Assembly (NCBI RefSeq): GCF_018860665.1
Contig: NZ_JAHKPK010000003.1
Span: 1-64,000, forward strand
DNA length: 64,000 nt
DNA from: Pacificibacter marinus
Lineage (GTDB): Bacteria > Pseudomonadota > Alphaproteobacteria > Rhodobacterales > Rhodobacteraceae
Direction of reading: 5' to 3'
Every line of letters starts with the position of its first letter. Within the stretch, counting starts at the first letter, position 1. Of the stretch, positions 1 to 64,000 are shown piece after piece. The notes under the pieces were generated by a model, which made no database searches, was not told the DNA's origin, and saw only the letters and a list, made by a program, of their open reading frames with translations. The translations under genes were made by a program, and so were the position numbers.

Positions 1-165
1 GTGCATAAGTCTGTCGCCAAAACCAAGACACCCCGTCGAAAGTCCCGGGCCCAATTGCCCGCAAAGCTGTAAGGGACTTGGTTTGCGGAACCCATCAGGG
101 CCAGCGGTCAAAGCCGCGTAAACAGGCCGGACACATGACCGCTTCTGACAAATGCACAAATCTGA
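1..165. other. Left-edge sequence without a recognised gene
   Basis: A plus-strand frame is open from base 1 to a TAA at 70-72. It would encode a short Lys/Arg-rich tail, so it could be the 3' end of a gene that starts outside the window, but 23 codons are too few to identify. The rest, up to the IS remnant, shows no coding signal I can support. It may include one end of the decayed insertion sequence, whose exact boundary I could not place. Confidence 0.2.
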
Positions 166-600
166 TCAAAAATGTCTTGCTATGCAGGAGCCATCCACAC
201 ATGCCTTTCGCTCGAAGGCCAAGGGGCTTTTGCCGCCTAGCGACGAGTGGCGTCGACGCGGATTTACGAGGCCGTTGATATACTGGAAAATCGCGCCTTC
301 GGCCTGGTGTCTGGTTTCCCAGCGGTTGCGCCAGATCAGCTCAGCATTGATCACTGCCTGGCAGGGTATTGCGCAGCAATGTCCCGAGAAGGGGGTTTGA
401 AAAACGTTTCCATCATGGAATTGTCATAACAATTACCTTTTCCGCTCATGGACCCTTTGAAGCCATGCTTTAACAGGCGCTTCTGATTGTCATTTGAACA
501 GTATTGTGACCCACGGATATGTGTGGTGAATGCAGCCCTCTTGCGGTTGTCGCAAAACTACTGCCATATCCAGCGCCCGGATCGCCAGGTCCCTTTTCAT
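166..600 (-). pseudogene. IS3-family transposase OrfB fragments
   Basis: Minus-strand translation gives three recognisable orfB blocks: KRDLAIRALDMA and GCIHH (about 520-590), [16 protein letters not shown] (about 400-480), and the C-terminus AELIWRNRWETR..NPRRRHSSLGGKSPLAFER (166-354). These belong to the DDE catalytic half of IS3 transposases. Frameshifts follow GCIHH, and an insertion of about 43 bp follows the METFFK block. The upstream part of orfB with the first catalytic Asp is gone. This is a relic. Confidence 0.75.
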
Positions 601-935
601 CACGCTGTCGTTAGCTCATCGGTTTTGACCTGCAAAGAAGATGGTGGCCTTGTTCGGGGAAAACGCCCCACCGGGGCCTTTTCTAATCCCTCCAAGTTTA
701 ACGCTTCCCTCGCCTCGCGCAGCAGGCGCACTTCCTTGCGGAGAGGTTCGTTCTCTTTCTCAATGTCCTCGTGCGGCCCAGACATCAAATCATCATGCTG
801 ATGCTTTTGGACCCACTTGTTCAATGTCGAAAGGCCAACACCCAAATCTGATGAAACCTGTGGCCGCGTTAAGCCTCTGAGGGTTGCGATGCGCACAGCA
901 TCACGCCGAAACGCGTCTGTGTATCTCGTTGCCAT
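600..935 (-). pseudogene. IS3-family transposase OrfA, frameshifted
   Basis: The N-terminal 75 or so residues form a typical IS3 OrfA: a helix-turn-helix (GLTRPQVSSDLGVGLSTLNK) followed by the leucine-zipper-like RKEVRLLREAREAL stretch. The normal ending (KATIFFAGQNR, stop) is present near 617-652 but in another frame, separated by an inserted segment of about 44 bp (about 652-695) that contains a GC-rich dyad. The open frame therefore reads through into an unrelated tail. In IS3 elements OrfA is the DNA-binding half of the transposase; here it is probably inactive. Confidence 0.75.
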
Positions 936-959
936 TCATTCTCTCCTTCATAGCAAATA

Positions 960-1212
960 TTGCTTGCAAGAGATCGGAACCAAACGGCGACAAGGCCACT
1001 TTGCAAAAGCACGCCTAGAAAGTTCAGGTCGCTCACTCAAGGAAATTGCAGCAGATCTGGGATTCGCCGACGGGTCGCGTTTCAGCCATTGTTTCAAACG
1101 CAGAACGGATATGTCGCCGGGCGCATATCGTGCAAATGTGAGCCGCCCTGACGGAGACGATCTAACCGAACTGAGGCGCAGTTTTTCTGATTGGCCGCGA
1201 GGATCGGGCTGA
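960..1212 (+). pseudogene. 3' remnant of an AraC-family regulator
   Basis: From about 985 the plus strand encodes the second helix-turn-helix of an AraC/XylS regulator: ARLESSGRSLKEIAADLGFA followed by SRFSHCFKRRTDMSPGAYR, ending at TGA 1210-1212. The ligand-binding domain and first helix-turn-helix are absent. The open frame instead runs back into the IS3 relic at its 5' side. The insertion or a later deletion therefore seems to have removed the rest of the gene. The fragment has no start of its own and is unlikely to be functional. Confidence 0.7.
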
Positions 1213-1340
1213 TTTTTGAACAGCGTACTTTGGATGAACGGCGACGTCGGCACGCCTTGAAAACACCAAGAAGACACAAGAGCACAGAGCCACATGGCAT
1301 ATAACAACGTGCGCCCCAACATGGGCGTCGGGGCATCACG

Positions 1341-2474
1341 CTATTTGTTGCCCTGCCCCAAAAGAGGGGCGGAACGATCCTCTGATTTGATGCTGCGCGA
1401 AAACTTGATCGGCGTGCCAAGCCCTGAAATCCCGTCTGCCTCGACCTGAAGACCGCGCGCGATAGCTTGCGGGTCGGCTAAGGCTTCGGACACGCGGTTG
1501 ATCGGGCCGGCGGGCACTTTGGCCTGCTCTAACGCGTCAATCAAATCGCTACGTGTGCGCATCAAGGTTTTCGCGGTGATCACATCGGTCAGCACGCTTC
1601 GGTTCGCCACACGGTCTGCATTGGTCGCGAATTTAGGCGAGACCGCCATATCGCCCAAGCCAAGTACGTCGCAAAATGACGCAAATTGGCGATCATTGCC
1701 GCAGGTCACGATCAGATGGCCATCACTGGCGGGGAACACCTGATAGGGCGCGATATTCGGATGAGCGTTGCCAAGGCGTTTTGGCTCAACCCCGCCAATC
1801 AAAAAGTTCGATGCCTGATTGGCCAGCACGGAAATGCCTGTGTCAAACAACGACAGATCCACATGCTGCCCTTTGCCCGACCGCTCCCGTTCTGCCAAAG
1901 CGGCCTGCACACCGATCACACCGTAAAGACCGGTGAAAATATCGATCCAGGCCACGCCAACCTTTTGCGGGTCGCCATCAGGGTCGCCGGTCAAATCCAT
2001 GATGCCCGACATACCTTGGATCAAGAAATCATAACCGGGCTGCAAGGCGCGTGGCCCCGTTTGCCCGAAACCAGTAATTGATGCATAGACAAGTCGCGGA
2101 TTGAGCGCAGACATGCTGGCATAATCAAGTCCATATTTATCAAGCCCGCCGACTTTGAAATTCTCAATCACCACATCTGCCTCTGCGATCAAGGCTTTTA
2201 GGTTTTCCAGATCGTCAGCGTTTTGAAAATCGCAAATGACCGACGCCTTACCGCGATTGGCGCATTGAAAATAGGCCGACACCCGTTCTGTGCCGCCATC
2301 CGGGCGCTCCCGTTCAATGAACGGAGGCCCCCATTGACGGGTATCATCGCCGCTTGGACTTTCGATTTTAATGACCTCAGCCCCCAGATCGGCCAAGGTT
2401 TGACCGATCCAAGGACCCGCAAGAATGCGGGCAAGTTCAACGACCTTAAGGCCTTTTAGCGGTGTCTCATCCAA
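1341..2474 (-). CDS. Class III CoA-transferase (CaiB/BaiF), glutarate-type
   Basis: Family III CoA-transferases move CoA between carboxylates through an aspartyl-CoA thioester. The protein has 377 residues, full length for the family, with the N-terminal [17 protein letters not shown] signature and the catalytic Asp at 178 (AWIDIFTG). It overlaps the end of gcdH by 8 bp. Class III transferases next to glutaryl-CoA dehydrogenase are known in bacteria, and the human relative SUGCT is a glutarate CoA-transferase, so glutarate or a similar dicarboxylate is the likely acceptor (inference). It is the last gene of the 17-gene array. No clear terminator follows; only a weak GC dyad lies near 1313-1334. 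Confidence 0.85.
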
Positions 2475-3678
2475 AGGCTTGCAATCCTGTTTGCGCGCGT
2501 CCCAAGATCAACGCATGAACGTCATGCGTGCCCTCATAGGTGTTCACGGTTTCAAGGTTTTGCGCATGACGGATCACGTGGTATTCGGCCTGAATGCCGT
2601 TGCCGCCGTGCATATCGCGTGCCAAGCGCGCAATATCCAAGGACTTGCCACAGTTGTTGCGTTTGATCATCGAAATCATCTCAGGCGCGAATTTTCCTTC
2701 GTCCATCAAACGGCCCACGCGCAGGCTGGCCTGCAGGCCAAGGGCGATCTCGGTTTGCATATCAGCCAGTTTTTTCTGGAACAATTGCGTGGCCGCCAAT
2801 GGGCGACCAAACTGAATGCGATCCATACCGTATTGATGCGAGCGGAACCAACAGTCTTCAGCCGCGCCCAAGACGCCCCAACTGATGCCATAACGCGCGC
2901 GGTTCAAACAGCCAAACGGCCCACTCATACCTTCAACATTGGGCAGGATCGCATCCTCTGACACCTCGACGTCCTGCATGACAATCTCGCCTGTGATTGA
3001 TGTGCGCAGGCTCAACTTGCCTTCGATTTTCGGCGCGCTCAAACCCGCCATGCCCTTTTCTAGAACAAAGCCACGCACCTTGCCGCCATGCGCTTCGGAT
3101 TTGGCCCAAACCACGAACACATCCGCGATTGGTGCGTTGGAAATCCACGTTTTGGACCCGACGAGACGATAGCCGCCATCGGTTTTGATCGCGCGGGTGC
3201 GCATCCCACTAGGGTCAGATCCCGCGTCAGGTTCAGTCAGACCGAAACAACCGATCCATTCACCAGCGGCCAGTTTTGGTAGGTATTTTTTCTTTTGCGC
3301 TTCTGATCCATAGGCAAGGATCGGGTACATCACCAAAGACGATTGCACCGACATCATAGACCGATAACCAGAATCCACACGTTCCACTTCGCGCGCAACA
3401 AGCCCATAAGATACATAGCCAGCACCAAGCCCGCCGTATTCTTCGGGCACTGTGACCCCCAAAAGACCCGCCTCGCCCATGCGTTGGAAAATCTCGGGAT
3501 CAGTGGCCTCATTCAAATAGGCTTCTGTGACCCGTGGAGCCATTTCTTCATCGGCAAAAGCGCGTACAGATTCACTGAACATGCGTTCATCATCGGTGAG
3601 CTGATCATCCAGCAAAAACGGGTCTTGCCAATTGAAAGAAGCACCTTTGTGCGTCGTTGTTTTCGCGATGTCATTCAT
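2467..3678 (-). CDS. gcdH: Glutaryl-CoA dehydrogenase
   Basis: A soluble FAD enzyme that oxidises and decarboxylates glutaryl-CoA to crotonyl-CoA. It has 403 residues, usual for GcdH. The acyl-CoA dehydrogenase blocks [31 protein letters not shown] and [14 protein letters not shown] are present. The C-terminal [20 protein letters not shown] is the GcdH signature, with the catalytic base Glu at 382. A GGAG ribosome-binding site precedes the ATG at 3678. Its product enters beta-oxidation through the FadJ-type protein and thiolase upstream in the same array. Its presence suggests that a C5 or alpha-substituted glutaryl intermediate arises in the pathway. Confidence 0.92.
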
Positions 3679-3728
3679 CGTCTTACTCCGTTCATAAGTA
3701 AATGTATCAAGGCGTCCTGCCCCGCGCT

Positions 3729-4754
3729 TTACAGCTTTGTCTCAACAATATTCCATGCGGTCTCGGCACGCAGTCGCGCCAAATGCCCCAACTTCAGCGC
3801 CTTCTCAGAGGCCGCGTTGCCGTCCAAACCGCGCTTGTAAACGCCTTGGATGATGGCCGCGCTGCGAAACAGTGAAAAGACCACGAAAAACAGATGGTTG
3901 GTCACAGGCGCGCGCCCTGCGTATTTGCAGTAAAGATCCAAAAATTCTTGTTCCGTCGGAATACCAAGCGCCTTGTGATCCAACCCCTTCAGGCGTCCTG
4001 TCGGCAAAACATCGGCGTGGTACAACGCGCAGACATAGCCCAAATCCGCCAGCGGGTGACCCAAGGTGCACAGTTCCCAATCAAGCAGGGCCAAGATTTT
4101 CGGATCGTCTCCGCCCGCAATCACATTGCCCGGACGAAAATCGCCATGAACAAGCGCCGCTTCGCCATCTTCGACGACGTTTTCAGGCAACCACTCCATC
4201 AATCTGTCCATTGCCAAAATCGTTTCGGTTTCTGTCGCCTTGTACTGCTTGGTCCAACGCGAAATTTGACGTGTCAAAAAACCATCAGGGCGACCAAAAT
4301 CAGACAGGCCAACAGCATCGACATCCACCGCATGAAGCGCCGCCAGCGAGCGGATAAAATCATCGTAAAACACGCGGCGCTGATCTGGTGTCATCCCCGG
4401 CAAAGACGGGTCTTGGTAGATCGGACCTTTGACCATATCCATCACGTAAAATTCTGTGCCGATCACATCGCGGTCCATACACAATGCCAACATTTGCGGT
4501 ACAGGCACGGAGGTATCGGCAAGCGCTGCCATGACGCGATATTCACGATCAACCGCATGGGCAGAAGGCAATAAAGTCCCCGCAGGTTTCTTGCGCAGAA
4601 CATAGTCTTTGCCCCCTGCCGTGATTTGATAGGTCGGGTTGCTTTGGCCTGCGGTGAATTGGGTCAAAACCATATCCCCCGAAAACCCTTCAACGTTTTC
4701 AGTCAAGTAGCGATGCAACGCTTGTGTATCAAAATCTATCTGCGGCGAACTCAT
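3729..4754 (-). CDS. ACAD10/11-type acyl-CoA kinase (APH fold)
   Basis: A protein-kinase-like (aminoglycoside phosphotransferase fold) enzyme of 341 residues. Visible motifs are a Gly-rich loop region ([11 protein letters not shown]), the LRKKP Lys, the catalytic loop HGDFRPGN at 203-210 and the metal-binding LDWEL with Asp225. Sequence and motif order match the N-terminal kinase domain of mammalian ACAD10/ACAD11 and LvaA of the Pseudomonas levulinate pathway. In those systems the kinase phosphorylates the gamma-hydroxyl of 4-hydroxyacyl-CoAs. It overlaps the upstream fadJ-type gene by 4 bp. Its expected partner, an ACAD11-type dehydrogenase, lies at 11957-13189 in the same array. Confidence 0.85.
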
Positions 4755-6832
4755 GGCTCTGCCCTTTCTACATTTAGGTCGGCGAAAGTGCGGCCTGTGG
4801 CGACCATGTCGCGCAAAAGCTCAGGCACGCGCCAAAAATAAGGGTCTTGGATGGCATAGGCTTCGATACGATTGATCAAGGCCTGCGGCCCGATTTGATC
4901 GGCCAAATGCATCGGACCACCTTTGTGACGCGGAAAGCCGTAGCCGAACAATTGGACCGCATCGATATCAACAGGGCGCAGCGCGATCCCCTCTTGGATA
5001 ACACCAGTGGCTTCCATGATCATCGCTGTAAGACAACGGTCAACGATGTCTTGATGGCTAAACTCTTGCGGCGTCAGACCAAGCGCTTTGCGCTCTGCAT
5101 GCATGATGTCTACCGCGCCAGCGTTTGTCCCCGTTTTCTTAGTGCCCTCGTAGACATAATATCCCGCTTCGGTTTTACGTCCGAACCAACCTTGATCGAC
5201 GATCCGGTCCGCAATCGGCGAATAGCGTTCTTCGGGCGGGCGCGTTGCCGCCTTGCGGTCGCGTGTGGCCTTGGCCACATCCAACCCCGCCAAATCGCCA
5301 ACAGCAAACGGCCCCATGGCAAAGCCAAAGCCCTCAAGCGCTTGATCCACATCCGAAAAATCAGCACCATCCAGAACCAAATATTCGCAAGCCTTGCGAT
5401 AAGTGGTCAAAATACGATTGCCGATGAACCCGTCGCAGACCTCAGAACGCACAGGCACTTTGCGGATCATTCGCGCGACTTCGAACACGGTTGCGGTGAC
5501 TTCAGGCGCAGTTTTTGCCCCAACGACAACTTCCAGTAGACGCATGATATGTGCGGGCGAAAAGAAATGCAGTCCGATAACATCTTGCGGCCGCTTGGTG
5601 GCTTCAGCAATTTCATTTACATCCAAGTAGGACGTGTTGGTCGCCAAAATACAGCCCTGTTTGCATACGGCATCGAGCTTGGCAAAAATGCCGGTCTTGG
5701 TCGCCATGTCTTCAAAGATCGCCTCGATCACCAGATCAACGTCAGACAGCGCCGTAATATCAGTCACGCAAGACAATGCACCAATGGCTGCGGCATGACT
5801 GTCAGCTGTCAGCTTGCCACGTTTGAGCGCCCCAGTCAGATTGGCCTCAATCGCCTTTTGCGCCCGCGCGGCGGCTTCAACTTGCGTCTCGATCAAAGTC
5901 ACAGGACGCCCTGCGATCAAAATCGCCGTGGCAATACCGACGCCCATAGTTCCGCCGCCGACAACACCGACCGTCTCAACAGTCCGTGTCTGCGCCCCGC
6001 GTTCTGGGATTTTGGTCGTCGCACGTTCAGCAAAAAAGGCATGGACCAATCCAGCGCGTTCTTCACCTTGCATTAATTCCATGAACAAGGCGCGTTCGCG
6101 TTTTAAACCTTCATCAATAGGCAAGGTTGCGGCTTCAATTGCATCAATCGCACGCTGTGGTGCGGTCAATCCCTTTGCGTATTTTGCGCGGGCCGCAGAA
6201 AGTGCTGCGTCATCAGCCATGACGGTTAGATCATCGGTGGGTCGTGCCGTCAGATTACCAGCCAAAATATCACGCGCAGCCATTAGTCCTGCATCGCGCG
6301 GATCGCCTTGGTCAAGACGCGCGATGATGCCCAGCTCCAGCGCTTCACTGTCCGCCACATGGCGGCCCTTGCAGATGATATCTATGACGGGCGCAATCCC
6401 TGTCAAACGGGTCAAACGTTGGGTGCCCCCAGCCCCTGGCAGCAACCCAAGCGTCACTTCGGGCAGTCCCACTTTGACGCCTTCGATCCCCACCCGCAGA
6501 TGGGTTGCAAGCGCCAGTTCCAGCGCGCCACCAAAGGCCACGCCATGCAGCACAGACACAACAGGTTTCGCGCTGTCATTGAGTGCCTTCAACAGATCCG
6601 GCAAGGTCGGTGTTTCCGCAGCCCGCGCGAAATCTTTGATATCCGCGCCCGCCGAAAACAAACGCCCCTCACCGTACAACACAATCGCGCGCACTGAAGT
6701 GTCAGCGACAAGCTCAGCCAGCGCGTCAAACACAGCAGACCGCAAGGCAACGCCAAGTGCATTCACAGGTGGCTTTGTCAGGCAAATCAATCCGATATCG
6801 CCATCTCGTTCTACACGTACGATGTCACTCAT
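4751..6832 (-). CDS. FadJ-type enoyl-CoA hydratase/3-hydroxyacyl-CoA dehydrogenase
   Basis: A bifunctional beta-oxidation enzyme of 693 residues. The N-terminal crotonase domain carries both catalytic glutamates (Glu105 in GGALELAL, Glu125 in GLPEVTLG). The dehydrogenase domain starts near 287 with GVVGGGTMGVGIA for NAD binding, followed by LHFFSPAHIM with the catalytic His. It should hydrate trans-2-enoyl-CoA and oxidise the 3-hydroxyacyl-CoA for the thiolase encoded just upstream, whose stop overlaps this start by 4 bp. The length fits the shorter FadJ/PaaC-like alphaproteobacterial form rather than FadB. Chain-length specificity cannot be read from the sequence. Confidence 0.9.
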   Translation of the reverse strand: MSDIVRVERDGDIGLICLTKPPVNALGVALRSAVFDALAELVADTSVRAIVLYGEGRLFSAGADIKDFARAAETPTLPDLLKALNDSAKPVVSVLHGVAFGGALELALATHLRVGIEGVKVGLPEVTLGLLPGAGGTQRLTRLTGIAPVIDIICKGRHVADSEALELGIIARLDQGDPRDAGLMAARDILAGNLTARPTDDLTVMADDAALSAARAKYAKGLTAPQRAIDAIEAATLPIDEGLKRERALFMELMQGEERAGLVHAFFAERATTKIPERGAQTRTVETVGVVGGGTMGVGIATAILIAGRPVTLIETQVEAAARAQKAIEANLTGALKRGKLTADSHAAAIGALSCVTDITALSDVDLVIEAIFEDMATKTGIFAKLDAVCKQGCILATNTSYLDVNEIAEATKRPQDVIGLHFFSPAHIMRLLEVVVGAKTAPEVTATVFEVARMIRKVPVRSEVCDGFIGNRILTTYRKACEYLVLDGADFSDVDQALEGFGFAMGPFAVGDLAGLDVAKATRDRKAATRPPEERYSPIADRIVDQGWFGRKTEAGYYVYEGTKKTGTNAGAVDIMHAERKALGLTPQEFSHQDIVDRCLTAMIMEATGVIQEGIALRPVDIDAVQLFGYGFPRHKGGPMHLADQIGPQALINRIEAYAIQDPYFWRVPELLRDMVATGRTFADLNVERAEP

Positions 6833-8028
6833 TGATCAGCTCCGTCCATCCGTTCAATAATCATCGCAATGCCTTGACCAAAGCCAATGCACATGGACAA
6901 ACAGGCATAGCGCCCTTGGGTTCTTTCCAACTGGCGCAGTCCTGTCAGGATCAATCGCGCCCCCGATGCACCCAGTGGGTGACCAATCGCGATGGCCCCG
7001 CCATTGGGATTTATGCGGCTGTCGTCATCCGCCAAACCAAGCGCCGCGTTGCAGGCCAAGACCTGCGAGGCGAAGGCTTCGTTCACTTCGATCACGTCCA
7101 TATCTGCCAGTGTCAGCCCCGCACGCGTCAAAGCTTTGGGGATGGCAAACGCTGGCCCGATCCCCATCACGCGAGGGGCAACCCCTGACACAGCACCCGC
7201 CAAAATACGGGCACGCGGGATACCAAACCCACGCGCGCCAATGACCAGAGCAGCAGCCCCGTCATTGATGCCCGACGCATTGGCAGCCGTCACGACGCCA
7301 CCGTCAAACAAGCTGCGCATACTGGCAAGTTTTTCCAAATTCCCTCCGGGCCGCGGGTGTTCATCCACCTCAACCGTGGTCACGCTGCGCTTGGGGCATT
7401 TGACCTCAATCGGTGTGATTTCATCTTTGAAAAAACCGTCCGCGCGTGCAGCTTCGTATTTGGATTGGCTCGCCAAGGCATAGACGTCACAGGCCGCACG
7501 ACTGATGTCGAACTCTGCCGCCAAATTGTCTGCCGTTTGTGGCATCGTGTCCGTTCCAAAGGCGGCACCAAAGGTCGCATTCGGGAAAGGTTTGCCTGCT
7601 GTGGCATCATGTATTTCCACCTGCCGTGACCACGCAGTGCCAGATTTTGACATCACCAATGGCGCACGGGTCATGCTTTCAACGCCGCCAGCCACCAACA
7701 AAGCGCCATCGCCAAGCGTAACAGCGCGCGCCGCATCCAGCGCCGCAGACAGGCTTGAGCCACATAAGCGATTGACCGTTTGCCCGCCTACGGTGTCAGG
7801 CAGCCCCGCCAAAAGCGCCGAGAACCGCGCCATGTTGCGGCTGTCTTCGCCGGATTGGCTGACATTGCCCATAATCACGTCTTCGAATTGATCCAGTGGA
7901 AAGTCACCTCGCGCCAGCAAGGCCCGAATGACATCCGCCATCAAATCGTCAGGACGTATGCCCGCCAAGGCACCGCCATGACGGCCAAAGGGACTGCGCA
8001 GCCCGTCGTAAATATATGCATCAAGCAT
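6829..8028 (-). CDS. Acetyl-CoA acyltransferase (thiolase)
   Basis: Degradative thiolase of 399 residues that cleaves 3-oxoacyl-CoA with CoA. The nucleophilic Cys89 (NRLCGSS), His350 (GGAIAIGHPLGASGAR) and Cys380 (CIGFGQG) are all present. The N-terminus (YIYDGLRSPFGRHGGALA) resembles 3-oxoadipyl-CoA thiolases of the PcaF/PaaJ group, so a dicarboxylyl-CoA substrate is possible. This would agree with the nearby glutaryl-CoA dehydrogenase. It overlaps the fadJ-type gene and follows the aldehyde dehydrogenase gene by 12 bp, so it is probably co-transcribed and coupled. Confidence 0.9.
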   Translation of the reverse strand: MLDAYIYDGLRSPFGRHGGALAGIRPDDLMADVIRALLARGDFPLDQFEDVIMGNVSQSGEDSRNMARFSALLAGLPDTVGGQTVNRLCGSSLSAALDAARAVTLGDGALLVAGGVESMTRAPLVMSKSGTAWSRQVEIHDATAGKPFPNATFGAAFGTDTMPQTADNLAAEFDISRAACDVYALASQSKYEAARADGFFKDEITPIEVKCPKRSVTTVEVDEHPRPGGNLEKLASMRSLFDGGVVTAANASGINDGAAALVIGARGFGIPRARILAGAVSGVAPRVMGIGPAFAIPKALTRAGLTLADMDVIEVNEAFASQVLACNAALGLADDDSRINPNGGAIAIGHPLGASGARLILTGLRQLERTQGRYACLSMCIGFGQGIAMIIERMDGADQ

Positions 8029-8040
8029 GCTTTAAGTCCT

Positions 8041-9501
8041 TTATGGCGCTGAGAATTTTCCCGCGGCCTGCATCTTTTCGATGGAGGGCATGGATTTGAT
8101 CTCAAGAAACTCTTCCAGTCCGATGAGACCACCTTCGCGGCCATTGCCGGACCGTTTGTAACCCCCAAGCGGTGCGCCAAAACTGGTGCCCTGCCCGTTG
8201 ATCCCGATATTGCCTGCGCGAATTTGCGCAGCAACTCGCGCCGCACGGCTGGCACTGCCAGTTTGGACATAGGCGGCAAGGCCATAGTCGGTGTCATTGG
8301 CAATTGCGATGGCGTCTTCTTCGGTCTCAAACGGGATAATGCACAGCACAGGCCCGAAAACCTCTTCACGCGCGATGGTCATATCATTGCTGACATCCGC
8401 AAAAACTGTTGGACGCACGAAATAGCCCACCTCAAAGCCATCAGGACGGCCAAGCCCTCCCGCCACCAAACGCGCGCCATCATCGATGCCCACTTGAATG
8501 AGGGATTGAACGCGTTCGAATTGCGCTTTGTTGGCCAACGGTCCGATATGTGGGCCCTCTTTGGCAGGATCATCAATCGGTTGCGCGCTGGCCTGTTTAG
8601 CCACCATATCCACCACTTGATCGTATATGCTGCGTTCCACCAACATACGTGTCGGGGCGTTACACCCTTGACCTGTGTTCATAAAACACCGCGCTGTCGA
8701 GGCCGTCACACAGGTCTGCAAATCGGCATCCGCAAACACGATGTTCGGGGATTTTCCACCCAGTTCAAGCGTCACGCGTTTGATCGTCTCGGCAGCATCA
8801 CGGGTAACCATGGCACCAGCACGGGTTGAGCCGGTAAAGGATAACATCGCAATGTCTGGATGGCGCGACATGGCCGAGCCAACGGTTGGACCATCACCAA
8901 AGACAAGATTGAAAACGCCAGCCGGAAAGCCCGCCTCATGCATGAAGTCCGCAAACAAAGCCGCAGATATTGGTGTCAATTCAGACGGTTTCAAAACACA
9001 AGTCGCCCCCGCTGCAAGTGCGGGCAGAACTTTCGGCACAATCTGAAAGATCGGCCAGTTCCAAGGCGTGATCAGACCACAAACACCAATCGGCTCTTTG
9101 TGCATGATGTCCCCGTTGGACAGGGTTTCAGTGCTTTCAAGTTCTTCCAAAGCTGCGATAAATTGATCGACATGGCGTGAGGCACTGCCCGCTTGGGCGT
9201 TGCGCGACAAGGTGATCGGCGCGCCCATTTCAGACGAAATCGCCTGTGCCATTTCCTCATTTCGATCAATCATCACCTTTTGCAAGGCACGAAACAACGC
9301 GATGCGTTCGGCTTTGGTTGTTTTTGAATAGGTCTTGAAAGCCTTGGACGCGGCTGCAACGGCATCATCCACATCAGCCGCAGAGCCCAAAGTCACTGTG
9401 CCGATCTGCGCCTCGGTCGCGGGGTTGATGATGGGAAAGTCGCGCCCATCAGATGAGGAAACCCAAGCGCCGTTGATGTATTGTTTATCTAGCGTTTTCA
9501 T
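8041..9501 (-). CDS. NAD(P)-dependent aldehyde dehydrogenase
   Basis: Aldehyde dehydrogenase superfamily, 486 residues. Cofactor and catalytic residues are present: Asn147 in PWNWP, Glu246 in ELGGK and the nucleophile Cys280 in NTGQGCNAPTR. The ATG at 9501 is chosen because a longer frame to 9651 would cover most of the upstream gene and adds a non-homologous tail. It would oxidise an aldehyde to the free acid. In this array the aldehyde probably comes from the GMC oxidoreductase, and the acid would be activated by a CoA-transferase. The NTGQGC variant (Gly before Cys) occurs in a subset of the family and does not remove any catalytic residue. Confidence 0.9.
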   Translation of the reverse strand: MKTLDKQYINGAWVSSSDGRDFPIINPATEAQIGTVTLGSAADVDDAVAAASKAFKTYSKTTKAERIALFRALQKVMIDRNEEMAQAISSEMGAPITLSRNAQAGSASRHVDQFIAALEELESTETLSNGDIMHKEPIGVCGLITPWNWPIFQIVPKVLPALAAGATCVLKPSELTPISAALFADFMHEAGFPAGVFNLVFGDGPTVGSAMSRHPDIAMLSFTGSTRAGAMVTRDAAETIKRVTLELGGKSPNIVFADADLQTCVTASTARCFMNTGQGCNAPTRMLVERSIYDQVVDMVAKQASAQPIDDPAKEGPHIGPLANKAQFERVQSLIQVGIDDGARLVAGGLGRPDGFEVGYFVRPTVFADVSNDMTIAREEVFGPVLCIIPFETEEDAIAIANDTDYGLAAYVQTGSASRAARVAAQIRAGNIGINGQGTSFGAPLGGYKRSGNGREGGLIGLEEFLEIKSMPSIEKMQAAGKFSAP

Positions 9502-9511
9502 TACCTTATAC

Positions 9512-9892
9512 CTACAGCATGTCGTGCTCTTCGAGCACGTTGCGCGCGTGGCGGAAACATTCCAAACCTTGGGGAACACCACAGTAAATACCGATAATGT
9601 GCAAAATCGCGCGGATTTCTTCTTTGGTGACACCGTTTTTGATGGCTCCACGACAATGGATTTCCCATTCGGTCATTTTGCCAAGGGCCGCCAACATCGT
9701 CAGGTTCAACATCGAACGGGTCTTGTGGTCGATCGCTTCATCGCCCCAGCCAAAGCCCCAGCACCAAGCGGTCATGGCCTCTTGGAACGGCAGTGAGAAA
9801 TCATCAGCCGCAGCCAGATTTTTCTCGACATATTCAGCGCCCACAACGGCCTTGCGGTTTTTCAGGCCTTCTTCGAATAGTTTTTCGTCCAT
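9512..9892 (-). CDS. Carboxymuconolactone decarboxylase-like protein
   Basis: A 126-residue all-helical protein of the PcaC/AhpD superfamily. The typical block IHCRGAIKNGVTKEEI followed by GLECFRHARNVLEE resembles gamma-carboxymuconolactone decarboxylase; the CxxCH redox pair of AhpD is absent. The ATG at 9892 has a GGAG ribosome-binding site and is preferred over an upstream start at 9940, which would run into the neighbouring coding region. No other protocatechuate-branch gene is present, so a real 4-carboxymuconolactone substrate is doubtful. A decarboxylation or lactone step specific to this pathway is a reasonable alternative. Confidence 0.8.
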   Translation of the reverse strand: MDEKLFEEGLKNRKAVVGAEYVEKNLAAADDFSLPFQEAMTAWCWGFGWGDEAIDHKTRSMLNLTMLAALGKMTEWEIHCRGAIKNGVTKEEIRAILHIIGIYCGVPQGLECFRHARNVLEEHDML

Positions 9893-9905
9893 GAGTTTTC
9901 TCCAA

Positions 9906-11078
9906 TCAGGCGACAATTCCGTCTGCGATAAGACGGTCAATTTCAGGGTCAGTGTAGTTAAGTTCGGTCAAAACAGCGCGTGTGTGCTGGCCGATCTCGG
10001 GGGATTGCGCCAAGACATCACCAACGGTGAATTCCGGCATTCCAGGGATATTTGGCACCGGCCAAGGATCGTCGCTGCCCGCTTGATCCAGCCAAGAAAA
10101 CACGCCGATTTCTTTGGCCTGCGGGTGTTCGACAAAATCGCGGTAAGATTGCACCACAATGTTTTGCAGCCCCACTTTGGTCAAAACCTCAGACAAAGCA
10201 TCCGCGTCCCATGTTTTGGTGATCGCGCGCACATAGTCGTTGAGGTATTCGATATTTTCCAACCGTCCAGCGATGGTGTGGAATTTGGTCTCAGCCCACA
10301 GATCATCGAGGTTCAACACATCACAGAACGTCGCGAATTCGGGATCGCGCACGATGTTGATCTGGATGTAGCCATCTTGCGTTTGGAACGTGCCAGAAGG
10401 GGCTGTCGACGCTTTGCGCGCACCGCCACGAAAGCCGGACAAAAGACGCACGGCTTGAATGGCCCCTGCCCCTTCCATCAGACTGATCTCGATCTTACGA
10501 CCCTTTGCGTGGTCACGACGCGCATAAAGGGCACCGGCCAAAGACTGGCTCGCGTACAACCCTGTGGCCATATCAAAATAGCTCACGGGTGTATGGTGCG
10601 CGATGCCGTCCATACCGGTGTTTTCATGCACGAACCCACTGAACGCCTGCAGCATCGGGTCCATCGCGGGTTTGTCGCGCAAAGGACCAGAATTGCCAAA
10701 GCCCGAAATCGACACATAGATCAAACCGGGGTTCATCTCAGATAAGCGATCGTAGCCAAAGCCAAGACGTTCGGCCACACCGGGACGATACCCTTCGATA
10801 AAGACATCTGCCTCGGCGATCAATTTATCTGTGATCGTTTTGGCGTCGTCTTGTTTCAGGTTCAGGCTGATCGCCCGTTTGCCCATATTGGCGACGATGG
10901 AATAGGCTGTGTGATCGCCGAACACGCCGCCGATCAACCGCGCCCAATCGCCACCCTGAGGTTCGATTTTGATCACATCCGCGCCTTGTTGAGCCATCAA
11001 CATACCGCAGTATGGACCCGCAAGGCCTTGGGACAGATCAACAACCTTTAGACCCTCATAGGGGCGTTCAAAGCTCAT
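9906..11078 (-). CDS. Class III CoA-transferase (CaiB/BaiF), second copy
   Basis: 390 residues with the same fold as the array's terminal CoA-transferase but clearly divergent. The N-terminus is YEGLKVVDLSQGLAGPYCG and the catalytic Asp is at 169 (SYFDMATGLYA). Two such transferases in one array suggest that two different carboxylates are loaded or unloaded with CoA, one at entry and one at the glutaryl level (inference). Its start overlaps the stop of the 3-hydroxyisobutyrate-dehydrogenase-like gene by 4 bp. The gene after it (9512-9892) begins 13 bp downstream of its stop. Confidence 0.85.
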   Translation of the reverse strand: MSFERPYEGLKVVDLSQGLAGPYCGMLMAQQGADVIKIEPQGGDWARLIGGVFGDHTAYSIVANMGKRAISLNLKQDDAKTITDKLIAEADVFIEGYRPGVAERLGFGYDRLSEMNPGLIYVSISGFGNSGPLRDKPAMDPMLQAFSGFVHENTGMDGIAHHTPVSYFDMATGLYASQSLAGALYARRDHAKGRKIEISLMEGAGAIQAVRLLSGFRGGARKASTAPSGTFQTQDGYIQINIVRDPEFATFCDVLNLDDLWAETKFHTIAGRLENIEYLNDYVRAITKTWDADALSEVLTKVGLQNIVVQSYRDFVEHPQAKEIGVFSWLDQAGSDDPWPVPNIPGMPEFTVGDVLAQSPEIGQHTRAVLTELNYTDPEIDRLIADGIVA

Positions 11079-11947
11079 GATTTTGCCCTTTCATCAAGGA
11101 CTTGGTACACGCGAGTGAAATCAGATTTCGGTGGCAAAGTTTCCTCGACAAGGTTCCACACCTCGGCCACGCGCTCCCCCATCAGGTTGGATGTGCCCGC
11201 TTCTTTGACGAACTCGTTGTACAGACGCACATCTTTGTTGAGCAGCTCGGCAAAGAACCCAGCATCAAATGTGCCAGGCAGCACGCGGTTGGGGAATTTG
11301 TCGGCAATCGCTGTGTTGTTGCCCGTGGACACCTTCACAACATCGATGATGGTTTTCATCTCGACACCATGCGAGAGCCCGAACAGAACCGCCTCGGATG
11401 AAGCCGCCATGGCCGTGGCTGACAAGAAATTGTTGAGCAATTTCACGGCCTGCCCCTGACCTGGCTCTGGGCCTACGTGAAACGCATTGGCGCAGAACAG
11501 GTCGATAATCGGACGATGGCGTTTGAATTCGTCTTCCGAACCTGACCAAATCAGCGTGATCGCTGCCTTCAACGCGCCTTGACGACCGCCGCTGACAGGG
11601 GCGTCAACATATGTCATCCCCACAGCGTTCAATGTCGTGGCAGCTTCTTTGGCTGCTGCCGGTCCAATTGTGGACATCTCGATCAAGACTTTGCCTGCCA
11701 CATCAGGCACAGCCGCGATTTGAGCCGCAACGGCGTTGACGATTTTGCCATCTGGAAGCGACGTAAAAATTGTGTCAGCGCCTTTGATCACCGCCTCAAG
11801 ACTGTCCATTTCGGTGGCCCCAGCTGGAGCCAAACCAGGCACCATGTCAAAGCAGATCATTGGCGTAGGACCTTTGGCGATAAAGGCCGCCATAGGTTCG
11901 CCCATTTGGCCAAGGCCGATAAAGCCGATGGTTTTAGGAGTGGTCAT
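11075..11947 (-). CDS. Beta-hydroxyacid dehydrogenase (HIBADH family)
   Basis: 290 residues. It has an N-terminal Rossmann fold with GFIGLGQMGEPMA, the substrate motif VDAPVSGGRQGA near 118-130 and the catalytic Lys region KLLNNFLSA near 170. The family oxidises 3-hydroxyisobutyrate, tartronate semialdehyde and related beta-hydroxyacids with NAD(P). It could oxidise a small hydroxyacid released from the main substrate or act on an intermediate before CoA activation. Flanking genes are 9 bp upstream and overlapping downstream, so it is an integral member of the array. The substrate cannot be deduced from the sequence. Confidence 0.85.
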   Translation of the reverse strand: MTTPKTIGFIGLGQMGEPMAAFIAKGPTPMICFDMVPGLAPAGATEMDSLEAVIKGADTIFTSLPDGKIVNAVAAQIAAVPDVAGKVLIEMSTIGPAAAKEAATTLNAVGMTYVDAPVSGGRQGALKAAITLIWSGSEDEFKRHRPIIDLFCANAFHVGPEPGQGQAVKLLNNFLSATAMAASSEAVLFGLSHGVEMKTIIDVVKVSTGNNTAIADKFPNRVLPGTFDAGFFAELLNKDVRLYNEFVKEAGTSNLMGERVAEVWNLVEETLPPKSDFTRVYQVLDERAKS

Positions 11948-11956
11948 GTTTTGGTC

Positions 11957-13189
11957 CTATCGGTTGAGGTATTTTTTGAGCTCAAGGCGCGCAATCTGGT
12001 TGGCATGCACCTCATCAGGGCCATCAGCCAGACGAATGGCGCGCGCACGGGCATAGGCATAAGACAGGCCGAAGTCGCTTGAAATGCCTGCCGCGCCATG
12101 GGCTTGGATGGCCCAATCGATCACTTGAGCCGCCATATTCGGAGCAACCACTTTGATCATACCGATTTCTTTGCGGGCTTCTTTATTGCCAACCTTGTCC
12201 ATCCGATCCGCAGCATTCAGCGTCAACAAACGCGCCTGATCGATCATGATCCGCGACTGCGCGATCCATTCACGCACAACGCCTTGATCAGACAACGGCT
12301 TGCCAAACGGATGACGGTCCACAACACGTTTGCACATTTTCTCAAGCGCAACTTCTGCTTGACCGATCATCCGCATGCAGTGGTGAATACGTCCAGGTCC
12401 AAGCCGCCCTTGAGCGATTTCAAATCCACGGCCTTCGCCAAGCAAAATATTGCTGACCGGCACACGCACGTTGTCATAGATGATTTCGCCGTGACCATGC
12501 GGGGCATCGGAAAAGCCAAAAACAGGGATCATACGTTTGATCGTCAAACCTGGCGTGTCGCGTGGCACAAGGATCATAGATTGCTGGCGGTAGGGATCGG
12601 CGCCATCGGGATCGCTTTTACCCATAACAATGAACAGCTTACACCGCGAGTCGCCAGATCCAGAGGTCCACCATTTGCGACCGTTGATCACATATTCGTC
12701 GCCATCACGGATGATGGTCAGGCTGATATTGCGTGCATCTGATGAGGCCACGTCAGGTTCGGTCATTGAGAAACAAGACCGGATTTCCCCAGCCAGCAGC
12801 GGCTCCATCCATTCTTTTTTCTGTGCCTCGGTGCCGTAGCGTTCCAACGTTTCCATGTTGCCAGTATCAGGCGCGGAACAGTTGAAAATCTCAGCCGACC
12901 AAGGCGCACGGCCCATGATTTCACACAAAGGTGCGTATTCCAGATTGGTCAAACCACCGCCACGACGGCTTTCTGGCAAAAACAAATTCCAAAGCCCATC
13001 AGCGCGGGCTTTGACTTTCAATTCTTCGATAATCGGAACACCGCCCCAATTTTCCCAGTCTTCAACACTGGCGCCCATGTCTTTCAACTGTTGCTGATAG
13101 ACAGGTTCGTTCGGGTAAACATGCGCGTCCATGAATGCCTCAAGACGATCGCAAAGATCGCGGGCTTTCGGGCTCATTTCGAAATCCAT
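11957..13189 (-). CDS. ACAD10/11-type acyl-CoA dehydrogenase
   Basis: FAD-dependent acyl-CoA dehydrogenase, 410 residues from the ATG at 13189, which has an AGGAG site 7 bp upstream; a TTG at 13207 is possible but weaker. Distinctive blocks are [31 protein letters not shown] and [13 protein letters not shown]. The last two are hallmarks of ACAD10/ACAD11 and bacterial LvaC, not of ordinary fatty-acid dehydrogenases. In those systems this enzyme acts with the kinase to turn 4-phosphoacyl-CoA into an enoyl-CoA that can be hydrated. The matching kinase is at 3729-4754, so the two mammalian domains appear here as separate genes. Confidence 0.88.
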
Positions 13190-13234
13190 ACCGGGTCTCC
13201 TATTCAAATTCTTTGTTAATCAATGCGGGTCCGT

Positions 13235-14005
13235 TTACGGCCCGACGATTGTTGTTCCGCCGTCGGCGACAATGACTTCGCCAGTGATAAAGCGTGACCA
13301 AGGCCCAGCCAGGAACGCCGCGATGCCGCCAATGTCGTCAGGTTCACCGATACGGCGCACAGGCGTGCGTTTGATCCGGTCCGCAGAGACTTCGGGATTT
13401 TCCCAAAGTGCGCGGGCAAAATCGGTTTTCACCAATCCCGGCATGATGCAATTGACGGTGATGTTCTTGGGGCCCCATTCCACCGCAAGCGAGCGTACAA
13501 CGCCCAGATCGGCGGTTTTCGAAATCCCGTAAGCGCCGAGCGTGGGCGAGCCGCGCAATCCCCCGATGGAGGACACTACGATAAAGCTGCCTCCGCCCTG
13601 TTCGGCCATCAATGGCATCGCCGCTTTGGCGAACCACAAAAGGCTGTGCACGTTTGATGTCATGACCTTTTCAAAGGCTGAATCTTCAAGTTCCGCCAAA
13701 GGACCATAGACAGGGTTCACGGCGGCGTTGGCCACGAAAATATCGACACGTCCCCATTTGTCTTTGGCCGCTTGGACCAGCGCCATGCAGTCTTCTTTCT
13801 TTGAGATATTGCAGGCTACGGCCAGTGCTTCGCCGCCTTTGGCTTCGACTTCAGCGACGACGACTTGGCAAGCTTCGATCTTGCGACTGGCGATGACGAC
13901 CTTTGCGCCAAGCGCGGCAAGGTGATGGACAATCGATGTACCGATGCCCTTAGAGCCTCCGGTCACAATCGCAACTTTTCCAGCGAGAGAATATGGCAGG
14001 GTCAT
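13235..14005 (-). CDS. SDR-family oxidoreductase
   Basis: Classical short-chain dehydrogenase of 256 residues. The cofactor motif TGGSKGIG is at 15-22, the NAG-like element is changed to NAAVN (93-97), and the active site is Ser145/146, Tyr159 and Lys163 (YGISK). Ser18, Lys19 and Arg41-Lys42 suggest NADP(H) as readily as NAD(H). It probably interconverts a hydroxyl and a ketone on the imported compound. It overlaps the enolase-superfamily gene upstream by 4 bp and is followed by a 45-bp gap, the largest inside the enzyme part of the array. Confidence 0.85.
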   Translation of the reverse strand: MTLPYSLAGKVAIVTGGSKGIGTSIVHHLAALGAKVVIASRKIEACQVVVAEVEAKGGEALAVACNISKKEDCMALVQAAKDKWGRVDIFVANAAVNPVYGPLAELEDSAFEKVMTSNVHSLLWFAKAAMPLMAEQGGGSFIVVSSIGGLRGSPTLGAYGISKTADLGVVRSLAVEWGPKNITVNCIMPGLVKTDFARALWENPEVSADRIKRTPVRRIGEPDDIGGIAAFLAGPWSRFITGEVIVADGGTTIVGP

Positions 14006-15216
14006 TTACGGGCTTCCTTTCGAATTTCGGCAGGCTCATCGCCCATACGCAATTGCAAACGCGCGCCGGTATAAGGGTGGGCTTCGGCGACGTCTTCGTC
14101 CAGTTCGACGCCGATACCGGGGGCGTCTGGAACGATGACATGGCCGTTTTCCCAACGGATAGGGGATTTAAGAATTTCAGCGTGGAAACCGCCCCATTGC
14201 TCGATGCCTTCCATGATCAGGAAGTTGGGCGAACAGGCAGACACTTGGATATTGGCTGCCCCCACGATGGGACCACAGAACAAATGCGGTGCGATTTGCG
14301 CATGAAAGGCTTCGGCCATCGAGGCGATTTTCTTAGCTTCCAAAATGCCACCAACGCGGCCCAAGTTCGGCTGCAAAATCGCGGCGGCGTCTTGGCGCAA
14401 AAGCTCGGCAAATTCGTATTTCGTACACAGGCGTTCGCCGGTAGACACAGGGATCGAAGTGTTTGCCGCAACCCGCGCCGTACCGGAAATGTAATCTGGC
14501 GGTGTGGGTTCTTCGAACCACAGCGGATCAGATTTTTCCAACCGCTTGGCCAAACGAATGGCCCCAGCAGGCGTCAATTCGCCGTGGGTGCCGATCAAAA
14601 TATCGCAACGATGCCCGACAGCTTCGCGGATGCGTGCTGTGTAATGCTCTGCAAATTCAAGCGTTTCCATCGACAGTTGACGCGGATCAAAAGCGGTGTA
14701 GGGCCGAGCAGGATCAAATTTAAGCGCCGTAAAGCCTTGTTCGACATATTCAAGCGCGCGCTCTGCTGCGGCATCTGCATTGTCGTAAACCATCTGATTT
14801 GACGCCGCATCAATCGGCGCATTCAGATAGGTGTAACTGCGCAAACGATCCTGTACCTTACCGCCAAGCAAGTCATAGACAGGCTTATCAAGTGCCTTAC
14901 CGATGATGTCCCAAAGCGCGATTTCGATACCACTGAAAATGCCCATAACGGTCGGATCGGGGCGCTGCGAGAAGCCCGCAGAATAGACATGACGGAAATG
15001 ACGTTCGATGTTGAACGGGTTGGCGCCCACGAAATGACGCTCGAACATATCGTCAACCATGGCGACCAAGGCTTTGGGGTGAAACGGCACGCCGTAAATC
15101 TCGCCGTAACCTTTGATGCCGGTGTCCGTTGTGACCCGAACAAAGACCCAGTAAGGCCCGCCCCGATGAATGGACGGATTGGCGACAACAAAGGTTTTGA
15201 TGTCTTTGATCTTCAT
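14002..15216 (-). CDS. Enolase-superfamily (mandelate racemase/MLE) enzyme
   Basis: 404 residues with the N-terminal capping domain (GIKGYGEIYG, then SGIEIALWDIIGKAL) and a barrel domain. Candidate active-site residues are Lys166/Asp168 (LKFDPA), His211 (IGTHGE), Glu235-236 (FEEP), Glu261 (STGERL) and His311 (APHLF). The pattern is closest to the sugar-acid dehydratases of the mannonate/galactonate type, which remove water after abstracting an alpha proton. The usual metal-binding Asp two residues before the His is Gly209 here. This may define a distinct subfamily, or the ligand may be displaced. Substrate unknown; it overlaps both neighbours by 4 bp. Confidence 0.8.
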   Translation of the reverse strand: MKIKDIKTFVVANPSIHRGGPYWVFVRVTTDTGIKGYGEIYGVPFHPKALVAMVDDMFERHFVGANPFNIERHFRHVYSAGFSQRPDPTVMGIFSGIEIALWDIIGKALDKPVYDLLGGKVQDRLRSYTYLNAPIDAASNQMVYDNADAAAERALEYVEQGFTALKFDPARPYTAFDPRQLSMETLEFAEHYTARIREAVGHRCDILIGTHGELTPAGAIRLAKRLEKSDPLWFEEPTPPDYISGTARVAANTSIPVSTGERLCTKYEFAELLRQDAAAILQPNLGRVGGILEAKKIASMAEAFHAQIAPHLFCGPIVGAANIQVSACSPNFLIMEGIEQWGGFHAEILKSPIRWENGHVIVPDAPGIGVELDEDVAEAHPYTGARLQLRMGDEPAEIRKEARK

Positions 15217-16820
15217 GCGATACGTTCCTTTAGAATTAAGTCCGCGGCTTTTTCACCAATCATGATGCAGCCCGCGTTGGTATTGGCCGACACGAGGGTC
15301 GGCATGATTGAAGCATCGGCAACCCGCAGCCCCATGATGCCATTCACCCGCAAATCGGGCGCAACAACCGCGCCGGCATCCGCGCCCATGCGACAGGTTG
15401 AACTGGGATGGAAAATGGTTGACCCATTGGCACGCACATAATCGAGAATCTCGGCGTCGCTTTGCACGGCATCACCAGGCACAATCTCATTGGCGATATA
15501 GTCACTGAGCGCCGGTTGCTCGGCCACGGTGCGCACCAGTTTCATACCCGCCACCATCACGTCGCGGTCTTTTGCAGCCGTTAAATAATTGGGTTGGATC
15601 GCGGGCTTGGCACGGTGATCTGCCGACATGATCCGCACATGGCCACGGCTTTCAGGGCGCAATTGACACATGGTCACGGTGAAGCCCGAAAAGTCATCGA
15701 GCTTACGCCCGCGTGTGGCAGACGAAAAGCGCATGAAATGGAATTGCACGTCTGGCGTGGCGGCGTCTTGGTTGGTTTTCGCAAACACGCCGACTTGGCC
15801 TGCGGACAAGGACAAAGGCCCACCGCGATCTTTCAACCAACGTAAAGCAGAACGCACTTGGCCGACCATTGATCCCGCCTCGTCATTGACGGTGACAGGC
15901 TGGCTGCACAGGTATTTGCTGGAACAAGTGTAGTGATCTTGCAGGTTTTCACCCACATCAGGCAGATCGTGCTGCACCTCGATGCCGTGCTCTTGCAACA
16001 ATTCACCATTGCCGATGCCAGACAGTTGCAAAATCTGCGGTGAATTGATCGCACCTGCGGACACAATCACCTCGTGACGTGCCCGAAAGCTACGTGTCAC
16101 ACCGTTTTGATCGACCTCGACGCCTGTTACACGACGATCTTCAATGATCAATCGACGCACAAGGCTGTCGGTTTGAATGTCCAGATTTTTCCGCCCCTTG
16201 GCGGGACGCAGATAGGCCGTCGCCGCAGAACTGCGCAAGCCCTTGTGGGTGGTAACGTGAAAGTAGCCCGCGCCTTCTTGGTCGCGTCCATTATAGTCGG
16301 GGTTTGCCCGAATACCGGCTTGGGCCGCAGCCTCGATGTAGGCGTCACACAAAGGATGCGCGCTGGCACGGCTCACACTGAGCGGGCCGTCCGTGCCATG
16401 AAACCCATCGTCAAGATCATCCATCGCTGTGCCTTCAGCGCGGCGGAAATAGGGCAGCACATCATCATAGCCCCAGCCCGTACAACCAAGCTGGCGCCAG
16501 TGATCAAAATCTTGGCTTTGACCACGCGCATAGACCAACCCATTGATTGAACTGCACCCGCCCAAAACCTTACCGCGATGCCAATCAAACACACGCCCAT
16601 CAAGATCAGGTTGAGTTTTGTAACCCCAGTTGATCTTAGGATTGTACATCGCTTTGTAATAGCCAATCGGGATGTGTATCCATGGATTGCTGTCTTTCGG
16701 CCCCGCCTCAAGCAGCAAGACACGGATGTCCGCGCGCGCCGACAGACGGTTGGCAATCACGCAGCCCGCAGAGCCAGCACCGACCACCACGTAATCATAT
16801 TCTGCATCAAATTTTTGCAA
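15213..16820 (-). CDS. GMC-family FAD alcohol oxidoreductase
   Basis: Glucose-methanol-choline family, 535 residues. The FAD-binding GAGSAG is at 14-19, with the family signatures [18 protein letters not shown] and [15 protein letters not shown]. The C-terminal active-site pair is His471 (HPSSTCRMG) and Asn513/515 (SANTNAG). It resembles AlkJ/choline-dehydrogenase-like enzymes that oxidise primary alcohols to aldehydes. The start is taken as TTG at 16820, because an AAGGGG site lies 6 bp upstream and the first residues then lead directly into the FAD fold. It overlaps the ABC ATPase gene by 14 bp. A longer frame to 16952 lacks homology. Confidence 0.85.
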
Positions 16821-18453
16821 GGGTATCCCCTTCGTCAAAGACTGGCATGTCCCAGTTTTGACCCGGTTGAGCTGACAAAAGCGCCTTCGTGTAATCGTGA
16901 CTGGGCGCGTTGAAAATCTGCGACACCCCGCCCCGTTCAACAACAGAGCCATATTGCATCACCAGCACTTCGTTACAGATTTGCGCCGCGACCCGAAGGT
17001 CATGGGTGATGAAAATCACCGTCAGGCCAAGCCGATCCCGAATGTCGTTCAACAGGTGCAAAACCTCGCGCTGGATCGACACATCAAGCGCCGATACGGC
17101 TTCATCCGCGATCAAGACTTTGGGCTGAACAACCAGCGCACGCGCGATACACAAGCGTTGGCGTTGCCCACCTGAAAACTGGCTTGGGAAACGGTTCACA
17201 GAGTCATGCGGCATACGCACGATATCGAGCAATTTATAGACGCGATCCCATGCTTCTTTGCGTGGGATGCCAAAGTTAATCGCCCCTTGAATCAGCTGAC
17301 TGCCGATGGTGCGGCGTGGGTTGAGCGAACCGTAAGGATCTTGAAACACGATCTGGATGTCTTTGCGATGGCTGCGCAATTCCGACCGCGATTTGGCGGC
17401 AAAATCAACGCCAGAGATATTGATCGCACCTGAGTCAGGCTCGATCAATCGCATCAGACAGCGTACAAGCGTGGTTTTACCTGATCCAGATTCGCCAACG
17501 ATCCCAAGTGTTTCGCCGCGTTTAACTTGGAAAGACACATTGTTCACCGCCGTCACAGTGCGCGATGGTTTGAACATACCTGTGCTGGTGGTGAACGTTT
17601 TGTTCAAACCCTGCACATCAATAACAACAGGGTTTTCATTTGCCTCAGGGGTGGTTTCTTCGGTCATCGGACGCGGCACCGCATCGATCAACGCGCGGGT
17701 GTAGGGGTGCTGCGGATTGTTCAGAACTTCGTCAGCCGTGCCTTGTTCGACGATTTCGCCGTGGCGCATCACAACAACACGGTCCGCAATCTCTGCGACC
17801 ACGCCAAAGTCATGAGTGATGAACATAATGCCTGCGTCGTGGCGTTCATTCAGTTGCTTCAACAACACCAAAATCTGCGCTTGCGTTGTCACATCCAGTG
17901 CCGTTGTCGGCTCATCCGCGATCAACAATTTCGGGTCCAGCGCCAGCGCCATCGCGATCATGATGCGTTGACGTTGCCCGCCTGACAGTTGATGCGGAAA
18001 GGCATCATACAAACGCTTTGGATCTGGCAAGCGCACTTCTTCAAGCAGACGCATGACCTCAGCACGACGATCAGCCGCGCTCAGATTGCGATGAATGCGA
18101 AACACTTCTTCGATCTGCGCGCCGACAGTGTAGGCAGGGTTGAGGGCCGTCATCGGCTCCTGAAAAATCATCGCCATTTGGTCACCGCGCATGGCGTTGC
18201 GTTCTTTGTTGCTCAGCTTCAAAACGTCACGACCATCAAAATCAATCGATCCGCTGGTGACTTTCAAGCCAGGCGACAACAAGCCCATCGTCGCCAAAGA
18301 GGTAATGGATTTTCCAGAGCCGGATTCCCCCACAACACAAAGGATTTCACGGGGGCGCACGTCAAAGGAAATGCCGGTAACGGCGTTTTTTCGGTCCAAT
18401 TTGACCGGCAGACCAACAGTGAGGTTACGAATAGAAAGGACGGGATCAGCCAT
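16807..18453 (-). CDS. Fused dipeptide-type ABC transporter ATPase (DppD-DppF)
   Basis: 548 residues holding two ABC ATPase domains in one chain. The first has Walker A GESGSGKS, signature LSGGQRQR and Walker B LLIADEPT. The second has GESGSGKT, FSGGQRQR and VLIADEAVSALD. Each is followed by the oligopeptide-family C-terminal extension (HPYTRALIDAVP; HDYTKALL). The second domain has Ala-Val in place of Pro-Thr after the catalytic Glu, which is common in such fusions. ATG 18453 lies 4 bp after the permease stop and has an AGGA site. It powers uptake with the two permeases and the binding protein upstream. Confidence 0.92.
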   Translation of the reverse strand: MADPVLSIRNLTVGLPVKLDRKNAVTGISFDVRPREILCVVGESGSGKSITSLATMGLLSPGLKVTSGSIDFDGRDVLKLSNKERNAMRGDQMAMIFQEPMTALNPAYTVGAQIEEVFRIHRNLSAADRRAEVMRLLEEVRLPDPKRLYDAFPHQLSGGQRQRIMIAMALALDPKLLIADEPTTALDVTTQAQILVLLKQLNERHDAGIMFITHDFGVVAEIADRVVVMRHGEIVEQGTADEVLNNPQHPYTRALIDAVPRPMTEETTPEANENPVVIDVQGLNKTFTTSTGMFKPSRTVTAVNNVSFQVKRGETLGIVGESGSGKTTLVRCLMRLIEPDSGAINISGVDFAAKSRSELRSHRKDIQIVFQDPYGSLNPRRTIGSQLIQGAINFGIPRKEAWDRVYKLLDIVRMPHDSVNRFPSQFSGGQRQRLCIARALVVQPKVLIADEAVSALDVSIQREVLHLLNDIRDRLGLTVIFITHDLRVAAQICNEVLVMQYGSVVERGGVSQIFNAPSHDYTKALLSAQPGQNWDMPVFDEGDTLAKI

Positions 18454-18457
18454 GTCA

Positions 18458-19351
18458 TCAATTCCTGTTCTCAGGGGCTGTGACATCACGGATGCCGTCA
18501 CCCAAAAGGTTAATTGCTAGGATCAACAAAAAGAGCGCTGTCCCTGGAATGGCGATCAGCCAACCGTCGAAAAACATCAGGCCTTTGGCCTCAGAAATCA
18601 TCAGCCCCCAGCTGGGATCCGGCGGTTGAACGCCAAGACCAAGAAAGGACAAAGCAGCTTCAAGCAGGATCGCATGCGCCATTTCAAGCGTCGCAATAAC
18701 GATGAAGTGGTTGAGGATATTGGGCAAAACTTCGACGAATAGAATACGACGGGTCGTGCTGCCCAAGGCTTCCGCTGAGGCGACGAAATCAAGGCCGCGT
18801 ACTTGCTGTGTGGCGCTGCGCATCACGACAGCGAAACGGTCCCAGATCAGCAAACCCAGCACCCAGATGACGACGGTCAGCGATGATCCCATCAGGCTCA
18901 CCACCGCCAAGGCCACCAAGACAACCGGCATGGACAGGCGTGTGGTGATCACAAAGTTGATCACGTTATCGACGCGGCCGCCGAAGTAGCCTGCACAGAC
19001 ACCCAAAGTCGTGCCGATCACGCCGGAAATCAGCATTGCCGAGAACCCGATCATCAGCGAAATCCGTGCGCCGTAAATCAAGCGTGATAGATAGTCACGC
19101 CCCAAATGGTCCGTGCCCAGAATGTGGTCCCAAGTCGTTTTAGGACTATCAAACCAAACCGGCGGAATAAGTTTACGAGATAGAATTTGCTCGTAAGGAT
19201 CATGCGGCGCCAACATCGGCGCAAAAATCGCGATAAAGATAATCGCAAAAACGACAAAGGCACCAAACAGAACACCACGATGATTGAGGGCCTGCCGCAA
19301 GACCTGCTTGGAGGGCGACGTATGTGCGGAAGTGGAAACGGGAGTGGTCAT
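18458..19351 (-). CDS. ABC transporter permease (DppC type)
   Basis: 297-residue inner-membrane permease of the dipeptide/oligopeptide/nickel family. The N-terminal cytoplasmic tail leads to a first membrane helix (VLFGAFVVFAIIFIAIFAP), a periplasmic loop with the family DHLGRDYLSRLIYGAR motif, then the core helices and the EALGSTTRRILFVEVLPN coupling (EAA) loop. The ATG at 19351 is 2 bp after the DppB-type stop. A TTG two codons earlier would give the usual 4-bp overlap and cannot be excluded. Family members carry peptides but also opines, glycosides and other small organics, so the name does not fix the substrate. Confidence 0.9.
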   Translation of the reverse strand: MTTPVSTSAHTSPSKQVLRQALNHRGVLFGAFVVFAIIFIAIFAPMLAPHDPYEQILSRKLIPPVWFDSPKTTWDHILGTDHLGRDYLSRLIYGARISLMIGFSAMLISGVIGTTLGVCAGYFGGRVDNVINFVITTRLSMPVVLVALAVVSLMGSSLTVVIWVLGLLIWDRFAVVMRSATQQVRGLDFVASAEALGSTTRRILFVEVLPNILNHFIVIATLEMAHAILLEAALSFLGLGVQPPDPSWGLMISEAKGLMFFDGWLIAIPGTALFLLILAINLLGDGIRDVTAPENRN

Positions 19352-19353
19352 GA

Positions 19354-20271
19354 TCAAGAAATCCTAATCCGAGGGTCCAGCCAAGCGTTCAGAACATCTG
19401 CCAAAAAAGTCAGCATAATGTAGAACACGCTTAAAACGAGGACGATGGCTTGCATCATCGGTAGATCCGCACGTTGGATCGACTCCCAGGCGAGAAAGCC
19501 CAGTCCGTTGACCGCAAAGATTGTCTCGATCACGATGGAACCGCCAAGCATGAAACCGAATTGCACGGCCGCCAATGACACCACCGGAATGATCGCATTG
19601 CGCAGCGCATGTTTAAACAAGATCGAAAAGCCGCTGGCCCCTTTGGCCCGTGCGGTTCTGATGTAATCCGAGCGCAGCACTTCAAGCATGCCTGCACGGG
19701 TCAGACGCATCACGCCGGGAGTGATAAAGTACCCAAGGGCAATAGACGGCATCACAAAATGCGCCCAAGTGTCAGTGCCGGAGACTGGCAAAATGCGCCA
19801 ATTGATCCCGAACCAAAGCATCATCGTCAGCGCGAACCAAAAACTTGGCATCGCTTGCCCGACGACGGCCACAGTCAAAGCGAACCGATCAAGCAGGCTA
19901 TTGGGGCGGATCGCGGCCACAACGCCCAATGGAATGGCAAGCACCAGCGCGAATATCAACGCGGACAGACCAAGCGTCATTGTCGTTTTCAATCGTGCGA
20001 AAATTTCAATCGACACGGGCTGGTTCAGATACAGTGATTGCCCGAAATCCCCCTGCGCCGCGCGTCCGAGCCACGACATGAACTGAACGGGGATCGGCCT
20101 GTCATACCCGTAGTATTCTCGAATACGTACGATATCAGCCTGTGTTGCGTTTTCACCGGCCACAGCAATGGCAGGATCGCCTGTCAAGAACGTCATGGAA
20201 AACGTCATCGCAGACACCGTTAGGACAACCAATAAGGCCGTCACCAGTCGTTTAATGAAAAAAGCTATCAC
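19354..20271 (-). CDS. ABC transporter permease (DppB type)
   Basis: 305-residue inner-membrane permease that pairs with the DppC-type protein. It begins with the characteristic membrane helix (FIKRLVTALLVVLTVSAMTF), contains TFLTGDPA and YGYDRPIPVQF, which are typical of DppB/OppB N-termini, and has the coupling loop RTARAKGASGFSILFKHALRN. About six membrane segments can be read. It follows the binding-protein gene after a 100-bp gap that holds a GC hairpin, so it is probably expressed at a lower level than the binding protein. Confidence 0.9.
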   Translation of the reverse strand: MIAFFIKRLVTALLVVLTVSAMTFSMTFLTGDPAIAVAGENATQADIVRIREYYGYDRPIPVQFMSWLGRAAQGDFGQSLYLNQPVSIEIFARLKTTMTLGLSALIFALVLAIPLGVVAAIRPNSLLDRFALTVAVVGQAMPSFWFALTMMLWFGINWRILPVSGTDTWAHFVMPSIALGYFITPGVMRLTRAGMLEVLRSDYIRTARAKGASGFSILFKHALRNAIIPVVSLAAVQFGFMLGGSIVIETIFAVNGLGFLAWESIQRADLPMMQAIVLVLSVFYIMLTFLADVLNAWLDPRIRIS

Positions 20272-20312
20272 AGTATCAAGCCCGTTTTGTTTGAGAAAAG
20301 TGAGGCGACACT

Positions 20313-20338
20313 CCCCCGATGGCCCAAGGGCATCGGGG
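20313..20338 (-). promoter_or_regulatory. Intercistronic hairpin after the binding-protein gene
   Basis: An inverted repeat CCCCGATG...CATCGGGG, with additional GCCC/GGGC pairing and one bulged base, lies between the solute-binding-protein gene and the first permease gene. No run of T follows, so it is more likely an RNA-stabilising or partial attenuation structure than a full terminator. Such structures usually give the binding protein more transcript than the membrane components. Confidence 0.55.
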
Positions 20339-20371
20339 AAGGATCATCGACTTCGTTCGAGTGTGTTTTGC

Positions 20372-21901
20372 CTAGTTCCAGGTTGCTTCGAAAAAGCGTG
20401 GAATTTCATCCGACGTCGGTGTGAAATTCAGGTCTTTCGAAAACGCGTAGTATTTTGCGTAGGTAAACATCGGTAACCAATAGGCTTCTTCGGCGATAAT
20501 ACCCAAGGCCTCGGCATAGGCTTCCTTGCGGACGGCACTATCAACAGATGTATCACCGCGCGCCAAAGCTTCGGCCGTACGTGGATCTTTGGCTGGATCA
20601 TCAGCACCGCCAGAGAAGAAATGCGGCGTGATCGCGCCCACATCAGGAATAGACCCAGAGCCCCAAGTCATGTGGTTGATCGGAGTCTTACCTTTATGCG
20701 TCAGATCAAGAAGGCTTCCGTACTGCATCCAGTTCAAATTGGCACGAATGCCAACAGCGGCAAGATCACCGATAACCGCTTCAGTGAATTCACGCTGACG
20801 GTAACCATACAGATCAAACTCAAATCCAGCAGGATAACCGGCCTCAATCAAAAGCGCGCGGGCTTTGTCTGGGTCATAGTCGTATTGCTTTACATCTTGC
20901 GTACAGCCAAACTGATCAGGGTGACAGGCGGAGTGAATCACAGTGGACGCAGGACCAACCAATTCAATCGCGATGGCTTCGCGGTTGATCGCGTGTGACA
21001 CGGCCTGACGCACGCGTTTGTCGGTGAAGAAATCCTGACCAGAATCCCCATCGACATCAAACGCCATATAGGAAATGCGCAGAGTCTTTTCGTTTACGAC
21101 AGAAACCTGCCCACTGTCTTCCATCCGCAGAGCCTGCTCTTTAGGGACATCCCAAATCCAGTCCAGACCGCCTGTTAGCAATTCAGCAAGCTGGGTGTTG
21201 GATTCAGAAATCGTCCGGTAACGGATGTTTCCAATTTCAGGCGTGCCTTTAGGGCCACCTTCAAAATAGGCGTCATTGCGCTTCCAAAGAATGGATTTGC
21301 CAGTTTGGGAGTCGGCAACCATGTAAGGCCCTGTCCCCACAGGCGGCACCGAGCTATAATCTTTGCTGCCATCAGCGCCCGTTGGCGCATTGTCGTAATG
21401 CCCAGACGGCATGATCGAAATTTCGTTGGACAAATAAGAAAAGGCCAGCGGGCTTGGGGCGTTCAATTCGATACGCACAGTATAGTCATCGATTTTCTCT
21501 GCAGACTTCATCCAGTTATAGATAGAGGCCGCAGGAACACCGTTTTCTTCATCCAACAAGAAATTGATGGTGTAGACCACATCATCCGCGTCGAATGTGC
21601 TGCCGTCGTGAAACACGACATCTTCGCGCAGCTTAAATTCAACGGCCATATTGCCGTCCCATGTCCAGCTTTTCGCAAGCAGCGGGTCGAATTCACCTGT
21701 TTCAGAGTTGAACAAGACAAGGCCGTCCCACCCCATTTGCCCCATGATCACCAATTCGCGCGTCACACTAAAATACGGATCGATGACTGCGATTTCTTTA
21801 TCAGTTGCCCAGTTCAGCGTATCGTCTGATTTACCTGCAAATGCAGGCACAGCAAGCGACGCCGCGAGGGCTCCAGCGAGTGCCAGTTGTAGATGTTTCA
21901 A
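20372..21901 (-). CDS. Family-5 extracellular solute-binding protein of the ABC transporter
   Basis: 509-residue periplasmic binding protein of the DppA/OppA family. The N-terminal signal peptide has a predicted cut after AFA at about residue 22. The mature start DDTLNWATDKEIAVIDP and the DGLVLFN and LAKSWTW..VEFKLREDVVFHDG blocks are typical. It is the first gene of the 17-gene minus-strand array and captures the substrate for the permeases and fused ATPase downstream. A divergent LysR gene starts 206 bp away. Family 5 proteins bind peptides, opines, sugars and various amphiphilic compounds, so the ligand remains open. Confidence 0.9.
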   Translation of the reverse strand: MKHLQLALAGALAASLAVPAFAGKSDDTLNWATDKEIAVIDPYFSVTRELVIMGQMGWDGLVLFNSETGEFDPLLAKSWTWDGNMAVEFKLREDVVFHDGSTFDADDVVYTINFLLDEENGVPAASIYNWMKSAEKIDDYTVRIELNAPSPLAFSYLSNEISIMPSGHYDNAPTGADGSKDYSSVPPVGTGPYMVADSQTGKSILWKRNDAYFEGGPKGTPEIGNIRYRTISESNTQLAELLTGGLDWIWDVPKEQALRMEDSGQVSVVNEKTLRISYMAFDVDGDSGQDFFTDKRVRQAVSHAINREAIAIELVGPASTVIHSACHPDQFGCTQDVKQYDYDPDKARALLIEAGYPAGFEFDLYGYRQREFTEAVIGDLAAVGIRANLNWMQYGSLLDLTHKGKTPINHMTWGSGSIPDVGAITPHFFSGGADDPAKDPRTAEALARGDTSVDSAVRKEAYAEALGIIAEEAYWLPMFTYAKYYAFSKDLNFTPTSDEIPRFFEATWN

Positions 21902-22107
21902 ATTTTATCCTCCCTTAACAATGCCCAAGATCCTAACGCCCTGTACCGCTGGGGCTGACAAGTTTTGACTTGCCAACACGCAAAGGCCTGTGGTCGATTT
22001 CCCTGTCTCGAACATGTGTAAGGTTGATAATCAAGCGTGTGAGTCTATAAAGCAAATGATAAATAATTATCTCTTCATGCATTCTTGTTATAGTAAAAGG
22101 ATAGCCC
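21902..22107. promoter_or_regulatory. Divergent promoter region of the catabolic array and its LysR regulator
   Basis: A 206-bp AT-rich space between divergent start codons. At 22058-22071 there is an inverted repeat GATAA-N4-TTATC, which has the T-N11-A-like spacing expected of LysR operators. It lies 37 bp before the LysR start and within reach of the array promoter. An AAGGAT ribosome-binding site precedes the LysR ATG. I could not assign -35/-10 boxes with confidence. Confidence 0.5.
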
Positions 22108-23046
22108 ATGCATATGCCTCTGCGCCAGATCGAAGCCTTTCGTGCGGTCATCGAAACAGGCAGCATGACAGAGGCTGGAAAGCTGTTAAATGTCTCTCAG
22201 CCTGCGATCAGCCGCCAAATTCGCGAACTGGAACAAAGGTTTGGCATAAACCTTTTTCTGCGTCGCGCAGGTCGGGTCGAGCCGACCAAAGATGCGCAAC
22301 TCTTGTTTGCCGAGGTCGAACGCTGTCTTGGCGGCTTGGAACAATTCGTGAAATTCGCCGGCGAACTGGGCGTATCGCGTCGTCAACGATTGCGAATCGC
22401 AGCCACGGTCGGTCATTCATATTTTTTATTGCCCGATGTGATTCACGCCTTTCATAAAATCTATCCCGATGTGACGATTTCACTGCGCAGCGGACCATCG
22501 CCTGAAGTTGTCGATTTGATCGAAAAAGGCCAAAGCGACATCGGCTTCGCGCTTTTACCGCCTGAGTCTCATGGTGTCACCACAGAGACGATGCCCGAGG
22601 TCGAATTGGTCTGCGTTGTGCCAAAAGATCACCCGCTTGAAACCAAAGATTTTATCGAACCCATCGACCTAAAAGACACGCCTCTGCTGCTGATTTCCGA
22701 AGACAGTCTAATGCGCAAGCGATTGCTGCAGGCCTTCCAAGAGGCGGGTATCCGGCCCAACGTCATCGTCGACTCGACCTATACTGGCCCGATTTGCAGT
22801 CTTGTTGGGCAGAACATGGGCGTCTCGATTGTCGATCATCTGACGGCGGCTTCAAATGCCTATCAAGACATCACAATCAAGCGGTTCAGACCTTCAATCC
22901 CCTGTGAATTAAAACTTGTCACCCATGCACGGCAAGACATTTCTGCCCCCGCGCAGGCCTTCGTTGATCTTGCCAAAGAAGTTCTCGTGCGAATCTGTGA
23001 ATCCTCAGACTTAAATGCACCACATAAGACAGGCCACGTCAGATAA
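22108..23046 (+). CDS. LysR-type regulator, probable regulator of the catabolic array
   Basis: 312 residues. An N-terminal winged helix-turn-helix (LRQIEAFRAVIETGSMTEAG, VSQPAISRQIRELEQRFG) is followed by a type 2 periplasmic-binding-like effector domain (about 95-300; RIAATVGHSYFLLPDVIHAF). It is divergent from the ABC binding-protein gene. This is the standard arrangement in which a LysR protein controls the adjacent operon in response to its substrate or an intermediate, and also represses itself. The effector is unknown. Confidence 0.9.
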   Translation: MHMPLRQIEAFRAVIETGSMTEAGKLLNVSQPAISRQIRELEQRFGINLFLRRAGRVEPTKDAQLLFAEVERCLGGLEQFVKFAGELGVSRRQRLRIAATVGHSYFLLPDVIHAFHKIYPDVTISLRSGPSPEVVDLIEKGQSDIGFALLPPESHGVTTETMPEVELVCVVPKDHPLETKDFIEPIDLKDTPLLLISEDSLMRKRLLQAFQEAGIRPNVIVDSTYTGPICSLVGQNMGVSIVDHLTAASNAYQDITIKRFRPSIPCELKLVTHARQDISAPAQAFVDLAKEVLVRICESSDLNAPHKTGHVR

Positions 23047-23180
23047 TCCGCGCTCAGACCATTGGACGCGGCAAGCTGTTTTGCATTTTCTTAAAGATGC
23101 ACCTGACGATGGTTCAATATACGCCACAAGGACTGTCTTGTGATGTTGCGATACGATCCTGCGTCCCTTAGCCTGATCAT

Positions 23181-24533
23181 ATGCGCATCATTCCTTTCAT
23201 AACCTTTTTCGTTTTATCCACCTCATGCGCCAGCGCCGAGCCTTTGCCTGCGCCTGTGCAAGATGACGACTTTAGACCGGTAAACCTTGACGAAGCGGCC
23301 CTTGGGCAGCTGTTGTTTTACGATCCTATTTTGTCTGGAAATTCCGAAGTGGCCTGCGCCAGTTGTCACCATCCCGCCTTTGGAACATCGGATGGTCTTT
23401 CCCTTGGGATTGGCGATGGCGGCATCGGTTTGGGGACCCATCGTGAGGTCAGCAACGCCAACCTGCCAGAGGAACGCATCCCCAGAAATTCGCCCGCTTT
23501 GTTCAATTTGGGTGCGCATGAATTTACGGCCATGTTCCATGATGGTCGCCTTGAAGTCGACCCTTCCCGTGCCAGTGGCATGCGCACAGATATGGGCGAG
23601 GATATGGAAAACGGCTTTGCCTCGATCCTGTCTGCGCAAGCCATGTTTCCCGTGCTCAGCCGCGATGAAATGGCAGGGTCCTACAATGAAAACGACATTG
23701 GCCGATTGATCCGCCAAGGTCTCATCACCGGTGATGAGGGCGCGTGGGATGTGTTGGCAAAACGCGTGGCCCACCTGCCCGATTACGCCACCCGTTTCAT
23801 CGAAGTCTATCCACATATCTCTGAAGCAAATCAAATTGCTTTTACAGATATCTCAAACGCGATTGCGCGCTTTATCGAATTTGAATGGCGATCCGACACA
23901 GCGCCATTTGACGCGGTTTTGGCGGGTAAACGGCAACTAACAGGTCAAGCACAAACTGGGATGGATCTGTTCTATGGCGATGGAAATTGCGCCTCTTGTC
24001 ACAAAGGCCCCTTTTTGACCGATCACACATATCACGCGATGGGAGCGCCGCAAATAGGGCCGGGGAAATCCGCAACATTTGAAGATCATCACCGCGACGA
24101 CGGGCGCTTTCGCGTCACGGGGCGACTTGAAGATCGTTACGCCTTTCGCACGCCATCCCTGCGTAATATCGCTCTGACTGGCCCCTATGGGCACGCAGGC
24201 GCGCATTCAGATTTGGCGACATTTATCGCCAGTCATGCAGACCCCGCGACGTCGATTTTTGAATACGATCCCGCACAGGCAATCTTGCCAAACCTTGGCA
24301 AAGCAGATCAATCAGACATCGACTTTAGCGTGATGAATGACCCTGAACAGGTCAGCGCCATTGCTGCCGCTGTGCGCACGCCGCCTGTGTCTTTGTCAGA
24401 TGCAGATGTGGCGGCTTTGGTCGCCTTTCTTGCCACTCTGACTGACACCGCCAGCTTGCAAGGGCGTTTGGGCATACCTGACCAAGTGCCCAGCGGATTG
24501 GACATTCCCAATCCTGACCCAAATCCCAACTAA
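23181..24533 (+). CDS. MauG-like di-haem cytochrome c peroxidase family protein
   Basis: 450-residue exported protein with a signal peptide (cut near residue 19, ASA). Two c-type haem sites are visible: CASCH at 59-63 and CASCH at 270-274. Between them are blocks common to the CcpA/MauG family (LGQLLFYDPILSGN, PRNSPALFNLG, FHDGRLEVDP). Family members reduce hydrogen peroxide or, like MauG, oxidise a partner protein to install a modified cofactor. Its 3' end overlaps by 4 bp the convergent gene for a secreted FG-GAP/ASPIC protein, a possible partner. A Pro/Asn-rich tail ends the protein. Confidence 0.85.
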   Translation: MRIIPFITFFVLSTSCASAEPLPAPVQDDDFRPVNLDEAALGQLLFYDPILSGNSEVACASCHHPAFGTSDGLSLGIGDGGIGLGTHREVSNANLPEERIPRNSPALFNLGAHEFTAMFHDGRLEVDPSRASGMRTDMGEDMENGFASILSAQAMFPVLSRDEMAGSYNENDIGRLIRQGLITGDEGAWDVLAKRVAHLPDYATRFIEVYPHISEANQIAFTDISNAIARFIEFEWRSDTAPFDAVLAGKRQLTGQAQTGMDLFYGDGNCASCHKGPFLTDHTYHAMGAPQIGPGKSATFEDHHRDDGRFRVTGRLEDRYAFRTPSLRNIALTGPYGHAGAHSDLATFIASHADPATSIFEYDPAQAILPNLGKADQSDIDFSVMNDPEQVSAIAAAVRTPPVSLSDADVAALVAFLATLTDTASLQGRLGIPDQVPSGLDIPNPDPNPN

Positions 24534-26020
24534 GGCTTGATCATCTCAACAGACTGCCCAGCTTTATGATGCGCTGAGGATATGGTGCCGTCAGGCCAAG
24601 TGACCGTGACAAGTGCCTCGGTTGCATCCCCAAGTCCGAAATGGCGTGGCAACAATTGCCCGCCTGCGTGGCCACCACCAATGGTGTTTTGAATCATTTG
24701 CGTACCCTGCGGCGTTTGCACCGTGATCAGCGCGCCAATCGCATCACGATTTCCGCCAGCTTTCTGCAAAGATACGCCGAGCCAATGGCCTGTCTGGGGG
24801 GTAATATTGCGATAGAGCTCAAGCGGGGCGCGCCGATTGACAACAATCAAATCCAAACGCCCATCCTTGTCAAAATCGGCCAAAGCAGCGCCGCGAGACC
24901 GCGCGGCCGTGGCAACGCCAGCTGTGGCGGCAGTTTCCATGAATGTGCCATCTTCGTTTTGCATCAACAGGTTGTTCGGATCATCCATCGCCATCCCCGG
25001 CATTTGATCCACATTGCCTTTGGCGATGAACAGATCTGCACGGCCATCGTTATCGATATCGCCAAACTCTGCATGCCACCCTGTCGAGGGGCGTCCATCG
25101 TCACCGATATGCGGGCGCTGCGCATAGGTGCCAATGCTGTAATCCGCCGCCGCATAGGTGCCATCAGGTTGCGATAGTTGTAAAAGCTGATCGCCCATCG
25201 AGGTCAACATTACATCGTCAAACCCATCCGCATTCAAATCGCGACTGGCGATCCCCATGCCCCACAACGACACGTTTTGCCAGCCATCCGCGGCATCAAG
25301 AAAACGCCGATCCTTGATGTCCCACATTTGCTCATGGCCCTGTTTGACGTAGTAATGCCGATCGTTGGACAACCGCAGACTTGTGCGTCCCCGTGCATCT
25401 TTGCTCGCCAAAATCGACAGGGCGCAATATCCGGGGCTTAAGACTTCGGCTTCATATCCCTGCCCCATGGGCCGTAAAATCGTGTTCACATCGCAGGCTT
25501 CAAACGGCCCGTCTGGATCATCACGATCCACGTAATTGCCAATCGCAAGTGTGGGGCGCGCGTCCCCCTCCTCCCACCACGCTGTGAAAGCCGTACTCCA
25601 ACGTGTGTCGGTTTTGATGCCCAGCGCCTGCGTCGCATCAACGAAACCGCAGTTGCCATCGCCCTTCAAGACAACATTACGACCTGCGCGCAGAACAAAC
25701 AGATCGACATGGCCGTCGGCGTCCATATCGATGGGATAGGCGCCGGTTGTCTGGGTGAGGCTTGGAATTGGTGCATCTGCAAAGGTGAAATCACCCATGT
25801 TGCGCAACAGCTTTGCGCGCGTCTCGCCACCAGCGGCAAACACATCAGGCAGCGTATCGCCGTTGCAATCAAACACCGCGACGCCGCCGCCGACAAAATG
25901 TTCCCATCCGCCGCTGTAAACATGTGAGGGCAAGCGTGATGACATATCTTCGAACATGGGCTCGGCCCGCAAAGGCGGCACCATGATCAACGACATCAAC
26001 ACCCCGCCCAGCACCTTCAT
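24530..26020 (-). CDS. Secreted FG-GAP/VCBS-repeat protein with ASPIC/UnbV domain (CRTAC1-like)
   Basis: 496 residues with a signal peptide (cut after about residue 19). The body is a beta-propeller built from Ca-binding FG-GAP/VCBS repeats, with many DxDxDGxxD-like loops (DADGHVDLF, DLNADGFDDV, DIDNDGRADL, DFDKDGRLDL). The C-terminus (about 410-490; GHWLGVSL..GGGHAGGQ..WPDG) is an ASPIC/UnbV domain as in CRTAC1. The start overlaps the stop of the ROK repressor gene by 4 bp, and the stop overlaps the convergent MauG-like gene. The function is unknown; a periplasmic or extracellular partner of the di-haem protein is conceivable. Confidence 0.82.
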   Translation of the reverse strand: MKVLGGVLMSLIMVPPLRAEPMFEDMSSRLPSHVYSGGWEHFVGGGVAVFDCNGDTLPDVFAAGGETRAKLLRNMGDFTFADAPIPSLTQTTGAYPIDMDADGHVDLFVLRAGRNVVLKGDGNCGFVDATQALGIKTDTRWSTAFTAWWEEGDARPTLAIGNYVDRDDPDGPFEACDVNTILRPMGQGYEAEVLSPGYCALSILASKDARGRTSLRLSNDRHYYVKQGHEQMWDIKDRRFLDAADGWQNVSLWGMGIASRDLNADGFDDVMLTSMGDQLLQLSQPDGTYAAADYSIGTYAQRPHIGDDGRPSTGWHAEFGDIDNDGRADLFIAKGNVDQMPGMAMDDPNNLLMQNEDGTFMETAATAGVATAARSRGAALADFDKDGRLDLIVVNRRAPLELYRNITPQTGHWLGVSLQKAGGNRDAIGALITVQTPQGTQMIQNTIGGGHAGGQLLPRHFGLGDATEALVTVTWPDGTISSAHHKAGQSVEMIKP

Positions 26021-27279
26021 GCGTTGCTCGTTTCACAAGCGGTCACAAATTGATCTGACAAAGCACTGATCGCCGGCACAGTTGCCCCATGCGCCCAGAC
26101 CATATCATCCCAAGGCCGTATTGCGATGGCGCAGGGTTTGCGCATATCTGACAAAGTCATCGTTTTCATTTCGGCCAAAACCTCGTCAGCAAAAAGGTAA
26201 TCATAGCGCGTGCGCTCGCCCGAAATGATGATCAGCGGCGGATCGAAAAGCTGGACAACATTGGACAAGCCGACAGCCAAATACCGTCCCGCACGCCGAA
26301 AAATCGTGGCGGCAGCGGTATTTCCCGCTTTTGCCTCATCAAACAGTAAATCCAACAAATCTTCGGGTGTGCGATTGTGCATTTCCCCCAAATCCAAGGC
26401 CACGCCCACCTCGCGGGTGAGCGCATAATCCCCAAGATAGGCTTCAAGGCACCCACGCTGACCGCAGCGACACAGCGCCCCGTCCATTTGTACCTTTGTA
26501 TGCCCCAATTCGAGTCCAACACCATGACTGCCTCGATAAAGGGTATTGTTGACAACAAGCCCCATACCGACGCCATTCTCAATCGTCACCACGGCAAAGT
26601 CGGTCTTGTCGCGCCCCTCTCCGAACCAAAGTTCAGCAAGGGTCAGCATATTTGTGTCGTTGTCGATAAACAGTGGCATATCGAACCGCGCAGCAAAGGC
26701 TGGCGCAAAATCGACATCGTCACCTTGCAGCAATGAACACCACCGCACCACGCCACTTTCCATATCAACGATCCCGGGCAGCCCAACGCCAACAGCGCCG
26801 ATGTTTCCGACCGAGATCTCGCCTTTTTGCGCCAACATCTCGATCAGGGTGGTCATTTGATCTAACAGTTGCGTTGGCGTGCGCCGTTGATTGCTTGAGG
26901 GCAAAGTCACCCCCGCAAGCACATTTCCAACAAAATCAGATAAAACCGCTGAATGTCGTCTTGAAGACAATTTGATTCCCACAACGTAAGCGGCGCTTGG
27001 CACGACCTCCAACGCAACAGATGGACGCCCCCGCCCCGTTTCACGCGTTGGCTCATGCACCTCGCGCAGCAAACCAGCGGCAATAAGATCCGAGGTGACC
27101 GCTGTTGCACTGCCCGCACTGATTTTTAGCGCCCGCGCCACGTCAGCGCGCGCAGCACGCCCGTTCGCGCGCACGTGCTGAAAAAACTGCTGCCGCAAAG
27201 ATGCTGCCTTGGTGGTTCCAGACTGGAGCAATGGGCCACAGCCTGCACCAATCGCTGAGGGATACATATAATTCATCAT
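26017..27279 (-). CDS. ROK-family repressor, probable xylose regulator
   Basis: About 420 residues. The N-terminal winged helix-turn-helix (ADVARALKISAGSATAVTSDL) is followed by a ROK sugar-kinase-like domain with the zinc-site motif CRCGQRGCLEAYLG and the ROK blocks GVGLPGIVD and VVNNTLYRGSHGVGLELGH. Proteins of this build, such as XylR of Firmicutes, repress xylose genes until the sugar binds. It is divergent from xylF and 191 bp away, which supports that role. Several in-frame ATGs (MMNYMYP) leave the exact start uncertain. The CRTAC1-like gene is coupled behind it by a 4-bp overlap. Confidence 0.85.
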   Translation of the reverse strand: MMNYMYPSAIGAGCGPLLQSGTTKAASLRQQFFQHVRANGRAARADVARALKISAGSATAVTSDLIAAGLLREVHEPTRETGRGRPSVALEVVPSAAYVVGIKLSSRRHSAVLSDFVGNVLAGVTLPSSNQRRTPTQLLDQMTTLIEMLAQKGEISVGNIGAVGVGLPGIVDMESGVVRWCSLLQGDDVDFAPAFAARFDMPLFIDNDTNMLTLAELWFGEGRDKTDFAVVTIENGVGMGLVVNNTLYRGSHGVGLELGHTKVQMDGALCRCGQRGCLEAYLGDYALTREVGVALDLGEMHNRTPEDLLDLLFDEAKAGNTAAATIFRRAGRYLAVGLSNVVQLFDPPLIIISGERTRYDYLFADEVLAEMKTMTLSDMRKPCAIAIRPWDDMVWAHGATVPAISALSDQFVTACETSNA

Positions 27280-27470
27280 ATAAAAGAAATATCACAAAAA
27301 CCTACGTACTCAACCCGAAACCGATAGGGTTTCGTTAATAATTCGATCAAGTAAGGACAGCTTTCTATATTTTTACTTTACTCATTGAAGTTAATTGCGG
27401 CAATGTCACCCCACGCGAGTCGTGTGACTCGTCCTCGAATGCATTCGAGGGAACCTTAGGGAGGAACGTC
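27280..27470. promoter_or_regulatory. xylF/ROK intergenic control region with three dyads
   Basis: Three inverted repeats lie between the repressor and xylF. A perfect CGAAACC-N5-GGTTTCG at 27316-27334 is the best candidate for the ROK operator. A GAGTC-GTGT-GACTC hairpin is at 27417-27430. A perfect 18-bp palindrome CCTCGAATGCATTCGAGG is at 27433-27450, ending just before the GGGAGGA ribosome-binding site of xylF. The last two may act as operator or as mRNA structure near the start. Confidence 0.6.
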
Positions 27471-28493
27471 ATGAATAAATTTATCATCGCGGCTGCTGTT
27501 GCAGCCTCTGGTATCGCCACGACAGCTTTGGCAGAAGACCTAACAGTCGGCGTCAGCTGGTCTAACTTTCAAGAAGAACGCTGGAAAACAGACGAAGCCG
27601 CAATCAAAAGCGCACTTGAAGCCGCTGGTGCCACATATATTTCAGCTGACGCACAATCATCATCTGCCAAACAGTTGTCTGATGTTGAAAGCTTGATCGC
27701 GCAAGGCGCTGACGCCTTGATCATCCTTGCGCAAGACGCCGCAGCCATCGGGCCAGCCGTTGACGCAGCAGACGCAGAAGGCATTCCCGTTGTTGCTTAT
27801 GATCGCCTGATCGAAGACAGCCGCGCCTTTTACCTGACATTCGACAACGTCGAAGTTGGCCGCATGCAAGCCCGCGCCGTCTTTGCCGCACAGCCAACTG
27901 GCAACTACGTTATGATCAAAGGCTCCCCCACCGATCCCAACGCAGACTTCCTGCGCGGCGGCCAGCAAGAAATCTTGCAAGAAGCCATCGACAGCGGCGC
28001 GATCACAATTGTTGACGAAGCCTACACAGACGGTTGGTTGCCCGCGAATGCGCAGCGCAACATGGAACAAATCCTGACAGCCAACGACAACGCCGTGGAT
28101 GCGGTTGTGGCTTCTAATGATGGCACAGCGGGCGGTGTTGTTGCGGCCTTGACGGCACAGGGCATGGAAGGCCTTCCTGTGTCTGGTCAAGACGGCGATC
28201 ACGCTGCTTTGAACCGTGTTGCTCTTGGCACGCAAACCGTTTCCGTTTGGAAAGACGCACGCGAGCTTGGTAAAGCTGCCGGCACAATCGCAGCCGAATT
28301 GGCCGCGGATGACATGATGAAAATCGAAGGCAGCGCAAGCTGGACTTCTCCTGCGGGCACCGAAATGACCTCTATGTTCCTCGCACCGGTTCCTATCACC
28401 GCTGAAAACCTGTCTGTTGTCACAGATGCAGGCTGGATCACTGTAGAGGCCCTCTGCCAAGGCGTCACAGATGGCCCAGCGCCCTGCAACTAA
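27471..28493 (+). CDS. xylF: D-xylose ABC transporter substrate-binding protein
   Basis: 340-residue periplasmic sugar-binding protein (family 1, ribose/galactose fold). The signal peptide is cut after ALA at residue 21, and the mature start is EDLTVGVSWSNFQEERW. The xylose-specific blocks DAAAIGPAVDAADAEGIPVVAYDRLI and KGSPTDPNADFLRGGQ, and GQDGD near 240, match XylF. A strong GGGAGGA site precedes the ATG. It is the first gene of an operon that also encodes the membrane and ATPase components, xylulokinase and xylose isomerase, so the substrate assignment is well supported. Confidence 0.93.
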   Translation: MNKFIIAAAVAASGIATTALAEDLTVGVSWSNFQEERWKTDEAAIKSALEAAGATYISADAQSSSAKQLSDVESLIAQGADALIILAQDAAAIGPAVDAADAEGIPVVAYDRLIEDSRAFYLTFDNVEVGRMQARAVFAAQPTGNYVMIKGSPTDPNADFLRGGQQEILQEAIDSGAITIVDEAYTDGWLPANAQRNMEQILTANDNAVDAVVASNDGTAGGVVAALTAQGMEGLPVSGQDGDHAALNRVALGTQTVSVWKDARELGKAAGTIAAELAADDMMKIEGSASWTSPAGTEMTSMFLAPVPITAENLSVVTDAGWITVEALCQGVTDGPAPCN

Positions 28494-28666
28494 GACATAA
28501 CGGACCAGATCACCTGATCAGTTAAACGAGGTCTGGATCCCGCCCCTGCGACGGGGTCCGACACGTAAATTTCACTCATTTTGGCATCGATTGTACACGC
28601 AATAGATCGGCCCGCCCGCTGTGCGCAATCGACCGCCAACATCCTCGACCGTTCAATGGAGACATA
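28494..28666 (+). promoter_or_regulatory. xylF-xylH intercistronic structure
   Basis: The 173-bp gap holds a GC-rich dyad around 28535-28561 (GGA..CCCC / GGGG..TCC) that would form a hairpin after the binding-protein gene. There is no T-run, so read-through into xylH is expected. This fits a higher level of XylF than of the permease. The remainder has no coding signal. Confidence 0.4.
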
Positions 28667-29962
28667 ATGTCTGACCAATCAAACGCCAAGTCGCCCCCAA
28701 AACGCAGCTTTTTGCAATCTCTTGAAATCGATCTGCGCCTTCTTGGCATGATTGGCGCCTTTCTCGCCGTTTGCCTTGTCTTTAACCTGTTGACTGATGG
28801 TCGTTTTTTGACGCCGCGCAACATTTTCAACCTATCGATCCAGACCGTTTCAGTCGCCATCATGGCCACGGGCATGGTTTTCGTCATCGTCACGCGACAT
28901 ATCGATCTGTCTGTGGGCGCGCTTTTGGCGACATGTACTGCGGTCATGGGCATGATGCAGACATCATGGCTGCCAAATATCTTAGGGCTTGAGCTTGGGC
29001 ATCCGCTTATCCCTTGGATCACGATTATCGCAGGGCTGTTGATCGGAGCTTTGATTGGCGCAGCACAGGGCTGGTTGATCGGGTATCACGGCATCCCAGC
29101 CTTCATCGTCACACTCGGCGGATTGTTGATTTGGCGCAACGTTGGTTGGCACCTCACAGACGGTGCTACAATCGGTCCGCTCGACAAGACCTTTATCCTT
29201 TTTGGCGGCATCAACGGCACACTTGGCGCAACATGGAGTTGGATTGTGGGCATAGCAGCCGCTGCCATCTCATTGTTTTTCATCTGGTCGGGTCGAAAAA
29301 CGAAAATACAGCACGGATTTCCGGTCAAACCAATGTGGGCCGAATTTACCGTGATGGCCCTGATCACAGGGGCGATATTAGGCTTCGTCGCAACCTTGAA
29401 CGCTTATACTGTTCCGACGCGTGTGATTGCCCGCAACCCCGCCCTGTTTAGCTGTGAATCAGCGGAAGGCTGTGTTGCGGCTTACGGCATACCCTATTCG
29501 GTTTTGGTGTTGATCGCTGTTGCCATCGTTATGACCGTGATTGCCCTGCGCACACGCCTGGGACGCTACATTTTTGCGACAGGCGGCAACCCTGATGCGG
29601 CGGAACTTTCGGGCATCAACACACGCTTTTTGACTGTAAAAATCTTTGCGATGGTCGGCGTGCTTTGCGCCCTTGCAGGCATCATCGCCTCGGCGCGCCT
29701 TGGATATCACACAAACGATATCGGCACACTCGACGAGCTGCGCGTGATTGCGGCTGCTGTGATTGGTGGCACGGCTTTGTCTGGTGGCGTCGGGACGATT
29801 TATGGTGCGATCATCGGCGCATTGATCATGCAGTCTTTGCAATCGGGCATGGCCATGGTCGGTGTCGATGCCCCCTATCAAAATATCGTCGTCGGCGCCG
29901 TGCTTGTTTTGGCCGTCTGGATCGACATCCAATACCGCAAACGTCTGGGAGGTAAGTCATGA
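28667..29962 (+). CDS. xylH: D-xylose ABC transporter permease
   Basis: 431-residue inner-membrane permease of the sugar (BPD_transp_2) family. It has about ten to twelve hydrophobic segments, the LSVGAL block near 83, and the C-terminal family block GRYIFATGGNPDAAELSGI followed by GGTALSGGVGTIYGAIIGAL. The length and the long central loops with Cys-containing FSCESAEGCVAAYG match XylH rather than the shorter RbsC. Its stop overlaps the xylG start by 4 bp. Confidence 0.92.
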   Translation: MSDQSNAKSPPKRSFLQSLEIDLRLLGMIGAFLAVCLVFNLLTDGRFLTPRNIFNLSIQTVSVAIMATGMVFVIVTRHIDLSVGALLATCTAVMGMMQTSWLPNILGLELGHPLIPWITIIAGLLIGALIGAAQGWLIGYHGIPAFIVTLGGLLIWRNVGWHLTDGATIGPLDKTFILFGGINGTLGATWSWIVGIAAAAISLFFIWSGRKTKIQHGFPVKPMWAEFTVMALITGAILGFVATLNAYTVPTRVIARNPALFSCESAEGCVAAYGIPYSVLVLIAVAIVMTVIALRTRLGRYIFATGGNPDAAELSGINTRFLTVKIFAMVGVLCALAGIIASARLGYHTNDIGTLDELRVIAAAVIGGTALSGGVGTIYGAIIGALIMQSLQSGMAMVGVDAPYQNIVVGAVLVLAVWIDIQYRKRLGGKS

Positions 29963-30708
29963 GCACGCCCTTAGTAGAAATGAAGAATGTCTCTATTGCC
30001 TTTGGTGGCGTACGCGCAGTTGATAATGTGAGCATCGATTTGCATGCAGGCGAAGTTGTTGGTCTTTTGGGTCACAATGGCGCTGGAAAATCGACGTTAA
30101 TCAAGATGCTGTCTGGAGCCTATAAAATGGATTCCGGCGAAATCTGGATCGAAGGCAACAAAGCCACGATCAATTCCCCGCGTGACAGTCGTGACTATAA
30201 TATCGAGACGATTTATCAGACACTTGCATTAGCGGATAATCTGGACGCGGCCTCAAACCTGTTCTTGGGGCGCGAATTGACCACGCCTTTTGGGTTTGTC
30301 GATGACAGCCGAATGGAATCTGAAACCCGCAAAATCATGGCGCGGCTGAACCCCAATTTCAAGAAACTCAAAGAACCTGTGTCGGCCTTATCTGGTGGGC
30401 AACGCCAATCTGTCGCCATTGCCCGCGCGGTGTATTTCAACGCGAAAATCTTGATCATGGATGAACCCACGGCTGCGCTTGGAGTCCATGAAACCGCCAT
30501 GGTCGCGGAATTGATCGGCGAGTTGAAAAAGCAAGGTCTGGGCATCTTTTTGATCAGCCACGACACGCGTGAAATGATGGAGCTGTGCGACCGCGTAGCG
30601 GTTATGAAAAACGGTCAATTGATCGGCTCAGAACGCGTCGAGGATGTTACAGAAGATGACATTCTATCAATGATCATTCTGGGTAAAAACCCAAAGGCAG
30701 CAGCATGA
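29959..30708 (+). CDS. xylG: D-xylose ABC transporter ATPase, single-domain form
   Basis: 249-residue ATP-binding subunit with Walker A GHNGAGKS (about 36-43), signature LSGGQRQ and Walker B LIMDEPTAALG. Unlike the 500-residue double ATPase of enterobacteria it has one nucleotide-binding domain, as in alphaproteobacterial FrcA-type systems, so it presumably works as a homodimer. It overlaps both xylH and xylB by 4 bp. The Ala-Leu-Gly after the Walker B Thr is the usual sugar-family variant. Confidence 0.9.
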   Translation: MSTPLVEMKNVSIAFGGVRAVDNVSIDLHAGEVVGLLGHNGAGKSTLIKMLSGAYKMDSGEIWIEGNKATINSPRDSRDYNIETIYQTLALADNLDAASNLFLGRELTTPFGFVDDSRMESETRKIMARLNPNFKKLKEPVSALSGGQRQSVAIARAVYFNAKILIMDEPTAALGVHETAMVAELIGELKKQGLGIFLISHDTREMMELCDRVAVMKNGQLIGSERVEDVTEDDILSMIILGKNPKAAA

Positions 30709-32144
30709 CATATATCGGACTAGACCTCGGAACCTCTTCGCTCAAAGCGATTTTGATCGACGAAAACCAATCTGTAATCGCCGAACAGGCTGTCGCCCTC
30801 AGCGTCTCTCGGCCCCATGACGGATGGTCTGAGCAAGATCCAAAGTCATGGATCGACGCCACAGGCACGGCCATGAAAGCCCTTGCCGCACAGGCTGATC
30901 TGTCAGGCGTGCGCGGGATTGGGCTGTCGGGCCATATGCACGGCGCCACGTTGTTGGACGGCGCAGATCAGGTGCTCAGGCCTTGTATTTTGTGGAATGA
31001 TACGCGGTCTTTCCATGAAGCCGCAACCTTGGACGCGGACCCGCAGTTTCGTGACATATCTGGCAATATTGTCTTTGCAGGTTTCACCGCCCCCAAGGTG
31101 GCATGGGTGAAAAACAACGAACCTGATGTCTTTGATAAAATTGCGAAAGTGCTGTTGCCGAAAGACTATTTGCGTCTGTTCTTGATTGGCGATCATGTTG
31201 CTGAAATGTCAGATGCTGCGGGCACTAGCTGGCTTGACGTTGCCAAGCGCGACTGGAGTGACGCCTTGTTGGCGGCAACCGAACTGGCCCGAAATCACAT
31301 GCCTCGGCTGGTCGAGGGCTCAGAGGTCTCTGGCACCCTGCGTGATGCTTTGGCAGCCGAATGGGGCCTGCCAAAAAATGTCGTCGTAGCCGGTGGCGGT
31401 GGCGACAATGCGGCAAGCGCGATTGGTGCGGGTGTTGTGAACAAAGGCGATGCCTTTGTGTCGCTTGGCACCTCTGGCGTTTTATTCGCCGCCTCAGATG
31501 CCTATCAACCCGATGCGGCCAGTGCTGTGCACACATTCTGTCACGCGGTTCCAAACATGTGGCATCAAATGGGGGTGATTTTGGCCGCGACGGATGCGTT
31601 GCAATGGCTCAGCAAAATCACGGGAAAATCAGCGCCTGAATTGACCCAAAACTTAGGCACGCTGCAGGCCCCTGGACGGACGCTGTTCTTGCCTTACTTG
31701 GGTGGCGAACGCACCCCGCATAACAACACAGATATTCGCGGACAGTTCTTGCATTTGGATCACGGCACAGATGTGGAAAGCATGACACGTGCTGTTTTAG
31801 AAGGCGTCGCTTTCGCCTTTGCCGATTGCCACGATGCGCTGCTGTCAACCGGCACAGTGATTGAACGCGCTATCGCCATGGGGGGCGGGGCAAAATCTGA
31901 CTATTGGTTGGACGCGATTTCAACCGCGCTTGGCGTGTCATTGCTGGTGCCACAATCCGGTGATTTTGGCGCCGCACTGGGTGCTGCACGTCTTGCCATG
32001 ATGGCCGCGACAGGTGCTGGCGTCGAGATCGCGACCTTGCCGCCGATTGCCAAAACAATCCGTCCAAATACACAACTTCAACCTGCATTCAACGACGCGC
32101 ATGATCGTTACAAGCGCGCTTACTCTGCTCTAAAGGGCCTTTAA
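30705..32144 (+). CDS. xylB: Xylulokinase
   Basis: 479 residues, FGGY kinase family. The phosphate-binding start [15 protein letters not shown], the substrate Asp/His region [12 protein letters not shown] and the C-terminal ATP-binding block [13 protein letters not shown] are present. It phosphorylates D-xylulose to xylulose 5-phosphate for the pentose phosphate pathway. It lies between xylG (4-bp overlap) and xylA (2-bp gap), so it is part of the same transcript. The length and motif set match XylB, rather than glycerol kinase or ribulokinase. Confidence 0.93.
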
Positions 32145-32146
32145 AT

Positions 32147-33448
32147 ATGACCGACTTTTTCAAAAACATCCCCGCAATCAAATACGAGGGCCCAGACAGC
32201 GACAACGATTTTGCGTTCCGTCATTACAACCCTGATGAAATGATCATGGGCAAGCCGATGAAGGATCACCTGCGCTTTGCGGCAGCCTATTGGCATTCTT
32301 TTGCTTGGGAGGGTGGCGATCCCTTTGGCGGACAAACCTTTGATCGTCCTTGGTTTGGCAACACCATCGAACACGCGAAACTCAAAGCAGATGTGGCGTT
32401 CGAGATGTTCTCGATCTTGGATGTGCCTTACTTTTGCTTTCATGACGTTGACGTGCGTCCAGAGGGCAAAACCTTTGCAGAGAACACCAAAAACCTAGAG
32501 ACCATCGTCGATTACTTCGGCGAAAAGATGGACGAGACCGGCGTGAAGCTTTTGTGGGGCACCGCGAACCTGTTTTCGCATGTCCGCTTCATGTCTGGGG
32601 CTGCGACAAACCCTGATCCTGACGTTTTTGCCTTTTCTGCGGCGACCATCAAAACCTGTATGGACGCCACGATGAAACTCGGCGGTGAAAACTATGTCCT
32701 TTGGGGCGGACGCGAAGGGTATGAGACGCTGCTCAACACCGACATGGGGCGCGAACGCGCACAAGCGGGTCGCATGTTGCAGATGGTGGTCGATTACAAA
32801 TACAAGATGGGCTTCAAAGGCGCGATTCTGATCGAGCCCAAGCCACAAGAGCCAACCAAACATCAATATGATTACGATGTTGCGACGGTTTATGGCTTTC
32901 TCAAAGACTTCGGTCTAGAGGGCGAAGTTCAGGTCAATATCGAACAAGGCCACGCGATCCTTGCAGGACATTCGTTCGAACATGAATTGGCGATGGCGCG
33001 CGAGTTGGGCATCTTTGGCTCCATAGACATGAACCGCAATGATTATCAATCGGGCTGGGATACAGACCAGTTCCCCAACAATGTGCCTGAAATGGCATTG
33101 GCCTATTACGAGGTTTTGCGCGCAGGTGGCTTTAAAACCGGTGGCACAAACTTTGACGCGAAATTGCGGCGTCAGTCCTTGGATGCAGAAGACCTGATCC
33201 TCGCCCATGTCGGCGGCATGGATGCCTGTGCATCCGGTCTCAAAGCAGCAGCCGCGATGTTAGAGGATGGCAAATTGGAAGCGGCGCGCGATGCACGCTA
33301 TGCGGGCTGGACCACGGTTGACGGGGCGAACCTGTTGCAAAGTGATTTATCCACTATTTACGATCAAGTCCTTGCCAACAACACGGATCCAAAACCACAG
33401 TCTGGCCGTCAAGAACGCCTTGAAAACTTGGTCAACAGATACCTGTAA
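32147..33448 (+). CDS. xylA: Xylose isomerase
   Basis: 433 residues, type II xylose isomerase. The N-terminal [13 protein letters not shown] and the catalytic/metal blocks [10 protein letters not shown] (His/Asp pair), [36 protein letters not shown] and [17 protein letters not shown] are all intact. It converts D-xylose to D-xylulose in the cytoplasm using divalent metal. It is the last gene of the xyl operon. An 11-bp-stem hairpin follows 20 bp after the stop. Confidence 0.95.
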
Positions 33449-33468
33449 CGTACAACAGTGAACCACTG

Positions 33469-33498
33469 GCTTTGCCGCGAACACAATCGCGGCAAAGC
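33469..33498 (+). terminator. Hairpin after xylA
   Basis: A perfect 11-bp inverted repeat GCTTTGCCGCG-N8-CGCGGCAAAGC begins 20 bp after the xylA stop. It lacks a T-run, so it may protect the 3' end or give weak termination. The stronger hairpin at 33625-33661 could finish the job. Confidence 0.6.
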
Positions 33499-33624
33499 AC
33501 TCAAAATGCGACTTATGTCTAGATTTTCAAGGCAGCCAACACCGCCGCACTTATGTGTCGCCCGCCTTTTGGTTCCCCAAACAGTTCTCAAACCAATAGT
33601 GCAAAGATGCGCAGTCTTTCATCA

Positions 33625-33661
33625 TAAAAAAGGGCCGTGAACAATGCTCGCGGCCCTTTTT
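33625..33661. terminator. Bidirectional rho-independent terminator between xyl and LysM-SBP genes
   Basis: AAAAAA-GGGCCG...CGGCCC-TTTTT. A 7-bp GC stem flanked by A and T runs works in both orientations. It ends the convergent minus-strand gene 20 bp past its stop and can stop read-through from the xyl operon. Confidence 0.8.
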
Positions 33662-33681
33662 AATCATTTACGATCATAGCT

Positions 33682-34719
33682 TTACTGAAGTTGTGCCCAG
33701 AACGCTTCGAGGTGACGCCCAACGATTTCGTGGTAACGCCCATCCGCTTTGAGTGCGCGCAGGCCTTCGTTTACGCGGTACAAATGTGCTGTGGCGCGCC
33801 AATGTGTTTTGGATACCACAACATGCAAGCCCCCCTCAGATATTGGCCGCTCAAGCGGCAAAATAATATCCCGCAGGCCCATTTCCACGATCAGGTTTGC
33901 CCCCAAAAACAGATTAACGGAGGCCGCGTCAGCTTCACCGTCCATAACCTTTTGCATACAAGCGTTCGCGTCTGCAGCACGTACAATCGTCACAACGCCG
34001 TTATTGAGCCAGTCACGACCTTCGCGTTCCAAGTCATAAGTAAAGTAGCCGTCGGGGCGACAAATGCTTTTGCCTGCAAGGTCTTCATCGGTGTTGAATT
34101 CAAAGGCATTGTCGTTTTTGACAAACAACATAATCGGCACAGTGATCAAAGAGTCAGAGTACAGAAAATTCTGACAGCGAAATTCTTCTGGCTTTGCGTC
34201 ACAATTGCCATGGCCCCAAGGGAATCCCATGTCGAAGTCTTTTTCCTTTAACAAAGGATCAAGATGTTGGCTCCAGTCATCATTCCACGTGACGGAATAG
34301 GTCACAGGGGATGGCGCCAATTCCATGGCCGCGTTAACGATTTCTGTGACCATCCCACCACCAGGCAGATCTCTGTCGGTGAAAGGCGCATAATTGGACC
34401 CTGTCAGGAACTTAAGATCGGCATTATCATCCAACAAAGGGGTTGGATCGGCTGCGGTTTGATCCGCTGTACATGGAATATAGATCTGAGAGCCCGGCAC
34501 CAAGGTCGTGCCGTTCAATTTGCCTTGGTTCGCATAATAGATCAGCGTCCAAGCCTGTGCACTGCCATATTCGCGCTCTGCCACCTGAAACAGGGTATCA
34601 CTATCAGTCACAGTGTAATTGACGTTACACGCAGCATTGGCAGCACCTGCCCCCCAAAGGGCAAACACGCTGGCAGCCGCGTAGATAGGCAGAGACTTGA
34701 GTAATTGACGTTTTGTCAT
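33682..34719 (-). CDS. Secreted LysM-solute-binding fusion protein (copy 1)
   Basis: 345 residues. A signal peptide (cut after ANA, about residue 30) is followed by a LysM domain (about 33-82; YTVTDSDTLFQVAEREYG..IYIPC) and an amino-acid-type family 3 solute-binding domain (about 100-340). The second domain carries conserved Cys pairs near FPWGHGNCD..FRC and SICRPD..NACMQKVMDGEADA. It is paralogous to the next gene upstream, 11 bp away. No permease or ATPase accompanies them. LysM binds peptidoglycan, so the binding domain would be wall-tethered; a sensing or scavenging role is inferred, not shown. An AGGGGAT site precedes the ATG. Confidence 0.75.
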   Translation of the reverse strand: MTKRQLLKSLPIYAAASVFALWGAGAANAACNVNYTVTDSDTLFQVAEREYGSAQAWTLIYYANQGKLNGTTLVPGSQIYIPCTADQTAADPTPLLDDNADLKFLTGSNYAPFTDRDLPGGGMVTEIVNAAMELAPSPVTYSVTWNDDWSQHLDPLLKEKDFDMGFPWGHGNCDAKPEEFRCQNFLYSDSLITVPIMLFVKNDNAFEFNTDEDLAGKSICRPDGYFTYDLEREGRDWLNNGVVTIVRAADANACMQKVMDGEADAASVNLFLGANLIVEMGLRDIILPLERPISEGGLHVVVSKTHWRATAHLYRVNEGLRALKADGRYHEIVGRHLEAFWAQLQ

Positions 34720-34730
34720 CTGCTATCCCC

Positions 34731-35813
34731 TTAGAAGTTGGCCCAAATGAGCGACATGTGATCTTCAACGATTTTCTGGTAAGACCCGTCTTCGCGAATG
34801 CCTGCAAGGCCTGCATTGATGACATCAAGCATCTCTTGCGCCTGTGGATGCGATTGGTGCACCAAAACATAGAGCGCTTGCAAAGACATCGGGTGGTTCA
34901 TCACGTTGACTTGATCTTTAATGTCCATGGTCTTCATCACTTCACGACCTTGGAATTCGTTGCCGCCAACAAAATCAACATCGCCCGCCAACATCATCGC
35001 GAAACAGTCTTGGATGGTGGGGGCGCGTTTCAATTCGACCTTGCCGTCTTTCAACCAGTTGCGTCCGTTTTCATCCATGTCCCATGCAAGTGTGTTGTCT
35101 TGACGACAGATAGAATGACCGATGATGTCGTCGTCCGTGTTGAATTGCAGCCCGCTGGCCTTGCTCGCAAAGACCAATTCGAGCATCTCGAACATCGGAT
35201 CTGAGAATAAAAAGCTGGTGCAACGGTAGTTTTCAGGGTCGCGGTCACAGTTTGGCTTGTACCAAGGAAAGCCCATATCCAACAAAGCATTGGACAACAT
35301 CGGATCGAAATGTGAGCCCCAGTCGGTGATAAAGTGGATCGCATGGCCTTGCTCAGGGGCGGCTTTGGTCATCGCTGCGTCGACGATATCCGTGATCAAA
35401 CCACCGTTATGCGAGTTTTGGTCGGAATAGGGTTCGCGACCATTGCCGGTCAAAATATTAATTTTTGTGCGTACAGAAGCATCACCACGGGGCACAACCA
35501 CGGCTTGTGTCGTGATAGGCTCTGCATCGGCAACCACTTCACGGCCACCGGGCAAGCCCGTCGGCAGCCCATCAATACATGGCATATCAAGACGCATACC
35601 AACACCCAGATTGCTTGGGCGCGGGCCGATGCTAGAAATGTTCTGGCTGTGAATCAACGTCCAACGCCCAACGTCTTTATAGTGCTCATCCGCGATCAAC
35701 GACAGGCTATCACCACGTTGAACCACATAAACACCACCGCATGTTTCAGCCATAGCCGGCGCCGCAGCAAATCCTAATAGCCCCGTTGCAAGCGCAGCAA
35801 TCGTCTTTTTCAT
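34731..35813 (-). CDS. Secreted LysM-solute-binding fusion protein (copy 2)
   Basis: 360 residues from the ATG at 35813, chosen for the AGGAC site and for the signal peptide that starts there (cut after AMA, about residue 22). The LysM domain (about 27-75; YVVQRGDSLSLIADEHYK) is better conserved than in copy 1. A linker of about 40 residues leads to the family 3 solute-binding domain. It shares with copy 1 the blocks DMGFPW, NCD..P..RC, FLFSDP and SICRQD and the same Cys positions. The pair are tandem duplicates that have diverged strongly. Longer frames to 35831 or 35867 add residues without a signal-peptide pattern. Confidence 0.75.
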   Translation of the reverse strand: MKKTIAALATGLLGFAAAPAMAETCGGVYVVQRGDSLSLIADEHYKDVGRWTLIHSQNISSIGPRPSNLGVGMRLDMPCIDGLPTGLPGGREVVADAEPITTQAVVVPRGDASVRTKINILTGNGREPYSDQNSHNGGLITDIVDAAMTKAAPEQGHAIHFITDWGSHFDPMLSNALLDMGFPWYKPNCDRDPENYRCTSFLFSDPMFEMLELVFASKASGLQFNTDDDIIGHSICRQDNTLAWDMDENGRNWLKDGKVELKRAPTIQDCFAMMLAGDVDFVGGNEFQGREVMKTMDIKDQVNVMNHPMSLQALYVLVHQSHPQAQEMLDVINAGLAGIREDGSYQKIVEDHMSLIWANF

Positions 35814-35930
35814 CGTATTTGTCCTATTCATAGCACTGCAACAGACAGCCTTTGGTCTGCGCAGCAAAAAAGCTGTGCATCAAAAACTCTGCCTCAAAAT
35901 GACACAAAGCTTAGACACGTGATGTTATGG

Positions 35931-35957
35931 GAAAAACGCAGCCCTCCCCGGCTGCGC
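35931..35957 (-). terminator. Rho-independent terminator between the membrane protein and LysM-SBP genes
   Basis: Read on the minus strand, a GCAGCC/GGCTGC stem is followed by a run of five T. It lies just after the stop of the 35964-36764 gene. Because it stands before the LysM-solute-binding pair, that pair probably has its own promoter in 35814-35930. Confidence 0.7.
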
Positions 35958-35963
35958 TTTGAT

Positions 35964-36764
35964 TTATTGACCGACGAAAGTGGTCATAATGGCATTCGTG
36001 TTCACACGGCCAGAACTTAGCAAAAATGGCTCAGGAACTTTGATGGTCCCGTTTTCATACGCCATGTTGAGCATGTGATCGATCTCAGGCTGGCTCAGAT
36101 CTTTCGCAGTTGCATCCAAAACCATGCTGAACAAGGTCGCCGCTGCCAATTTGGCTTCACCGACCGTATCCGCAGGTGTCGCCGCAGTCGAAGATGTGCG
36201 CAATGCTGCGATGGTGCCTGCTGTCATTTGCGCCACAAAATCGTTTTCATCTACAGTATTAGCTGGTGTCGTCGGTTCTACGACTTGTGCAGCCATTGCC
36301 ACAGACGCCTCAGCCTCGGCACCGTTTGAAGCGCTCACAGTGGCGGCACCTTCCTCGCGCCCCAAACCGCCAGACCAGATGGTCAAACCAGCGATCACAA
36401 CAACCAATCCTGCGGCAATGCCGATCAGAAATTTATAAGATGGGCCGCTTGCCTCGGCCTGTAGAGCTTTGAGCGGAGCGTCTTGTGTGGTTTTTTGTGA
36501 GGTTTGAGATGTGTCCACCGGTTCAGAACCAGATGTCAATTCAACACCAAAATCATTCAACGCCTTGCCGCCCAATTTTAGATCGACGACATTTTCATCC
36601 ATTGGTCCAACAGATGTCGGCTGCAGCTGTTCCGTTCCCGCGGACGCGATGCTCTCGTGAACTTTAATGTTCGCTTGCGTTTCTACTTTTTCAATTTTCA
36701 ACGCGCTGCTGGCAGACCGCGCACCGTTAAATTCTTTGACTCTAACGTCTTTTGAGACACTCAT
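35964..36764 (-). CDS. Single-pass membrane protein of unknown function
   Basis: 266 residues from the ATG at 36764, where a GGGGG-containing ribosome-binding site fits; an ATG at 36779 is the alternative. The first 110 residues are polar and low in structure (Ser, Thr, Gln, Glu rich). One membrane helix follows (about 112-133, FLIGIAAGLVVVIAGLTIW), then an acidic Ala/Thr-rich segment and a C-terminal helical part (EAKLAAATLFSMVLDATAKD). I recognise no family. The topology suggests a cytoplasmic N-terminus and a periplasmic C-terminus. It precedes the LysM-solute-binding pair on the same strand, but a terminator separates them. Confidence 0.6.
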   Translation of the reverse strand: MSVSKDVRVKEFNGARSASSALKIEKVETQANIKVHESIASAGTEQLQPTSVGPMDENVVDLKLGGKALNDFGVELTSGSEPVDTSQTSQKTTQDAPLKALQAEASGPSYKFLIGIAAGLVVVIAGLTIWSGGLGREEGAATVSASNGAEAEASVAMAAQVVEPTTPANTVDENDFVAQMTAGTIAALRTSSTAATPADTVGEAKLAAATLFSMVLDATAKDLSQPEIDHMLNMAYENGTIKVPEPFLLSSGRVNTNAIMTTFVGQ

Positions 36765-36779
36765 GAACGCACCCCCCAT

Positions 36780-37332
36780 GGCACTTTACGCTAGGGAAAC
36801 GACAGAGAATCCCCGCGAAGGGTTAGATCAAAACGATGTGATCTTGTCAATATGATGTGGATGGAGGTCAATTACCCACAACATATAGCTCAGACCATCA
36901 CCTCTATGCTGAACGCTGCGCTCAAAGATCTTCGAATCGGGGGAATTTCAACCTAAAGCGTAATACCCTGTTCAGGCCAATTTGAACAGCATCACAGGCG
37001 CGCCCTGCATCATCGATAGCGGAAGTAGGCGCCTAGTCACCCAGGCTTTTGCTTAAAAAACACAGGTATCGCACACAAAATTCACCCCTATTTTGCTGCA
37101 ATCATTATGCAGCAACCCAAGCAAAAGGCCGACACCCCATCCTAGCTGTCCGCTTTGGTGGAAAAAACAAACATGGAAATAAAGACAGAACGTCTATCGT
37201 GAACCGCGCGGGCAATAGCCACAGTATGGTGTGTGTGTCGCCGTAAAACAGCGATGCGAAAATCAGCAGCCTCTTGCCAAACGCGTCTTGTCCCGCGTAG
37301 AGCAATAGCACCTTATCTATGCGGACTGAATT
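36780..37332. other. 553-bp intergenic region without a supported gene
   Basis: This divergent space between the membrane-protein gene and the Kdo transferase gene has stop codons in all frames at short intervals. The longest open frame (minus strand, 37105-37311, 68 codons) encodes a hydrophobic peptide with no recognisable family and no ribosome-binding site. I see no tRNA fold or strong terminator. Promoters for both flanking genes must lie here. Confidence 0.4.
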
Positions 37333-38655
37333 GTGTTTTTATACAGGCTACTTTTGACTCTTCTGACACCCTTGGCTGCGCTCATTGCGTTACGCCAAGT
37401 GCTGCGCGGTAAAGAAAGCCTGTCGGACATCAAAGAGCGATTTGGCGCGGGGCTGGCATCTGCGCCAATGTTGCCGGGGTCTACCCTTTGGTTTCACGGG
37501 GCATCAAACGGCGAATTGACCGCAGGACGCGCCTTGATCGAAGACGCCCTTGCACGCGACGGATTGCGGCATATCATTGTCACTGTCAACAACGTCACCG
37601 CGCGCCAACTGGTGCAAAACTGGGGGCTTGATCGCGTCAAGGTACGCCTCGCCCCACTGGATTTCAAACGCACGGTGCATCATTTTATCGCCTGCACACA
37701 GCCCGATGCCTTGATCACAATTGAAAACGAAATTTGGCCCAATCGTTTCACCCATTGCGCCGCACACGACATTCCGGTGATCGTTGTTGGCGCGCGTATG
37801 TCACAAAAAACCCTAGAGGGTTGGCAAAAATACGCGCCTGTATTGCGCAATATGACACGCCTGACTCTGGGCGCCATTACCGCGCTTGCCCCGCAAGACA
37901 CGGACTCGCAAGACCGTCTCATCGCGTTGGGTTTGGACGCAGAGCGCGTGTTGCCCCTGTTCAATCTCAAAAGCGGTGTTGATGTGACGGTCACATTGCC
38001 CGACGATGCCGCGCAATTGCGGACTTCGTTTCACAAAGATAAAACGGTTCTGGCGGCTTCGACCCATGACGGCGAAGATGAAATTATCCTTGAAAGTTTT
38101 GCGCATTTACGGAAATCGCATCCCGATCTTCGGCTGATATTGGCCCCACGCCACCCCGCACGTGCAGACAAAATTCAAGCGCTTGCCTTGACCTTTGGGT
38201 TGGATGTTTCTCGACGCAGTGCCCATGAGGCCCCAGATGACGCATCCGTCTATTTAGCTGACACCTTGGGCGAAATGGCCCTATGGTACGCGCTGGCAGG
38301 CATCACATTCGTGGGCGGGTCTTTGGTGGACAACGGCGGGCACACCCCGTTTGAACCCGTCCAATTTGGCTCGGTTGTGGTTCATGGGCCATTTGTGTCC
38401 AATCATGCACAGGCGTTTGAAGCATTGGCGCAGGCCGGTGGCGCGCTTAAAGTGAAAAACGCGGCAGATCTTGAAGCCACTTTGGACGCGCTTCTTGTGG
38501 CACCGAATGAGGCGGCACAATTGGCACAATCTGGCACCCAAGCTCTGGCAAAACTACGCACATCTGTCACAGCAACAGCCGCATTTTGGAGCGCTGTAGA
38601 CGATGCCATTCAGCTGCGCAAAGAGACAACATCTCGGATGAGATCCCGCCTCTAA
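37333..38655 (+). CDS. waaA: 3-deoxy-D-manno-octulosonic acid transferase (Kdo transferase)
   Basis: 440 residues, starting with GTG. An N-terminal membrane helix (LYRLLLTLLTPLAALIALR) is followed by a GT-B glycosyltransferase. The catalytic Glu60 in GASNGEL and the family blocks TIENEIWPNRF and FVGGSLVDNGGHTPFEPVQFG are present. It transfers Kdo from CMP-Kdo to lipid A precursor at the inner membrane, an essential step of lipopolysaccharide assembly. The ribosome-binding site is weak, so the start could lie a few codons away, but the membrane anchor supports GTG 37333. Confidence 0.88.
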   Translation: MFLYRLLLTLLTPLAALIALRQVLRGKESLSDIKERFGAGLASAPMLPGSTLWFHGASNGELTAGRALIEDALARDGLRHIIVTVNNVTARQLVQNWGLDRVKVRLAPLDFKRTVHHFIACTQPDALITIENEIWPNRFTHCAAHDIPVIVVGARMSQKTLEGWQKYAPVLRNMTRLTLGAITALAPQDTDSQDRLIALGLDAERVLPLFNLKSGVDVTVTLPDDAAQLRTSFHKDKTVLAASTHDGEDEIILESFAHLRKSHPDLRLILAPRHPARADKIQALALTFGLDVSRRSAHEAPDDASVYLADTLGEMALWYALAGITFVGGSLVDNGGHTPFEPVQFGSVVVHGPFVSNHAQAFEALAQAGGALKVKNAADLEATLDALLVAPNEAAQLAQSGTQALAKLRTSVTATAAFWSAVDDAIQLRKETTSRMRSRL

Positions 38656-38778
38656 GACTATGGATCAAGCGGGCAAAATGTCTAAATACAGTGCAAAAGC
38701 ACGAAAGTCGTTTTATAATGTCTTTCTATTTGCTAAGTTTTTGAAAAGACGTCGCGACACAAAACCGGAGCATTTGAG

Positions 38779-39258
38779 GTGAACGCAGTTCGAACCAAAC
38801 AACGCCCTGTGCGCCTGCTTGGCGCAACAAAAACGGGTGTCAGAACCCAATTTGGCGCGTTGTGTTGGCGAGTGCGCAAAGATCGCGTCGAAGTCTTGCT
38901 GGTTCAAACACGACGCCGCAAACGATGGATCATTCCCAAAGGCTGGCCAATGGAAGGTCAAACGCCCGCCAAAGCCGCCGCGACTGAAGCCTATGAGGAA
39001 GCTGGTGTTTTGGGCAAGGTGGCCCCGATTTGTATCGGATTGTACAGCTATACTAAATACCCGCGCGCAGGTACTGCGCCTCTGCCTTGCATGGTGGCGG
39101 TTTTCCCTATGAAGGCCAGTAAAATACTGAAAGACTACCCCGAAAAAGGCCAACGCAAGCGCAAATGGGTGTCGACAAAAAAGGCCGCCGAAATGGCAGG
39201 CGAGCCAGAGCTGGCGCAAATCTTGCGTCACTTCGATCCGAGACTGATGCGCCTTTAA
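38779..39258 (+). CDS. Nudix hydrolase
   Basis: 159 residues, starting with GTG after a GGAG site. The Nudix box region IPKGWPMEGQTPAKAAATEA followed by YEEAGV is clear. The Arg of the consensus REUXEE is Thr here, as often in the diphosphoinositol-polyphosphate-like subgroup with the PKGWPM start. It hydrolyses a nucleoside or inositol diphosphate linked to another group; the exact substrate is not predictable. It precedes the DUF1178 gene and lysC on the same strand, a neighbourhood common in Rhodobacterales. Confidence 0.88.
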   Translation: MNAVRTKQRPVRLLGATKTGVRTQFGALCWRVRKDRVEVLLVQTRRRKRWIIPKGWPMEGQTPAKAAATEAYEEAGVLGKVAPICIGLYSYTKYPRAGTAPLPCMVAVFPMKASKILKDYPEKGQRKRKWVSTKKAAEMAGEPELAQILRHFDPRLMRL

Positions 39259-39368
39259 ACGGCGACTTACCCCCTTGGAAAGACCATCAAAGGACTAATC
39301 GTTTACATTGCGCGCAAGCGCGCGCTATTCTGATGCAACGCATAAAACTCCAACAACAGTAGACAAAT

Positions 39369-39863
39369 ATGATCCGATACACGCTCAAATGCAGCGAAGA
39401 TCACAGTTTTGAAAGTTGGTTCGCTTCTGCCACGGCCTTTGAAACGTTGCAGGCCGCGGGCCAATTGTCCTGTCCGCATTGTGGCTCTGATCACGTCACA
39501 AAATCACTGATGACGCCGCGCGTCAGTACGGCCCGCAAAAGTACAGCCTCAGCCAAGGGTGACGAGACGCAAGCATCCACAACGCAAGCTGCCCCCCAGC
39601 GTCACAAAGACACGCACATGACGTCAGAGCAATCGACCGCCCATGACACCGAAGCAACTTTGGCTGCGATGCGCGATCATATCGAGAAAAACGCGGATTA
39701 CGTTGGCACAGACTTTACCGCGCAAGCACGCGCGATGAACGACGGCGATGCTCCTGCGCGCGCAATCTATGGTGAGGCCAAAATTGAGGACGCCAAATCG
39801 ATGATCGAAGACGGTGTGCCCATTGTACCCCTGCCCTTTTTGCCCAAACGTAAGCTGAACTGA
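39369..39863 (+). CDS. DUF1178 family protein
   Basis: 164 residues. The N-terminus MIRYTLKCSEDHSFESWF, with a zinc-ribbon-like pair CPHCGS at about 35-40, and the C-terminus ARAIYGEAKIEDAKSMIEDG followed by PFLPKR are the signatures of DUF1178, a small protein widespread in alphaproteobacteria. The middle (about 50-95) is variable and rich in Ser, Thr and Ala. The function is unknown; a metal-binding or chaperone-like role has been guessed only from the ribbon. It lies between the Nudix gene and lysC. Confidence 0.85.
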   Translation: MIRYTLKCSEDHSFESWFASATAFETLQAAGQLSCPHCGSDHVTKSLMTPRVSTARKSTASAKGDETQASTTQAAPQRHKDTHMTSEQSTAHDTEATLAAMRDHIEKNADYVGTDFTAQARAMNDGDAPARAIYGEAKIEDAKSMIEDGVPIVPLPFLPKRKLN

Positions 39864-40010
39864 ACAGGTTACGGGTTAAACATCGCACGCCACAGCATTT
39901 GCGCGCGTAATTGCGGCTCAAAAGACAAAGACACGCAGGCCTCTCTTGCACTTTGCCCAAATGCACCCTAGGACAGCTTGATCATTCTAGACGGGGGAGA
40001 AGGGCCAAAA

Positions 40011-41246
40011 ATGCCAGTTCTCGTAATGAAATTCGGCGGCACATCTGTCGCCACGCTCGACCGCATCAAACGTGCGGCCAAACGTGTCAGCCGCGAAGTT
40101 GCCAATGGCAACGACGTGATTGTAGTTGTGTCCGCCATGTCTGGCGAAACCAATAAACTTGTTGGCTATGTCAATGAAACCTCTCCGATGTTCGATGCAC
40201 GTGAATATGACGCCATTGTATCGTCAGGTGAAAACGTGACGGCGGGGTTGATGGCACTGACGTTGCAAGAAATGGATATCCCTGCGCGCAGTTGGCAAGG
40301 GTGGCAAGTGCCACTTAAGACCACATCCGCGCATGGGGCGGCTCGGATCGAAGACATCCCGACTGACAACATCAACGAAAAATTTGGCGAAGGCATGAAA
40401 GTTGCTGTCGTGGCCGGTTTCCAAGGCATCTCGAACGAGGGGCGCATCACCACGCTGGGGCGCGGCGGATCCGACACCACGGCTGTGGCATTTGCCGCTG
40501 CTTTCGATGCGATCCGGTGTGACATCTACACTGATGTGGACGGCGTCTACACCACCGATCCGCGCATCACCAATAAAGCGCGTAAGATGGAAAAGGTATC
40601 CTTTGAGGAAATGTTGGAACTGGCGTCGCTTGGTGCGAAGGTTCTGCAAACCCGCTCTGTTGAATTGGCCATGCGCTTTAAGGTTAAGCTGCGTGTGCTA
40701 TCGTCTTTTGAAGAATATGACCCCAATGCTGGCACGCTGATCTGTGCTGAGGAGGATATCGTGGAAAACAATGTAGTCTCCGGCGTTGCCGCAAGCCGTG
40801 AAGAAGCCAAAATGACCCTCGTGTCTGTGGCGGATCGCCCAGGCATTGCTGCGGCCATCTTTGGTCCACTGGCCGAGGCAGGCGTGAATGTCGACATGAT
40901 CATTCAAAACATCTCGGAAGAAGGTCGCACCGACATGACCTTTTCTTGCCCCGTCGATCAAGTCGCCCGTGCTGAGGCCGCTATGGCCGCCACAAAAGAC
41001 CGCGGCGATGTGAATTATGAAGCCTTGGTGTCAGACACCAATGTTGCCAAAATTTCATTGGTCGGCATCGGCATGCGGTCGCAATCAGGCGTAGCCGCTA
41101 AGATGTTCAAAACGCTGTCAGATGAAGGCATCAACATCAAAGTCATCGCCACATCCGAGATCAAGGTCTCTGTACTGGTGGATCGCAAGTATACGGAATT
41201 GGCTGTGCAAGCGCTGCACGACGCCTTTGAGCTTGAAAAAGCCTAA
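40011..41246 (+). CDS. lysC: Aspartate kinase
   Basis: 411 residues from the ATG at 40011, which has a GGAGAAGGG site; a TTG frame from 39978 is rejected. The kinase domain begins VLVMKFGGTSVATL and contains FQGISNEGRITTLGRGGSDTTAVA. Two C-terminal ACT domains (about 265-400) allow feedback control by lysine and/or threonine. It phosphorylates L-aspartate, the first step to lysine, methionine and threonine. A strong terminator follows, then a small gene and ptsP. Confidence 0.95.
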   Translation: MPVLVMKFGGTSVATLDRIKRAAKRVSREVANGNDVIVVVSAMSGETNKLVGYVNETSPMFDAREYDAIVSSGENVTAGLMALTLQEMDIPARSWQGWQVPLKTTSAHGAARIEDIPTDNINEKFGEGMKVAVVAGFQGISNEGRITTLGRGGSDTTAVAFAAAFDAIRCDIYTDVDGVYTTDPRITNKARKMEKVSFEEMLELASLGAKVLQTRSVELAMRFKVKLRVLSSFEEYDPNAGTLICAEEDIVENNVVSGVAASREEAKMTLVSVADRPGIAAAIFGPLAEAGVNVDMIIQNISEEGRTDMTFSCPVDQVARAEAAMAATKDRGDVNYEALVSDTNVAKISLVGIGMRSQSGVAAKMFKTLSDEGINIKVIATSEIKVSVLVDRKYTELAVQALHDAFELEKA

Positions 41247-41270
41247 CTGGTATCCGACAATATCAATGAT

Positions 41271-41308
41271 CAGCCTCCGCCCAGACCTCTGAGCGGAGGC
41301 TTTTATTT
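41271..41308 (+). terminator. Rho-independent terminator of lysC
   Basis: GCCTCCGC-N12-GCGGAGGC followed by TTTTATTT. The 8-bp perfect GC stem (41273-41280 / 41293-41300) and T-run form a strong terminator 25 bp after lysC. It ends only 17 bp before the next small gene, so that gene relies on read-through or the T-run overlaps its leader. Confidence 0.85.
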
Positions 41309-41324
41309 GAAAAAGGTATTCCCC

Positions 41325-41534
41325 ATGCGCGACAGCTTACGTCAAAAAATCATCGCGGTCTGCGAGGCTAAGATCGCCGCAAAGGGCGACAACGTGGGTC
41401 TTTCTTTTTATGCGTTTTTCAAAAACAAAAACGATGACCCTGCCCTGCTTATGGAAGCCGCCAGATGGTGGATCGAAACCCACGAGTTGGATCATTTCGA
41501 GAAAGCGACAAAGATTCGCGACATGCTGCGTTGA
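41325..41534 (+). CDS. Small conserved protein (DUF6500-like)
   Basis: 69 residues from the ATG at 41325 (AAGG site); a TTG at 41307 would lie inside the lysC terminator T-run. The sequence SLRQKIIAVCEAKIAAKG, then GLSFYAFFKNKNDDPALLME and ARWWIETHELDHFEKA, is charged and helical, with no signal peptide or membrane segment. I recall similar short proteins from Rhodobacterales annotated as DUF6500, but this name should be checked. The function is unknown. Confidence 0.7.
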   Translation: MRDSLRQKIIAVCEAKIAAKGDNVGLSFYAFFKNKNDDPALLMEAARWWIETHELDHFEKATKIRDMLR

Positions 41535-41902
41535 TGTAAAACAGCTGAACGACACAAAGACACAACAGGGCTGCGCGCTGTGATCGATTGTACCGTGAAG
41601 GCCGCGTGGCAATGGACCTAAGCCTGCCCAAACACACTTTAATTTCGTATTTTCGTTGGGCGCGTCAGCGTCAAGTCAACTCAAAATAAGTATTATTTTG
41701 TTGGAAGCGCTCGTCCAGAATCGACAATGCACACGCAGAAAGACCATGCAGGTGCAGCGTAAGTTTCGGAAAATATATGCTTATTTTTTAATATCTCTAA
41801 AAACGCCACCTCTTGTCCTTGATTTTCTATGGGCAAGGGGGCCATCTATGCTCTAGTAAAAAGAGAGCCGACAACAGGCCAACTGGGAACGAGCAATATA
41901 TA
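41535..41902 (+). other. Leader region of ptsP
   Basis: 368 bp, AT-richer than its surroundings, with no supported gene. Short frames here lack ribosome-binding sites and homology. It must hold the ptsP promoter unless ptsP is reached from lysC. I see no clear -35/-10 pair, riboswitch fold or terminator. Confidence 0.35.
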
Positions 41903-44155
41903 ATGTCGCAAAGTCTTGAGAGTGAAAGCCGAAAGCTGCTTGGTCGTCTAAGGGACACCTTGGCCGAAGATGGCGCAGGTCAAGAGCGTCTTAACCGCAT
42001 CACCCATTTGATCGCGGATTCGATGCACACCGAAGTGTGTTCGATCTATCTGTTTCGCGACAGTGAAACCTTGGAGCTTTGCGCCACCGAAGGCCTAAAA
42101 GCCGAAGCGGTTCACCAAACGCGTATGCGCATCGGCGAAGGTTTGGTGGGCAGAGTTGCCAAATCCAAGCGCATCGTCAACACGGCTGACGCCCCTTCGT
42201 CCAAAGGCTTTCGCTACATGCCTGAAACCGGCGAAGAGATTTACTCGTCGTTTCTAGGACTGCCCATTCAACGCCTTGGCGACACCCTTGGCGTTTTGGT
42301 TGTCCAATCTAAAGAGGCGCGCCAGTTTTCAGATGACGAGCTTTACGCGCTTGAAGTTGTGGCAATGGTTCTGGCGGAAATGACCGAACTTGGTGCCTTT
42401 GTCGGCGAAGAATCCGCGCTTGGTGCGCTGCACCAAAATCCTGTGATGTTTCGCGGAGCAACCGGCCAAGAAGGCGTCGCAGAGGGCCACGTCTATCTGC
42501 ATGAACCGCGCGTGGTTGTCACCAATCCTGTGGCTGACGATCCAGACGTCGAATTGGAACGGTTGCGAGACGCGGTGAACACTCTGCGCATTTCCGTCGA
42601 TGAAATGCTGTCTGGCGTCGACACCAAAGAAAAAGATCAGCGCGAGGTACTAGAAGCCTACCGCATGTTTGCCAATTCCAGCAGCTGGTTGCGCCGCATG
42701 GAAACGGACATCAGCCGCGGTCTTTCTGCGGAAGCCGCCGTTGAAAAAGAACAATCCTTGGCGCGCACCCGTTTGTCCAATGTGCCTGACGCCTATTTGC
42801 GCGAGCGATTGCATGATCTTGATGATCTGTCCAACCGCATGTTGCGCATTTTGACAGGGCAAGGATCGGACACTGGCGCCGAAATGCCCGACGACCCTAT
42901 TTTGATCGCCCGCAACATCGGCCCTGGCGAGCTGTTGGAATATGGCAAATCCTTGCGCGGAATTGTTTTGGAACAAGGCTCGGTCGGGTCTCACGCAGCG
43001 ATCGTTGCGCGTGCTTTGGCCATTCCTTTGGTCATTCATGCCGCGAAAATCACCACAAAGGCGCTCAATGGCGATGCAATTTTGGTCGATGGTGATCAGG
43101 GCGTGGTGCATTTGCGACCCGAAGACAGCGTTGCTGCAGCCTTTCGCGACAAAATCGCCATGCAGACCGAAGCCAGCAAGGCCTACATCGATCTCGTTGA
43201 TAAAAAAGCAACCACACCTTGCGGCAAAACCATTGCCCTGCACATGAACGCGGGTCTGATGGCTGATTTGCCATCGCTCGGCTCATCTGGGGCCGAGGGC
43301 GTGGGGCTGTTTCGCACAGAGCTGCAATTTTTGATCCGCAATTCCGTGCCCAAACGCGGCGAGCTTGCGACACTCTACAGTCATGTGATGGACGCCGCAC
43401 GCGGCAAACGTGTGGCCTTTCGCACGCTCGATATCGGGTCAGATAAAGTCCTGCCCTATATGAAACCCCAAGACGAGCCGAATCCCGCAATGGGTTGGCG
43501 CGCTATCCGTGTTGGACTTGATAAACGTGGCGTGATGCGGATGCAGCTGCAGGCCCTGATCCGCGCCTGCGCTGGACGCCCGCTGACAATCATGTTCCCC
43601 TTTGTAGCACAATTCGAAGAATTCCGTGCTGCACGTGCGATGGTCGATGCCGAGCTTGCTAATGAGGAACGCTTGGGGCATGTGCTGCCCACATCCGTGG
43701 AAGTGGGCGCGATGTTGGAAACGCCCTCCTTAGCCTTTGCACCTAATCAATTCTTTATCGAAACGGATTTCATCTCAATCGGTGGTAACGACCTAAAACA
43801 GTTCTTCTTTGCGGCCGACCGCGAAAACGAACGGGTTCGGCGGCGCTATGACACGTTGAATGTGTCGTTTTTGAGCTTCATTCGTCAAATCGTGGATCGT
43901 TGCGATGCCCATGGCACGCCCGTGTCATTCTGTGGCGAAGACGCAGGGCGTCCACTTGAGGCAATCTGTTTTGCTGCAATGGGATTAAAATCCCTTTCCA
44001 TGCGCCCTGCCTCAATCGGCCCAATCAAACACGTGTTGCGTCAAGTGAACTTGGATGCTGTGGCGCAATTGATTGACTCAGCGGCCACGCGTGGCGAACA
44101 GACAGTACGGACGGATGTGGCAGCCTATTTGGCCGACCAAGGCATCACGCCTTAG
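41903..44155 (+). CDS. ptsP: Nitrogen PTS enzyme I (phosphoenolpyruvate phosphotransferase)
   Basis: 750 residues from the ATG at 41903, typical of PtsP. An N-terminal GAF domain (about 15-165; HTEVCSIYLFRDSETLELCA) is followed by an HPr-binding helical domain. The swivelling phospho-His domain has its active His at about 364 (VGSHAAIVARALAIP), and the C-terminal PEP-binding barrel includes GVGLFRTELQFLIR and MRPASIGPIK. It passes phosphate from PEP to NPr and EIIA-Ntr, a regulatory relay tied to nitrogen, potassium and carbon status. The GAF domain probably senses glutamine or alpha-ketoglutarate. Confidence 0.93.
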   Translation: MSQSLESESRKLLGRLRDTLAEDGAGQERLNRITHLIADSMHTEVCSIYLFRDSETLELCATEGLKAEAVHQTRMRIGEGLVGRVAKSKRIVNTADAPSSKGFRYMPETGEEIYSSFLGLPIQRLGDTLGVLVVQSKEARQFSDDELYALEVVAMVLAEMTELGAFVGEESALGALHQNPVMFRGATGQEGVAEGHVYLHEPRVVVTNPVADDPDVELERLRDAVNTLRISVDEMLSGVDTKEKDQREVLEAYRMFANSSSWLRRMETDISRGLSAEAAVEKEQSLARTRLSNVPDAYLRERLHDLDDLSNRMLRILTGQGSDTGAEMPDDPILIARNIGPGELLEYGKSLRGIVLEQGSVGSHAAIVARALAIPLVIHAAKITTKALNGDAILVDGDQGVVHLRPEDSVAAAFRDKIAMQTEASKAYIDLVDKKATTPCGKTIALHMNAGLMADLPSLGSSGAEGVGLFRTELQFLIRNSVPKRGELATLYSHVMDAARGKRVAFRTLDIGSDKVLPYMKPQDEPNPAMGWRAIRVGLDKRGVMRMQLQALIRACAGRPLTIMFPFVAQFEEFRAARAMVDAELANEERLGHVLPTSVEVGAMLETPSLAFAPNQFFIETDFISIGGNDLKQFFFAADRENERVRRRYDTLNVSFLSFIRQIVDRCDAHGTPVSFCGEDAGRPLEAICFAAMGLKSLSMRPASIGPIKHVLRQVNLDAVAQLIDSAATRGEQTVRTDVAAYLADQGITP

Positions 44156-44169
44156 CCGCATCACTTGCC

Positions 44170-44955
44170 TTAGCCGTCTGACTTATCTGACATTTCAGCC
44201 CGCAGCATGTCTTTGAGTGCCTCGAAACTTTCGCCGGAATCCTCACTGAGGCGCAGCATTCCGAACGTCACATGCGCCATGTCTTGGTAATAGGCGGTAT
44301 AGGCGTAATTGGTCGCAGCCCCAGCAACGGCACCCAATATAGGCACGGTTTGCGCCGCCAGTTTTTGCCCCAAGACAACAGACAGACGTGGTGCGACACG
44401 GGCGATGATGCCATTAAGTGTGGCCCCCGTCAGTGTGGTGCGTGTGGTCAAAAAACCGAGATCCGCACCGTCGTCATCTTCGAGTGGCCCAGCGGCGGCA
44501 AAGACAGAGATGCATGCCTTGCGCACGTCCTCGCGTTCGGGGTCAAACCCATGTTCTTTTGCCACGGCTTGGATCGCGTGCAACAAAATTGTTGTGGTCA
44601 CGGGCAGTTCGGCCAAGGCAGTGGGCAACCCACCTGCCCCGCCCACAGCCCCAAGGCCAGACGACACCGCTTTCGACAACCAGCCGCCGCCCTCAAAACC
44701 GTTTTTACGGGATCGCGACGCGCCATCAAAGGCCAATTCGAGCGCCGACATGGTGACGGTTTCCAGCTGCGTGCGCACAGGCGCAGGCAGTTTACTGAAC
44801 AAACCGTCTGCTGTGCCCCCCACCATATTGAGCACCTGCATCCCCGGATTATTGGCACGGCGCAATCGTGCGGCCAAAGCGCGGATGGCTTCGGGCGTGG
44901 GAGCCTGCAAAACTGCGGCCTCTCCATCATATAGACTGGGCGTTTTATGTTTCAT
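44170..44955 (-). CDS. EcsC family protein
   Basis: 261 residues from the ATG at 44955; a TTG at 44997 with an AGGGG site is a real alternative. The EcsC domain covers most of the chain, with Gly/Ala-rich helices (AVSSGLGAVGGAGGLPTALAELPVTTTILLHAIQ, in two adjacent blocks) and GQKLAAQTVPILGAVAGAATNY. EcsC was named from the Bacillus ecsABC locus, where its role is unclear. Here there is no ecsAB. It is convergent with ptsP, 14 bp apart. The hydrophobic glycine-zipper-like stretches suggest membrane association. Confidence 0.8.
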   Translation of the reverse strand: MKHKTPSLYDGEAAVLQAPTPEAIRALAARLRRANNPGMQVLNMVGGTADGLFSKLPAPVRTQLETVTMSALELAFDGASRSRKNGFEGGGWLSKAVSSGLGAVGGAGGLPTALAELPVTTTILLHAIQAVAKEHGFDPEREDVRKACISVFAAAGPLEDDDGADLGFLTTRTTLTGATLNGIIARVAPRLSVVLGQKLAAQTVPILGAVAGAATNYAYTAYYQDMAHVTFGMLRLSEDSGESFEALKDMLRAEMSDKSDG

Positions 44956-45006
44956 GGAAACAATGTGGGGACTGGTTTCAACTTTGCCAAGTGCCAATTG
45001 GCCCCT

Positions 45007-45498
45007 TTAAATCACACGCTCGACCGACCCCGCCACGCCATCCCAAGCCCCCTCTGTCAAAGCCACGCCCAAAACCCGTTCGGGGTTTGTCGGCGGCGGC
45101 ATACGCACGTCTTTGAGCAGCGTGAATCCGAAACGACGATAATAGGGTTCATCCCCCACCAACATCACCCGTTTCCAACCCAAAACGCGCGCGCGTTCCA
45201 TGCTGTCTTGCATCAACAACCCGCCCAGACCCTCACCTTGACGTGTTGGATGCACGGCGATGGGGCCAAGCAGCAAAGCCACGACTTTTTGCGGGCCAAT
45301 GTGAATGGGCCAATAGCGAATGGCCGCCGATACAATCCCAAGTTCATCGCGTGCGACAAGACATAGATCTGTAACTTTGAGGACACCATCACGCAACCGA
45401 TACGAGGACAAAGCCTCGCGCCCAGGGGCAAAACATGTGTCATAAAGGCTTTCGACCTCCCACATGTCATCTGCATTTTCGACTTCGAGTTTGTACAC
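45007..45498 (-). CDS. GNAT-family N-acetyltransferase
   Basis: 163 residues, starting with GTG at 45498 behind an AGGGGG site. The acetyl-CoA-binding motif A is LLGPIAVHPTRQGEGLGGLL, followed by RVMLVGDEPYYRRFGF, which is typical of the YhbS-like subgroup. It should acetylate an amine on a protein or small molecule; the acceptor is unknown. It is divergent from the flavin reductase-like gene and lies about 50 bp before the EcsC gene on the same strand. Confidence 0.85.
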   Translation of the reverse strand: MYKLEVENADDMWEVESLYDTCFAPGREALSSYRLRDGVLKVTDLCLVARDELGIVSAAIRYWPIHIGPQKVVALLLGPIAVHPTRQGEGLGGLLMQDSMERARVLGWKRVMLVGDEPYYRRFGFTLLKDVRMPPPTNPERVLGVALTEGAWDGVAGSVERVI

Positions 45499-45646
45499 CC
45501 CAGCCCCCTGTTCACATCTTTCACATCAAGCGACCCAATCTGTCGCGCGATATTTCGCTCGAAATTCTGCTATCACGGCACTAGGTAAGGGGCAACGCAT
45601 CACGCGCTGCATTTCATGCGCCTTTTTTGGACAAAGAGACCCAACC

Positions 45647-46231
45647 ATGTTTTATCGCCCCGAAGACGGCCACGGCCTGCCGCACAATCCTTTCAATGCC
45701 ATCGTGTCACCGCGCCCAATTGGGTGGATTTCTTCGCGTTCGAAAGACGGCATCGATAATCTTGCCCCTTATTCATTTTTCAATGCTGTCGCCTATGTGC
45801 CGCCACAAGTGATGTTTTCAAGCTCGGGGCGTAAAGACAGCCTGAATAACATTGAGGCCACGGGGGAATTTGCTGTCAATTTGGTGGGTGCACCTATGGC
45901 CGACGCCATGAACCTGTCATCGCAAGCCGTTAGTGGTGATGTGGATGAGTTCGTACATGCCGGCCTCACTAAAACCGAATGCGATACGATTTCTTGCGCA
46001 CGTGTTTTAGATGCACCGGCCACTTTGGAATGCAAAGTCACGCAGATCATTCGGCTTGAGGGCGCAGATAATCACGCCATTTTTGGCGAAGTCATTGGCG
46101 TGCGTATGCGAGATGATTGCATTGTTGACGGGCGTTTTGACGTGATCACTGCACAGCTTTTGTCGCGCTTAGGCTACCGAGATTACGCGCAGGTGACCGA
46201 TTTGTTCGAACTGGTGCGGCCCGACAGTTAA
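45647..46231 (+). CDS. Flavin reductase-like FMN-binding protein
   Basis: 194 residues from the ATG at 45647. The frame is open further upstream to 45464, but that part would overlap the divergent GNAT gene and is not homologous. The split-barrel FMN fold is shown by NAIVSPRPIGWISSRSKDG, LAPYSFFNAVAYVPPQVMFS and GEFAVNLV. This group includes FMN reductases and the DIM6/NTAB-like proteins. It may supply reduced flavin to a monooxygenase, but none is adjacent. The next gene is the convergent GntR-type regulator, 10 bp away. Confidence 0.85.
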   Translation: MFYRPEDGHGLPHNPFNAIVSPRPIGWISSRSKDGIDNLAPYSFFNAVAYVPPQVMFSSSGRKDSLNNIEATGEFAVNLVGAPMADAMNLSSQAVSGDVDEFVHAGLTKTECDTISCARVLDAPATLECKVTQIIRLEGADNHAIFGEVIGVRMRDDCIVDGRFDVITAQLLSRLGYRDYAQVTDLFELVRPDS

Positions 46232-46241
46232 GGAAAAACGG

Positions 46242-46934
46242 TTAACGCTCAAAGGGCTCGAAATAGTTAGCATTCGTGGACGAGATTTGTTTGATCGTTT
46301 CATCCAGCCGTGACAAATGCAGCATCCCTGCCTCAATCGCCTTGAGAGGGTCGTTTGCTTTTACGCCATCTGCAATTGCATGGTGGTCTGCAACAAGTTC
46401 TGGCATGCGATCCTCTTTGGACAGGCCAAGCATACACAAACGATCCACTTTGGACTTTTCCGCCATGATCACATCAAAGGCGAATTCCGCCCGCGCGATC
46501 CCACATAGCATTTCGTGAAAGGCATAATCCAACTTACCGAAACCATCGACATCGCGATCGGCAATGGCGCGTTCTTGGTCTTTCAATGCAGCATCCAGCT
46601 TGGCCCCACTGGCCGCATCACAGTGAAGTGCGGCGCGACGCAGCACTTCGGTTTCAACAGCGGCACGCACGAAACGGGATTTCACGATCTCGCGCATGGA
46701 AAAGCGCTTTACCTCGGTTGCGCGTTGCGGACGGATAAGCAAGAGATCAAGGTTAGACAGTCGACTGAAGGCATCCCGTACAGGTTGGCGTGACACACCA
46801 AAACGCGCCGCAATATCAGCTTCGGAAATTTTATCTCCTGGCCGCAACCTCAGCGTTAAAATCTCTTCTTGTATATAGTCAAAGATATTATCAACGCTTG
46901 TCCGTCTTACGCCGTCCTGTATCACTCGCGGCAC
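46242..46934 (-). CDS. GntR-family (FCD) regulator of the sugar-acid cluster
   Basis: 230 residues. The N-terminal winged helix-turn-helix (EEILTLRLRPGDKISEADIAARFGVSRQ, in two blocks, then PVRDAFSRL) is followed by a helical FCD effector domain (about 85-215) with likely metal-binding His residues in YAFHEML and DHHAIADG. FCD regulators of this FadR/UxuR type often respond to sugar acids. It is divergent from the SDR/KdgF pair. A 16-bp palindromic motif in that gap recurs at the rraA-like and TRAP promoters, so autoregulation and control of the whole cluster are likely. Confidence 0.9.
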   Translation of the reverse strand: MPRVIQDGVRRTSVDNIFDYIQEEILTLRLRPGDKISEADIAARFGVSRQPVRDAFSRLSNLDLLLIRPQRATEVKRFSMREIVKSRFVRAAVETEVLRRAALHCDAASGAKLDAALKDQERAIADRDVDGFGKLDYAFHEMLCGIARAEFAFDVIMAEKSKVDRLCMLGLSKEDRMPELVADHHAIADGVKANDPLKAIEAGMLHLSRLDETIKQISSTNANYFEPFER

Positions 46935-47101
46935 AACGCCACCTCCCTATCCGTTCTTATCGTCTTCCTTCGAAACTCGGTTGTATTCGCCTTCGCGCCA
47001 AACTCCAAGAGGCTCGATTTCTGAGCTTTACGATTTACCGCAGATGGGTTTGCAGATTTGCGCAACCGATCTTTGATAAATTTTACTGGAACATTGCATT
47101 G

Positions 47102-47117
47102 ATTACTAGTATCCCAG
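47102..47117 (-). promoter_or_regulatory. Candidate GntR operator, site 1
   Basis: Read on the minus strand the site is CTGGGATACTAGTAAT. It matches sites 2 and 3 in the shared form CTRGNATACTAGTAWT. The core TACTAGTA is a perfect palindrome, as expected for a dimeric GntR protein. It lies 168 bp before the gntR start and 363 bp before the SDR start. Confidence 0.65.
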
Positions 47118-47187
47118 AACGGAGGGCGACGCAAGAGTCGCCCATTGCACGCGCAAAGCGCACAATTAGAATGCATGTGAGGCACAT

Positions 47188-47313
47188 ATGTTAGGTTTTA
47201 GACGTCCCAAGTACATAAAGGCTGCGAACACCCTTCAAGGTGCTCACCGCTTGGACGCCCGAAACACTCCCAATATCGCGCCCTTGTCTGCAAAGATCGG
47301 GGCTGAGATGTAG
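47188..47313 (+). CDS. Possible small protein, 41 residues
   Basis: ATG at 47188 is preceded by GTGAGGCACAT, a good ribosome-binding site 6 bp away, and the frame runs 41 codons to TAG. The peptide is basic (start LGFRRPKYIKAANTLQG) with no membrane segment. It could be a real leader-region small protein of the GntR regulon, a decayed gene start, or chance. I recognise no family. Confidence 0.3.
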   Translation: MLGFRRPKYIKAANTLQGAHRLDARNTPNIAPLSAKIGAEM

Positions 47314-47479
47314 CTCAACATCAAATGGCTCGACCAAACATGCGATCAAGGCGGGACATCCCTACCGAAAACGCATTTTTGAGGGTTGAGCCTTACAGCA
47401 CAAGAGTTGCTTTTGCACCTCACGATTCGACGGCTCTTAACTGCCGCATCTTATTTACAACGAAAAGGAAGCTAAACGA

Positions 47480-48223
47480 ATGAAACTTCAGGGTAAAACA
47501 GCAATCGTCACCGGTGGCGGACGCGACATCGGCATGGCAGCGGCACTTAAATTGGCATCCGAGGGTGCGAATGTTGCGATCAACTATTTCGCAAGCAGCG
47601 AAAGTGCTGAAAAAACTGTTGCGACAATCATCGCAAACGGCGGCAAAGCTTTTGCATTGAAAGGCGATTTGACCAAAGCTGCAGATGTTGAGGCACTTGT
47701 TGCTAAAACCGTTGCAGACTTCGGCTCTGTGGACGTTTTGGTCAACAACGCTGGCGGCTTGATCGCACGTAAAACCATCGCCGAAATGCCGCTCGAGCAC
47801 TGGCAGGCCGTAATGGACCTGAACTTGACCAGCACCTTCTTGATGACCAAAGCTTGCCTTGCGCACATGGACTCAGGCACAATCGTTAACCTTGCAAGCC
47901 AAGCTGCACGTGACGGTGGCGGCGGCGGTGCTGTTGCATACGCGACTTCTAAAGGCGCTATTATGACTATGACACGTGGTCTGGCCAAAGAATTGGGTCC
48001 AAAAATCCGCGTCAACGCTTTGTGCCCAGGCATGATCGACACAGATTTCCACAACATCCACACACCTGACGCAGGTCGTCGCGGCTATGAAGCAGCTGCG
48101 CCTGTGAAACGCCAAGGTACAATCGAAGATGTTGCCAACTTGGTTCTGTTCCTCGCATGTGACGACAGCTCGTTCATCACAGGGACAAACGTCGACATCA
48201 ACGGCGGCATGCTGTTCAGCTAA
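47480..48223 (+). CDS. SDR-family oxidoreductase of the sugar-acid cluster
   Basis: 247 residues. TGGGRDIG at 11-18 binds the cofactor, NNAGG is at 89-93, and the active site is Ser140, Tyr154 and Lys158 (YATSK). It is 24 bp before the KdgF-like cupin gene, so the pair is co-transcribed. In uronate pathways SDR enzymes reduce 4-deoxy-5-keto-uronate (DEH) to 2-keto-3-deoxygluconate or oxidise the reverse type of intermediate. Such a role fits the KdgF partner, but the sequence is not specific enough to choose. The gene has an AAGGAAG ribosome-binding site. Confidence 0.85.
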   Translation: MKLQGKTAIVTGGGRDIGMAAALKLASEGANVAINYFASSESAEKTVATIIANGGKAFALKGDLTKAADVEALVAKTVADFGSVDVLVNNAGGLIARKTIAEMPLEHWQAVMDLNLTSTFLMTKACLAHMDSGTIVNLASQAARDGGGGGAVAYATSKGAIMTMTRGLAKELGPKIRVNALCPGMIDTDFHNIHTPDAGRRGYEAAAPVKRQGTIEDVANLVLFLACDDSSFITGTNVDINGGMLFS

Positions 48224-48247
48224 ATCAGAGATGAGGGATTGAGTGAT

Positions 48248-48559
48248 ATGTCACAGTATCCGGTTGTTACGACAGGCGAATGCGTCACACGACAAGTGCT
48301 ATCCGATCACCCTCACCTAATGGTGGTCGCCTTCCGCTTTGCGGCGGAGGGCGCCACAGGCGCACTTCACAACCACCCTCATGTGCAGTCAACTTACGTT
48401 GAAAGCGGGCGTTTCACGTTCACATTGGGTGATGAACAACACGAAGTTGGCCCCGGCGACAGTTTTGTCGTGCCCTCTGGTCAGCTTCATGGCTGCGTTT
48501 GCTTAGAGCCCGGCACATTGATCGATAGCTTCACGCCACGTCGTGACGATTTCTTGTAA
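48248..48559 (+). CDS. kdgF: KdgF-like cupin
   Basis: 103 residues from the ATG at 48248; a TTG at 48239 is less likely. Single cupin barrel with the metal-binding run ALHNHPHVQSTYVESGRF (His41, His43, Gln47 candidates) and a later His81. The C-terminus DSFTPRRDDFL is the KdgF signature. KdgF opens unsaturated uronates, from pectin or alginate lyases, to the linear ketonised form. This places the cluster in the use of oligouronide breakdown products, although no lyase or KDG kinase gene is in the window. Confidence 0.78.
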   Translation: MSQYPVVTTGECVTRQVLSDHPHLMVVAFRFAAEGATGALHNHPHVQSTYVESGRFTFTLGDEQHEVGPGDSFVVPSGQLHGCVCLEPGTLIDSFTPRRDDFL

Positions 48560-48595
48560 AGCCTGATCTTCGCACAAAATGTCATGCGACCACAA

Positions 48596-48631
48596 AAAAG
48601 GCGCACCCGAATCACTCGGGTGCGCCTTATT
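48596..48631. terminator. Bidirectional terminator between kdgF and the rraA-like gene
   Basis: A 13-bp stem AAGGCGCACCCGA / TCGGGTGCGCCTT with a 5-base loop, A-rich on one side and T-rich on the other. It lies between the convergent kdgF-like and RraA-like genes and can serve both. Confidence 0.8.
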
Positions 48632-48658
48632 ACAGTCTTATCGCACATAGATCGCTGA

Positions 48659-49396
48659 TTAGCGCTTCGCTTTCCAAGCCTCAAACCGTGCCAAAGTATC
48701 GGGATCGGTCGGCGGGTACAGTCCAATGATCGAAACGCCGCGCTTCACTTCTTCAAGAACGAAATCCTCAAACAACTCCATTGGTGCGCCTTCCGCTGCG
48801 ATTTCATTCGCGAGGTGACGCGGAATCACCATGATACCGTCGCCGTCGCCTAGAATAATATCGCCAGGATAGACCGCAGCGCCACCACAGCTGATAGGCA
48901 CATCAATGTCGATGGCGTGGTGTTTGGTCAGATTCGTTGGCGCAGAGGCTTTGGCCGCAAAGACGGGCATGTCCAATTTGGCAGCCCCCGCTGCATCGCG
49001 AATCCCCCCGTCTGTCACAACACCTGCGCCGCCACGCCCCTCAAGACGCGTCAACAAGATGGAGCCAGCAGAGGCAGCCGTCGAATCTTGGCGACAATCC
49101 ATGACCAAAACAGACCCCTCTGGGCAGGTTTCAATCGCAACACGTTGTGGGTGGTCTCTTTCACGAAAGGCCTCAATAGGATCAGTGTCTTCACGCGCCG
49201 CGATATAACGCAATGTGAATGCAGGACCAACCATGCGCTTTGTCTCTGCCTGAAGAGGCGCAACACCCTGAATAAAACAGGATTTAAACCCTTTTTTGTA
49301 GAGCAGCGTCGCCACAGTGGCCGTACTGACCCCTTTCAGAAGTTCAATGGTATCGCTGTTCAAAGGCAGCTCGGAAGCGGGTTTCGGGTTTGGCAT
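48659..49396 (-). CDS. RraA-like (HMG/CHA aldolase family) protein
   Basis: 245 residues from the ATG at 49396, which has a TGAGGAC site; the frame upstream to 49606 runs through operator site 2 and is not coding. Typical blocks are GPAFTLRYIAAREDTDP, the metal/substrate motif GVVTDGGIRDAAG and GDIILGDGDGIMVIPRHLA. The family contains RNase E inhibitor RraA and class II aldolases that split 4-hydroxy-2-oxo acids. Next to a KdgF-like protein and an SDR, cleavage of a 2-keto-3-deoxy sugar acid is the more attractive role, which would explain the lack of KDG kinase here (inference). Confidence 0.8.
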   Translation of the reverse strand: MPNPKPASELPLNSDTIELLKGVSTATVATLLYKKGFKSCFIQGVAPLQAETKRMVGPAFTLRYIAAREDTDPIEAFRERDHPQRVAIETCPEGSVLVMDCRQDSTAASAGSILLTRLEGRGGAGVVTDGGIRDAAGAAKLDMPVFAAKASAPTNLTKHHAIDIDVPISCGGAAVYPGDIILGDGDGIMVIPRHLANEIAAEGAPMELFEDFVLEEVKRGVSIIGLYPPTDPDTLARFEAWKAKR

Positions 49397-49584
49397 ATAT
49401 ATGTCCTCATGCGGGTCTATCATTGACTTGGCGACGGCATTGCGCGCCAATGCTTTTGTCGGCCAAGCACCTATGCCCTGCCGAGCAACAGACGATCGAC
49501 CAGAAAGGAGTAGAGCCAAAAAACCAAATCTGCGCCGCATTCCAAACGGCACGTCAATTGAGTTCAGGTCACTGCTTATGAATT

Positions 49585-49600
49585 CTAGTATACTAGTAAT
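49585..49600 (+). promoter_or_regulatory. Candidate GntR operator, site 2
   Basis: CTAGTATACTAGTAAT. The first 12 bases are a perfect palindrome. It differs from site 3 at two of 16 positions and from site 1 at two of 16. It stands 189 bp upstream of the RraA-like start codon. Confidence 0.65.
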
Positions 49601-49791
49601 GCACACCCCACGCTAGGGCTATTTTTTATGCATTCAACCTAGGATTCTGCGTAAAGTTTAAGCCGAACAAACCAAAGAGACGCATGGCGGCAAAATCGAA
49701 ATCGTTAAGTAACGTTTAACTTCAAAAGGTTACATATTTTTTTCGCGAAGATGGCTATCAGACGCAAACATATTTTGACAGTCGTTACTTT

Positions 49792-49807
49792 CTAGAATAC
49801 TAGTATT
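49792..49807 (+). promoter_or_regulatory. Candidate GntR operator, site 3
   Basis: CTAGAATACTAGTATT, containing the perfect 12-bp palindrome AATACTAGTATT. It lies about 86 bp upstream of the TRAP binding-protein start, a position suited to overlap its promoter and repress it. Confidence 0.68.
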
Positions 49808-49892
49808 GAACATGGCGTATATGTCTTCTTGCAAAACCATTTTGTGACAAGACGGCTCGCGCCCGAATTCAAATTGATCAGGGAGGATCACA

Positions 49893-50879
49893 ATGAAATT
49901 TGTAAGTGGCTTTAAAAAACTGGCACTCGGTGCTGTACTTGTTGGCACAACCGCATCTATGGCGAATGCGCTCGACATGCGCGGCTGGAACATCCACGTA
50001 GAAGACTACCCAGTGTCTCTCGCAATGGATTCATTCGCAGACGAAATCGCTGAGAAAACCAATGGCGAAGTGACTGCCGAAACATACCACAACGGCGTTT
50101 TGGGCAGCCAGCCTGACGCAATCGAGCAAATTCGTCTCGGCATCATCGACTTTGGTGAATTCAGCCTTGGGCCGATGGGTCAATCAATTCCAGAGACCAA
50201 CGTTGTGTCTTTGCCGTTCATCTTCCCAAGCATCCCTGCGATGTATGAAATGATGGATGGTGAAGTTGGTGAGGCAATCGGCGCAGGCATGATTGCCAAA
50301 GGTATCGTTCCTTTGGGTTGGTACGACGCTGGCGCGCGTTCTTTCTACAACTCTGTGCGCCCAATCAACACACCAGCTGATGTTGAAGGTCTTAAAATGC
50401 GCGTCATGAACAACGACTTGTTCGTTGACATGGTTGCAGCAATGGATGGCAACGCCACACCAATGGCCTTCGCAGAAGTGTACCAGTCCATCAAAACGGG
50501 CGTTGTCGACGGTGCGGAAAACAACCCACCATCCTACGAGTCAACAAACCACTATGAGGTTGCATCTTACTACTCATTGACAGAACACCTGATCATTCCA
50601 GAATGTCTCTGCATGAGCCTCAAAACTTGGGAAAAATTGACTCCTGAGCAGCAAGATATCGTTATGACTGCAGGCCGCAACAGTGCTAATCTTCAGCGTG
50701 AACTGTGGCAAGAACGTGAAGCATCAAGCATGGAAACTGTTAAAGCTGGCGGCACAATCGTGAACACGATCGCTGACAAAGCACCATTCCAAGCTGCTAT
50801 GACACCTGTTTACGAGGGCTTCCTCGCAGACAACCCAGACCTAACTGACTTGGTTAACATGATCCGCAACGCGGACTGA
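49893..50879 (+). CDS. TRAP transporter substrate-binding protein (DctP type)
   Basis: 328-residue periplasmic protein with a signal peptide (cut after ANA, about residue 26). The DctP blocks RPINTPADVEGLKMRVMNN (with the carboxylate-clamping Arg at about 170), NATPMAFAEVYQSIKTGVVDGAENNP and TGVVDG are intact. TRAP binding proteins usually carry organic acids, and many roseobacter members bind uronates, so a sugar acid is expected here. It is followed by the small and large membrane subunits. A GGGAGG site precedes the ATG. Confidence 0.93.
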   Translation: MKFVSGFKKLALGAVLVGTTASMANALDMRGWNIHVEDYPVSLAMDSFADEIAEKTNGEVTAETYHNGVLGSQPDAIEQIRLGIIDFGEFSLGPMGQSIPETNVVSLPFIFPSIPAMYEMMDGEVGEAIGAGMIAKGIVPLGWYDAGARSFYNSVRPINTPADVEGLKMRVMNNDLFVDMVAAMDGNATPMAFAEVYQSIKTGVVDGAENNPPSYESTNHYEVASYYSLTEHLIIPECLCMSLKTWEKLTPEQQDIVMTAGRNSANLQRELWQEREASSMETVKAGGTIVNTIADKAPFQAAMTPVYEGFLADNPDLTDLVNMIRNAD

Positions 50880-50900
50880 TAACGGCCACATAGGTTTGAA

Positions 50901-50933
50901 AGGCCCGTTTGACATGGTGCAAGCGGGCCTTTT
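50901..50933 (+). terminator. Attenuating hairpin after the TRAP binding-protein gene
   Basis: AGGCCCGTTT..AAGCGGGCCT followed by TTT. The stem has one mismatch and a short T-run. It lies between the binding-protein and small-permease genes and should cut down, not abolish, transcription of the membrane subunits. Confidence 0.65.
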
Positions 50934-50974
50934 GCGCTCTTGTGGGCTCGTCCATTTGTGATACGGAGGCTACA

Positions 50975-51505
50975 TTGTCACATCCAACCCCCTTGCTTAG
51001 ATTTCTTGATCGGGCGCTTGATCGTATAAGCGCCCTTTGTCTTGGTGTCTCGGCTGTGTCTCTCGTCCTTTTGATTTCCACTTTCGGGTGGCTCGTCTTC
51101 GGGCGCTACGTCTTAAACTCTACCCCCACATGGGTTGAACAGCTCGCTCTTCTCTTGATCTGTTACATCGCCTTTTTGGGTGCCGCAGCAGGCGTCAAAG
51201 AGGACACGCATATCGGGGTGACACTCTTTCGCGACATGCTGCCCGTCAGCTCACAAAAAGTCGCGATTATCGCCATCGATATTATTTTGGCTCTCTTTGG
51301 TGCGATTATGTTGATTGCTGGCATTACGCTGATGAAATTCGGCTGGTCCTCGAAACTGCCGATGCTCAATATCCCAGAAAGCTTTCGCACACTGGCCATT
51401 ACATCGTGTGGCGCATTGATCCTCCTCTTTGCGGGCACCCGCGCACTCATGCGCATTTTAACGTTTCGAGCATGGTCGCTCACAGACGATTACAAGGAAC
51501 ACTGA
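50975..51505 (+). CDS. TRAP transporter small permease (DctQ type)
   Basis: 176 residues. TTG at 50975 is chosen because ACGGAGGC lies 6 bp upstream, an excellent ribosome-binding site. The longer frame from 50909 would start inside the attenuator hairpin. Four membrane helices are readable, with the DctQ-typical TWVEQLALLLICYIAFLGAA followed by GVKEDTHIGV. It pairs with the large permease, whose ATG comes 2 bp after this stop. Confidence 0.88.
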   Translation: MSHPTPLLRFLDRALDRISALCLGVSAVSLVLLISTFGWLVFGRYVLNSTPTWVEQLALLLICYIAFLGAAAGVKEDTHIGVTLFRDMLPVSSQKVAIIAIDIILALFGAIMLIAGITLMKFGWSSKLPMLNIPESFRTLAITSCGALILLFAGTRALMRILTFRAWSLTDDYKEH

Positions 51506-51507
51506 CC

Positions 51508-52788
51508 ATGGGTTTAGCCATTCTATTAGGCGTCTTTGGCGTCACTGTTGTCATCGGTTTCCCTGTTGCATTCGCCATGGGCATCGCGGCCGCATCGGCC
51601 TTCTGGTTCGAAGGCTTCCCAATGTTGATCACGTTCCAACGTGCGACAGCGGGTGTGACTGTGTTCTCTCTTCTCGCCATTCCGTTCTTTATCTTCGCAG
51701 GCGAAATCATGCTGCACGGTGGTATCGCCTCGCGCTTGGTTAAGTTGGCATCCGCCTTGGTTGGCCACCTCAAAGGTGGTTTGGCGATGGTGAACATCTT
51801 TTCAAGTATGCTGTTCGGCGGCATCTCTGGCTCTGCGGTTGCAGATATTTCAGCCCTTGGGTCGCTTTTGATCCCTGTTATGAAAGAACGCGGCTATCGC
51901 CCAGATTTCGCGGTAAACGTTACTGTAACCTCCTCCATCGCCGGTATTGTTATTCCGCCAAGCCACAACATGATCATCTTTGCCGTTGCAGCAGGTGGCG
52001 GGATTTCCGTGTCGAAACTGTTCCTCGCCGGCGTTATCCCCGGCATTTTGATGTGTGTCTGCTTGGCCATTGCAGCCTACATCCTGTCGATCAAACACAA
52101 CTACCCCTCTGAGCCTTTCCCTGGATGGCGCGCAATTTTGAATGCCTCTATTGATGCGCTTCCTGGCTTCATGACTGCTGTTATCATCGTAGGTGGCACA
52201 TTATCTGGTGTCTTTACTGTGACTGAATCTGGTGCCTTCGGTGCGGTTTACGCCGTGTTGTTGACCAAATTCTACTACCGCAGCCTCAGCTGGGATGCGT
52301 TCAAAGTCTCAGTGGTGGGTGCTGTACGCACTACAGCCATGGTGATGATCTTGATCGCCTTCGCAAGCTCCTTTGCTTACCTGTTGGCTCTGTACCAAGT
52401 GCCTGGAAAGCTCAGCAATTTGCTGGTGTCTATCTCGGACAACCCCATCGTGATCTTGATCATGATCAACCTCATCTTGTTGTGCCTCGGCATGATCATG
52501 GACATGGCCGCTTTGATCCTGATCTGTACACCGATCTTCCTGCCTATCGCAGTCGGCTTGGGCATGGATCCTGTACAATTCGGCATCATGATGTTGATCA
52601 ACCTCGGACTTGGCCTTTGTACGCCACCTGTTGGGACCTGTCTTTTCGTTGGCTGCGCCGTGGGTAAGGTTAAGATTGAACAAGCGCTCAAATCCATCTG
52701 GCCATTCTACTTGGCCATCTTGTTTGCTCTGATCTTGGTCACATACGTCCCTGCTGTTTCTCTTTGGTTGCCTTCGCTCTACGAATAA
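51508..52788 (+). CDS. TRAP transporter large permease (DctM type)
   Basis: 426 residues from the ATG at 51508; an open frame from 51406 overlaps the small-permease gene and is rejected. About twelve hydrophobic segments are present, with DctM signatures GGISGSAVADISALGSLLIP, IPPSHNMIIFA and GMIMDMAALILICTPIFLPI followed by NLGLGLCTPPVG. It carries the substrate with sodium or protons across the inner membrane. It ends the TRAP operon and is followed by a strong terminator. Confidence 0.93.
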   Translation: MGLAILLGVFGVTVVIGFPVAFAMGIAAASAFWFEGFPMLITFQRATAGVTVFSLLAIPFFIFAGEIMLHGGIASRLVKLASALVGHLKGGLAMVNIFSSMLFGGISGSAVADISALGSLLIPVMKERGYRPDFAVNVTVTSSIAGIVIPPSHNMIIFAVAAGGGISVSKLFLAGVIPGILMCVCLAIAAYILSIKHNYPSEPFPGWRAILNASIDALPGFMTAVIIVGGTLSGVFTVTESGAFGAVYAVLLTKFYYRSLSWDAFKVSVVGAVRTTAMVMILIAFASSFAYLLALYQVPGKLSNLLVSISDNPIVILIMINLILLCLGMIMDMAALILICTPIFLPIAVGLGMDPVQFGIMMLINLGLGLCTPPVGTCLFVGCAVGKVKIEQALKSIWPFYLAILFALILVTYVPAVSLWLPSLYE

Positions 52789-52812
52789 TCAAACGAGACT
52801 TTGAACGTTACG

Positions 52813-52850
52813 ATGCCATCGCCCTAAACATAGGGCGGTGGCATTTTTAT
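52813..52850 (+). terminator. Rho-independent terminator of the TRAP operon
   Basis: ATGCCATCGCCCT-AAACAT-AGGGCGGTGGCAT followed by TTTTTAT. A 13-bp stem with one G-T pair and a T-run, 25 bp after the large-permease stop. Confidence 0.9.
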
Positions 52851-53033
52851 ATGCGACGACAGCCCACTCTGATCTCAGTCTGGCGGTTGGCATAAGCTGC
52901 ACAAGACTGGCAGGACACGGCACAAGAGGTCCAATGCCTTGCCCTCTTCACATAACATGGCTCCTCCTCCCTCACAGGCCAGACGACATCTCAGGTCGCC
53001 ACACCCAAACGCGAAAACCCCACGGCCTCAACG

Positions 53034-53063
53034 AAAAAAGCCCCCCGAAACCGGAGGGCTTAT
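53034..53063 (-). terminator. Rho-independent terminator of the SulP gene
   Basis: On the minus strand AAGCCCTCCGG-TTT-CGGGGGGCTT is followed by a T-run. It lies 25 bp beyond the stop of the SulP transporter gene. The bases between here and the TRAP terminator show no gene. Confidence 0.85.
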
Positions 53064-53087
53064 TCATCTCAATCTACCGCATATGCC

Positions 53088-54707
53088 TTAGTGACCGCCG
53101 GACAAAATCCCTGTGCGTACGGTGTAATCCGTCGCGATCTCGTAGTCAGGATCATCATCACTATCGACCATCAAATGCCCAGCGTTGGTCAGCAAACGGT
53201 GACAGTCATGGCTCAGGTGACGCAACTGGATTTCCTTGCCTGCTGCCTCAAATTTCGCCGCAACACTTTCCACCGCGTTCAAGGCCGACTGATCCGCCAC
53301 GCGACTGTCTGCAAAATCAACGATCACCATAGAGGGATCATTGGCTGGATCAAACAACTCTTGGAAACCTTCCGCAGACCCAAAGAACAAAGGCCCCTGA
53401 ATTTGGTACACTTTCGCGCCTTCAGGTGTCTCATATGTCTTGGCGTGAATGCGTGACGCGTTCTGCCACGCATAGGCCAAAGCCGAGACGACAACGCCCA
53501 CGACCACCGCAATCGCAAGGTCTTCGAACACCGTCACCACAGTCACAAGTACGATCACAAAGGCGTCGATACGGGGCACCTTGCGCATCACTTTGAACGA
53601 ATTCCAAGCAAAGGTCCCGATCACCACCATGAACATCACGCCCACCAGCGCGGCCAATGGAATGACCTCGATCAGCGGTGACGCGATCATGATAAACGCC
53701 AACAAAAAGATTGCTGCTGAAAAACCTGACAAACGTGTGCGCCCGCCCGATTTCACGTTGATCATCGATTGCCCGATCATCGCACAGCCGCCCATGCCGC
53801 CAAAAAAGCCAGTCACAACATTGGCCACGCCCTGTGCCACACATTCTTGAGACACTCCGCCGCGTTCGCCCTTGATCTCGCCCACAAGGTTCAACGTCAA
53901 CAGGCTCTCGATCAAACCGATTGCCGCCAAAATCAACGCGTAGGGAAAGATCACATGCATCACATCAAAGAACTGTGGCAGACTGTCAAACATCGGCACC
54001 ATTGGGATGTGGAATTTCGGAAAACCGCCCTCGATAGAGGCCAAATCGCCCACGCGTGGCACTGGAATATCGAACACGATCACAACCACAGCCGTGACCA
54101 AAATCCCCGCCAAAGGCGCTGGGATCACGTTGGTAAATTTGGGCAAGCCCCAAACAACAGCCATGGTCAACGCCACAAGACCCAGCATCAACGCCAGCGT
54201 CCCCGTTGGCATCCACTGCATATTGCCCGCGGCATCCGCCATCTTAAACTGCGTCATCTGCGCAAGGAAAATCACAATCGCCAAGCCATTCACAAAGCCC
54301 AGCATCACAGGATGCGGCACAAGGCGAATGAATTTACCCAAGCGGAACACCCCCGCCAAAACCTGCAAGATTCCCATCAACACCACAGTGGCAAACAAAT
54401 ACTCGACACCGTGATCCGCGACCAAAGCCACCATCACGACCGCCAGCGCGCCAGTGGCCCCCGAAATCATCCCCGGACGCCCGCCGATTAGAGAGGTCAC
54501 AAACCCGACCATAAAGGCCGCGTAAAGCCCAACAAGCGGGTTCACCCCAGCCACAAAAGCAAAGGCCACAGCCTCTGGCACCAAAGCCAAAGCCACCGTC
54601 AAGCCAGACAAAACATCCGTCTTGGCCTGCATCGGCGTCAGCCGCGTATTGCCGCTATTCGGCAATGATAATTTCTCCGCAAAAGCGGCGAGTGTCGATT
54701 GTGTCAC
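53088..54707 (-). CDS. SulP-family anion transporter with STAS domain
   Basis: 539 residues from the GTG at 54707 (GGGGAA site 6 bp upstream); a longer frame to 54773 lacks support. The SulP core (about 25-400) begins TPMQAKTDVLSGLTVALALV and contains GLYAAFMVGFVTSLIGGRPG and GGMGGCAMIGQSMINVKSGG. A C-terminal STAS domain (about 415-510; GPLFFGSAEGFQELF) follows. SulP proteins carry sulfate, bicarbonate or dicarboxylates. This short form, with an acidic tail, is common in marine bacteria, where bicarbonate uptake is one documented role (BicA). The substrate here is not decided. Confidence 0.88.
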   Translation of the reverse strand: MTQSTLAAFAEKLSLPNSGNTRLTPMQAKTDVLSGLTVALALVPEAVAFAFVAGVNPLVGLYAAFMVGFVTSLIGGRPGMISGATGALAVVMVALVADHGVEYLFATVVLMGILQVLAGVFRLGKFIRLVPHPVMLGFVNGLAIVIFLAQMTQFKMADAAGNMQWMPTGTLALMLGLVALTMAVVWGLPKFTNVIPAPLAGILVTAVVVIVFDIPVPRVGDLASIEGGFPKFHIPMVPMFDSLPQFFDVMHVIFPYALILAAIGLIESLLTLNLVGEIKGERGGVSQECVAQGVANVVTGFFGGMGGCAMIGQSMINVKSGGRTRLSGFSAAIFLLAFIMIASPLIEVIPLAALVGVMFMVVIGTFAWNSFKVMRKVPRIDAFVIVLVTVVTVFEDLAIAVVVGVVVSALAYAWQNASRIHAKTYETPEGAKVYQIQGPLFFGSAEGFQELFDPANDPSMVIVDFADSRVADQSALNAVESVAAKFEAAGKEIQLRHLSHDCHRLLTNAGHLMVDSDDDPDYEIATDYTVRTGILSGGH

Positions 54708-54876
54708 GGGAGTTCCCCAAATGTCTGATTGTACGTTTGCGCGGCGTATAGCACGCGTTTTCACCCGTGTCACACACTCCGTGTGAGGGAACTTGTTTGC
54801 CTAATTTATGTTGCTCTATTGCTAGACGGTCACTTTGTGACAGGTCATAGTCGCCGAATTGAGAGGTTGGGGATTT

Positions 54877-56376
54877 ATGCAAAAATTTGAAAGCTGGGAC
54901 GATGTTGAAGCGCACTATCAGGGTGGTTTGACGCTCGCTGAGCAAAAGCTGAAACTGGCTTTGGTCGGCGGCGTAAATTGCGAATTGGGTGAATTGCCCA
55001 ACGCCCCTGACGATTGGGCCACGCCAAACCCAACTCGCCATATCCGCGCCGATGTCCTGCGCTATGCTTTAACACGCCCCAAAGACGCGAGGGATGCCGC
55101 GGAATACGGTGTTGCCATTAGTGGCGCGGTTATTTCGGGTGAATTGGACCTCCTAGATTGCACGATCCATGGCAATGCCGCATTTATGCTCTGCCGTTTT
55201 CAGAACCCAGTATACGCACATAGAGCGGTCTTCTTAAAACACCTAAGTCTGATGGGCAGTCACCTGCCTGCATTCTTTGCAGAACAGACAATTACAGGTG
55301 GAGATTTGACTTGCAGCGACGTAATATTTGGAGTCGAAGATGGTGTTGGCCTTGACCTGCGTGGGGCTGAGATTAAAAATAGTTTATTCCTAAATCGATG
55401 CGTCGCCACTGCAATGGTTGATCTGGTCGGCGCAAAAATTGGAAAAACTTTTGAGTGTAGTGGTGCAACCTTTTCAGCTAGATCGGGTAACACGCTCCAC
55501 CTACAAGAAATAGAAATCAAAGCAGGATTTCACTTTCGCGACATCAAATCTGTAGTGGGGCGGCTTGACTTGACTTCAGCCAAGATCGGAACTCTGGTTG
55601 ATGACCCTGAAAGCTGGGGCAAGGTTACAGATTTGATCCTAGATGGATTTACCTATGATCAGATTGGCGGAGACACAAGCTCTACAGATTATAAAGCGCG
55701 GCTACGTTGGCTCAAAACAAGCGACAACACTGTCGAAAAATTCCGCCCCCAACCCTACAATCAACTCGCCAAAATCTTGCACGAAATGGGGCATGAACGC
55801 GATGCGCGTGAAATCAAAGTGGCCTTAGCGGGCAAGCTCAAAGCGCAAGATCGCAAAGAACGAGTTATCAAGCCAAATGGCAATTGGGGTGTCGGCGTTG
55901 CAAGCGCATGGCGTGACTTAAACAACGCTGCGCTTTGGATATGGCATGTGACGTCGCTGCGCTTCATCGGTCATGGATATAAACCAGAAAATGCTATTGC
56001 AGTTCTGCTGACATTCATCCTTTTCGCGTGGGGAGCGGCAGATCAGGCTTGGAAAGCGGGTGATTTCGCCCCCAATTCTGCGCTGATTCTCAATTCAGAT
56101 GATTGGCGCGCGCTGAGCAACGCGCCAAATCAAGCCCAAGCATGGGGTGAAACTGTCGTTGGCAAAGACTGGGAAAGCTTCTCCCCTGTCGCCTATGCCG
56201 CTGATATCGTCATTCCTATAGTAGACTTCGGCCAGACCCAAGCTTGGGCACCGTCAACAAATCGCGGCCCTTGGGGCGCGACGCTTTGGTGGATGCGTTG
56301 GGCGTTTACCGCCGCAGGCTGGATCATTTCTGCCTTGGGCGCGGCGGCGATCACTGGGGTTATTCGGCGCGAATAA
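54877..56376 (+). CDS. Beta-helix and membrane-domain protein of unknown function
   Basis: 499 residues from the ATG at 54877 (GAGG/GGGGAT site). After about 75 polar residues comes a region (about 85-240) of regularly spaced short strands such as ISGAVISGELDLLDCTIHG, GLDLRGAEIKNSLFLNRC and VDLVGAKIGKTFECSGATF, which reads like a pentapeptide-type right-handed beta-helix. A charged middle (RQPYNQLAK-like, KILHEMGHERDAREIKVAL) leads to two or more membrane helices (about 365-385 and the last 25 residues). Similar builds are sometimes labelled membrane-associated oxidoreductase without proof. The beta-helix part is AT-richer than its surroundings. The 3' end overlaps the convergent pabC-like gene by 17 bp. 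Confidence 0.65.
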   Translation: MQKFESWDDVEAHYQGGLTLAEQKLKLALVGGVNCELGELPNAPDDWATPNPTRHIRADVLRYALTRPKDARDAAEYGVAISGAVISGELDLLDCTIHGNAAFMLCRFQNPVYAHRAVFLKHLSLMGSHLPAFFAEQTITGGDLTCSDVIFGVEDGVGLDLRGAEIKNSLFLNRCVATAMVDLVGAKIGKTFECSGATFSARSGNTLHLQEIEIKAGFHFRDIKSVVGRLDLTSAKIGTLVDDPESWGKVTDLILDGFTYDQIGGDTSSTDYKARLRWLKTSDNTVEKFRPQPYNQLAKILHEMGHERDAREIKVALAGKLKAQDRKERVIKPNGNWGVGVASAWRDLNNAALWIWHVTSLRFIGHGYKPENAIAVLLTFILFAWGAADQAWKAGDFAPNSALILNSDDWRALSNAPNQAQAWGETVVGKDWESFSPVAYAADIVIPIVDFGQTQAWAPSTNRGPWGATLWWMRWAFTAAGWIISALGAAAITGVIRRE

Positions 56377-57004
56377 GGGTCGACTTAATCAATCCACGCA
56401 ATGCATTGCCGCAAAATATCGCATCGGCACGTTCCAATTCCGACACGGTCAGATCAGCTTCAACCGCGCGGCCCAAATCCAACAGCTCCGCCCGCAAAAT
56501 TCCCGGCAACAAGCCTGAGGTGCGCGGCGGCGTCAGCAATCTGTCGCCATCTTGCACAAACAGATTGGTGATCGTGCCTTCGCAGACCTCACCGCGTTCA
56601 TTCAAGAATATCCATTCATCAATGCCCGCAGGCAGATTGCCCCGCGCAGTATCATAAAGCGCGCGCATAGTGGTTTTATGTCCCAACCAGCGATCCGCAC
56701 TGTCAACGCGTTGATCGGCAATCGCGACGGTCCAGTGATCCGCAGTTTTTGCCAAGGGCCATTGCTCCAAAGCGCCCTGCCCATCACGGTCTACAGTCAG
56801 GCGAATGCGCAAATCATGATCCGACGACACGTCATTGATGAGAAATAAAAGCTGTTCTTTCGGAAAGGAAATCCCCAAAGCCGCGCAGGTACCAGACATG
56901 CGTACAAGGTGACGATCCAACCGCTGCGCCCCCGTTTGCGCAGACCATCCCAGCGTTTCAATCACGCGAAACTCTTGGGGGGTGTTTGTTTGGGAAAGGC
57001 TCAT
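56360..57004 (-). CDS. pabC: Class IV aminotransferase, aminodeoxychorismate lyase-like
   Basis: 214 residues, PLP-dependent fold type IV. The Lys that binds PLP is in LGHKTTMRALYD (about 110), followed by DEWIFLNERGEVCEGTITNLF, the family's cofactor-binding block. It would release pyruvate from 4-amino-4-deoxychorismate to give p-aminobenzoate for folate. The start overlaps the stop of pabB by 4 bp, which supports this role. It is shorter than E. coli PabC (about 270), but this short form is usual beside alphaproteobacterial pabB. Confidence 0.82.
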   Translation of the reverse strand: MSLSQTNTPQEFRVIETLGWSAQTGAQRLDRHLVRMSGTCAALGISFPKEQLLFLINDVSSDHDLRIRLTVDRDGQGALEQWPLAKTADHWTVAIADQRVDSADRWLGHKTTMRALYDTARGNLPAGIDEWIFLNERGEVCEGTITNLFVQDGDRLLTPPRTSGLLPGILRAELLDLGRAVEADLTVSELERADAIFCGNALRGLIKSTLIRAE

Positions 57005-58149
57005 AACCGCGCAAACTCCGCTTTCAACAAAGCCTCATTATATTCCGATTCCGCTTGGCTGTCATAGACCAACCCACCGCCCACATTCAGGTGGCCGATG
57101 CTCGATCCGGTCTCGAACACAAGCGTGCGAATAGCGACGTTGAATTCAGACGCCCCATCAGGCGCGATCCAGCCAATCGCACCGCAATAGGCCCCACGCG
57201 GCGCTTGTTCCAACTCTTCGATGATTTCCATCGCGCGAATTTTCGGCGCGCCAGTGATAGACCCGCAAGGGAATAAGGCTTTGCATAAGTCGTAAAAGTC
57301 AGTGCCCGCCAACAGCTGCGCTGTGACGGTCGAGGTCATTTGATAGACGGTCTTATAGGCCTCGATGTCAAACAAGTTTGGCACTTTGACACTGCCCACT
57401 TCAGAGACGCGCGACAGGTCATTGCGCAACAAATCAACAATCATCAGGTTTTCAGCCTGATCTTTTTGGGACCCCATAAGCCAAGCTTTGGCAGCCGCGT
57501 CTTGCACGACATCTGCCCCACGCGCCACGGTGCCCTTCATCGGACGCACGGTGATGCGGCCAGAAGCGTCAGTCTTAAAGAACAGCTCTGGCGAACGTGA
57601 CAAAAGCGTATGGTGATCGGTTTCAATAAAAGCGCCAAACGGCACAGGTTGGCGCGCGCGCAAAGCATCATACAACTGACGCGCTGACCCGTCGCAATGC
57701 ACAGCCATCGGAAAGGTCAGATTCACCTGATAACAATCGCCGGCCTCAATATAAGCTTTGGCACGATCGAAAGCGGTTGTGTAGCGTTCCAACGTCCAAG
57801 CAGGTGACAGATCAGATTGCACATTTGCGACATTCTGAATTTCGTTCAAAGGCTTTGGCGCTTCATAGACACCAAATTCCAACAATGGCAGCAGATCACC
57901 TGTTCGGGCAAAACGAAGCAATGCAGGATCAAGCAACATGCCCAATTCATACGACATATACCCCGCGAGCCACGCGCCTTGGGCTTGGGCATTTGCAACG
58001 GCTTTGAACGCTGCGGGTAGGTCATCTTTCGTATAGGCACGGATGATCGAAGACGGTGTCTCAAACACCGTACCTTGCGCCGCCTTTGCACTGGACGCTG
58101 ACGAGGCTGCCCCCGCAAGAGGGCCTGTGTCGAACTGTATACGCATCAA
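57001..58149 (-). CDS. pabB: Aminodeoxychorismate synthase component I
   Basis: 382 residues, chorismate-binding family. The active-site blocks RPMKGTVARG, SEVGSVKVPNLFDIEAY and FPCGSITGAPKIRAMEIIEE are intact. It adds ammonia to chorismate to make 4-amino-4-deoxychorismate, with the glutamine amidotransferase PabA supplied elsewhere. The protein lacks the long N-terminal lobe of E. coli PabB, as in many alphaproteobacteria. It is coupled to the pabC-like gene and divergent from mtnP, with a 159-bp promoter space. Confidence 0.9.
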   Translation of the reverse strand: MMRIQFDTGPLAGAASSASSAKAAQGTVFETPSSIIRAYTKDDLPAAFKAVANAQAQGAWLAGYMSYELGMLLDPALLRFARTGDLLPLLEFGVYEAPKPLNEIQNVANVQSDLSPAWTLERYTTAFDRAKAYIEAGDCYQVNLTFPMAVHCDGSARQLYDALRARQPVPFGAFIETDHHTLLSRSPELFFKTDASGRITVRPMKGTVARGADVVQDAAAKAWLMGSQKDQAENLMIVDLLRNDLSRVSEVGSVKVPNLFDIEAYKTVYQMTSTVTAQLLAGTDFYDLCKALFPCGSITGAPKIRAMEIIEELEQAPRGAYCGAIGWIAPDGASEFNVAIRTLVFETGSSIGHLNVGGGLVYDSQAESEYNEALLKAEFARL

Positions 58150-58308
58150 AACCTGCTCGTTTCACGGGCGCTTCTATTGCTTTTTGATCGGTTACGCCAG
58201 TCTGCAACACGCAGCCTTTAAACATATCGTGATTCGGGGCGCATTGTCCCTTTTCGCCAAAGGCAGAAGAGCTTAGGCTTTGATCAAATGCGAATATAAG
58301 GGGTCAAA

Positions 58309-59181
58309 ATGGAACGCGTGATTGGTGTGATGGGCGGCTCTGGCGTCTACGAAATCGACGGGCTTGAAAACGCGGTTTGGCAAAAGGTCGAGACGCCTTG
58401 GGGCACCCCATCCGATGAAATTTTGACGGGCGTGTTGGATGGCGTAAAAATGGCTTTTTTGCCACGTCACGGCCGCGGACATGTTCACACGCCGACGACT
58501 GTTCCTTATCGGGCGAATATCGATGCGCTTAAACGGCTTGGCGTGACCGATCTGTTGTCTGTTTCGGCCTGCGGATCGTTCCGCGAAGACATGGCACCGG
58601 GTGATTTTGTCATTGTTGATCAGTTTATTGACCGCACATTCGCACGCGAGAAAACCTTTTTTGGTACAGGCTGCGTGGCGCATGTCTCTGTGGCACACCC
58701 TGTTTGCGAGCGCTTATCTGGGCTGGCATATGAGGCCGCGCGCGCCACAGGTGTGACAGTACACAAAGGCGGCACATATTTGGCCATGGAAGGCCCGCAA
58801 TTTTCCAGCATCGCGGAAAGTAAAATGTACCGCAGCTGGGGCTGTGACGTAATCGGCATGACCAATATGCCCGAGGCAAAATTGGCCCGCGAAGCCGAGA
58901 TTTGTTATGCCTCCGTGGCGATGATCACCGACTTTGACAGCTGGCACCCAGATCATGGTGCGGTGGACATCAACGCAATTATTGCCACGCTTGGGGCCAA
59001 TTCAGCCACTGCGAAATCTTTGGTGGCGGCAATGCCAAAGCTGCTGGGCGCAGCTTACGCCCCATGTGAACATGGGTGTGATCGCGCGTTGGAATACGCT
59101 GTAATGACTGCGCCAGACAAACGCGATCCTGCGCTTATTGCCAAGCTTGATGCGGTCGCTGGCCGTGTTTTGAAAGGATAG
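58309..59181 (+). CDS. mtnP: S-methyl-5'-thioadenosine phosphorylase
   Basis: 290 residues, purine nucleoside phosphorylase family 2. GVMGGSGVYEIDGL, the phosphate-site block RHGRGHVHTPTTVPYRANIDA (two adjacent blocks) and TYLAMEGPQFSS are characteristic of MtnP. GMTNMPEAKLAREAEICYA contains the substrate-contacting Met and Asn. It splits methylthioadenosine, a by-product of polyamine synthesis and quorum-signal synthesis, into methylthioribose 1-phosphate and adenine. The adenine is salvaged by apt, two genes downstream on the same strand. Confidence 0.93.
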   Translation: MERVIGVMGGSGVYEIDGLENAVWQKVETPWGTPSDEILTGVLDGVKMAFLPRHGRGHVHTPTTVPYRANIDALKRLGVTDLLSVSACGSFREDMAPGDFVIVDQFIDRTFAREKTFFGTGCVAHVSVAHPVCERLSGLAYEAARATGVTVHKGGTYLAMEGPQFSSIAESKMYRSWGCDVIGMTNMPEAKLAREAEICYASVAMITDFDSWHPDHGAVDINAIIATLGANSATAKSLVAAMPKLLGAAYAPCEHGCDRALEYAVMTAPDKRDPALIAKLDAVAGRVLKG

Positions 59182-59185
59182 AGTA

Positions 59186-59812
59186 ATGCCATTTGAACTT
59201 TGGGTTGCCTTTGCCACGGCCTCTCTTGCCTTGATAGTTATTCCAGGCCCCACGGTTTTGTTGGTACTGTCTTATGCTTTGGGCCAAGGGCGGCGCGTGG
59301 CCGTGGCCAGTGCCATGGGTGTTGGGCTGGGCGATGTGTTGGCCATGACTGCGTCACTGCTGGGGCTTGGTGCGCTGATCGTGACCTCTGCTCTTGCCTT
59401 TACGGTGATCAAATGGATCGGGGGAGCCTATCTTTTGTACCTTGGGGTCAATATGTTGCGCTCGGCTGGTTCAACACAAATGGGCGATTTGATGCGCACT
59501 GAAAACGTAAGTGAACGCAAAGTGTTTTCCCACGCTTTTATCGTGACCGCGCTGAATCCCAAGAGTATTGGTTTTTTCATTGCCTTTGTGCCGCATTTTA
59601 TCACACCAGAGGCAGCATTAGCGCCGCAATTTACAGTGATGATCGCAACCTTCGCCACGCTCGGATTTTTGAATGCTCTGTGTTACGCCCTACTCGCTGG
59701 CAGCTTGCGCAAGACAATTGCCAAGCCCCGCATTTTGCGTAACTTGACGCGTGGCGGCGGGGTTGCCTTGATCGCGATGAGCGCTTTAACCGTCAGCCTG
59801 AAACGCAGCTAA
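59186..59812 (+). CDS. LysE/RhtB-family exporter
   Basis: 208-residue inner-membrane protein with about six helices. The family start is ELWVAFATASLALIVIPGPT followed by VLLVLSYALGQGRR, with the central block IKWIGGAYLLYLGVNMLRS. LysE-type proteins export amino acids, homoserine lactones or related small metabolites. It sits 4 bp after mtnP and 27 bp before apt, so it belongs to the salvage operon. Export of a compound linked to methylthioadenosine or acyl-homoserine-lactone metabolism is possible but unproven. Confidence 0.88.
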   Translation: MPFELWVAFATASLALIVIPGPTVLLVLSYALGQGRRVAVASAMGVGLGDVLAMTASLLGLGALIVTSALAFTVIKWIGGAYLLYLGVNMLRSAGSTQMGDLMRTENVSERKVFSHAFIVTALNPKSIGFFIAFVPHFITPEAALAPQFTVMIATFATLGFLNALCYALLAGSLRKTIAKPRILRNLTRGGGVALIAMSALTVSLKRS

Positions 59813-59839
59813 ACGCGTCACTGACCGAAGGACTTTTCA

Positions 59840-60370
59840 ATGAAAACCGTCAAAGACTACATCCGCACTATCCCTGATTTTCCACACAAAGGGATCATGT
59901 TTCGCGATGTCACCACCTTGTTTGCCGATCCGCGCGGGATGCGTTTGACCATTGATCAAATGCTAGCACCTTATGTCGGCATGCAGATCGACAAGGTCGT
60001 GGGACTTGAAGCACGTGGGTTTATATTGGGGGGCGCTGTGGCGCATCAATTGTCAGTGGGCTTCGTGCCAGTGCGCAAAGCTGGCAAGTTGCCGGGCGCT
60101 GTGATTTCACAAGACTATCAATTGGAATATGGCCAAGCGACGGTCGAGCTGCATGATGACGCGATTGAAGCAGGTGAAAAAATCTTGGTCGTAGACGATC
60201 TTTTGGCCACAGGAGGCACGGCAGAAGCCGGAATAACACTGATCGAACGTTTGGGTGGGGAAATCGTCAGTTGCGCTTTTATCGTGGACTTACCTGAGCT
60301 TGGCGGGCGCCAGAAATTGGAAGCCTTAGGATATGACATCAAGACGTTGTGCGACTTTGAAGGCAGCTAA
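59840..60370 (+). CDS. apt: Adenine phosphoribosyltransferase
   Basis: 176 residues. The PRPP-binding loop [17 protein letters not shown] and the adenine-site block [17 protein letters not shown] are intact, and the N-terminus [19 protein letters not shown] is the Apt signature. It joins adenine to PRPP to give AMP in the cytoplasm. With mtnP upstream in the same operon it recovers the adenine set free from methylthioadenosine. An AAGGA site precedes the ATG. Confidence 0.95.
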
Positions 60371-60430
60371 GGCCGCGCCTTTCTATAAAGCGTAGTTTTC
60401 TATATGTTTGCCAAATCACGCGCGCCAAAG

Positions 60431-61846
60431 TCACTTCGGCCGAAGTACCGCCCCTGGGTTCAGAATACCCTTAGGATCCAAGGCCTGTTTGATCGCCCGC
60501 ATCGCGGCGAGTTTTACAGGGTCTTGGTATCGTTCTAGGTCTGCAACTTTCAATCGTCCAACCCCATGCTCTGCGCTGATGGAACCATCATAGGCCTGCG
60601 TCAAATCATGCACGCATTGTTTCACAGCTCCACGAATGTCATCAAATTCTGCGCGGTCCCGCCCTTTTGCGGGAAAGACATTGTAGTGCAGATTTCCATC
60701 CCCCAAATGACCAAAACAGTTGATGCGAACATCTCCCAAAGCTTGCAGTTTTGTGATGCCTTCAGGAATAAAGTCGGGAATGCGCGACAGCGGAATAGAA
60801 ATATCGTGAGACGAAATAGACCCGATGTGACGATTGCCGGTCGGGATGTTTTCACGCACGGACCAGAACGCTTGACGCTGCGCCTCGTTTTGCGAAATCA
60901 CCCCATCGGAGACCAAGCCCGTCTCTGATGCGGCCTCAAACAAGCCCAAAAGCATATCCTTAGGATCGCCCTCGCCAGAGAGCCCCAGATCGATCAACAC
61001 GCACCAATCGGGCCTTGTTTCAAAGGGTTGGCGCACATCGGGCAGTGTCTCGGCTAGAAAGTCCAAACCGACGCCAGAGATCATTTCGAAAGCAGATATG
61101 CCTTCACCCAAAGTTTGCTGCGCCAATGCCAGCAAATCAATCGCGCCCTGTGGATCATCCACAACCAAGATCGCAGCAGCCTCGTGTCGGGGGCGCGGAA
61201 ACAACCGCAGGGTCGCCGCTGTAATGATACCAAGTGAACCTTCGGAACCGATCATCAGGTTTTTCAAGTCATAGCCAGTGTTGTCTTTACGCAGGCGTTT
61301 GAGGCCATTCCAAATCGTACCGTCGGCCAAAACAACCTCAAGCCCCAAACACAGATCGCGGGTATTGCCATAGCGCAGGACATTCAAACCGCCAGCATTG
61401 GTCGCAAGATTGCCGCCAATGCGACAGCTGCCCTCGGATGCCAAAGACAGTGGGAACAACCGATCAACAGCTTCAGCCGCCGCCTGTACATCATGCAAAA
61501 TTGCGCCCGCCTCGACCACCATCGCGTTTTCTGACGGGTAGATTTCGCGCACAGCGGTCATGCGCTCAAGCGAGATCACAACTGGCGCGGGGCCTTCAAA
61601 GACCACCTGTCCCAAGACCAACCCCGTTCCCCCACCAAGCGGGACAACCCCCACATCGGCCTCAAAGCACAATCGCACGATTGTTGAAACTTCCATAACA
61701 GTTCGCGGCATCGCCACTGTCACACTTAATCCCTGATGACGCCCACGCGGGTCATCAAGTTCGCCATCTTTATGTGCACGAAATGTCCCCTCAGGCAGGG
61801 CGGCGTATAGCTTATCAAGAAACTCTGGTGTGGCGGTTGTGGGCAT
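60431..61846 (-). CDS. FAD-linked 2-hydroxyacid dehydrogenase (D2HGDH/GlcD-like)
   Basis: 471 residues. The N-terminal PCMH-type FAD domain (about 40-220) contains PLGGGTGLVLGQVV, IGGNLATNAGGLNVLRYGNT and DNTGYDLKNLMIGSEGSLGI. The C-terminal lid has metal-binding FGHLGDGNLHYNV and the terminal ISAEHGVGRLK. This layout oxidises D-2-hydroxyacids such as D-2-hydroxyglutarate, D-lactate or glycolate and passes electrons to a flavoprotein or quinone. D-2-hydroxyglutarate is the best guess from the NAGGLNVLRYGN block. It is 29 bp downstream of the GNAT gene on the same strand. Confidence 0.88.
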   Translation of the reverse strand: MPTTATPEFLDKLYAALPEGTFRAHKDGELDDPRGRHQGLSVTVAMPRTVMEVSTIVRLCFEADVGVVPLGGGTGLVLGQVVFEGPAPVVISLERMTAVREIYPSENAMVVEAGAILHDVQAAAEAVDRLFPLSLASEGSCRIGGNLATNAGGLNVLRYGNTRDLCLGLEVVLADGTIWNGLKRLRKDNTGYDLKNLMIGSEGSLGIITAATLRLFPRPRHEAAAILVVDDPQGAIDLLALAQQTLGEGISAFEMISGVGLDFLAETLPDVRQPFETRPDWCVLIDLGLSGEGDPKDMLLGLFEAASETGLVSDGVISQNEAQRQAFWSVRENIPTGNRHIGSISSHDISIPLSRIPDFIPEGITKLQALGDVRINCFGHLGDGNLHYNVFPAKGRDRAEFDDIRGAVKQCVHDLTQAYDGSISAEHGVGRLKVADLERYQDPVKLAAMRAIKQALDPKGILNPGAVLRPK

Positions 61847-61875
61847 TAAAGTCTCCTGTGGGTCGTATGGAATGG

Positions 61876-62466
61876 CTAGGCCAATCCCACTTGGGTCGGA
61901 CCGCGCCGATCGTTGCGCAAATAAGCGTATAGAACGTGATTGCGCCAGCGGCCGTTGATCTGCAAATAAGACTGCGCGACGCCTTCATATTTAAAGCCTG
62001 CCTTTTCCAAGACCCCACGCGAGGAGATGTTTTCAGGCAGACAAGCAGCCTCAATACGGCTCAGGTCCAGCTTACTAAAAGCATAGTGCACAACGCCGCT
62101 AAGCGCTTCGCGCATATAACCTTGGCGGGCGAATTCAGAACCGATCCAATAGCCAACGGTGCCCGCTTGCGCAGGACCACGACGTATGTTGTCCAGCGTC
62201 AAAGCCCCAAGCAATGCACCATCTTCGCGGCGGGTTAAGAACAGCGGCAGGGCCGTTTCCGACGCTACAGAACGCTGCGCCCAATACACACGGTTGGTAA
62301 AGCCTTTACGCGACAAATGATCAACGGACCACGTTGGTTCCCAAGGCTGCAAAAACGGTGCACCATTGGCGCGCAGCTCACACCAAGCGCGATAATCCCC
62401 ATGGGTCGGCAGGCGCAACGTCATACGCTCAGTCTCGATCCGAACCTTGGGGCGCCGCGCGAACAT
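61876..62466 (-). CDS. GNAT-family N-acetyltransferase (RimJ/RimL type)
   Basis: 196 residues. ETERMTLRLPTHGDYRAWCEL at the N-terminus and GTVGYWIGSEFARQGYMREA followed by IEAACLPENISSRGVLEKAGF are typical of RimJ/RimL-like enzymes that acetylate protein N-termini or small amines. Its start codon touches the stop of the M16 peptidase gene. GNAT genes in this position after thrC and an M16 peptidase are common in Rhodobacterales, although the substrate is unknown. Confidence 0.88.
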   Translation of the reverse strand: MFARRPKVRIETERMTLRLPTHGDYRAWCELRANGAPFLQPWEPTWSVDHLSRKGFTNRVYWAQRSVASETALPLFLTRREDGALLGALTLDNIRRGPAQAGTVGYWIGSEFARQGYMREALSGVVHYAFSKLDLSRIEAACLPENISSRGVLEKAGFKYEGVAQSYLQINGRWRNHVLYAYLRNDRRGPTQVGLA

Positions 62467-63725
62467 TATGCAACAAGCCTTGCTTTAAGTGTCTCTAATG
62501 ATGGCGCTGTTTCAGCGGGGCCGTAGAGCGCCATAGCCGCGCGACCCGTTCCCATTTGACCAATAAAATCACGCACACCTTGGGTGGTGACGGCATCGAT
62601 TTTCGCCACGGTTTCAGCCAAGCTGGGCACGCGATCCCAAATGCCGATCATCCGCGCATTACGTTCCACACGCGACCCGGGGCTTTCCAAGCCCATCAAC
62701 AGACCGGCTTTGATCTGCGCACAGGCGCGTTGAACCTCAGCGTCAGACATGTCATCCGCTGCGCGTTTCAATTCGTCCATGGTCAATTCGGTCAGTTGCG
62801 TCACATCTTCGCCAGAGGTGCCCGCATAGATCGTGGTCACGCCGGTGTCAGAGTAGGCACCGCTTTGGGCGTAAATCGTATAGCACAGACCCTTTTGTTC
62901 ACGCACGGATTGGAACAGACGCGATGACATGCCCCCACCAAGTGCTGTGGTGGCAGCTTGCGCAATGTAGATGTCTTTGTCGCGGTAGCTTGGACCTTCA
63001 AAGGCGATGGCGACATGGACCTGCTCAAGATCCTTATTTGCGCGATGTTCGCCGCCAACAAAATTTGCGGGATCGATGTAATCACTGCCATGGGCTGTCA
63101 AATGGCCAAACAGTTTTTCAGCCTCAGCGACGATTTTGTCATGATCCACATTACCAGCAGCGGATAAGACCATACGTTCGGGCGAATAGTGTTCTTCGAC
63201 AAAGCCTGCAAGGTCTTCGCGGCTAAAGGCCCGCACGCGGTCTTCAGGGCCTAAAATGGTCCGCCCCACGGCTTGATCGGGGTAAGACACGCCTTGCAAC
63301 CAATCGAAAATGATATCGTCTGGCGTATCCAGAGCTTGGCCGATCTCTTGCAAAATCACGCCACGCTCGACCTCAAGTTCCCGCGCATCAAAAATCGGGT
63401 TCAACACAATATCAGCGATCACGTCCAGCGCCAAAGGTACGTCCTCTTTGAGCACACGCGCGTAATAAGCTGTCGTTTCTCGCGAGGTATAGGCGTTCAG
63501 GTATCCGCCCACGTTTTCAAGAACTTCAGCGATTTCCAACGGGCTGCGACGAGCGGTGCCTTTGAACGCCATATGTTCCAGAAAATGCGCGATGCCATTT
63601 TGCTCTAGACGTTCATGCCGCCCGCCCGCTTGGACCCAAACGCCAATCGAAGCGCTTTCCATTGAGGGCATATGTTCGGTCACGATGCGTAGGCCATTGC
63701 TGAGCCGGTGTGTTTTGAGGCTCAA
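62466..63725 (-). CDS. M16-family zinc peptidase
   Basis: 419 residues, pitrilysin/mitochondrial-processing-peptidase beta family. The inverted zinc motif HFLEH (about 46-50, in GIAHFLEHMAFKGT) and the downstream Glu in ELEVERGVILQEI are intact. The C-terminal half contains the second barrel half with the family YTIYAQSGAYSDTGVTTIYA pattern. It is a cytoplasmic or periplasmic peptide-degrading enzyme without a clear signal peptide. It overlaps the thrC stop by 4 bp. Confidence 0.92.
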   Translation of the reverse strand: MSLKTHRLSNGLRIVTEHMPSMESASIGVWVQAGGRHERLEQNGIAHFLEHMAFKGTARRSPLEIAEVLENVGGYLNAYTSRETTAYYARVLKEDVPLALDVIADIVLNPIFDARELEVERGVILQEIGQALDTPDDIIFDWLQGVSYPDQAVGRTILGPEDRVRAFSREDLAGFVEEHYSPERMVLSAAGNVDHDKIVAEAEKLFGHLTAHGSDYIDPANFVGGEHRANKDLEQVHVAIAFEGPSYRDKDIYIAQAATTALGGGMSSRLFQSVREQKGLCYTIYAQSGAYSDTGVTTIYAGTSGEDVTQLTELTMDELKRAADDMSDAEVQRACAQIKAGLLMGLESPGSRVERNARMIGIWDRVPSLAETVAKIDAVTTQGVRDFIGQMGTGRAAMALYGPAETAPSLETLKARLVA

Positions 63726-64000
63726 GAAATGCGCTCCTTCACTAGAGATTTAAGACCCGCCAGATCGTTTGGCACCACTGTAAACCGTTCATCACGGTCA
63801 AACAGGTCGGCCATATGCATGGGCAGGTCGGGGTGAATACCGCAGGCCGCTTTAACGGCTGCAGGGAATTTCGCAGGATGTGCTGTGGCCAATGTGATCA
63901 TTGGCACGTCGGACAGGTTTTCTTCAGCGACTTTGACGCCAACGGCAGAATGCGGGCACAGAACTTCCGTGGTGCGGATCTGCATGTCTTTAATGGTTGC
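63722..64000 (-). CDS. thrC: Threonine synthase, C-terminal part (cut by window edge)
   Basis: The minus-strand frame is open to the right edge and ends at 63722. The visible part (about 92 codons) contains TTEVLCPHSAVGVKVA, ATAHPAKFPAAVKAACG and FTVVPNDLAGLKSLVKE, which match the C-terminus of the long bacterial threonine synthase. That PLP enzyme converts O-phosphohomoserine to threonine in the cytoplasm. The start, PLP lysine and most of the fold lie outside the window. The M16 peptidase gene overlaps its stop. Confidence 0.88.
   Translation of the reverse strand, partial: ATIKDMQIRTTEVLCPHSAVGVKVAEENLSDVPMITLATAHPAKFPAAVKAACGIHPDLPMHMADLFDRDERFTVVPNDLAGLKSLVKERIS

Follow-up and report, generated by a model that had tools for sequence, protein, structure and literature searches.

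The pim operon of Rhodopseudomonas palustris serves the degradation of pimelate and longer dicarboxylates. Pairs consisting of a 4-hydroxyacyl-CoA kinase and an eliminase are known in bacteria, to our knowledge, mainly from levulinate. Both mammalian ACAD11 and the levulinate pair LvaA/LvaC are reported to convert 4-hydroxyacyl-CoA to 2-enoyl-CoA (PMC6692424, PMC12440821, PMC12543098). In mammals, such a pair was assigned only recently, in papers of 2024–2025.

The locus described here is an array of 17 intact ORFs, all on the minus strand, at positions 1341–21901 of the window (the whole stretch of DNA analyzed, 64,000 nucleotides; Table 1). The 17th gene, encoding a PcaC-like protein, is not obvious in a list of ORFs with a 120-aa threshold. 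The 16 junctions comprise six 4-bp overlaps, six gaps of 4–27 bp, an 8-bp overlap (ACADa/CoATa), a 14-bp overlap (ATPase/GMC), a 50-bp gap (APH/ACADa) and a 100-bp gap (SBP/PermB). The start of the ATPase was re-assigned to 18453 and that of GMC (TTG) to 16820, and both the 4-bp gap and the 14-bp overlap around the ATPase depend on these assignments; the ALDH frame was corrected to 486 aa. A LysR gene starts 206 bp upstream of the first array gene and runs in the opposite direction. An earlier sequence-only reading had described 17 minus-strand genes with a LysR gene diverging at the head, and both are found. It had also put all gaps at 45 bp or less, apart from one of 100 bp holding a hairpin; the 100-bp gap and its hairpin stand, but the largest of the other gaps exceeds that limit by 5 bp. 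The hairpin is strong, with about 13 pairs (MFE −34.9, z −1.9; 9 of 200 shuffles fold equally well or better), and the gap has no U-run. At the corresponding gap in Paracoccus JM45 and in a genome of another genus (G647), a different inverted repeat was seen by eye in the unfolded sequence. Sigma-70-like sites are scarcer than in shuffled sequences (6 versus 11.3 in 1–20000 and 1 versus 4.5 in 19900–24600); these counts, which are weak evidence, give no sign of internal promoters.

Table 1. Features of the array and its flanks, in window coordinates
Feature	Position	Strand	Basis
Left breakpoint of the block; remnants of an IS3-type transposase	1–1335		Colinearity with P. marinus ends at 1336; IS3 match 600–935
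CoATa, succinate-glutarate CoA-transferase type	1341–2474	−	NF052585 495.5 bits; PDB 4ed9 496 bits
ACADa, glutaryl-CoA dehydrogenase (GcdH)	2467–3678	−	3gnc 606 bits, 1sir 545 bits (both named glutaryl-CoA dehydrogenase)
APH, putative APH-fold 4-hydroxyacyl-CoA kinase (ACAD11 N-half/LvaA type)	3729–4754	−	3dxp 359 bits; ACAD11 8v3v 269 bits; HGD and LDWE
FadJ-type enoyl-CoA hydratase/3-hydroxyacyl-CoA dehydrogenase	4751–6832	−	Profiles; 56% relative beside the THIO relative of the pim-type operon
THIO, 3-oxoadipyl-CoA-type thiolase	6829–8028	−	PRK08131 593 bits; 68% relative in pim-type operon
ALDH, aldehyde dehydrogenase	8041–9501	−	Aldedh 3.8e-158 (scored on longer ORF)
CMD, PcaC-like protein	9512–9892	−	CMD Pfam; TIGR02425 119 bits, cutoff 156
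CoATb, class III CoA-transferase, candidate 4-hydroxy acid activator	9906–11078	−	CoA_transf_3
HIBADH-family beta-hydroxyacid dehydrogenase	11075–11947	−	Profiles; PDB 3obb and 3cky, 134 bits
ACADb, putative ACAD11/LvaC-type 4-phosphoacyl-CoA processing enzyme	11957–13207	−	ACAD11 8v3u 466 bits; HHCMR and ADGPDEVH identical
SDR, candidate 4-oxoacyl reductase (LvaD role)	13235–14005	−	Profile; Bosea relative 55%
ENO, mandelate racemase/galactonate dehydratase-like enolase-superfamily protein	14002–15216	−	Profiles; PDB 4e4u 530 bits
GMC alcohol dehydrogenase/oxidase	15213–16820	−	GMC_oxred_N and GMC_oxred_C; TTG start re-assigned
Fused double ATPase of importer	16807–18453	−	Two ABC_tran stretches; start re-assigned
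PermC, Opp/Nik-type permease	18458–19357	−	Domain/profile matches
PermB, Opp/Nik-type permease	19354–20271	−	Domain/profile matches
SBP–permease gap with hairpin	20272–20371	−	Folding
SBP, family-5 (peptide/opine/nickel type) solute-binding protein	20372–21901	−	SBP_bac_5 1.6e-74
LYSR, LysR-family regulator, divergent	22108–23046	+	HTH_1 and LysR_substrate Pfam matches

The window is colinear with Pacificibacter marinus over 1336–36769, to the end of the compared stretch, at about 92% DNA identity. All 17 genes and the LysR gene occur in the same order in Mameliella and G647, where the LysR ortholog (60% and 67%, respectively) also adjoins the array, and Paracoccus JM45 retains 14 of 14 visible array genes, the glutarate pair being missing. 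Such colinearity and order kept across genera indicate a block beyond chance. Within the genus, two of 20 genomes carry a marker gene of the block; within the family, two of 394 have it at ≥77%. Thus, the block is rare, yet its order is retained where it is present. The sequence-only reading had proposed searching other Rhodobacterales for the gene order, with poor conservation as grounds for refutation; the constant order in Mameliella and G647 does not bear this out. A seemingly reduced core in a Neomegalonema MAG (L066/L068), without GMC, ENO, ALDH and FadJ, is a broken or mis-assembled copy: SBP breaks off at residue 113 and continues as ENO from residue 345, and CoATb jumps from residue 154 to 315. 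Because of these fusions, the inference of a reduced core was dropped, though the gcdH-less tail of this copy still counts against a link to glutarate.

Judged by sequence, ACADb and APH correspond to the two halves of ACAD11 of mammals, whose diagnostic motifs they carry. The alignment with ACAD11 covers 404 of 416 ACADb residues, with a 14-residue stretch and ADGPDEVH identical, and the HCMR motif, the upstream Arg and the catalytic Asp are as in ACAD11. Residues in these motifs are reported to be specific to ACAD10/11 and LvaC and necessary for activity (PMC6692424, PMC12440821, PMC12543098). APH is homologous to the kinase half of ACAD11 and has the HGD...N and LDWE motifs. The motifs of both proteins recur in all five arrays checked, two of which are the window's own and the near-copy of P. 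marinus. The array shares an APH-fold kinase and an atypical ACAD with mammalian ACAD10/ACAD11 and with the levulinate (lva) operon of Pseudomonas putida; there the two turn 4-hydroxyacyl-CoA into 2-enoyl-CoA, and they are predicted to do so here. As in the lva operon, an SDR gene adjoins that of the ACAD. In Bosea sp. NBC_00550, a relative of this SDR (55%) is flanked by ACADb-like and APH-like genes and belongs to one co-directional run that also has homologs of ACADb (63%), APH (45%), FadJ (42%) and THIO (37%); FadJ, ACADb and APH are grouped in Sphingobium as well. In contrast to lva, the array has a CoA-transferase in place of the CoA ligase LvaE and adds an ABC importer, GMC, ALDH, ENO, HIBADH and CMD, a dedicated FadJ and thiolase, and the glutarate cassette. 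The mixed contexts of CoATb relatives (46–52%) give no substrate, and none of the 495 plasmid records with a relative reaches 60% identity. Neither an LvaE ligase nor a counterpart of LvaB was found among the 17 genes, and the array has no unassigned small gene. In P. putida, LvaA has LvaB as its 12-kDa partner, and the analyzed lva region of P. citronellolis likewise has no lvaB (PMC6692424, PMC12440821, PMC12543098).

THIO reaches 593 bits with 3-oxoadipyl-CoA thiolase and 252 bits with PhaA, although it falls below the PRK08131 equivalog cutoff (593.2 versus 622 bits). Its best relative in the plasmid collection (68%) adjoins a FadJ relative (56%), in the same order as in the array, in a pim-type plasmid locus of Paracoccus kondratievae; the two precede a PimC-/PimD-like pair, which itself scores below cutoff. 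Unlike pim, the array has no CoA ligase and no PimC/PimD pair among its 17 genes (neither ACAD exceeds 70.4 bits with TIGR03204 or 55.6 with TIGR03203), and the enoyl-CoA would instead come from 4-hydroxyacyl-CoA.

Sequence comparison strongly supports ACADa as a glutaryl-CoA dehydrogenase: its full-length similarity is well above that to other ACADs, and the catalytic motif TYEGT is present. The top match, 4w9u (722 bits), is named just acyl-CoA dehydrogenase, and other named families score at most 239 bits. CoATa, encoded next to gcdH, is below the NF052585 equivalog cutoff of 750 bits, but this is still its best family (next, 300.9 bits). Six arrays were read at the tail, and four of them (Mameliella, G647, P. 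marinus and the window) carry the gcdH–CoATa pair there, although Mameliella has a second gcdH. The pair was not found in the 3.7 kb after APH in JM45, which has gcdH elsewhere, or in the 6.6 kb after APH in the broken Neomegalonema copy, which has it on another contig. In other genomes the pair has its own LysR gene, gcdR, and is a separable cassette; order and adjacency are the same in the array, but gcdR is missing from the window and P. marinus, where the pair is joined to the array. The tree suggested two separate joinings; as the AU test (p 0.236) leaves a single clade unrejected, they count only as a possibility. gcdH occurs in 130 of 149 family genomes, and no further copy besides that of the window was found in its 95%-complete genome; as a widespread housekeeping gene in sole copy, it may serve other routes. 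Strong fitness defects of beta-proteobacterial gcdH mutants on C7 and C9 dicarboxylates are on record (PMC6692424, PMC12440821, PMC12543098).

The best PDB relative of SBP, 5u4o, scores only 151 bits, and the ligand is not inferable from this comparison. GMC scores 618 bits with the PRK02106 subfamily (cutoff 605). For DgoD, we take the metal ligands to be Asp183, Glu209 and Glu235, the three acidic ligands of the D-galactonate dehydratase/MR subgroup. In 34 of 34 aligned ENO members Gly replaces the Asp at position 183, while both Glu and the His pair are retained, so that the set of three acidic ligands is incomplete. Among the 30 best-scoring ENO loci, 23 have no GMC, ALDH or HIBADH relative within 1.5 kb per side, and three wider neighborhoods inspected by eye were equally uninformative; hence, ENO does not reveal the substrate. 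CMD is below the TIGR02425 cutoff for PcaC 4-carboxymuconolactone decarboxylase (119.2 versus 155.7 bits), and the varied clusters of its 71–77% relatives give no substrate either. Any role given to ENO, HIBADH or CMD is a guess.

With confidence that falls just short of even, we read the array as a LysR-controlled modular catabolic operon, in which an Lva-like 4-hydroxyacyl module feeds a pimelate/glutarate-type exit to glutaryl-CoA and acetyl-CoA. The Opp/Nik-type importer would take up an oxygenated compound bearing a primary alcohol group, GMC and ALDH would convert CH2OH through the aldehyde to the carboxylate, and ENO, HIBADH and CMD, in no given order, might dehydrate the product, adjust its redox state and possibly open or decarboxylate it. 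CoATb would then load CoA and SDR set the 4-hydroxyl group. Homology and motifs strongly support the next step, in which APH would phosphorylate 4-hydroxyacyl-CoA and ACADb eliminate phosphate to give 2-enoyl-CoA. By homology, FadJ should hydrate and oxidize this product, and THIO, as a 3-oxodicarboxylyl-CoA-type thiolase, split off acetyl-CoA. The other thiolysis product may be glutaryl-CoA, which GcdH would oxidatively decarboxylate to crotonyl-CoA, with CoATa swapping CoA between succinate and glutarate. The simplest carbon balance would be that of a C7 4-hydroxydicarboxylate, with 4-hydroxypimeloyl-CoA as the intermediate. The 4-hydroxyacyl-CoA substrate is probably dicarboxylic, but the ACAD11 pocket, described as largely hydrophobic (PMC6692424, PMC12440821, PMC12543098), does not favor this. 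It is doubtful that the whole forms a dedicated 4-hydroxydicarboxylate route, running from an unrecognized marine terminal alcohol through a split bacterial ACAD11 and pimelate-type thiolysis to glutaryl-CoA, with the glutarate cassette losing its regulator on merging into one transcription unit.

The gene families and conserved order agree with the sequence-only reading that one block combines an ACAD11-type kinase with uptake, the oxidation of alcohol and aldehyde, CoA loading and beta-oxidation. Its two ACADs can now be told apart as glutaryl-CoA dehydrogenase and the putative phosphate-eliminating partner of the kinase; with the former beside a CoA-transferase and the latter paired with APH, the lower route becomes nameable. 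Its claim of a complete route for one substrate goes too far, as gcdH–CoATa is separable and missing in JM45, and GMC, ENO, ALDH, HIBADH and CMD have no demonstrated order. Mevalonate/HMG was set aside since the array has no HMG-CoA lyase, camphor, other cyclic terpenoids and aromatics since it has no oxygenase, and amino compounds since it has no PLP enzyme; polyethylene glycol was also considered and set aside.

Other chain lengths were considered. A C6 substrate would take 4-hydroxyadipyl-CoA to 3-oxoadipyl-CoA, which THIO would cleave to succinyl-CoA and acetyl-CoA, leaving gcdH–CoATa as a neighbor for lysine or other glutarate catabolism. This agrees with the closest family of THIO, with the cassette having its own regulator elsewhere and being absent from two array copies, and with the wide distribution of gcdH. 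However, the cassette recurs at the array tail in three genera, gcdH follows close behind APH without gcdR in the window and P. marinus, and Mameliella carries an extra gcdH beside its array; we consider the C6 reading unlikely. For a C5 substrate, a 2-hydroxyglutarate-type acid carrying CoA on its distal carboxyl would be 4-hydroxyglutaryl-CoA, which APH and ACADb would convert to glutaconyl-CoA and GcdH to crotonyl-CoA, FadJ and THIO yielding two acetyl-CoA. Each CoA-level enzyme would be used once, the identity of ACADa agrees with this reading, and glutaconyl-CoA decarboxylation is part of the GcdH mechanism. Yet 2-hydroxyglutarate is normally just re-oxidized, and THIO resembles thiolases of dicarboxylyl-CoA rather than acetoacetyl-CoA, making a C5 substrate rather improbable.

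The array might also hold two pathways in one transcript, with GMC, ENO, ALDH and HIBADH acting on a sugar-acid-like compound and the CoA genes on a different hydroxy acid. GMC–ENO–ALDH units with no CoA-level genes, in contrast to the array, occur on another contig of the same genome (C9), in G134 and G006, and in Ensifer adhaerens (ENO 56–58%, ALDH 61–65% and GMC 40–42% identity to the array). In Ensifer the unit adjoins a LysR gene and comes with an MFS transporter and a HIBADH relative (28%), and LysR-, TRAP- and HIBADH-like genes lie near the C9 unit (the first two recognized by eye). But such triads are uncommon, GMC and ALDH both lying within 1.5 kb of ENO in only three of the 30 best-scoring loci, the C9 copy included, and in the array the two groups are interleaved (GMC-ENO-SDR-ACADb-HIBADH-CoATb-CMD-ALDH-THIO), an order kept in G647, Mameliella and JM45. 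We regard two pathways as highly improbable.

No paper on this gene set was found by title in the literature searched, and the operon seems to combine known parts in a new way. If the modular reading, with its Lva-like module and pimelate/glutarate-type exit, is true, the 4-hydroxyacyl-CoA kinase/eliminase pair would extend to a larger, probably dicarboxylic substrate. The operon offers a compact, testable enzyme set that constrains the route and an example of how catabolic operons may grow, by the joining of a pre-existing cassette. If found, its substrate would tell us one carbon source that marine alphaproteobacteria use.

All 17 genes of the array are open and lie on the minus strand, in the order SBP, PermB, PermC, double ATPase, GMC, ENO, SDR, ACADb, HIBADH, CoATb, CMD, ALDH, THIO, FadJ, APH, ACADa and CoATa. 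Six of the 16 junctions are 4-bp overlaps, one is an 8-bp and one a 14-bp overlap, and six are gaps of 4–27 bp. The sequence-only reading had described overlaps or gaps of at most 45 bp save for one 100-bp gap. The overlaps and the 100-bp gap, at SBP/PermB, stand, but the 45-bp limit is slightly exceeded because APH and ACADa are separated by 50 bp. Folding predicts a strong hairpin, without a U-run, in the 100-bp gap. By eye, inverted repeats of differing sequence occupy this position in G647, a genome of another genus with the full array, and in Paracoccus sp. JM45. Such repeats are often present where a binding-protein gene adjoins the gene of its permease.

Features of the window in and around the array
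Feature	Position	Strand
IS3-type transposase fragments and AraC-like fragment (latter by eye)	1–1335	
Array of 17 genes	1341–21901	minus
CMD, PcaC-like protein, 126 aa, bringing the array to 17 genes	9512–9892	minus
ENO, enolase-superfamily protein	14002–15216	minus
LysR gene, divergent from the array	starts 22108	plus
Di-haem MauG-like protein adjoining FG-GAP/ASPIC-UnbV protein	23181–26020	
Apparent D-xylose uptake and catabolic operon, by eye (binding protein, permease, ATPase, kinase, isomerase)	27471–33448	

From 1336 to 36769, where the compared stretch ends, the window is colinear, at about 92% DNA identity, with a congener genome carrying a near-copy of the array (hereafter P. marinus). 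The proteins encoded by the two arrays are 95–100% identical. The left end of the array thus coincides with the breakpoint of colinearity, and positions 1–1335 had no match within the first 6 kb of the P. marinus contig carrying the array. The transposase and AraC-like fragments lie where colinearity stops. At the other flank, the MauG-like protein has TIGR03981 (His-Xaa-Ser-system-associated) as its best NCBIfam match, at 250 bits for a cutoff of 340; its gene likewise adjoins the array in P. marinus.

The array very probably converts a 4-hydroxyacyl-CoA to a 2-enoyl-CoA through APH and ACADb. ACADb resembles the C-terminal half of ACAD11 (8v3u, 466 bits), and APH its N-terminal kinase half (8v3v, 269 bits) as well as 3dxp (359 bits). 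The bacterial counterparts are LvaA and LvaC, for which Rand 2017 is reportedly the original source. Aligned with ACAD11, ACADb has the Arg, HCMR and Asp features all present. According to a 2025 ACAD11 paper (PMC12440821), these are specific to ACAD10/11 and LvaC and are required for activity. ACAD11-type pairs, bacterial ones included, phosphorylate 4-hydroxyacyl-CoA and eliminate phosphate, yielding 2-enoyl-CoA, as shown in a 2024 paper (PMC11342911); the LvaA/LvaC work of Rand 2017 is cited here through these two papers and PMC6692424. Related pairs occur in Bosea sp. NBC_00550, where ACADb (63%), SDR (55%), APH (45%), a second SDR, FadJ (42%) and THIO (37%) lie in a row, in Sphingobium herbicidovorans (FadJ-ACADb-APH; 41, 66 and 46%) and in Methylobacterium aquaticum (ACADb-APH; 69 and 47%). 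Because they are neighbors in these loci, SDR, FadJ and THIO are tied to the 4-hydroxyacyl pair.

Five arrays, among them that of the window, were scanned for the expected catalytic motifs. Those of ACADb, APH kinase, hydratase, thiolase, ALDH, SDR and HIBADH, together with the catalytic Asp motif FDM[A/S]TG of the class III CoA-transferase CoATb, were found in all five. The CoATa Asp motif is present in all four arrays with a CoATa gene, and the GcdH motif in four of five, missing in JM45, whose array has no gcdH.

The closest family of THIO is 3-oxoadipyl-CoA thiolase (593 bits, under the cutoff of 622), with PhaA at 252 bits. In Paracoccus kondratievae, relatives of THIO (68%) and FadJ (56%) precede genes that score highest with PimC (441 bits, cutoff 624) and PimD (224 bits, cutoff 653), an arrangement pointing to dicarboxylic substrates. 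This pimelate link rests on one locus, since three further THIO relatives (55–62%) whose surroundings were examined lie in beta-oxidation clusters with no FadJ as similar as that of P. kondratievae, and many of the listed relatives are annotated as plain 3-oxoadipyl-CoA thiolases.

By sequence, ACADa is a glutaryl-CoA dehydrogenase (GcdH). Entries so named score 606 (3gnc) and 545 bits (1sir), other named families at most 239; the top match, 4w9u (722 bits), is named merely acyl-CoA dehydrogenase. CoATa is closest to succinate-glutarate CoA-transferase (495.5 bits, under the cutoff of 750). The gcdH region was read in six congeners. In G213, G198, G199, G200 and G208, gcdH and CoATa stand on their own with the LysR-type regulator gene gcdR; the sixth, G215, has a CoATa relative (45%) and no GcdR match at its gcdH region. 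The cassette follows APH in G647 and Mameliella sp. MMSF_3455, with a divergent gcdR retained; the window and P. marinus lack gcdR, and there gcdH comes directly after APH. It forms the tail of four of six arrays, since no gcdH was found within 3.7 kb after APH in JM45 or after APH in a broken Neomegalonema copy. Mameliella has a second gcdH elsewhere in its genome; in G647, P. marinus and the window's own genome, the array gcdH is the only copy found. In a quick tree of 43 GcdH sequences, which included the 29 with fetched loci from the family search, Mameliella and G647 pair up within a group that also contains four congeners; those of the window and P. marinus branch separately. Holding all four array GcdH as one clade costs 15.8 log units (AU p 0.236). 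Since the AU test does not reject one clade, it is only possible that array and gcdH joined on separate occasions.

Taken together, GMC and ALDH would oxidize an alcohol to an acid, CoATb would load CoA, APH and ACADb would deliver the 2-enoyl-CoA, FadJ and THIO would carry out beta-oxidation to glutaryl-CoA and acetyl-CoA, and GcdH would yield crotonyl-CoA. Thiolysis ending in glutaryl-CoA has a precedent: an RB-TnSeq study of beta-proteobacteria reports strong fitness defects of GcdH mutants on C7 and C9 dicarboxylates (PMC12543098). We cautiously favor an exit via glutaryl-CoA. A C7 substrate chain is a tentative assignment, competing with C6 and C5 variants of the route and with an operon serving two pathways. 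Against the route speak the absence of gcdH from two array copies, the fact that it is a housekeeping gene (found in 130 of 149 family genomes), the lack of LvaB among the array genes and the sub-cutoff family scores. Every enzyme type in the array is already known. Our literature search, with most subscription papers out of reach, found no description of this gene combination.

GMC-ENO-ALDH also occurs apart from the array, on contig C9 of the window's own genome, in genomes G134 and G006, and in Ensifer adhaerens, there with a 28% HIBADH relative. The C9 unit (within 49001–69000, L042) is 40, 56 and 62% identical to that of the window; to one side lie TRAP-like genes together with a relative of HIBADH (27%), to the other genes resembling those for phosphonate transport (TRAP and phosphonate genes by eye). 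Judged by the residue roles in DgoD, the ENO subgroup lacks the Asp that serves as first metal ligand in the enolase superfamily: all 34 aligned rows have Gly there. The Asp pairing with the base His is Asn in 9, Ala in 24 and Asp in 1, and both His and two Glu are retained. PDB entries 4e4u and 4e5t have GTHG, as does ENO. PcaC-like proteins 71–77% identical to CMD lie in varied clusters (L152–L155, L158, L159) on Rhodobacterales and Hyphomicrobiales plasmids, beside Rieske oxygenase, aminotransferase, ALDH, enolase and other genes. Because this identity persists in such unlike contexts, a generic chemical role is suggested for CMD-type proteins.

How widespread is the array? Its marker, CoATb, was found in two of 20 genus genomes searched, the window's own and one congener (98%). 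Among 394 family genomes, five pass E 1e-75; of these, only the window's own genome and G647 (at 77%) count as array-like, with 36–40% identity in the remaining three. The same threshold is passed by 29 of 385 class genomes, and apart from the window's own genome none of them exceeds 52%. A single pattern-seeded scan of a species-genome collection, with only close relatives within reach, gave seven loci: P. marinus, Mameliella and JM45 (74–98%), two fragments of one Neomegalonema MAG, and two distant matches in SAR116 (49%) and Burkholderiales (36%). Either decay or an assembly error has broken the Neomegalonema copy (L066, L068), in which the SBP sequence continues into ENO, CoATb skips an internal stretch, and ALDH and FadJ are absent. 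G647 and Mameliella have all 17 genes plus LysR in the order of the window, and JM45 has PermB through APH, 14 of 14 genes in order, plus the end of an SBP gene. Gene order is kept in these three and the genome searches turned up few carriers, so the block is genuine, and both conserved and rare. Its rarity and conservation would agree with lateral transfer of a specialized trait.
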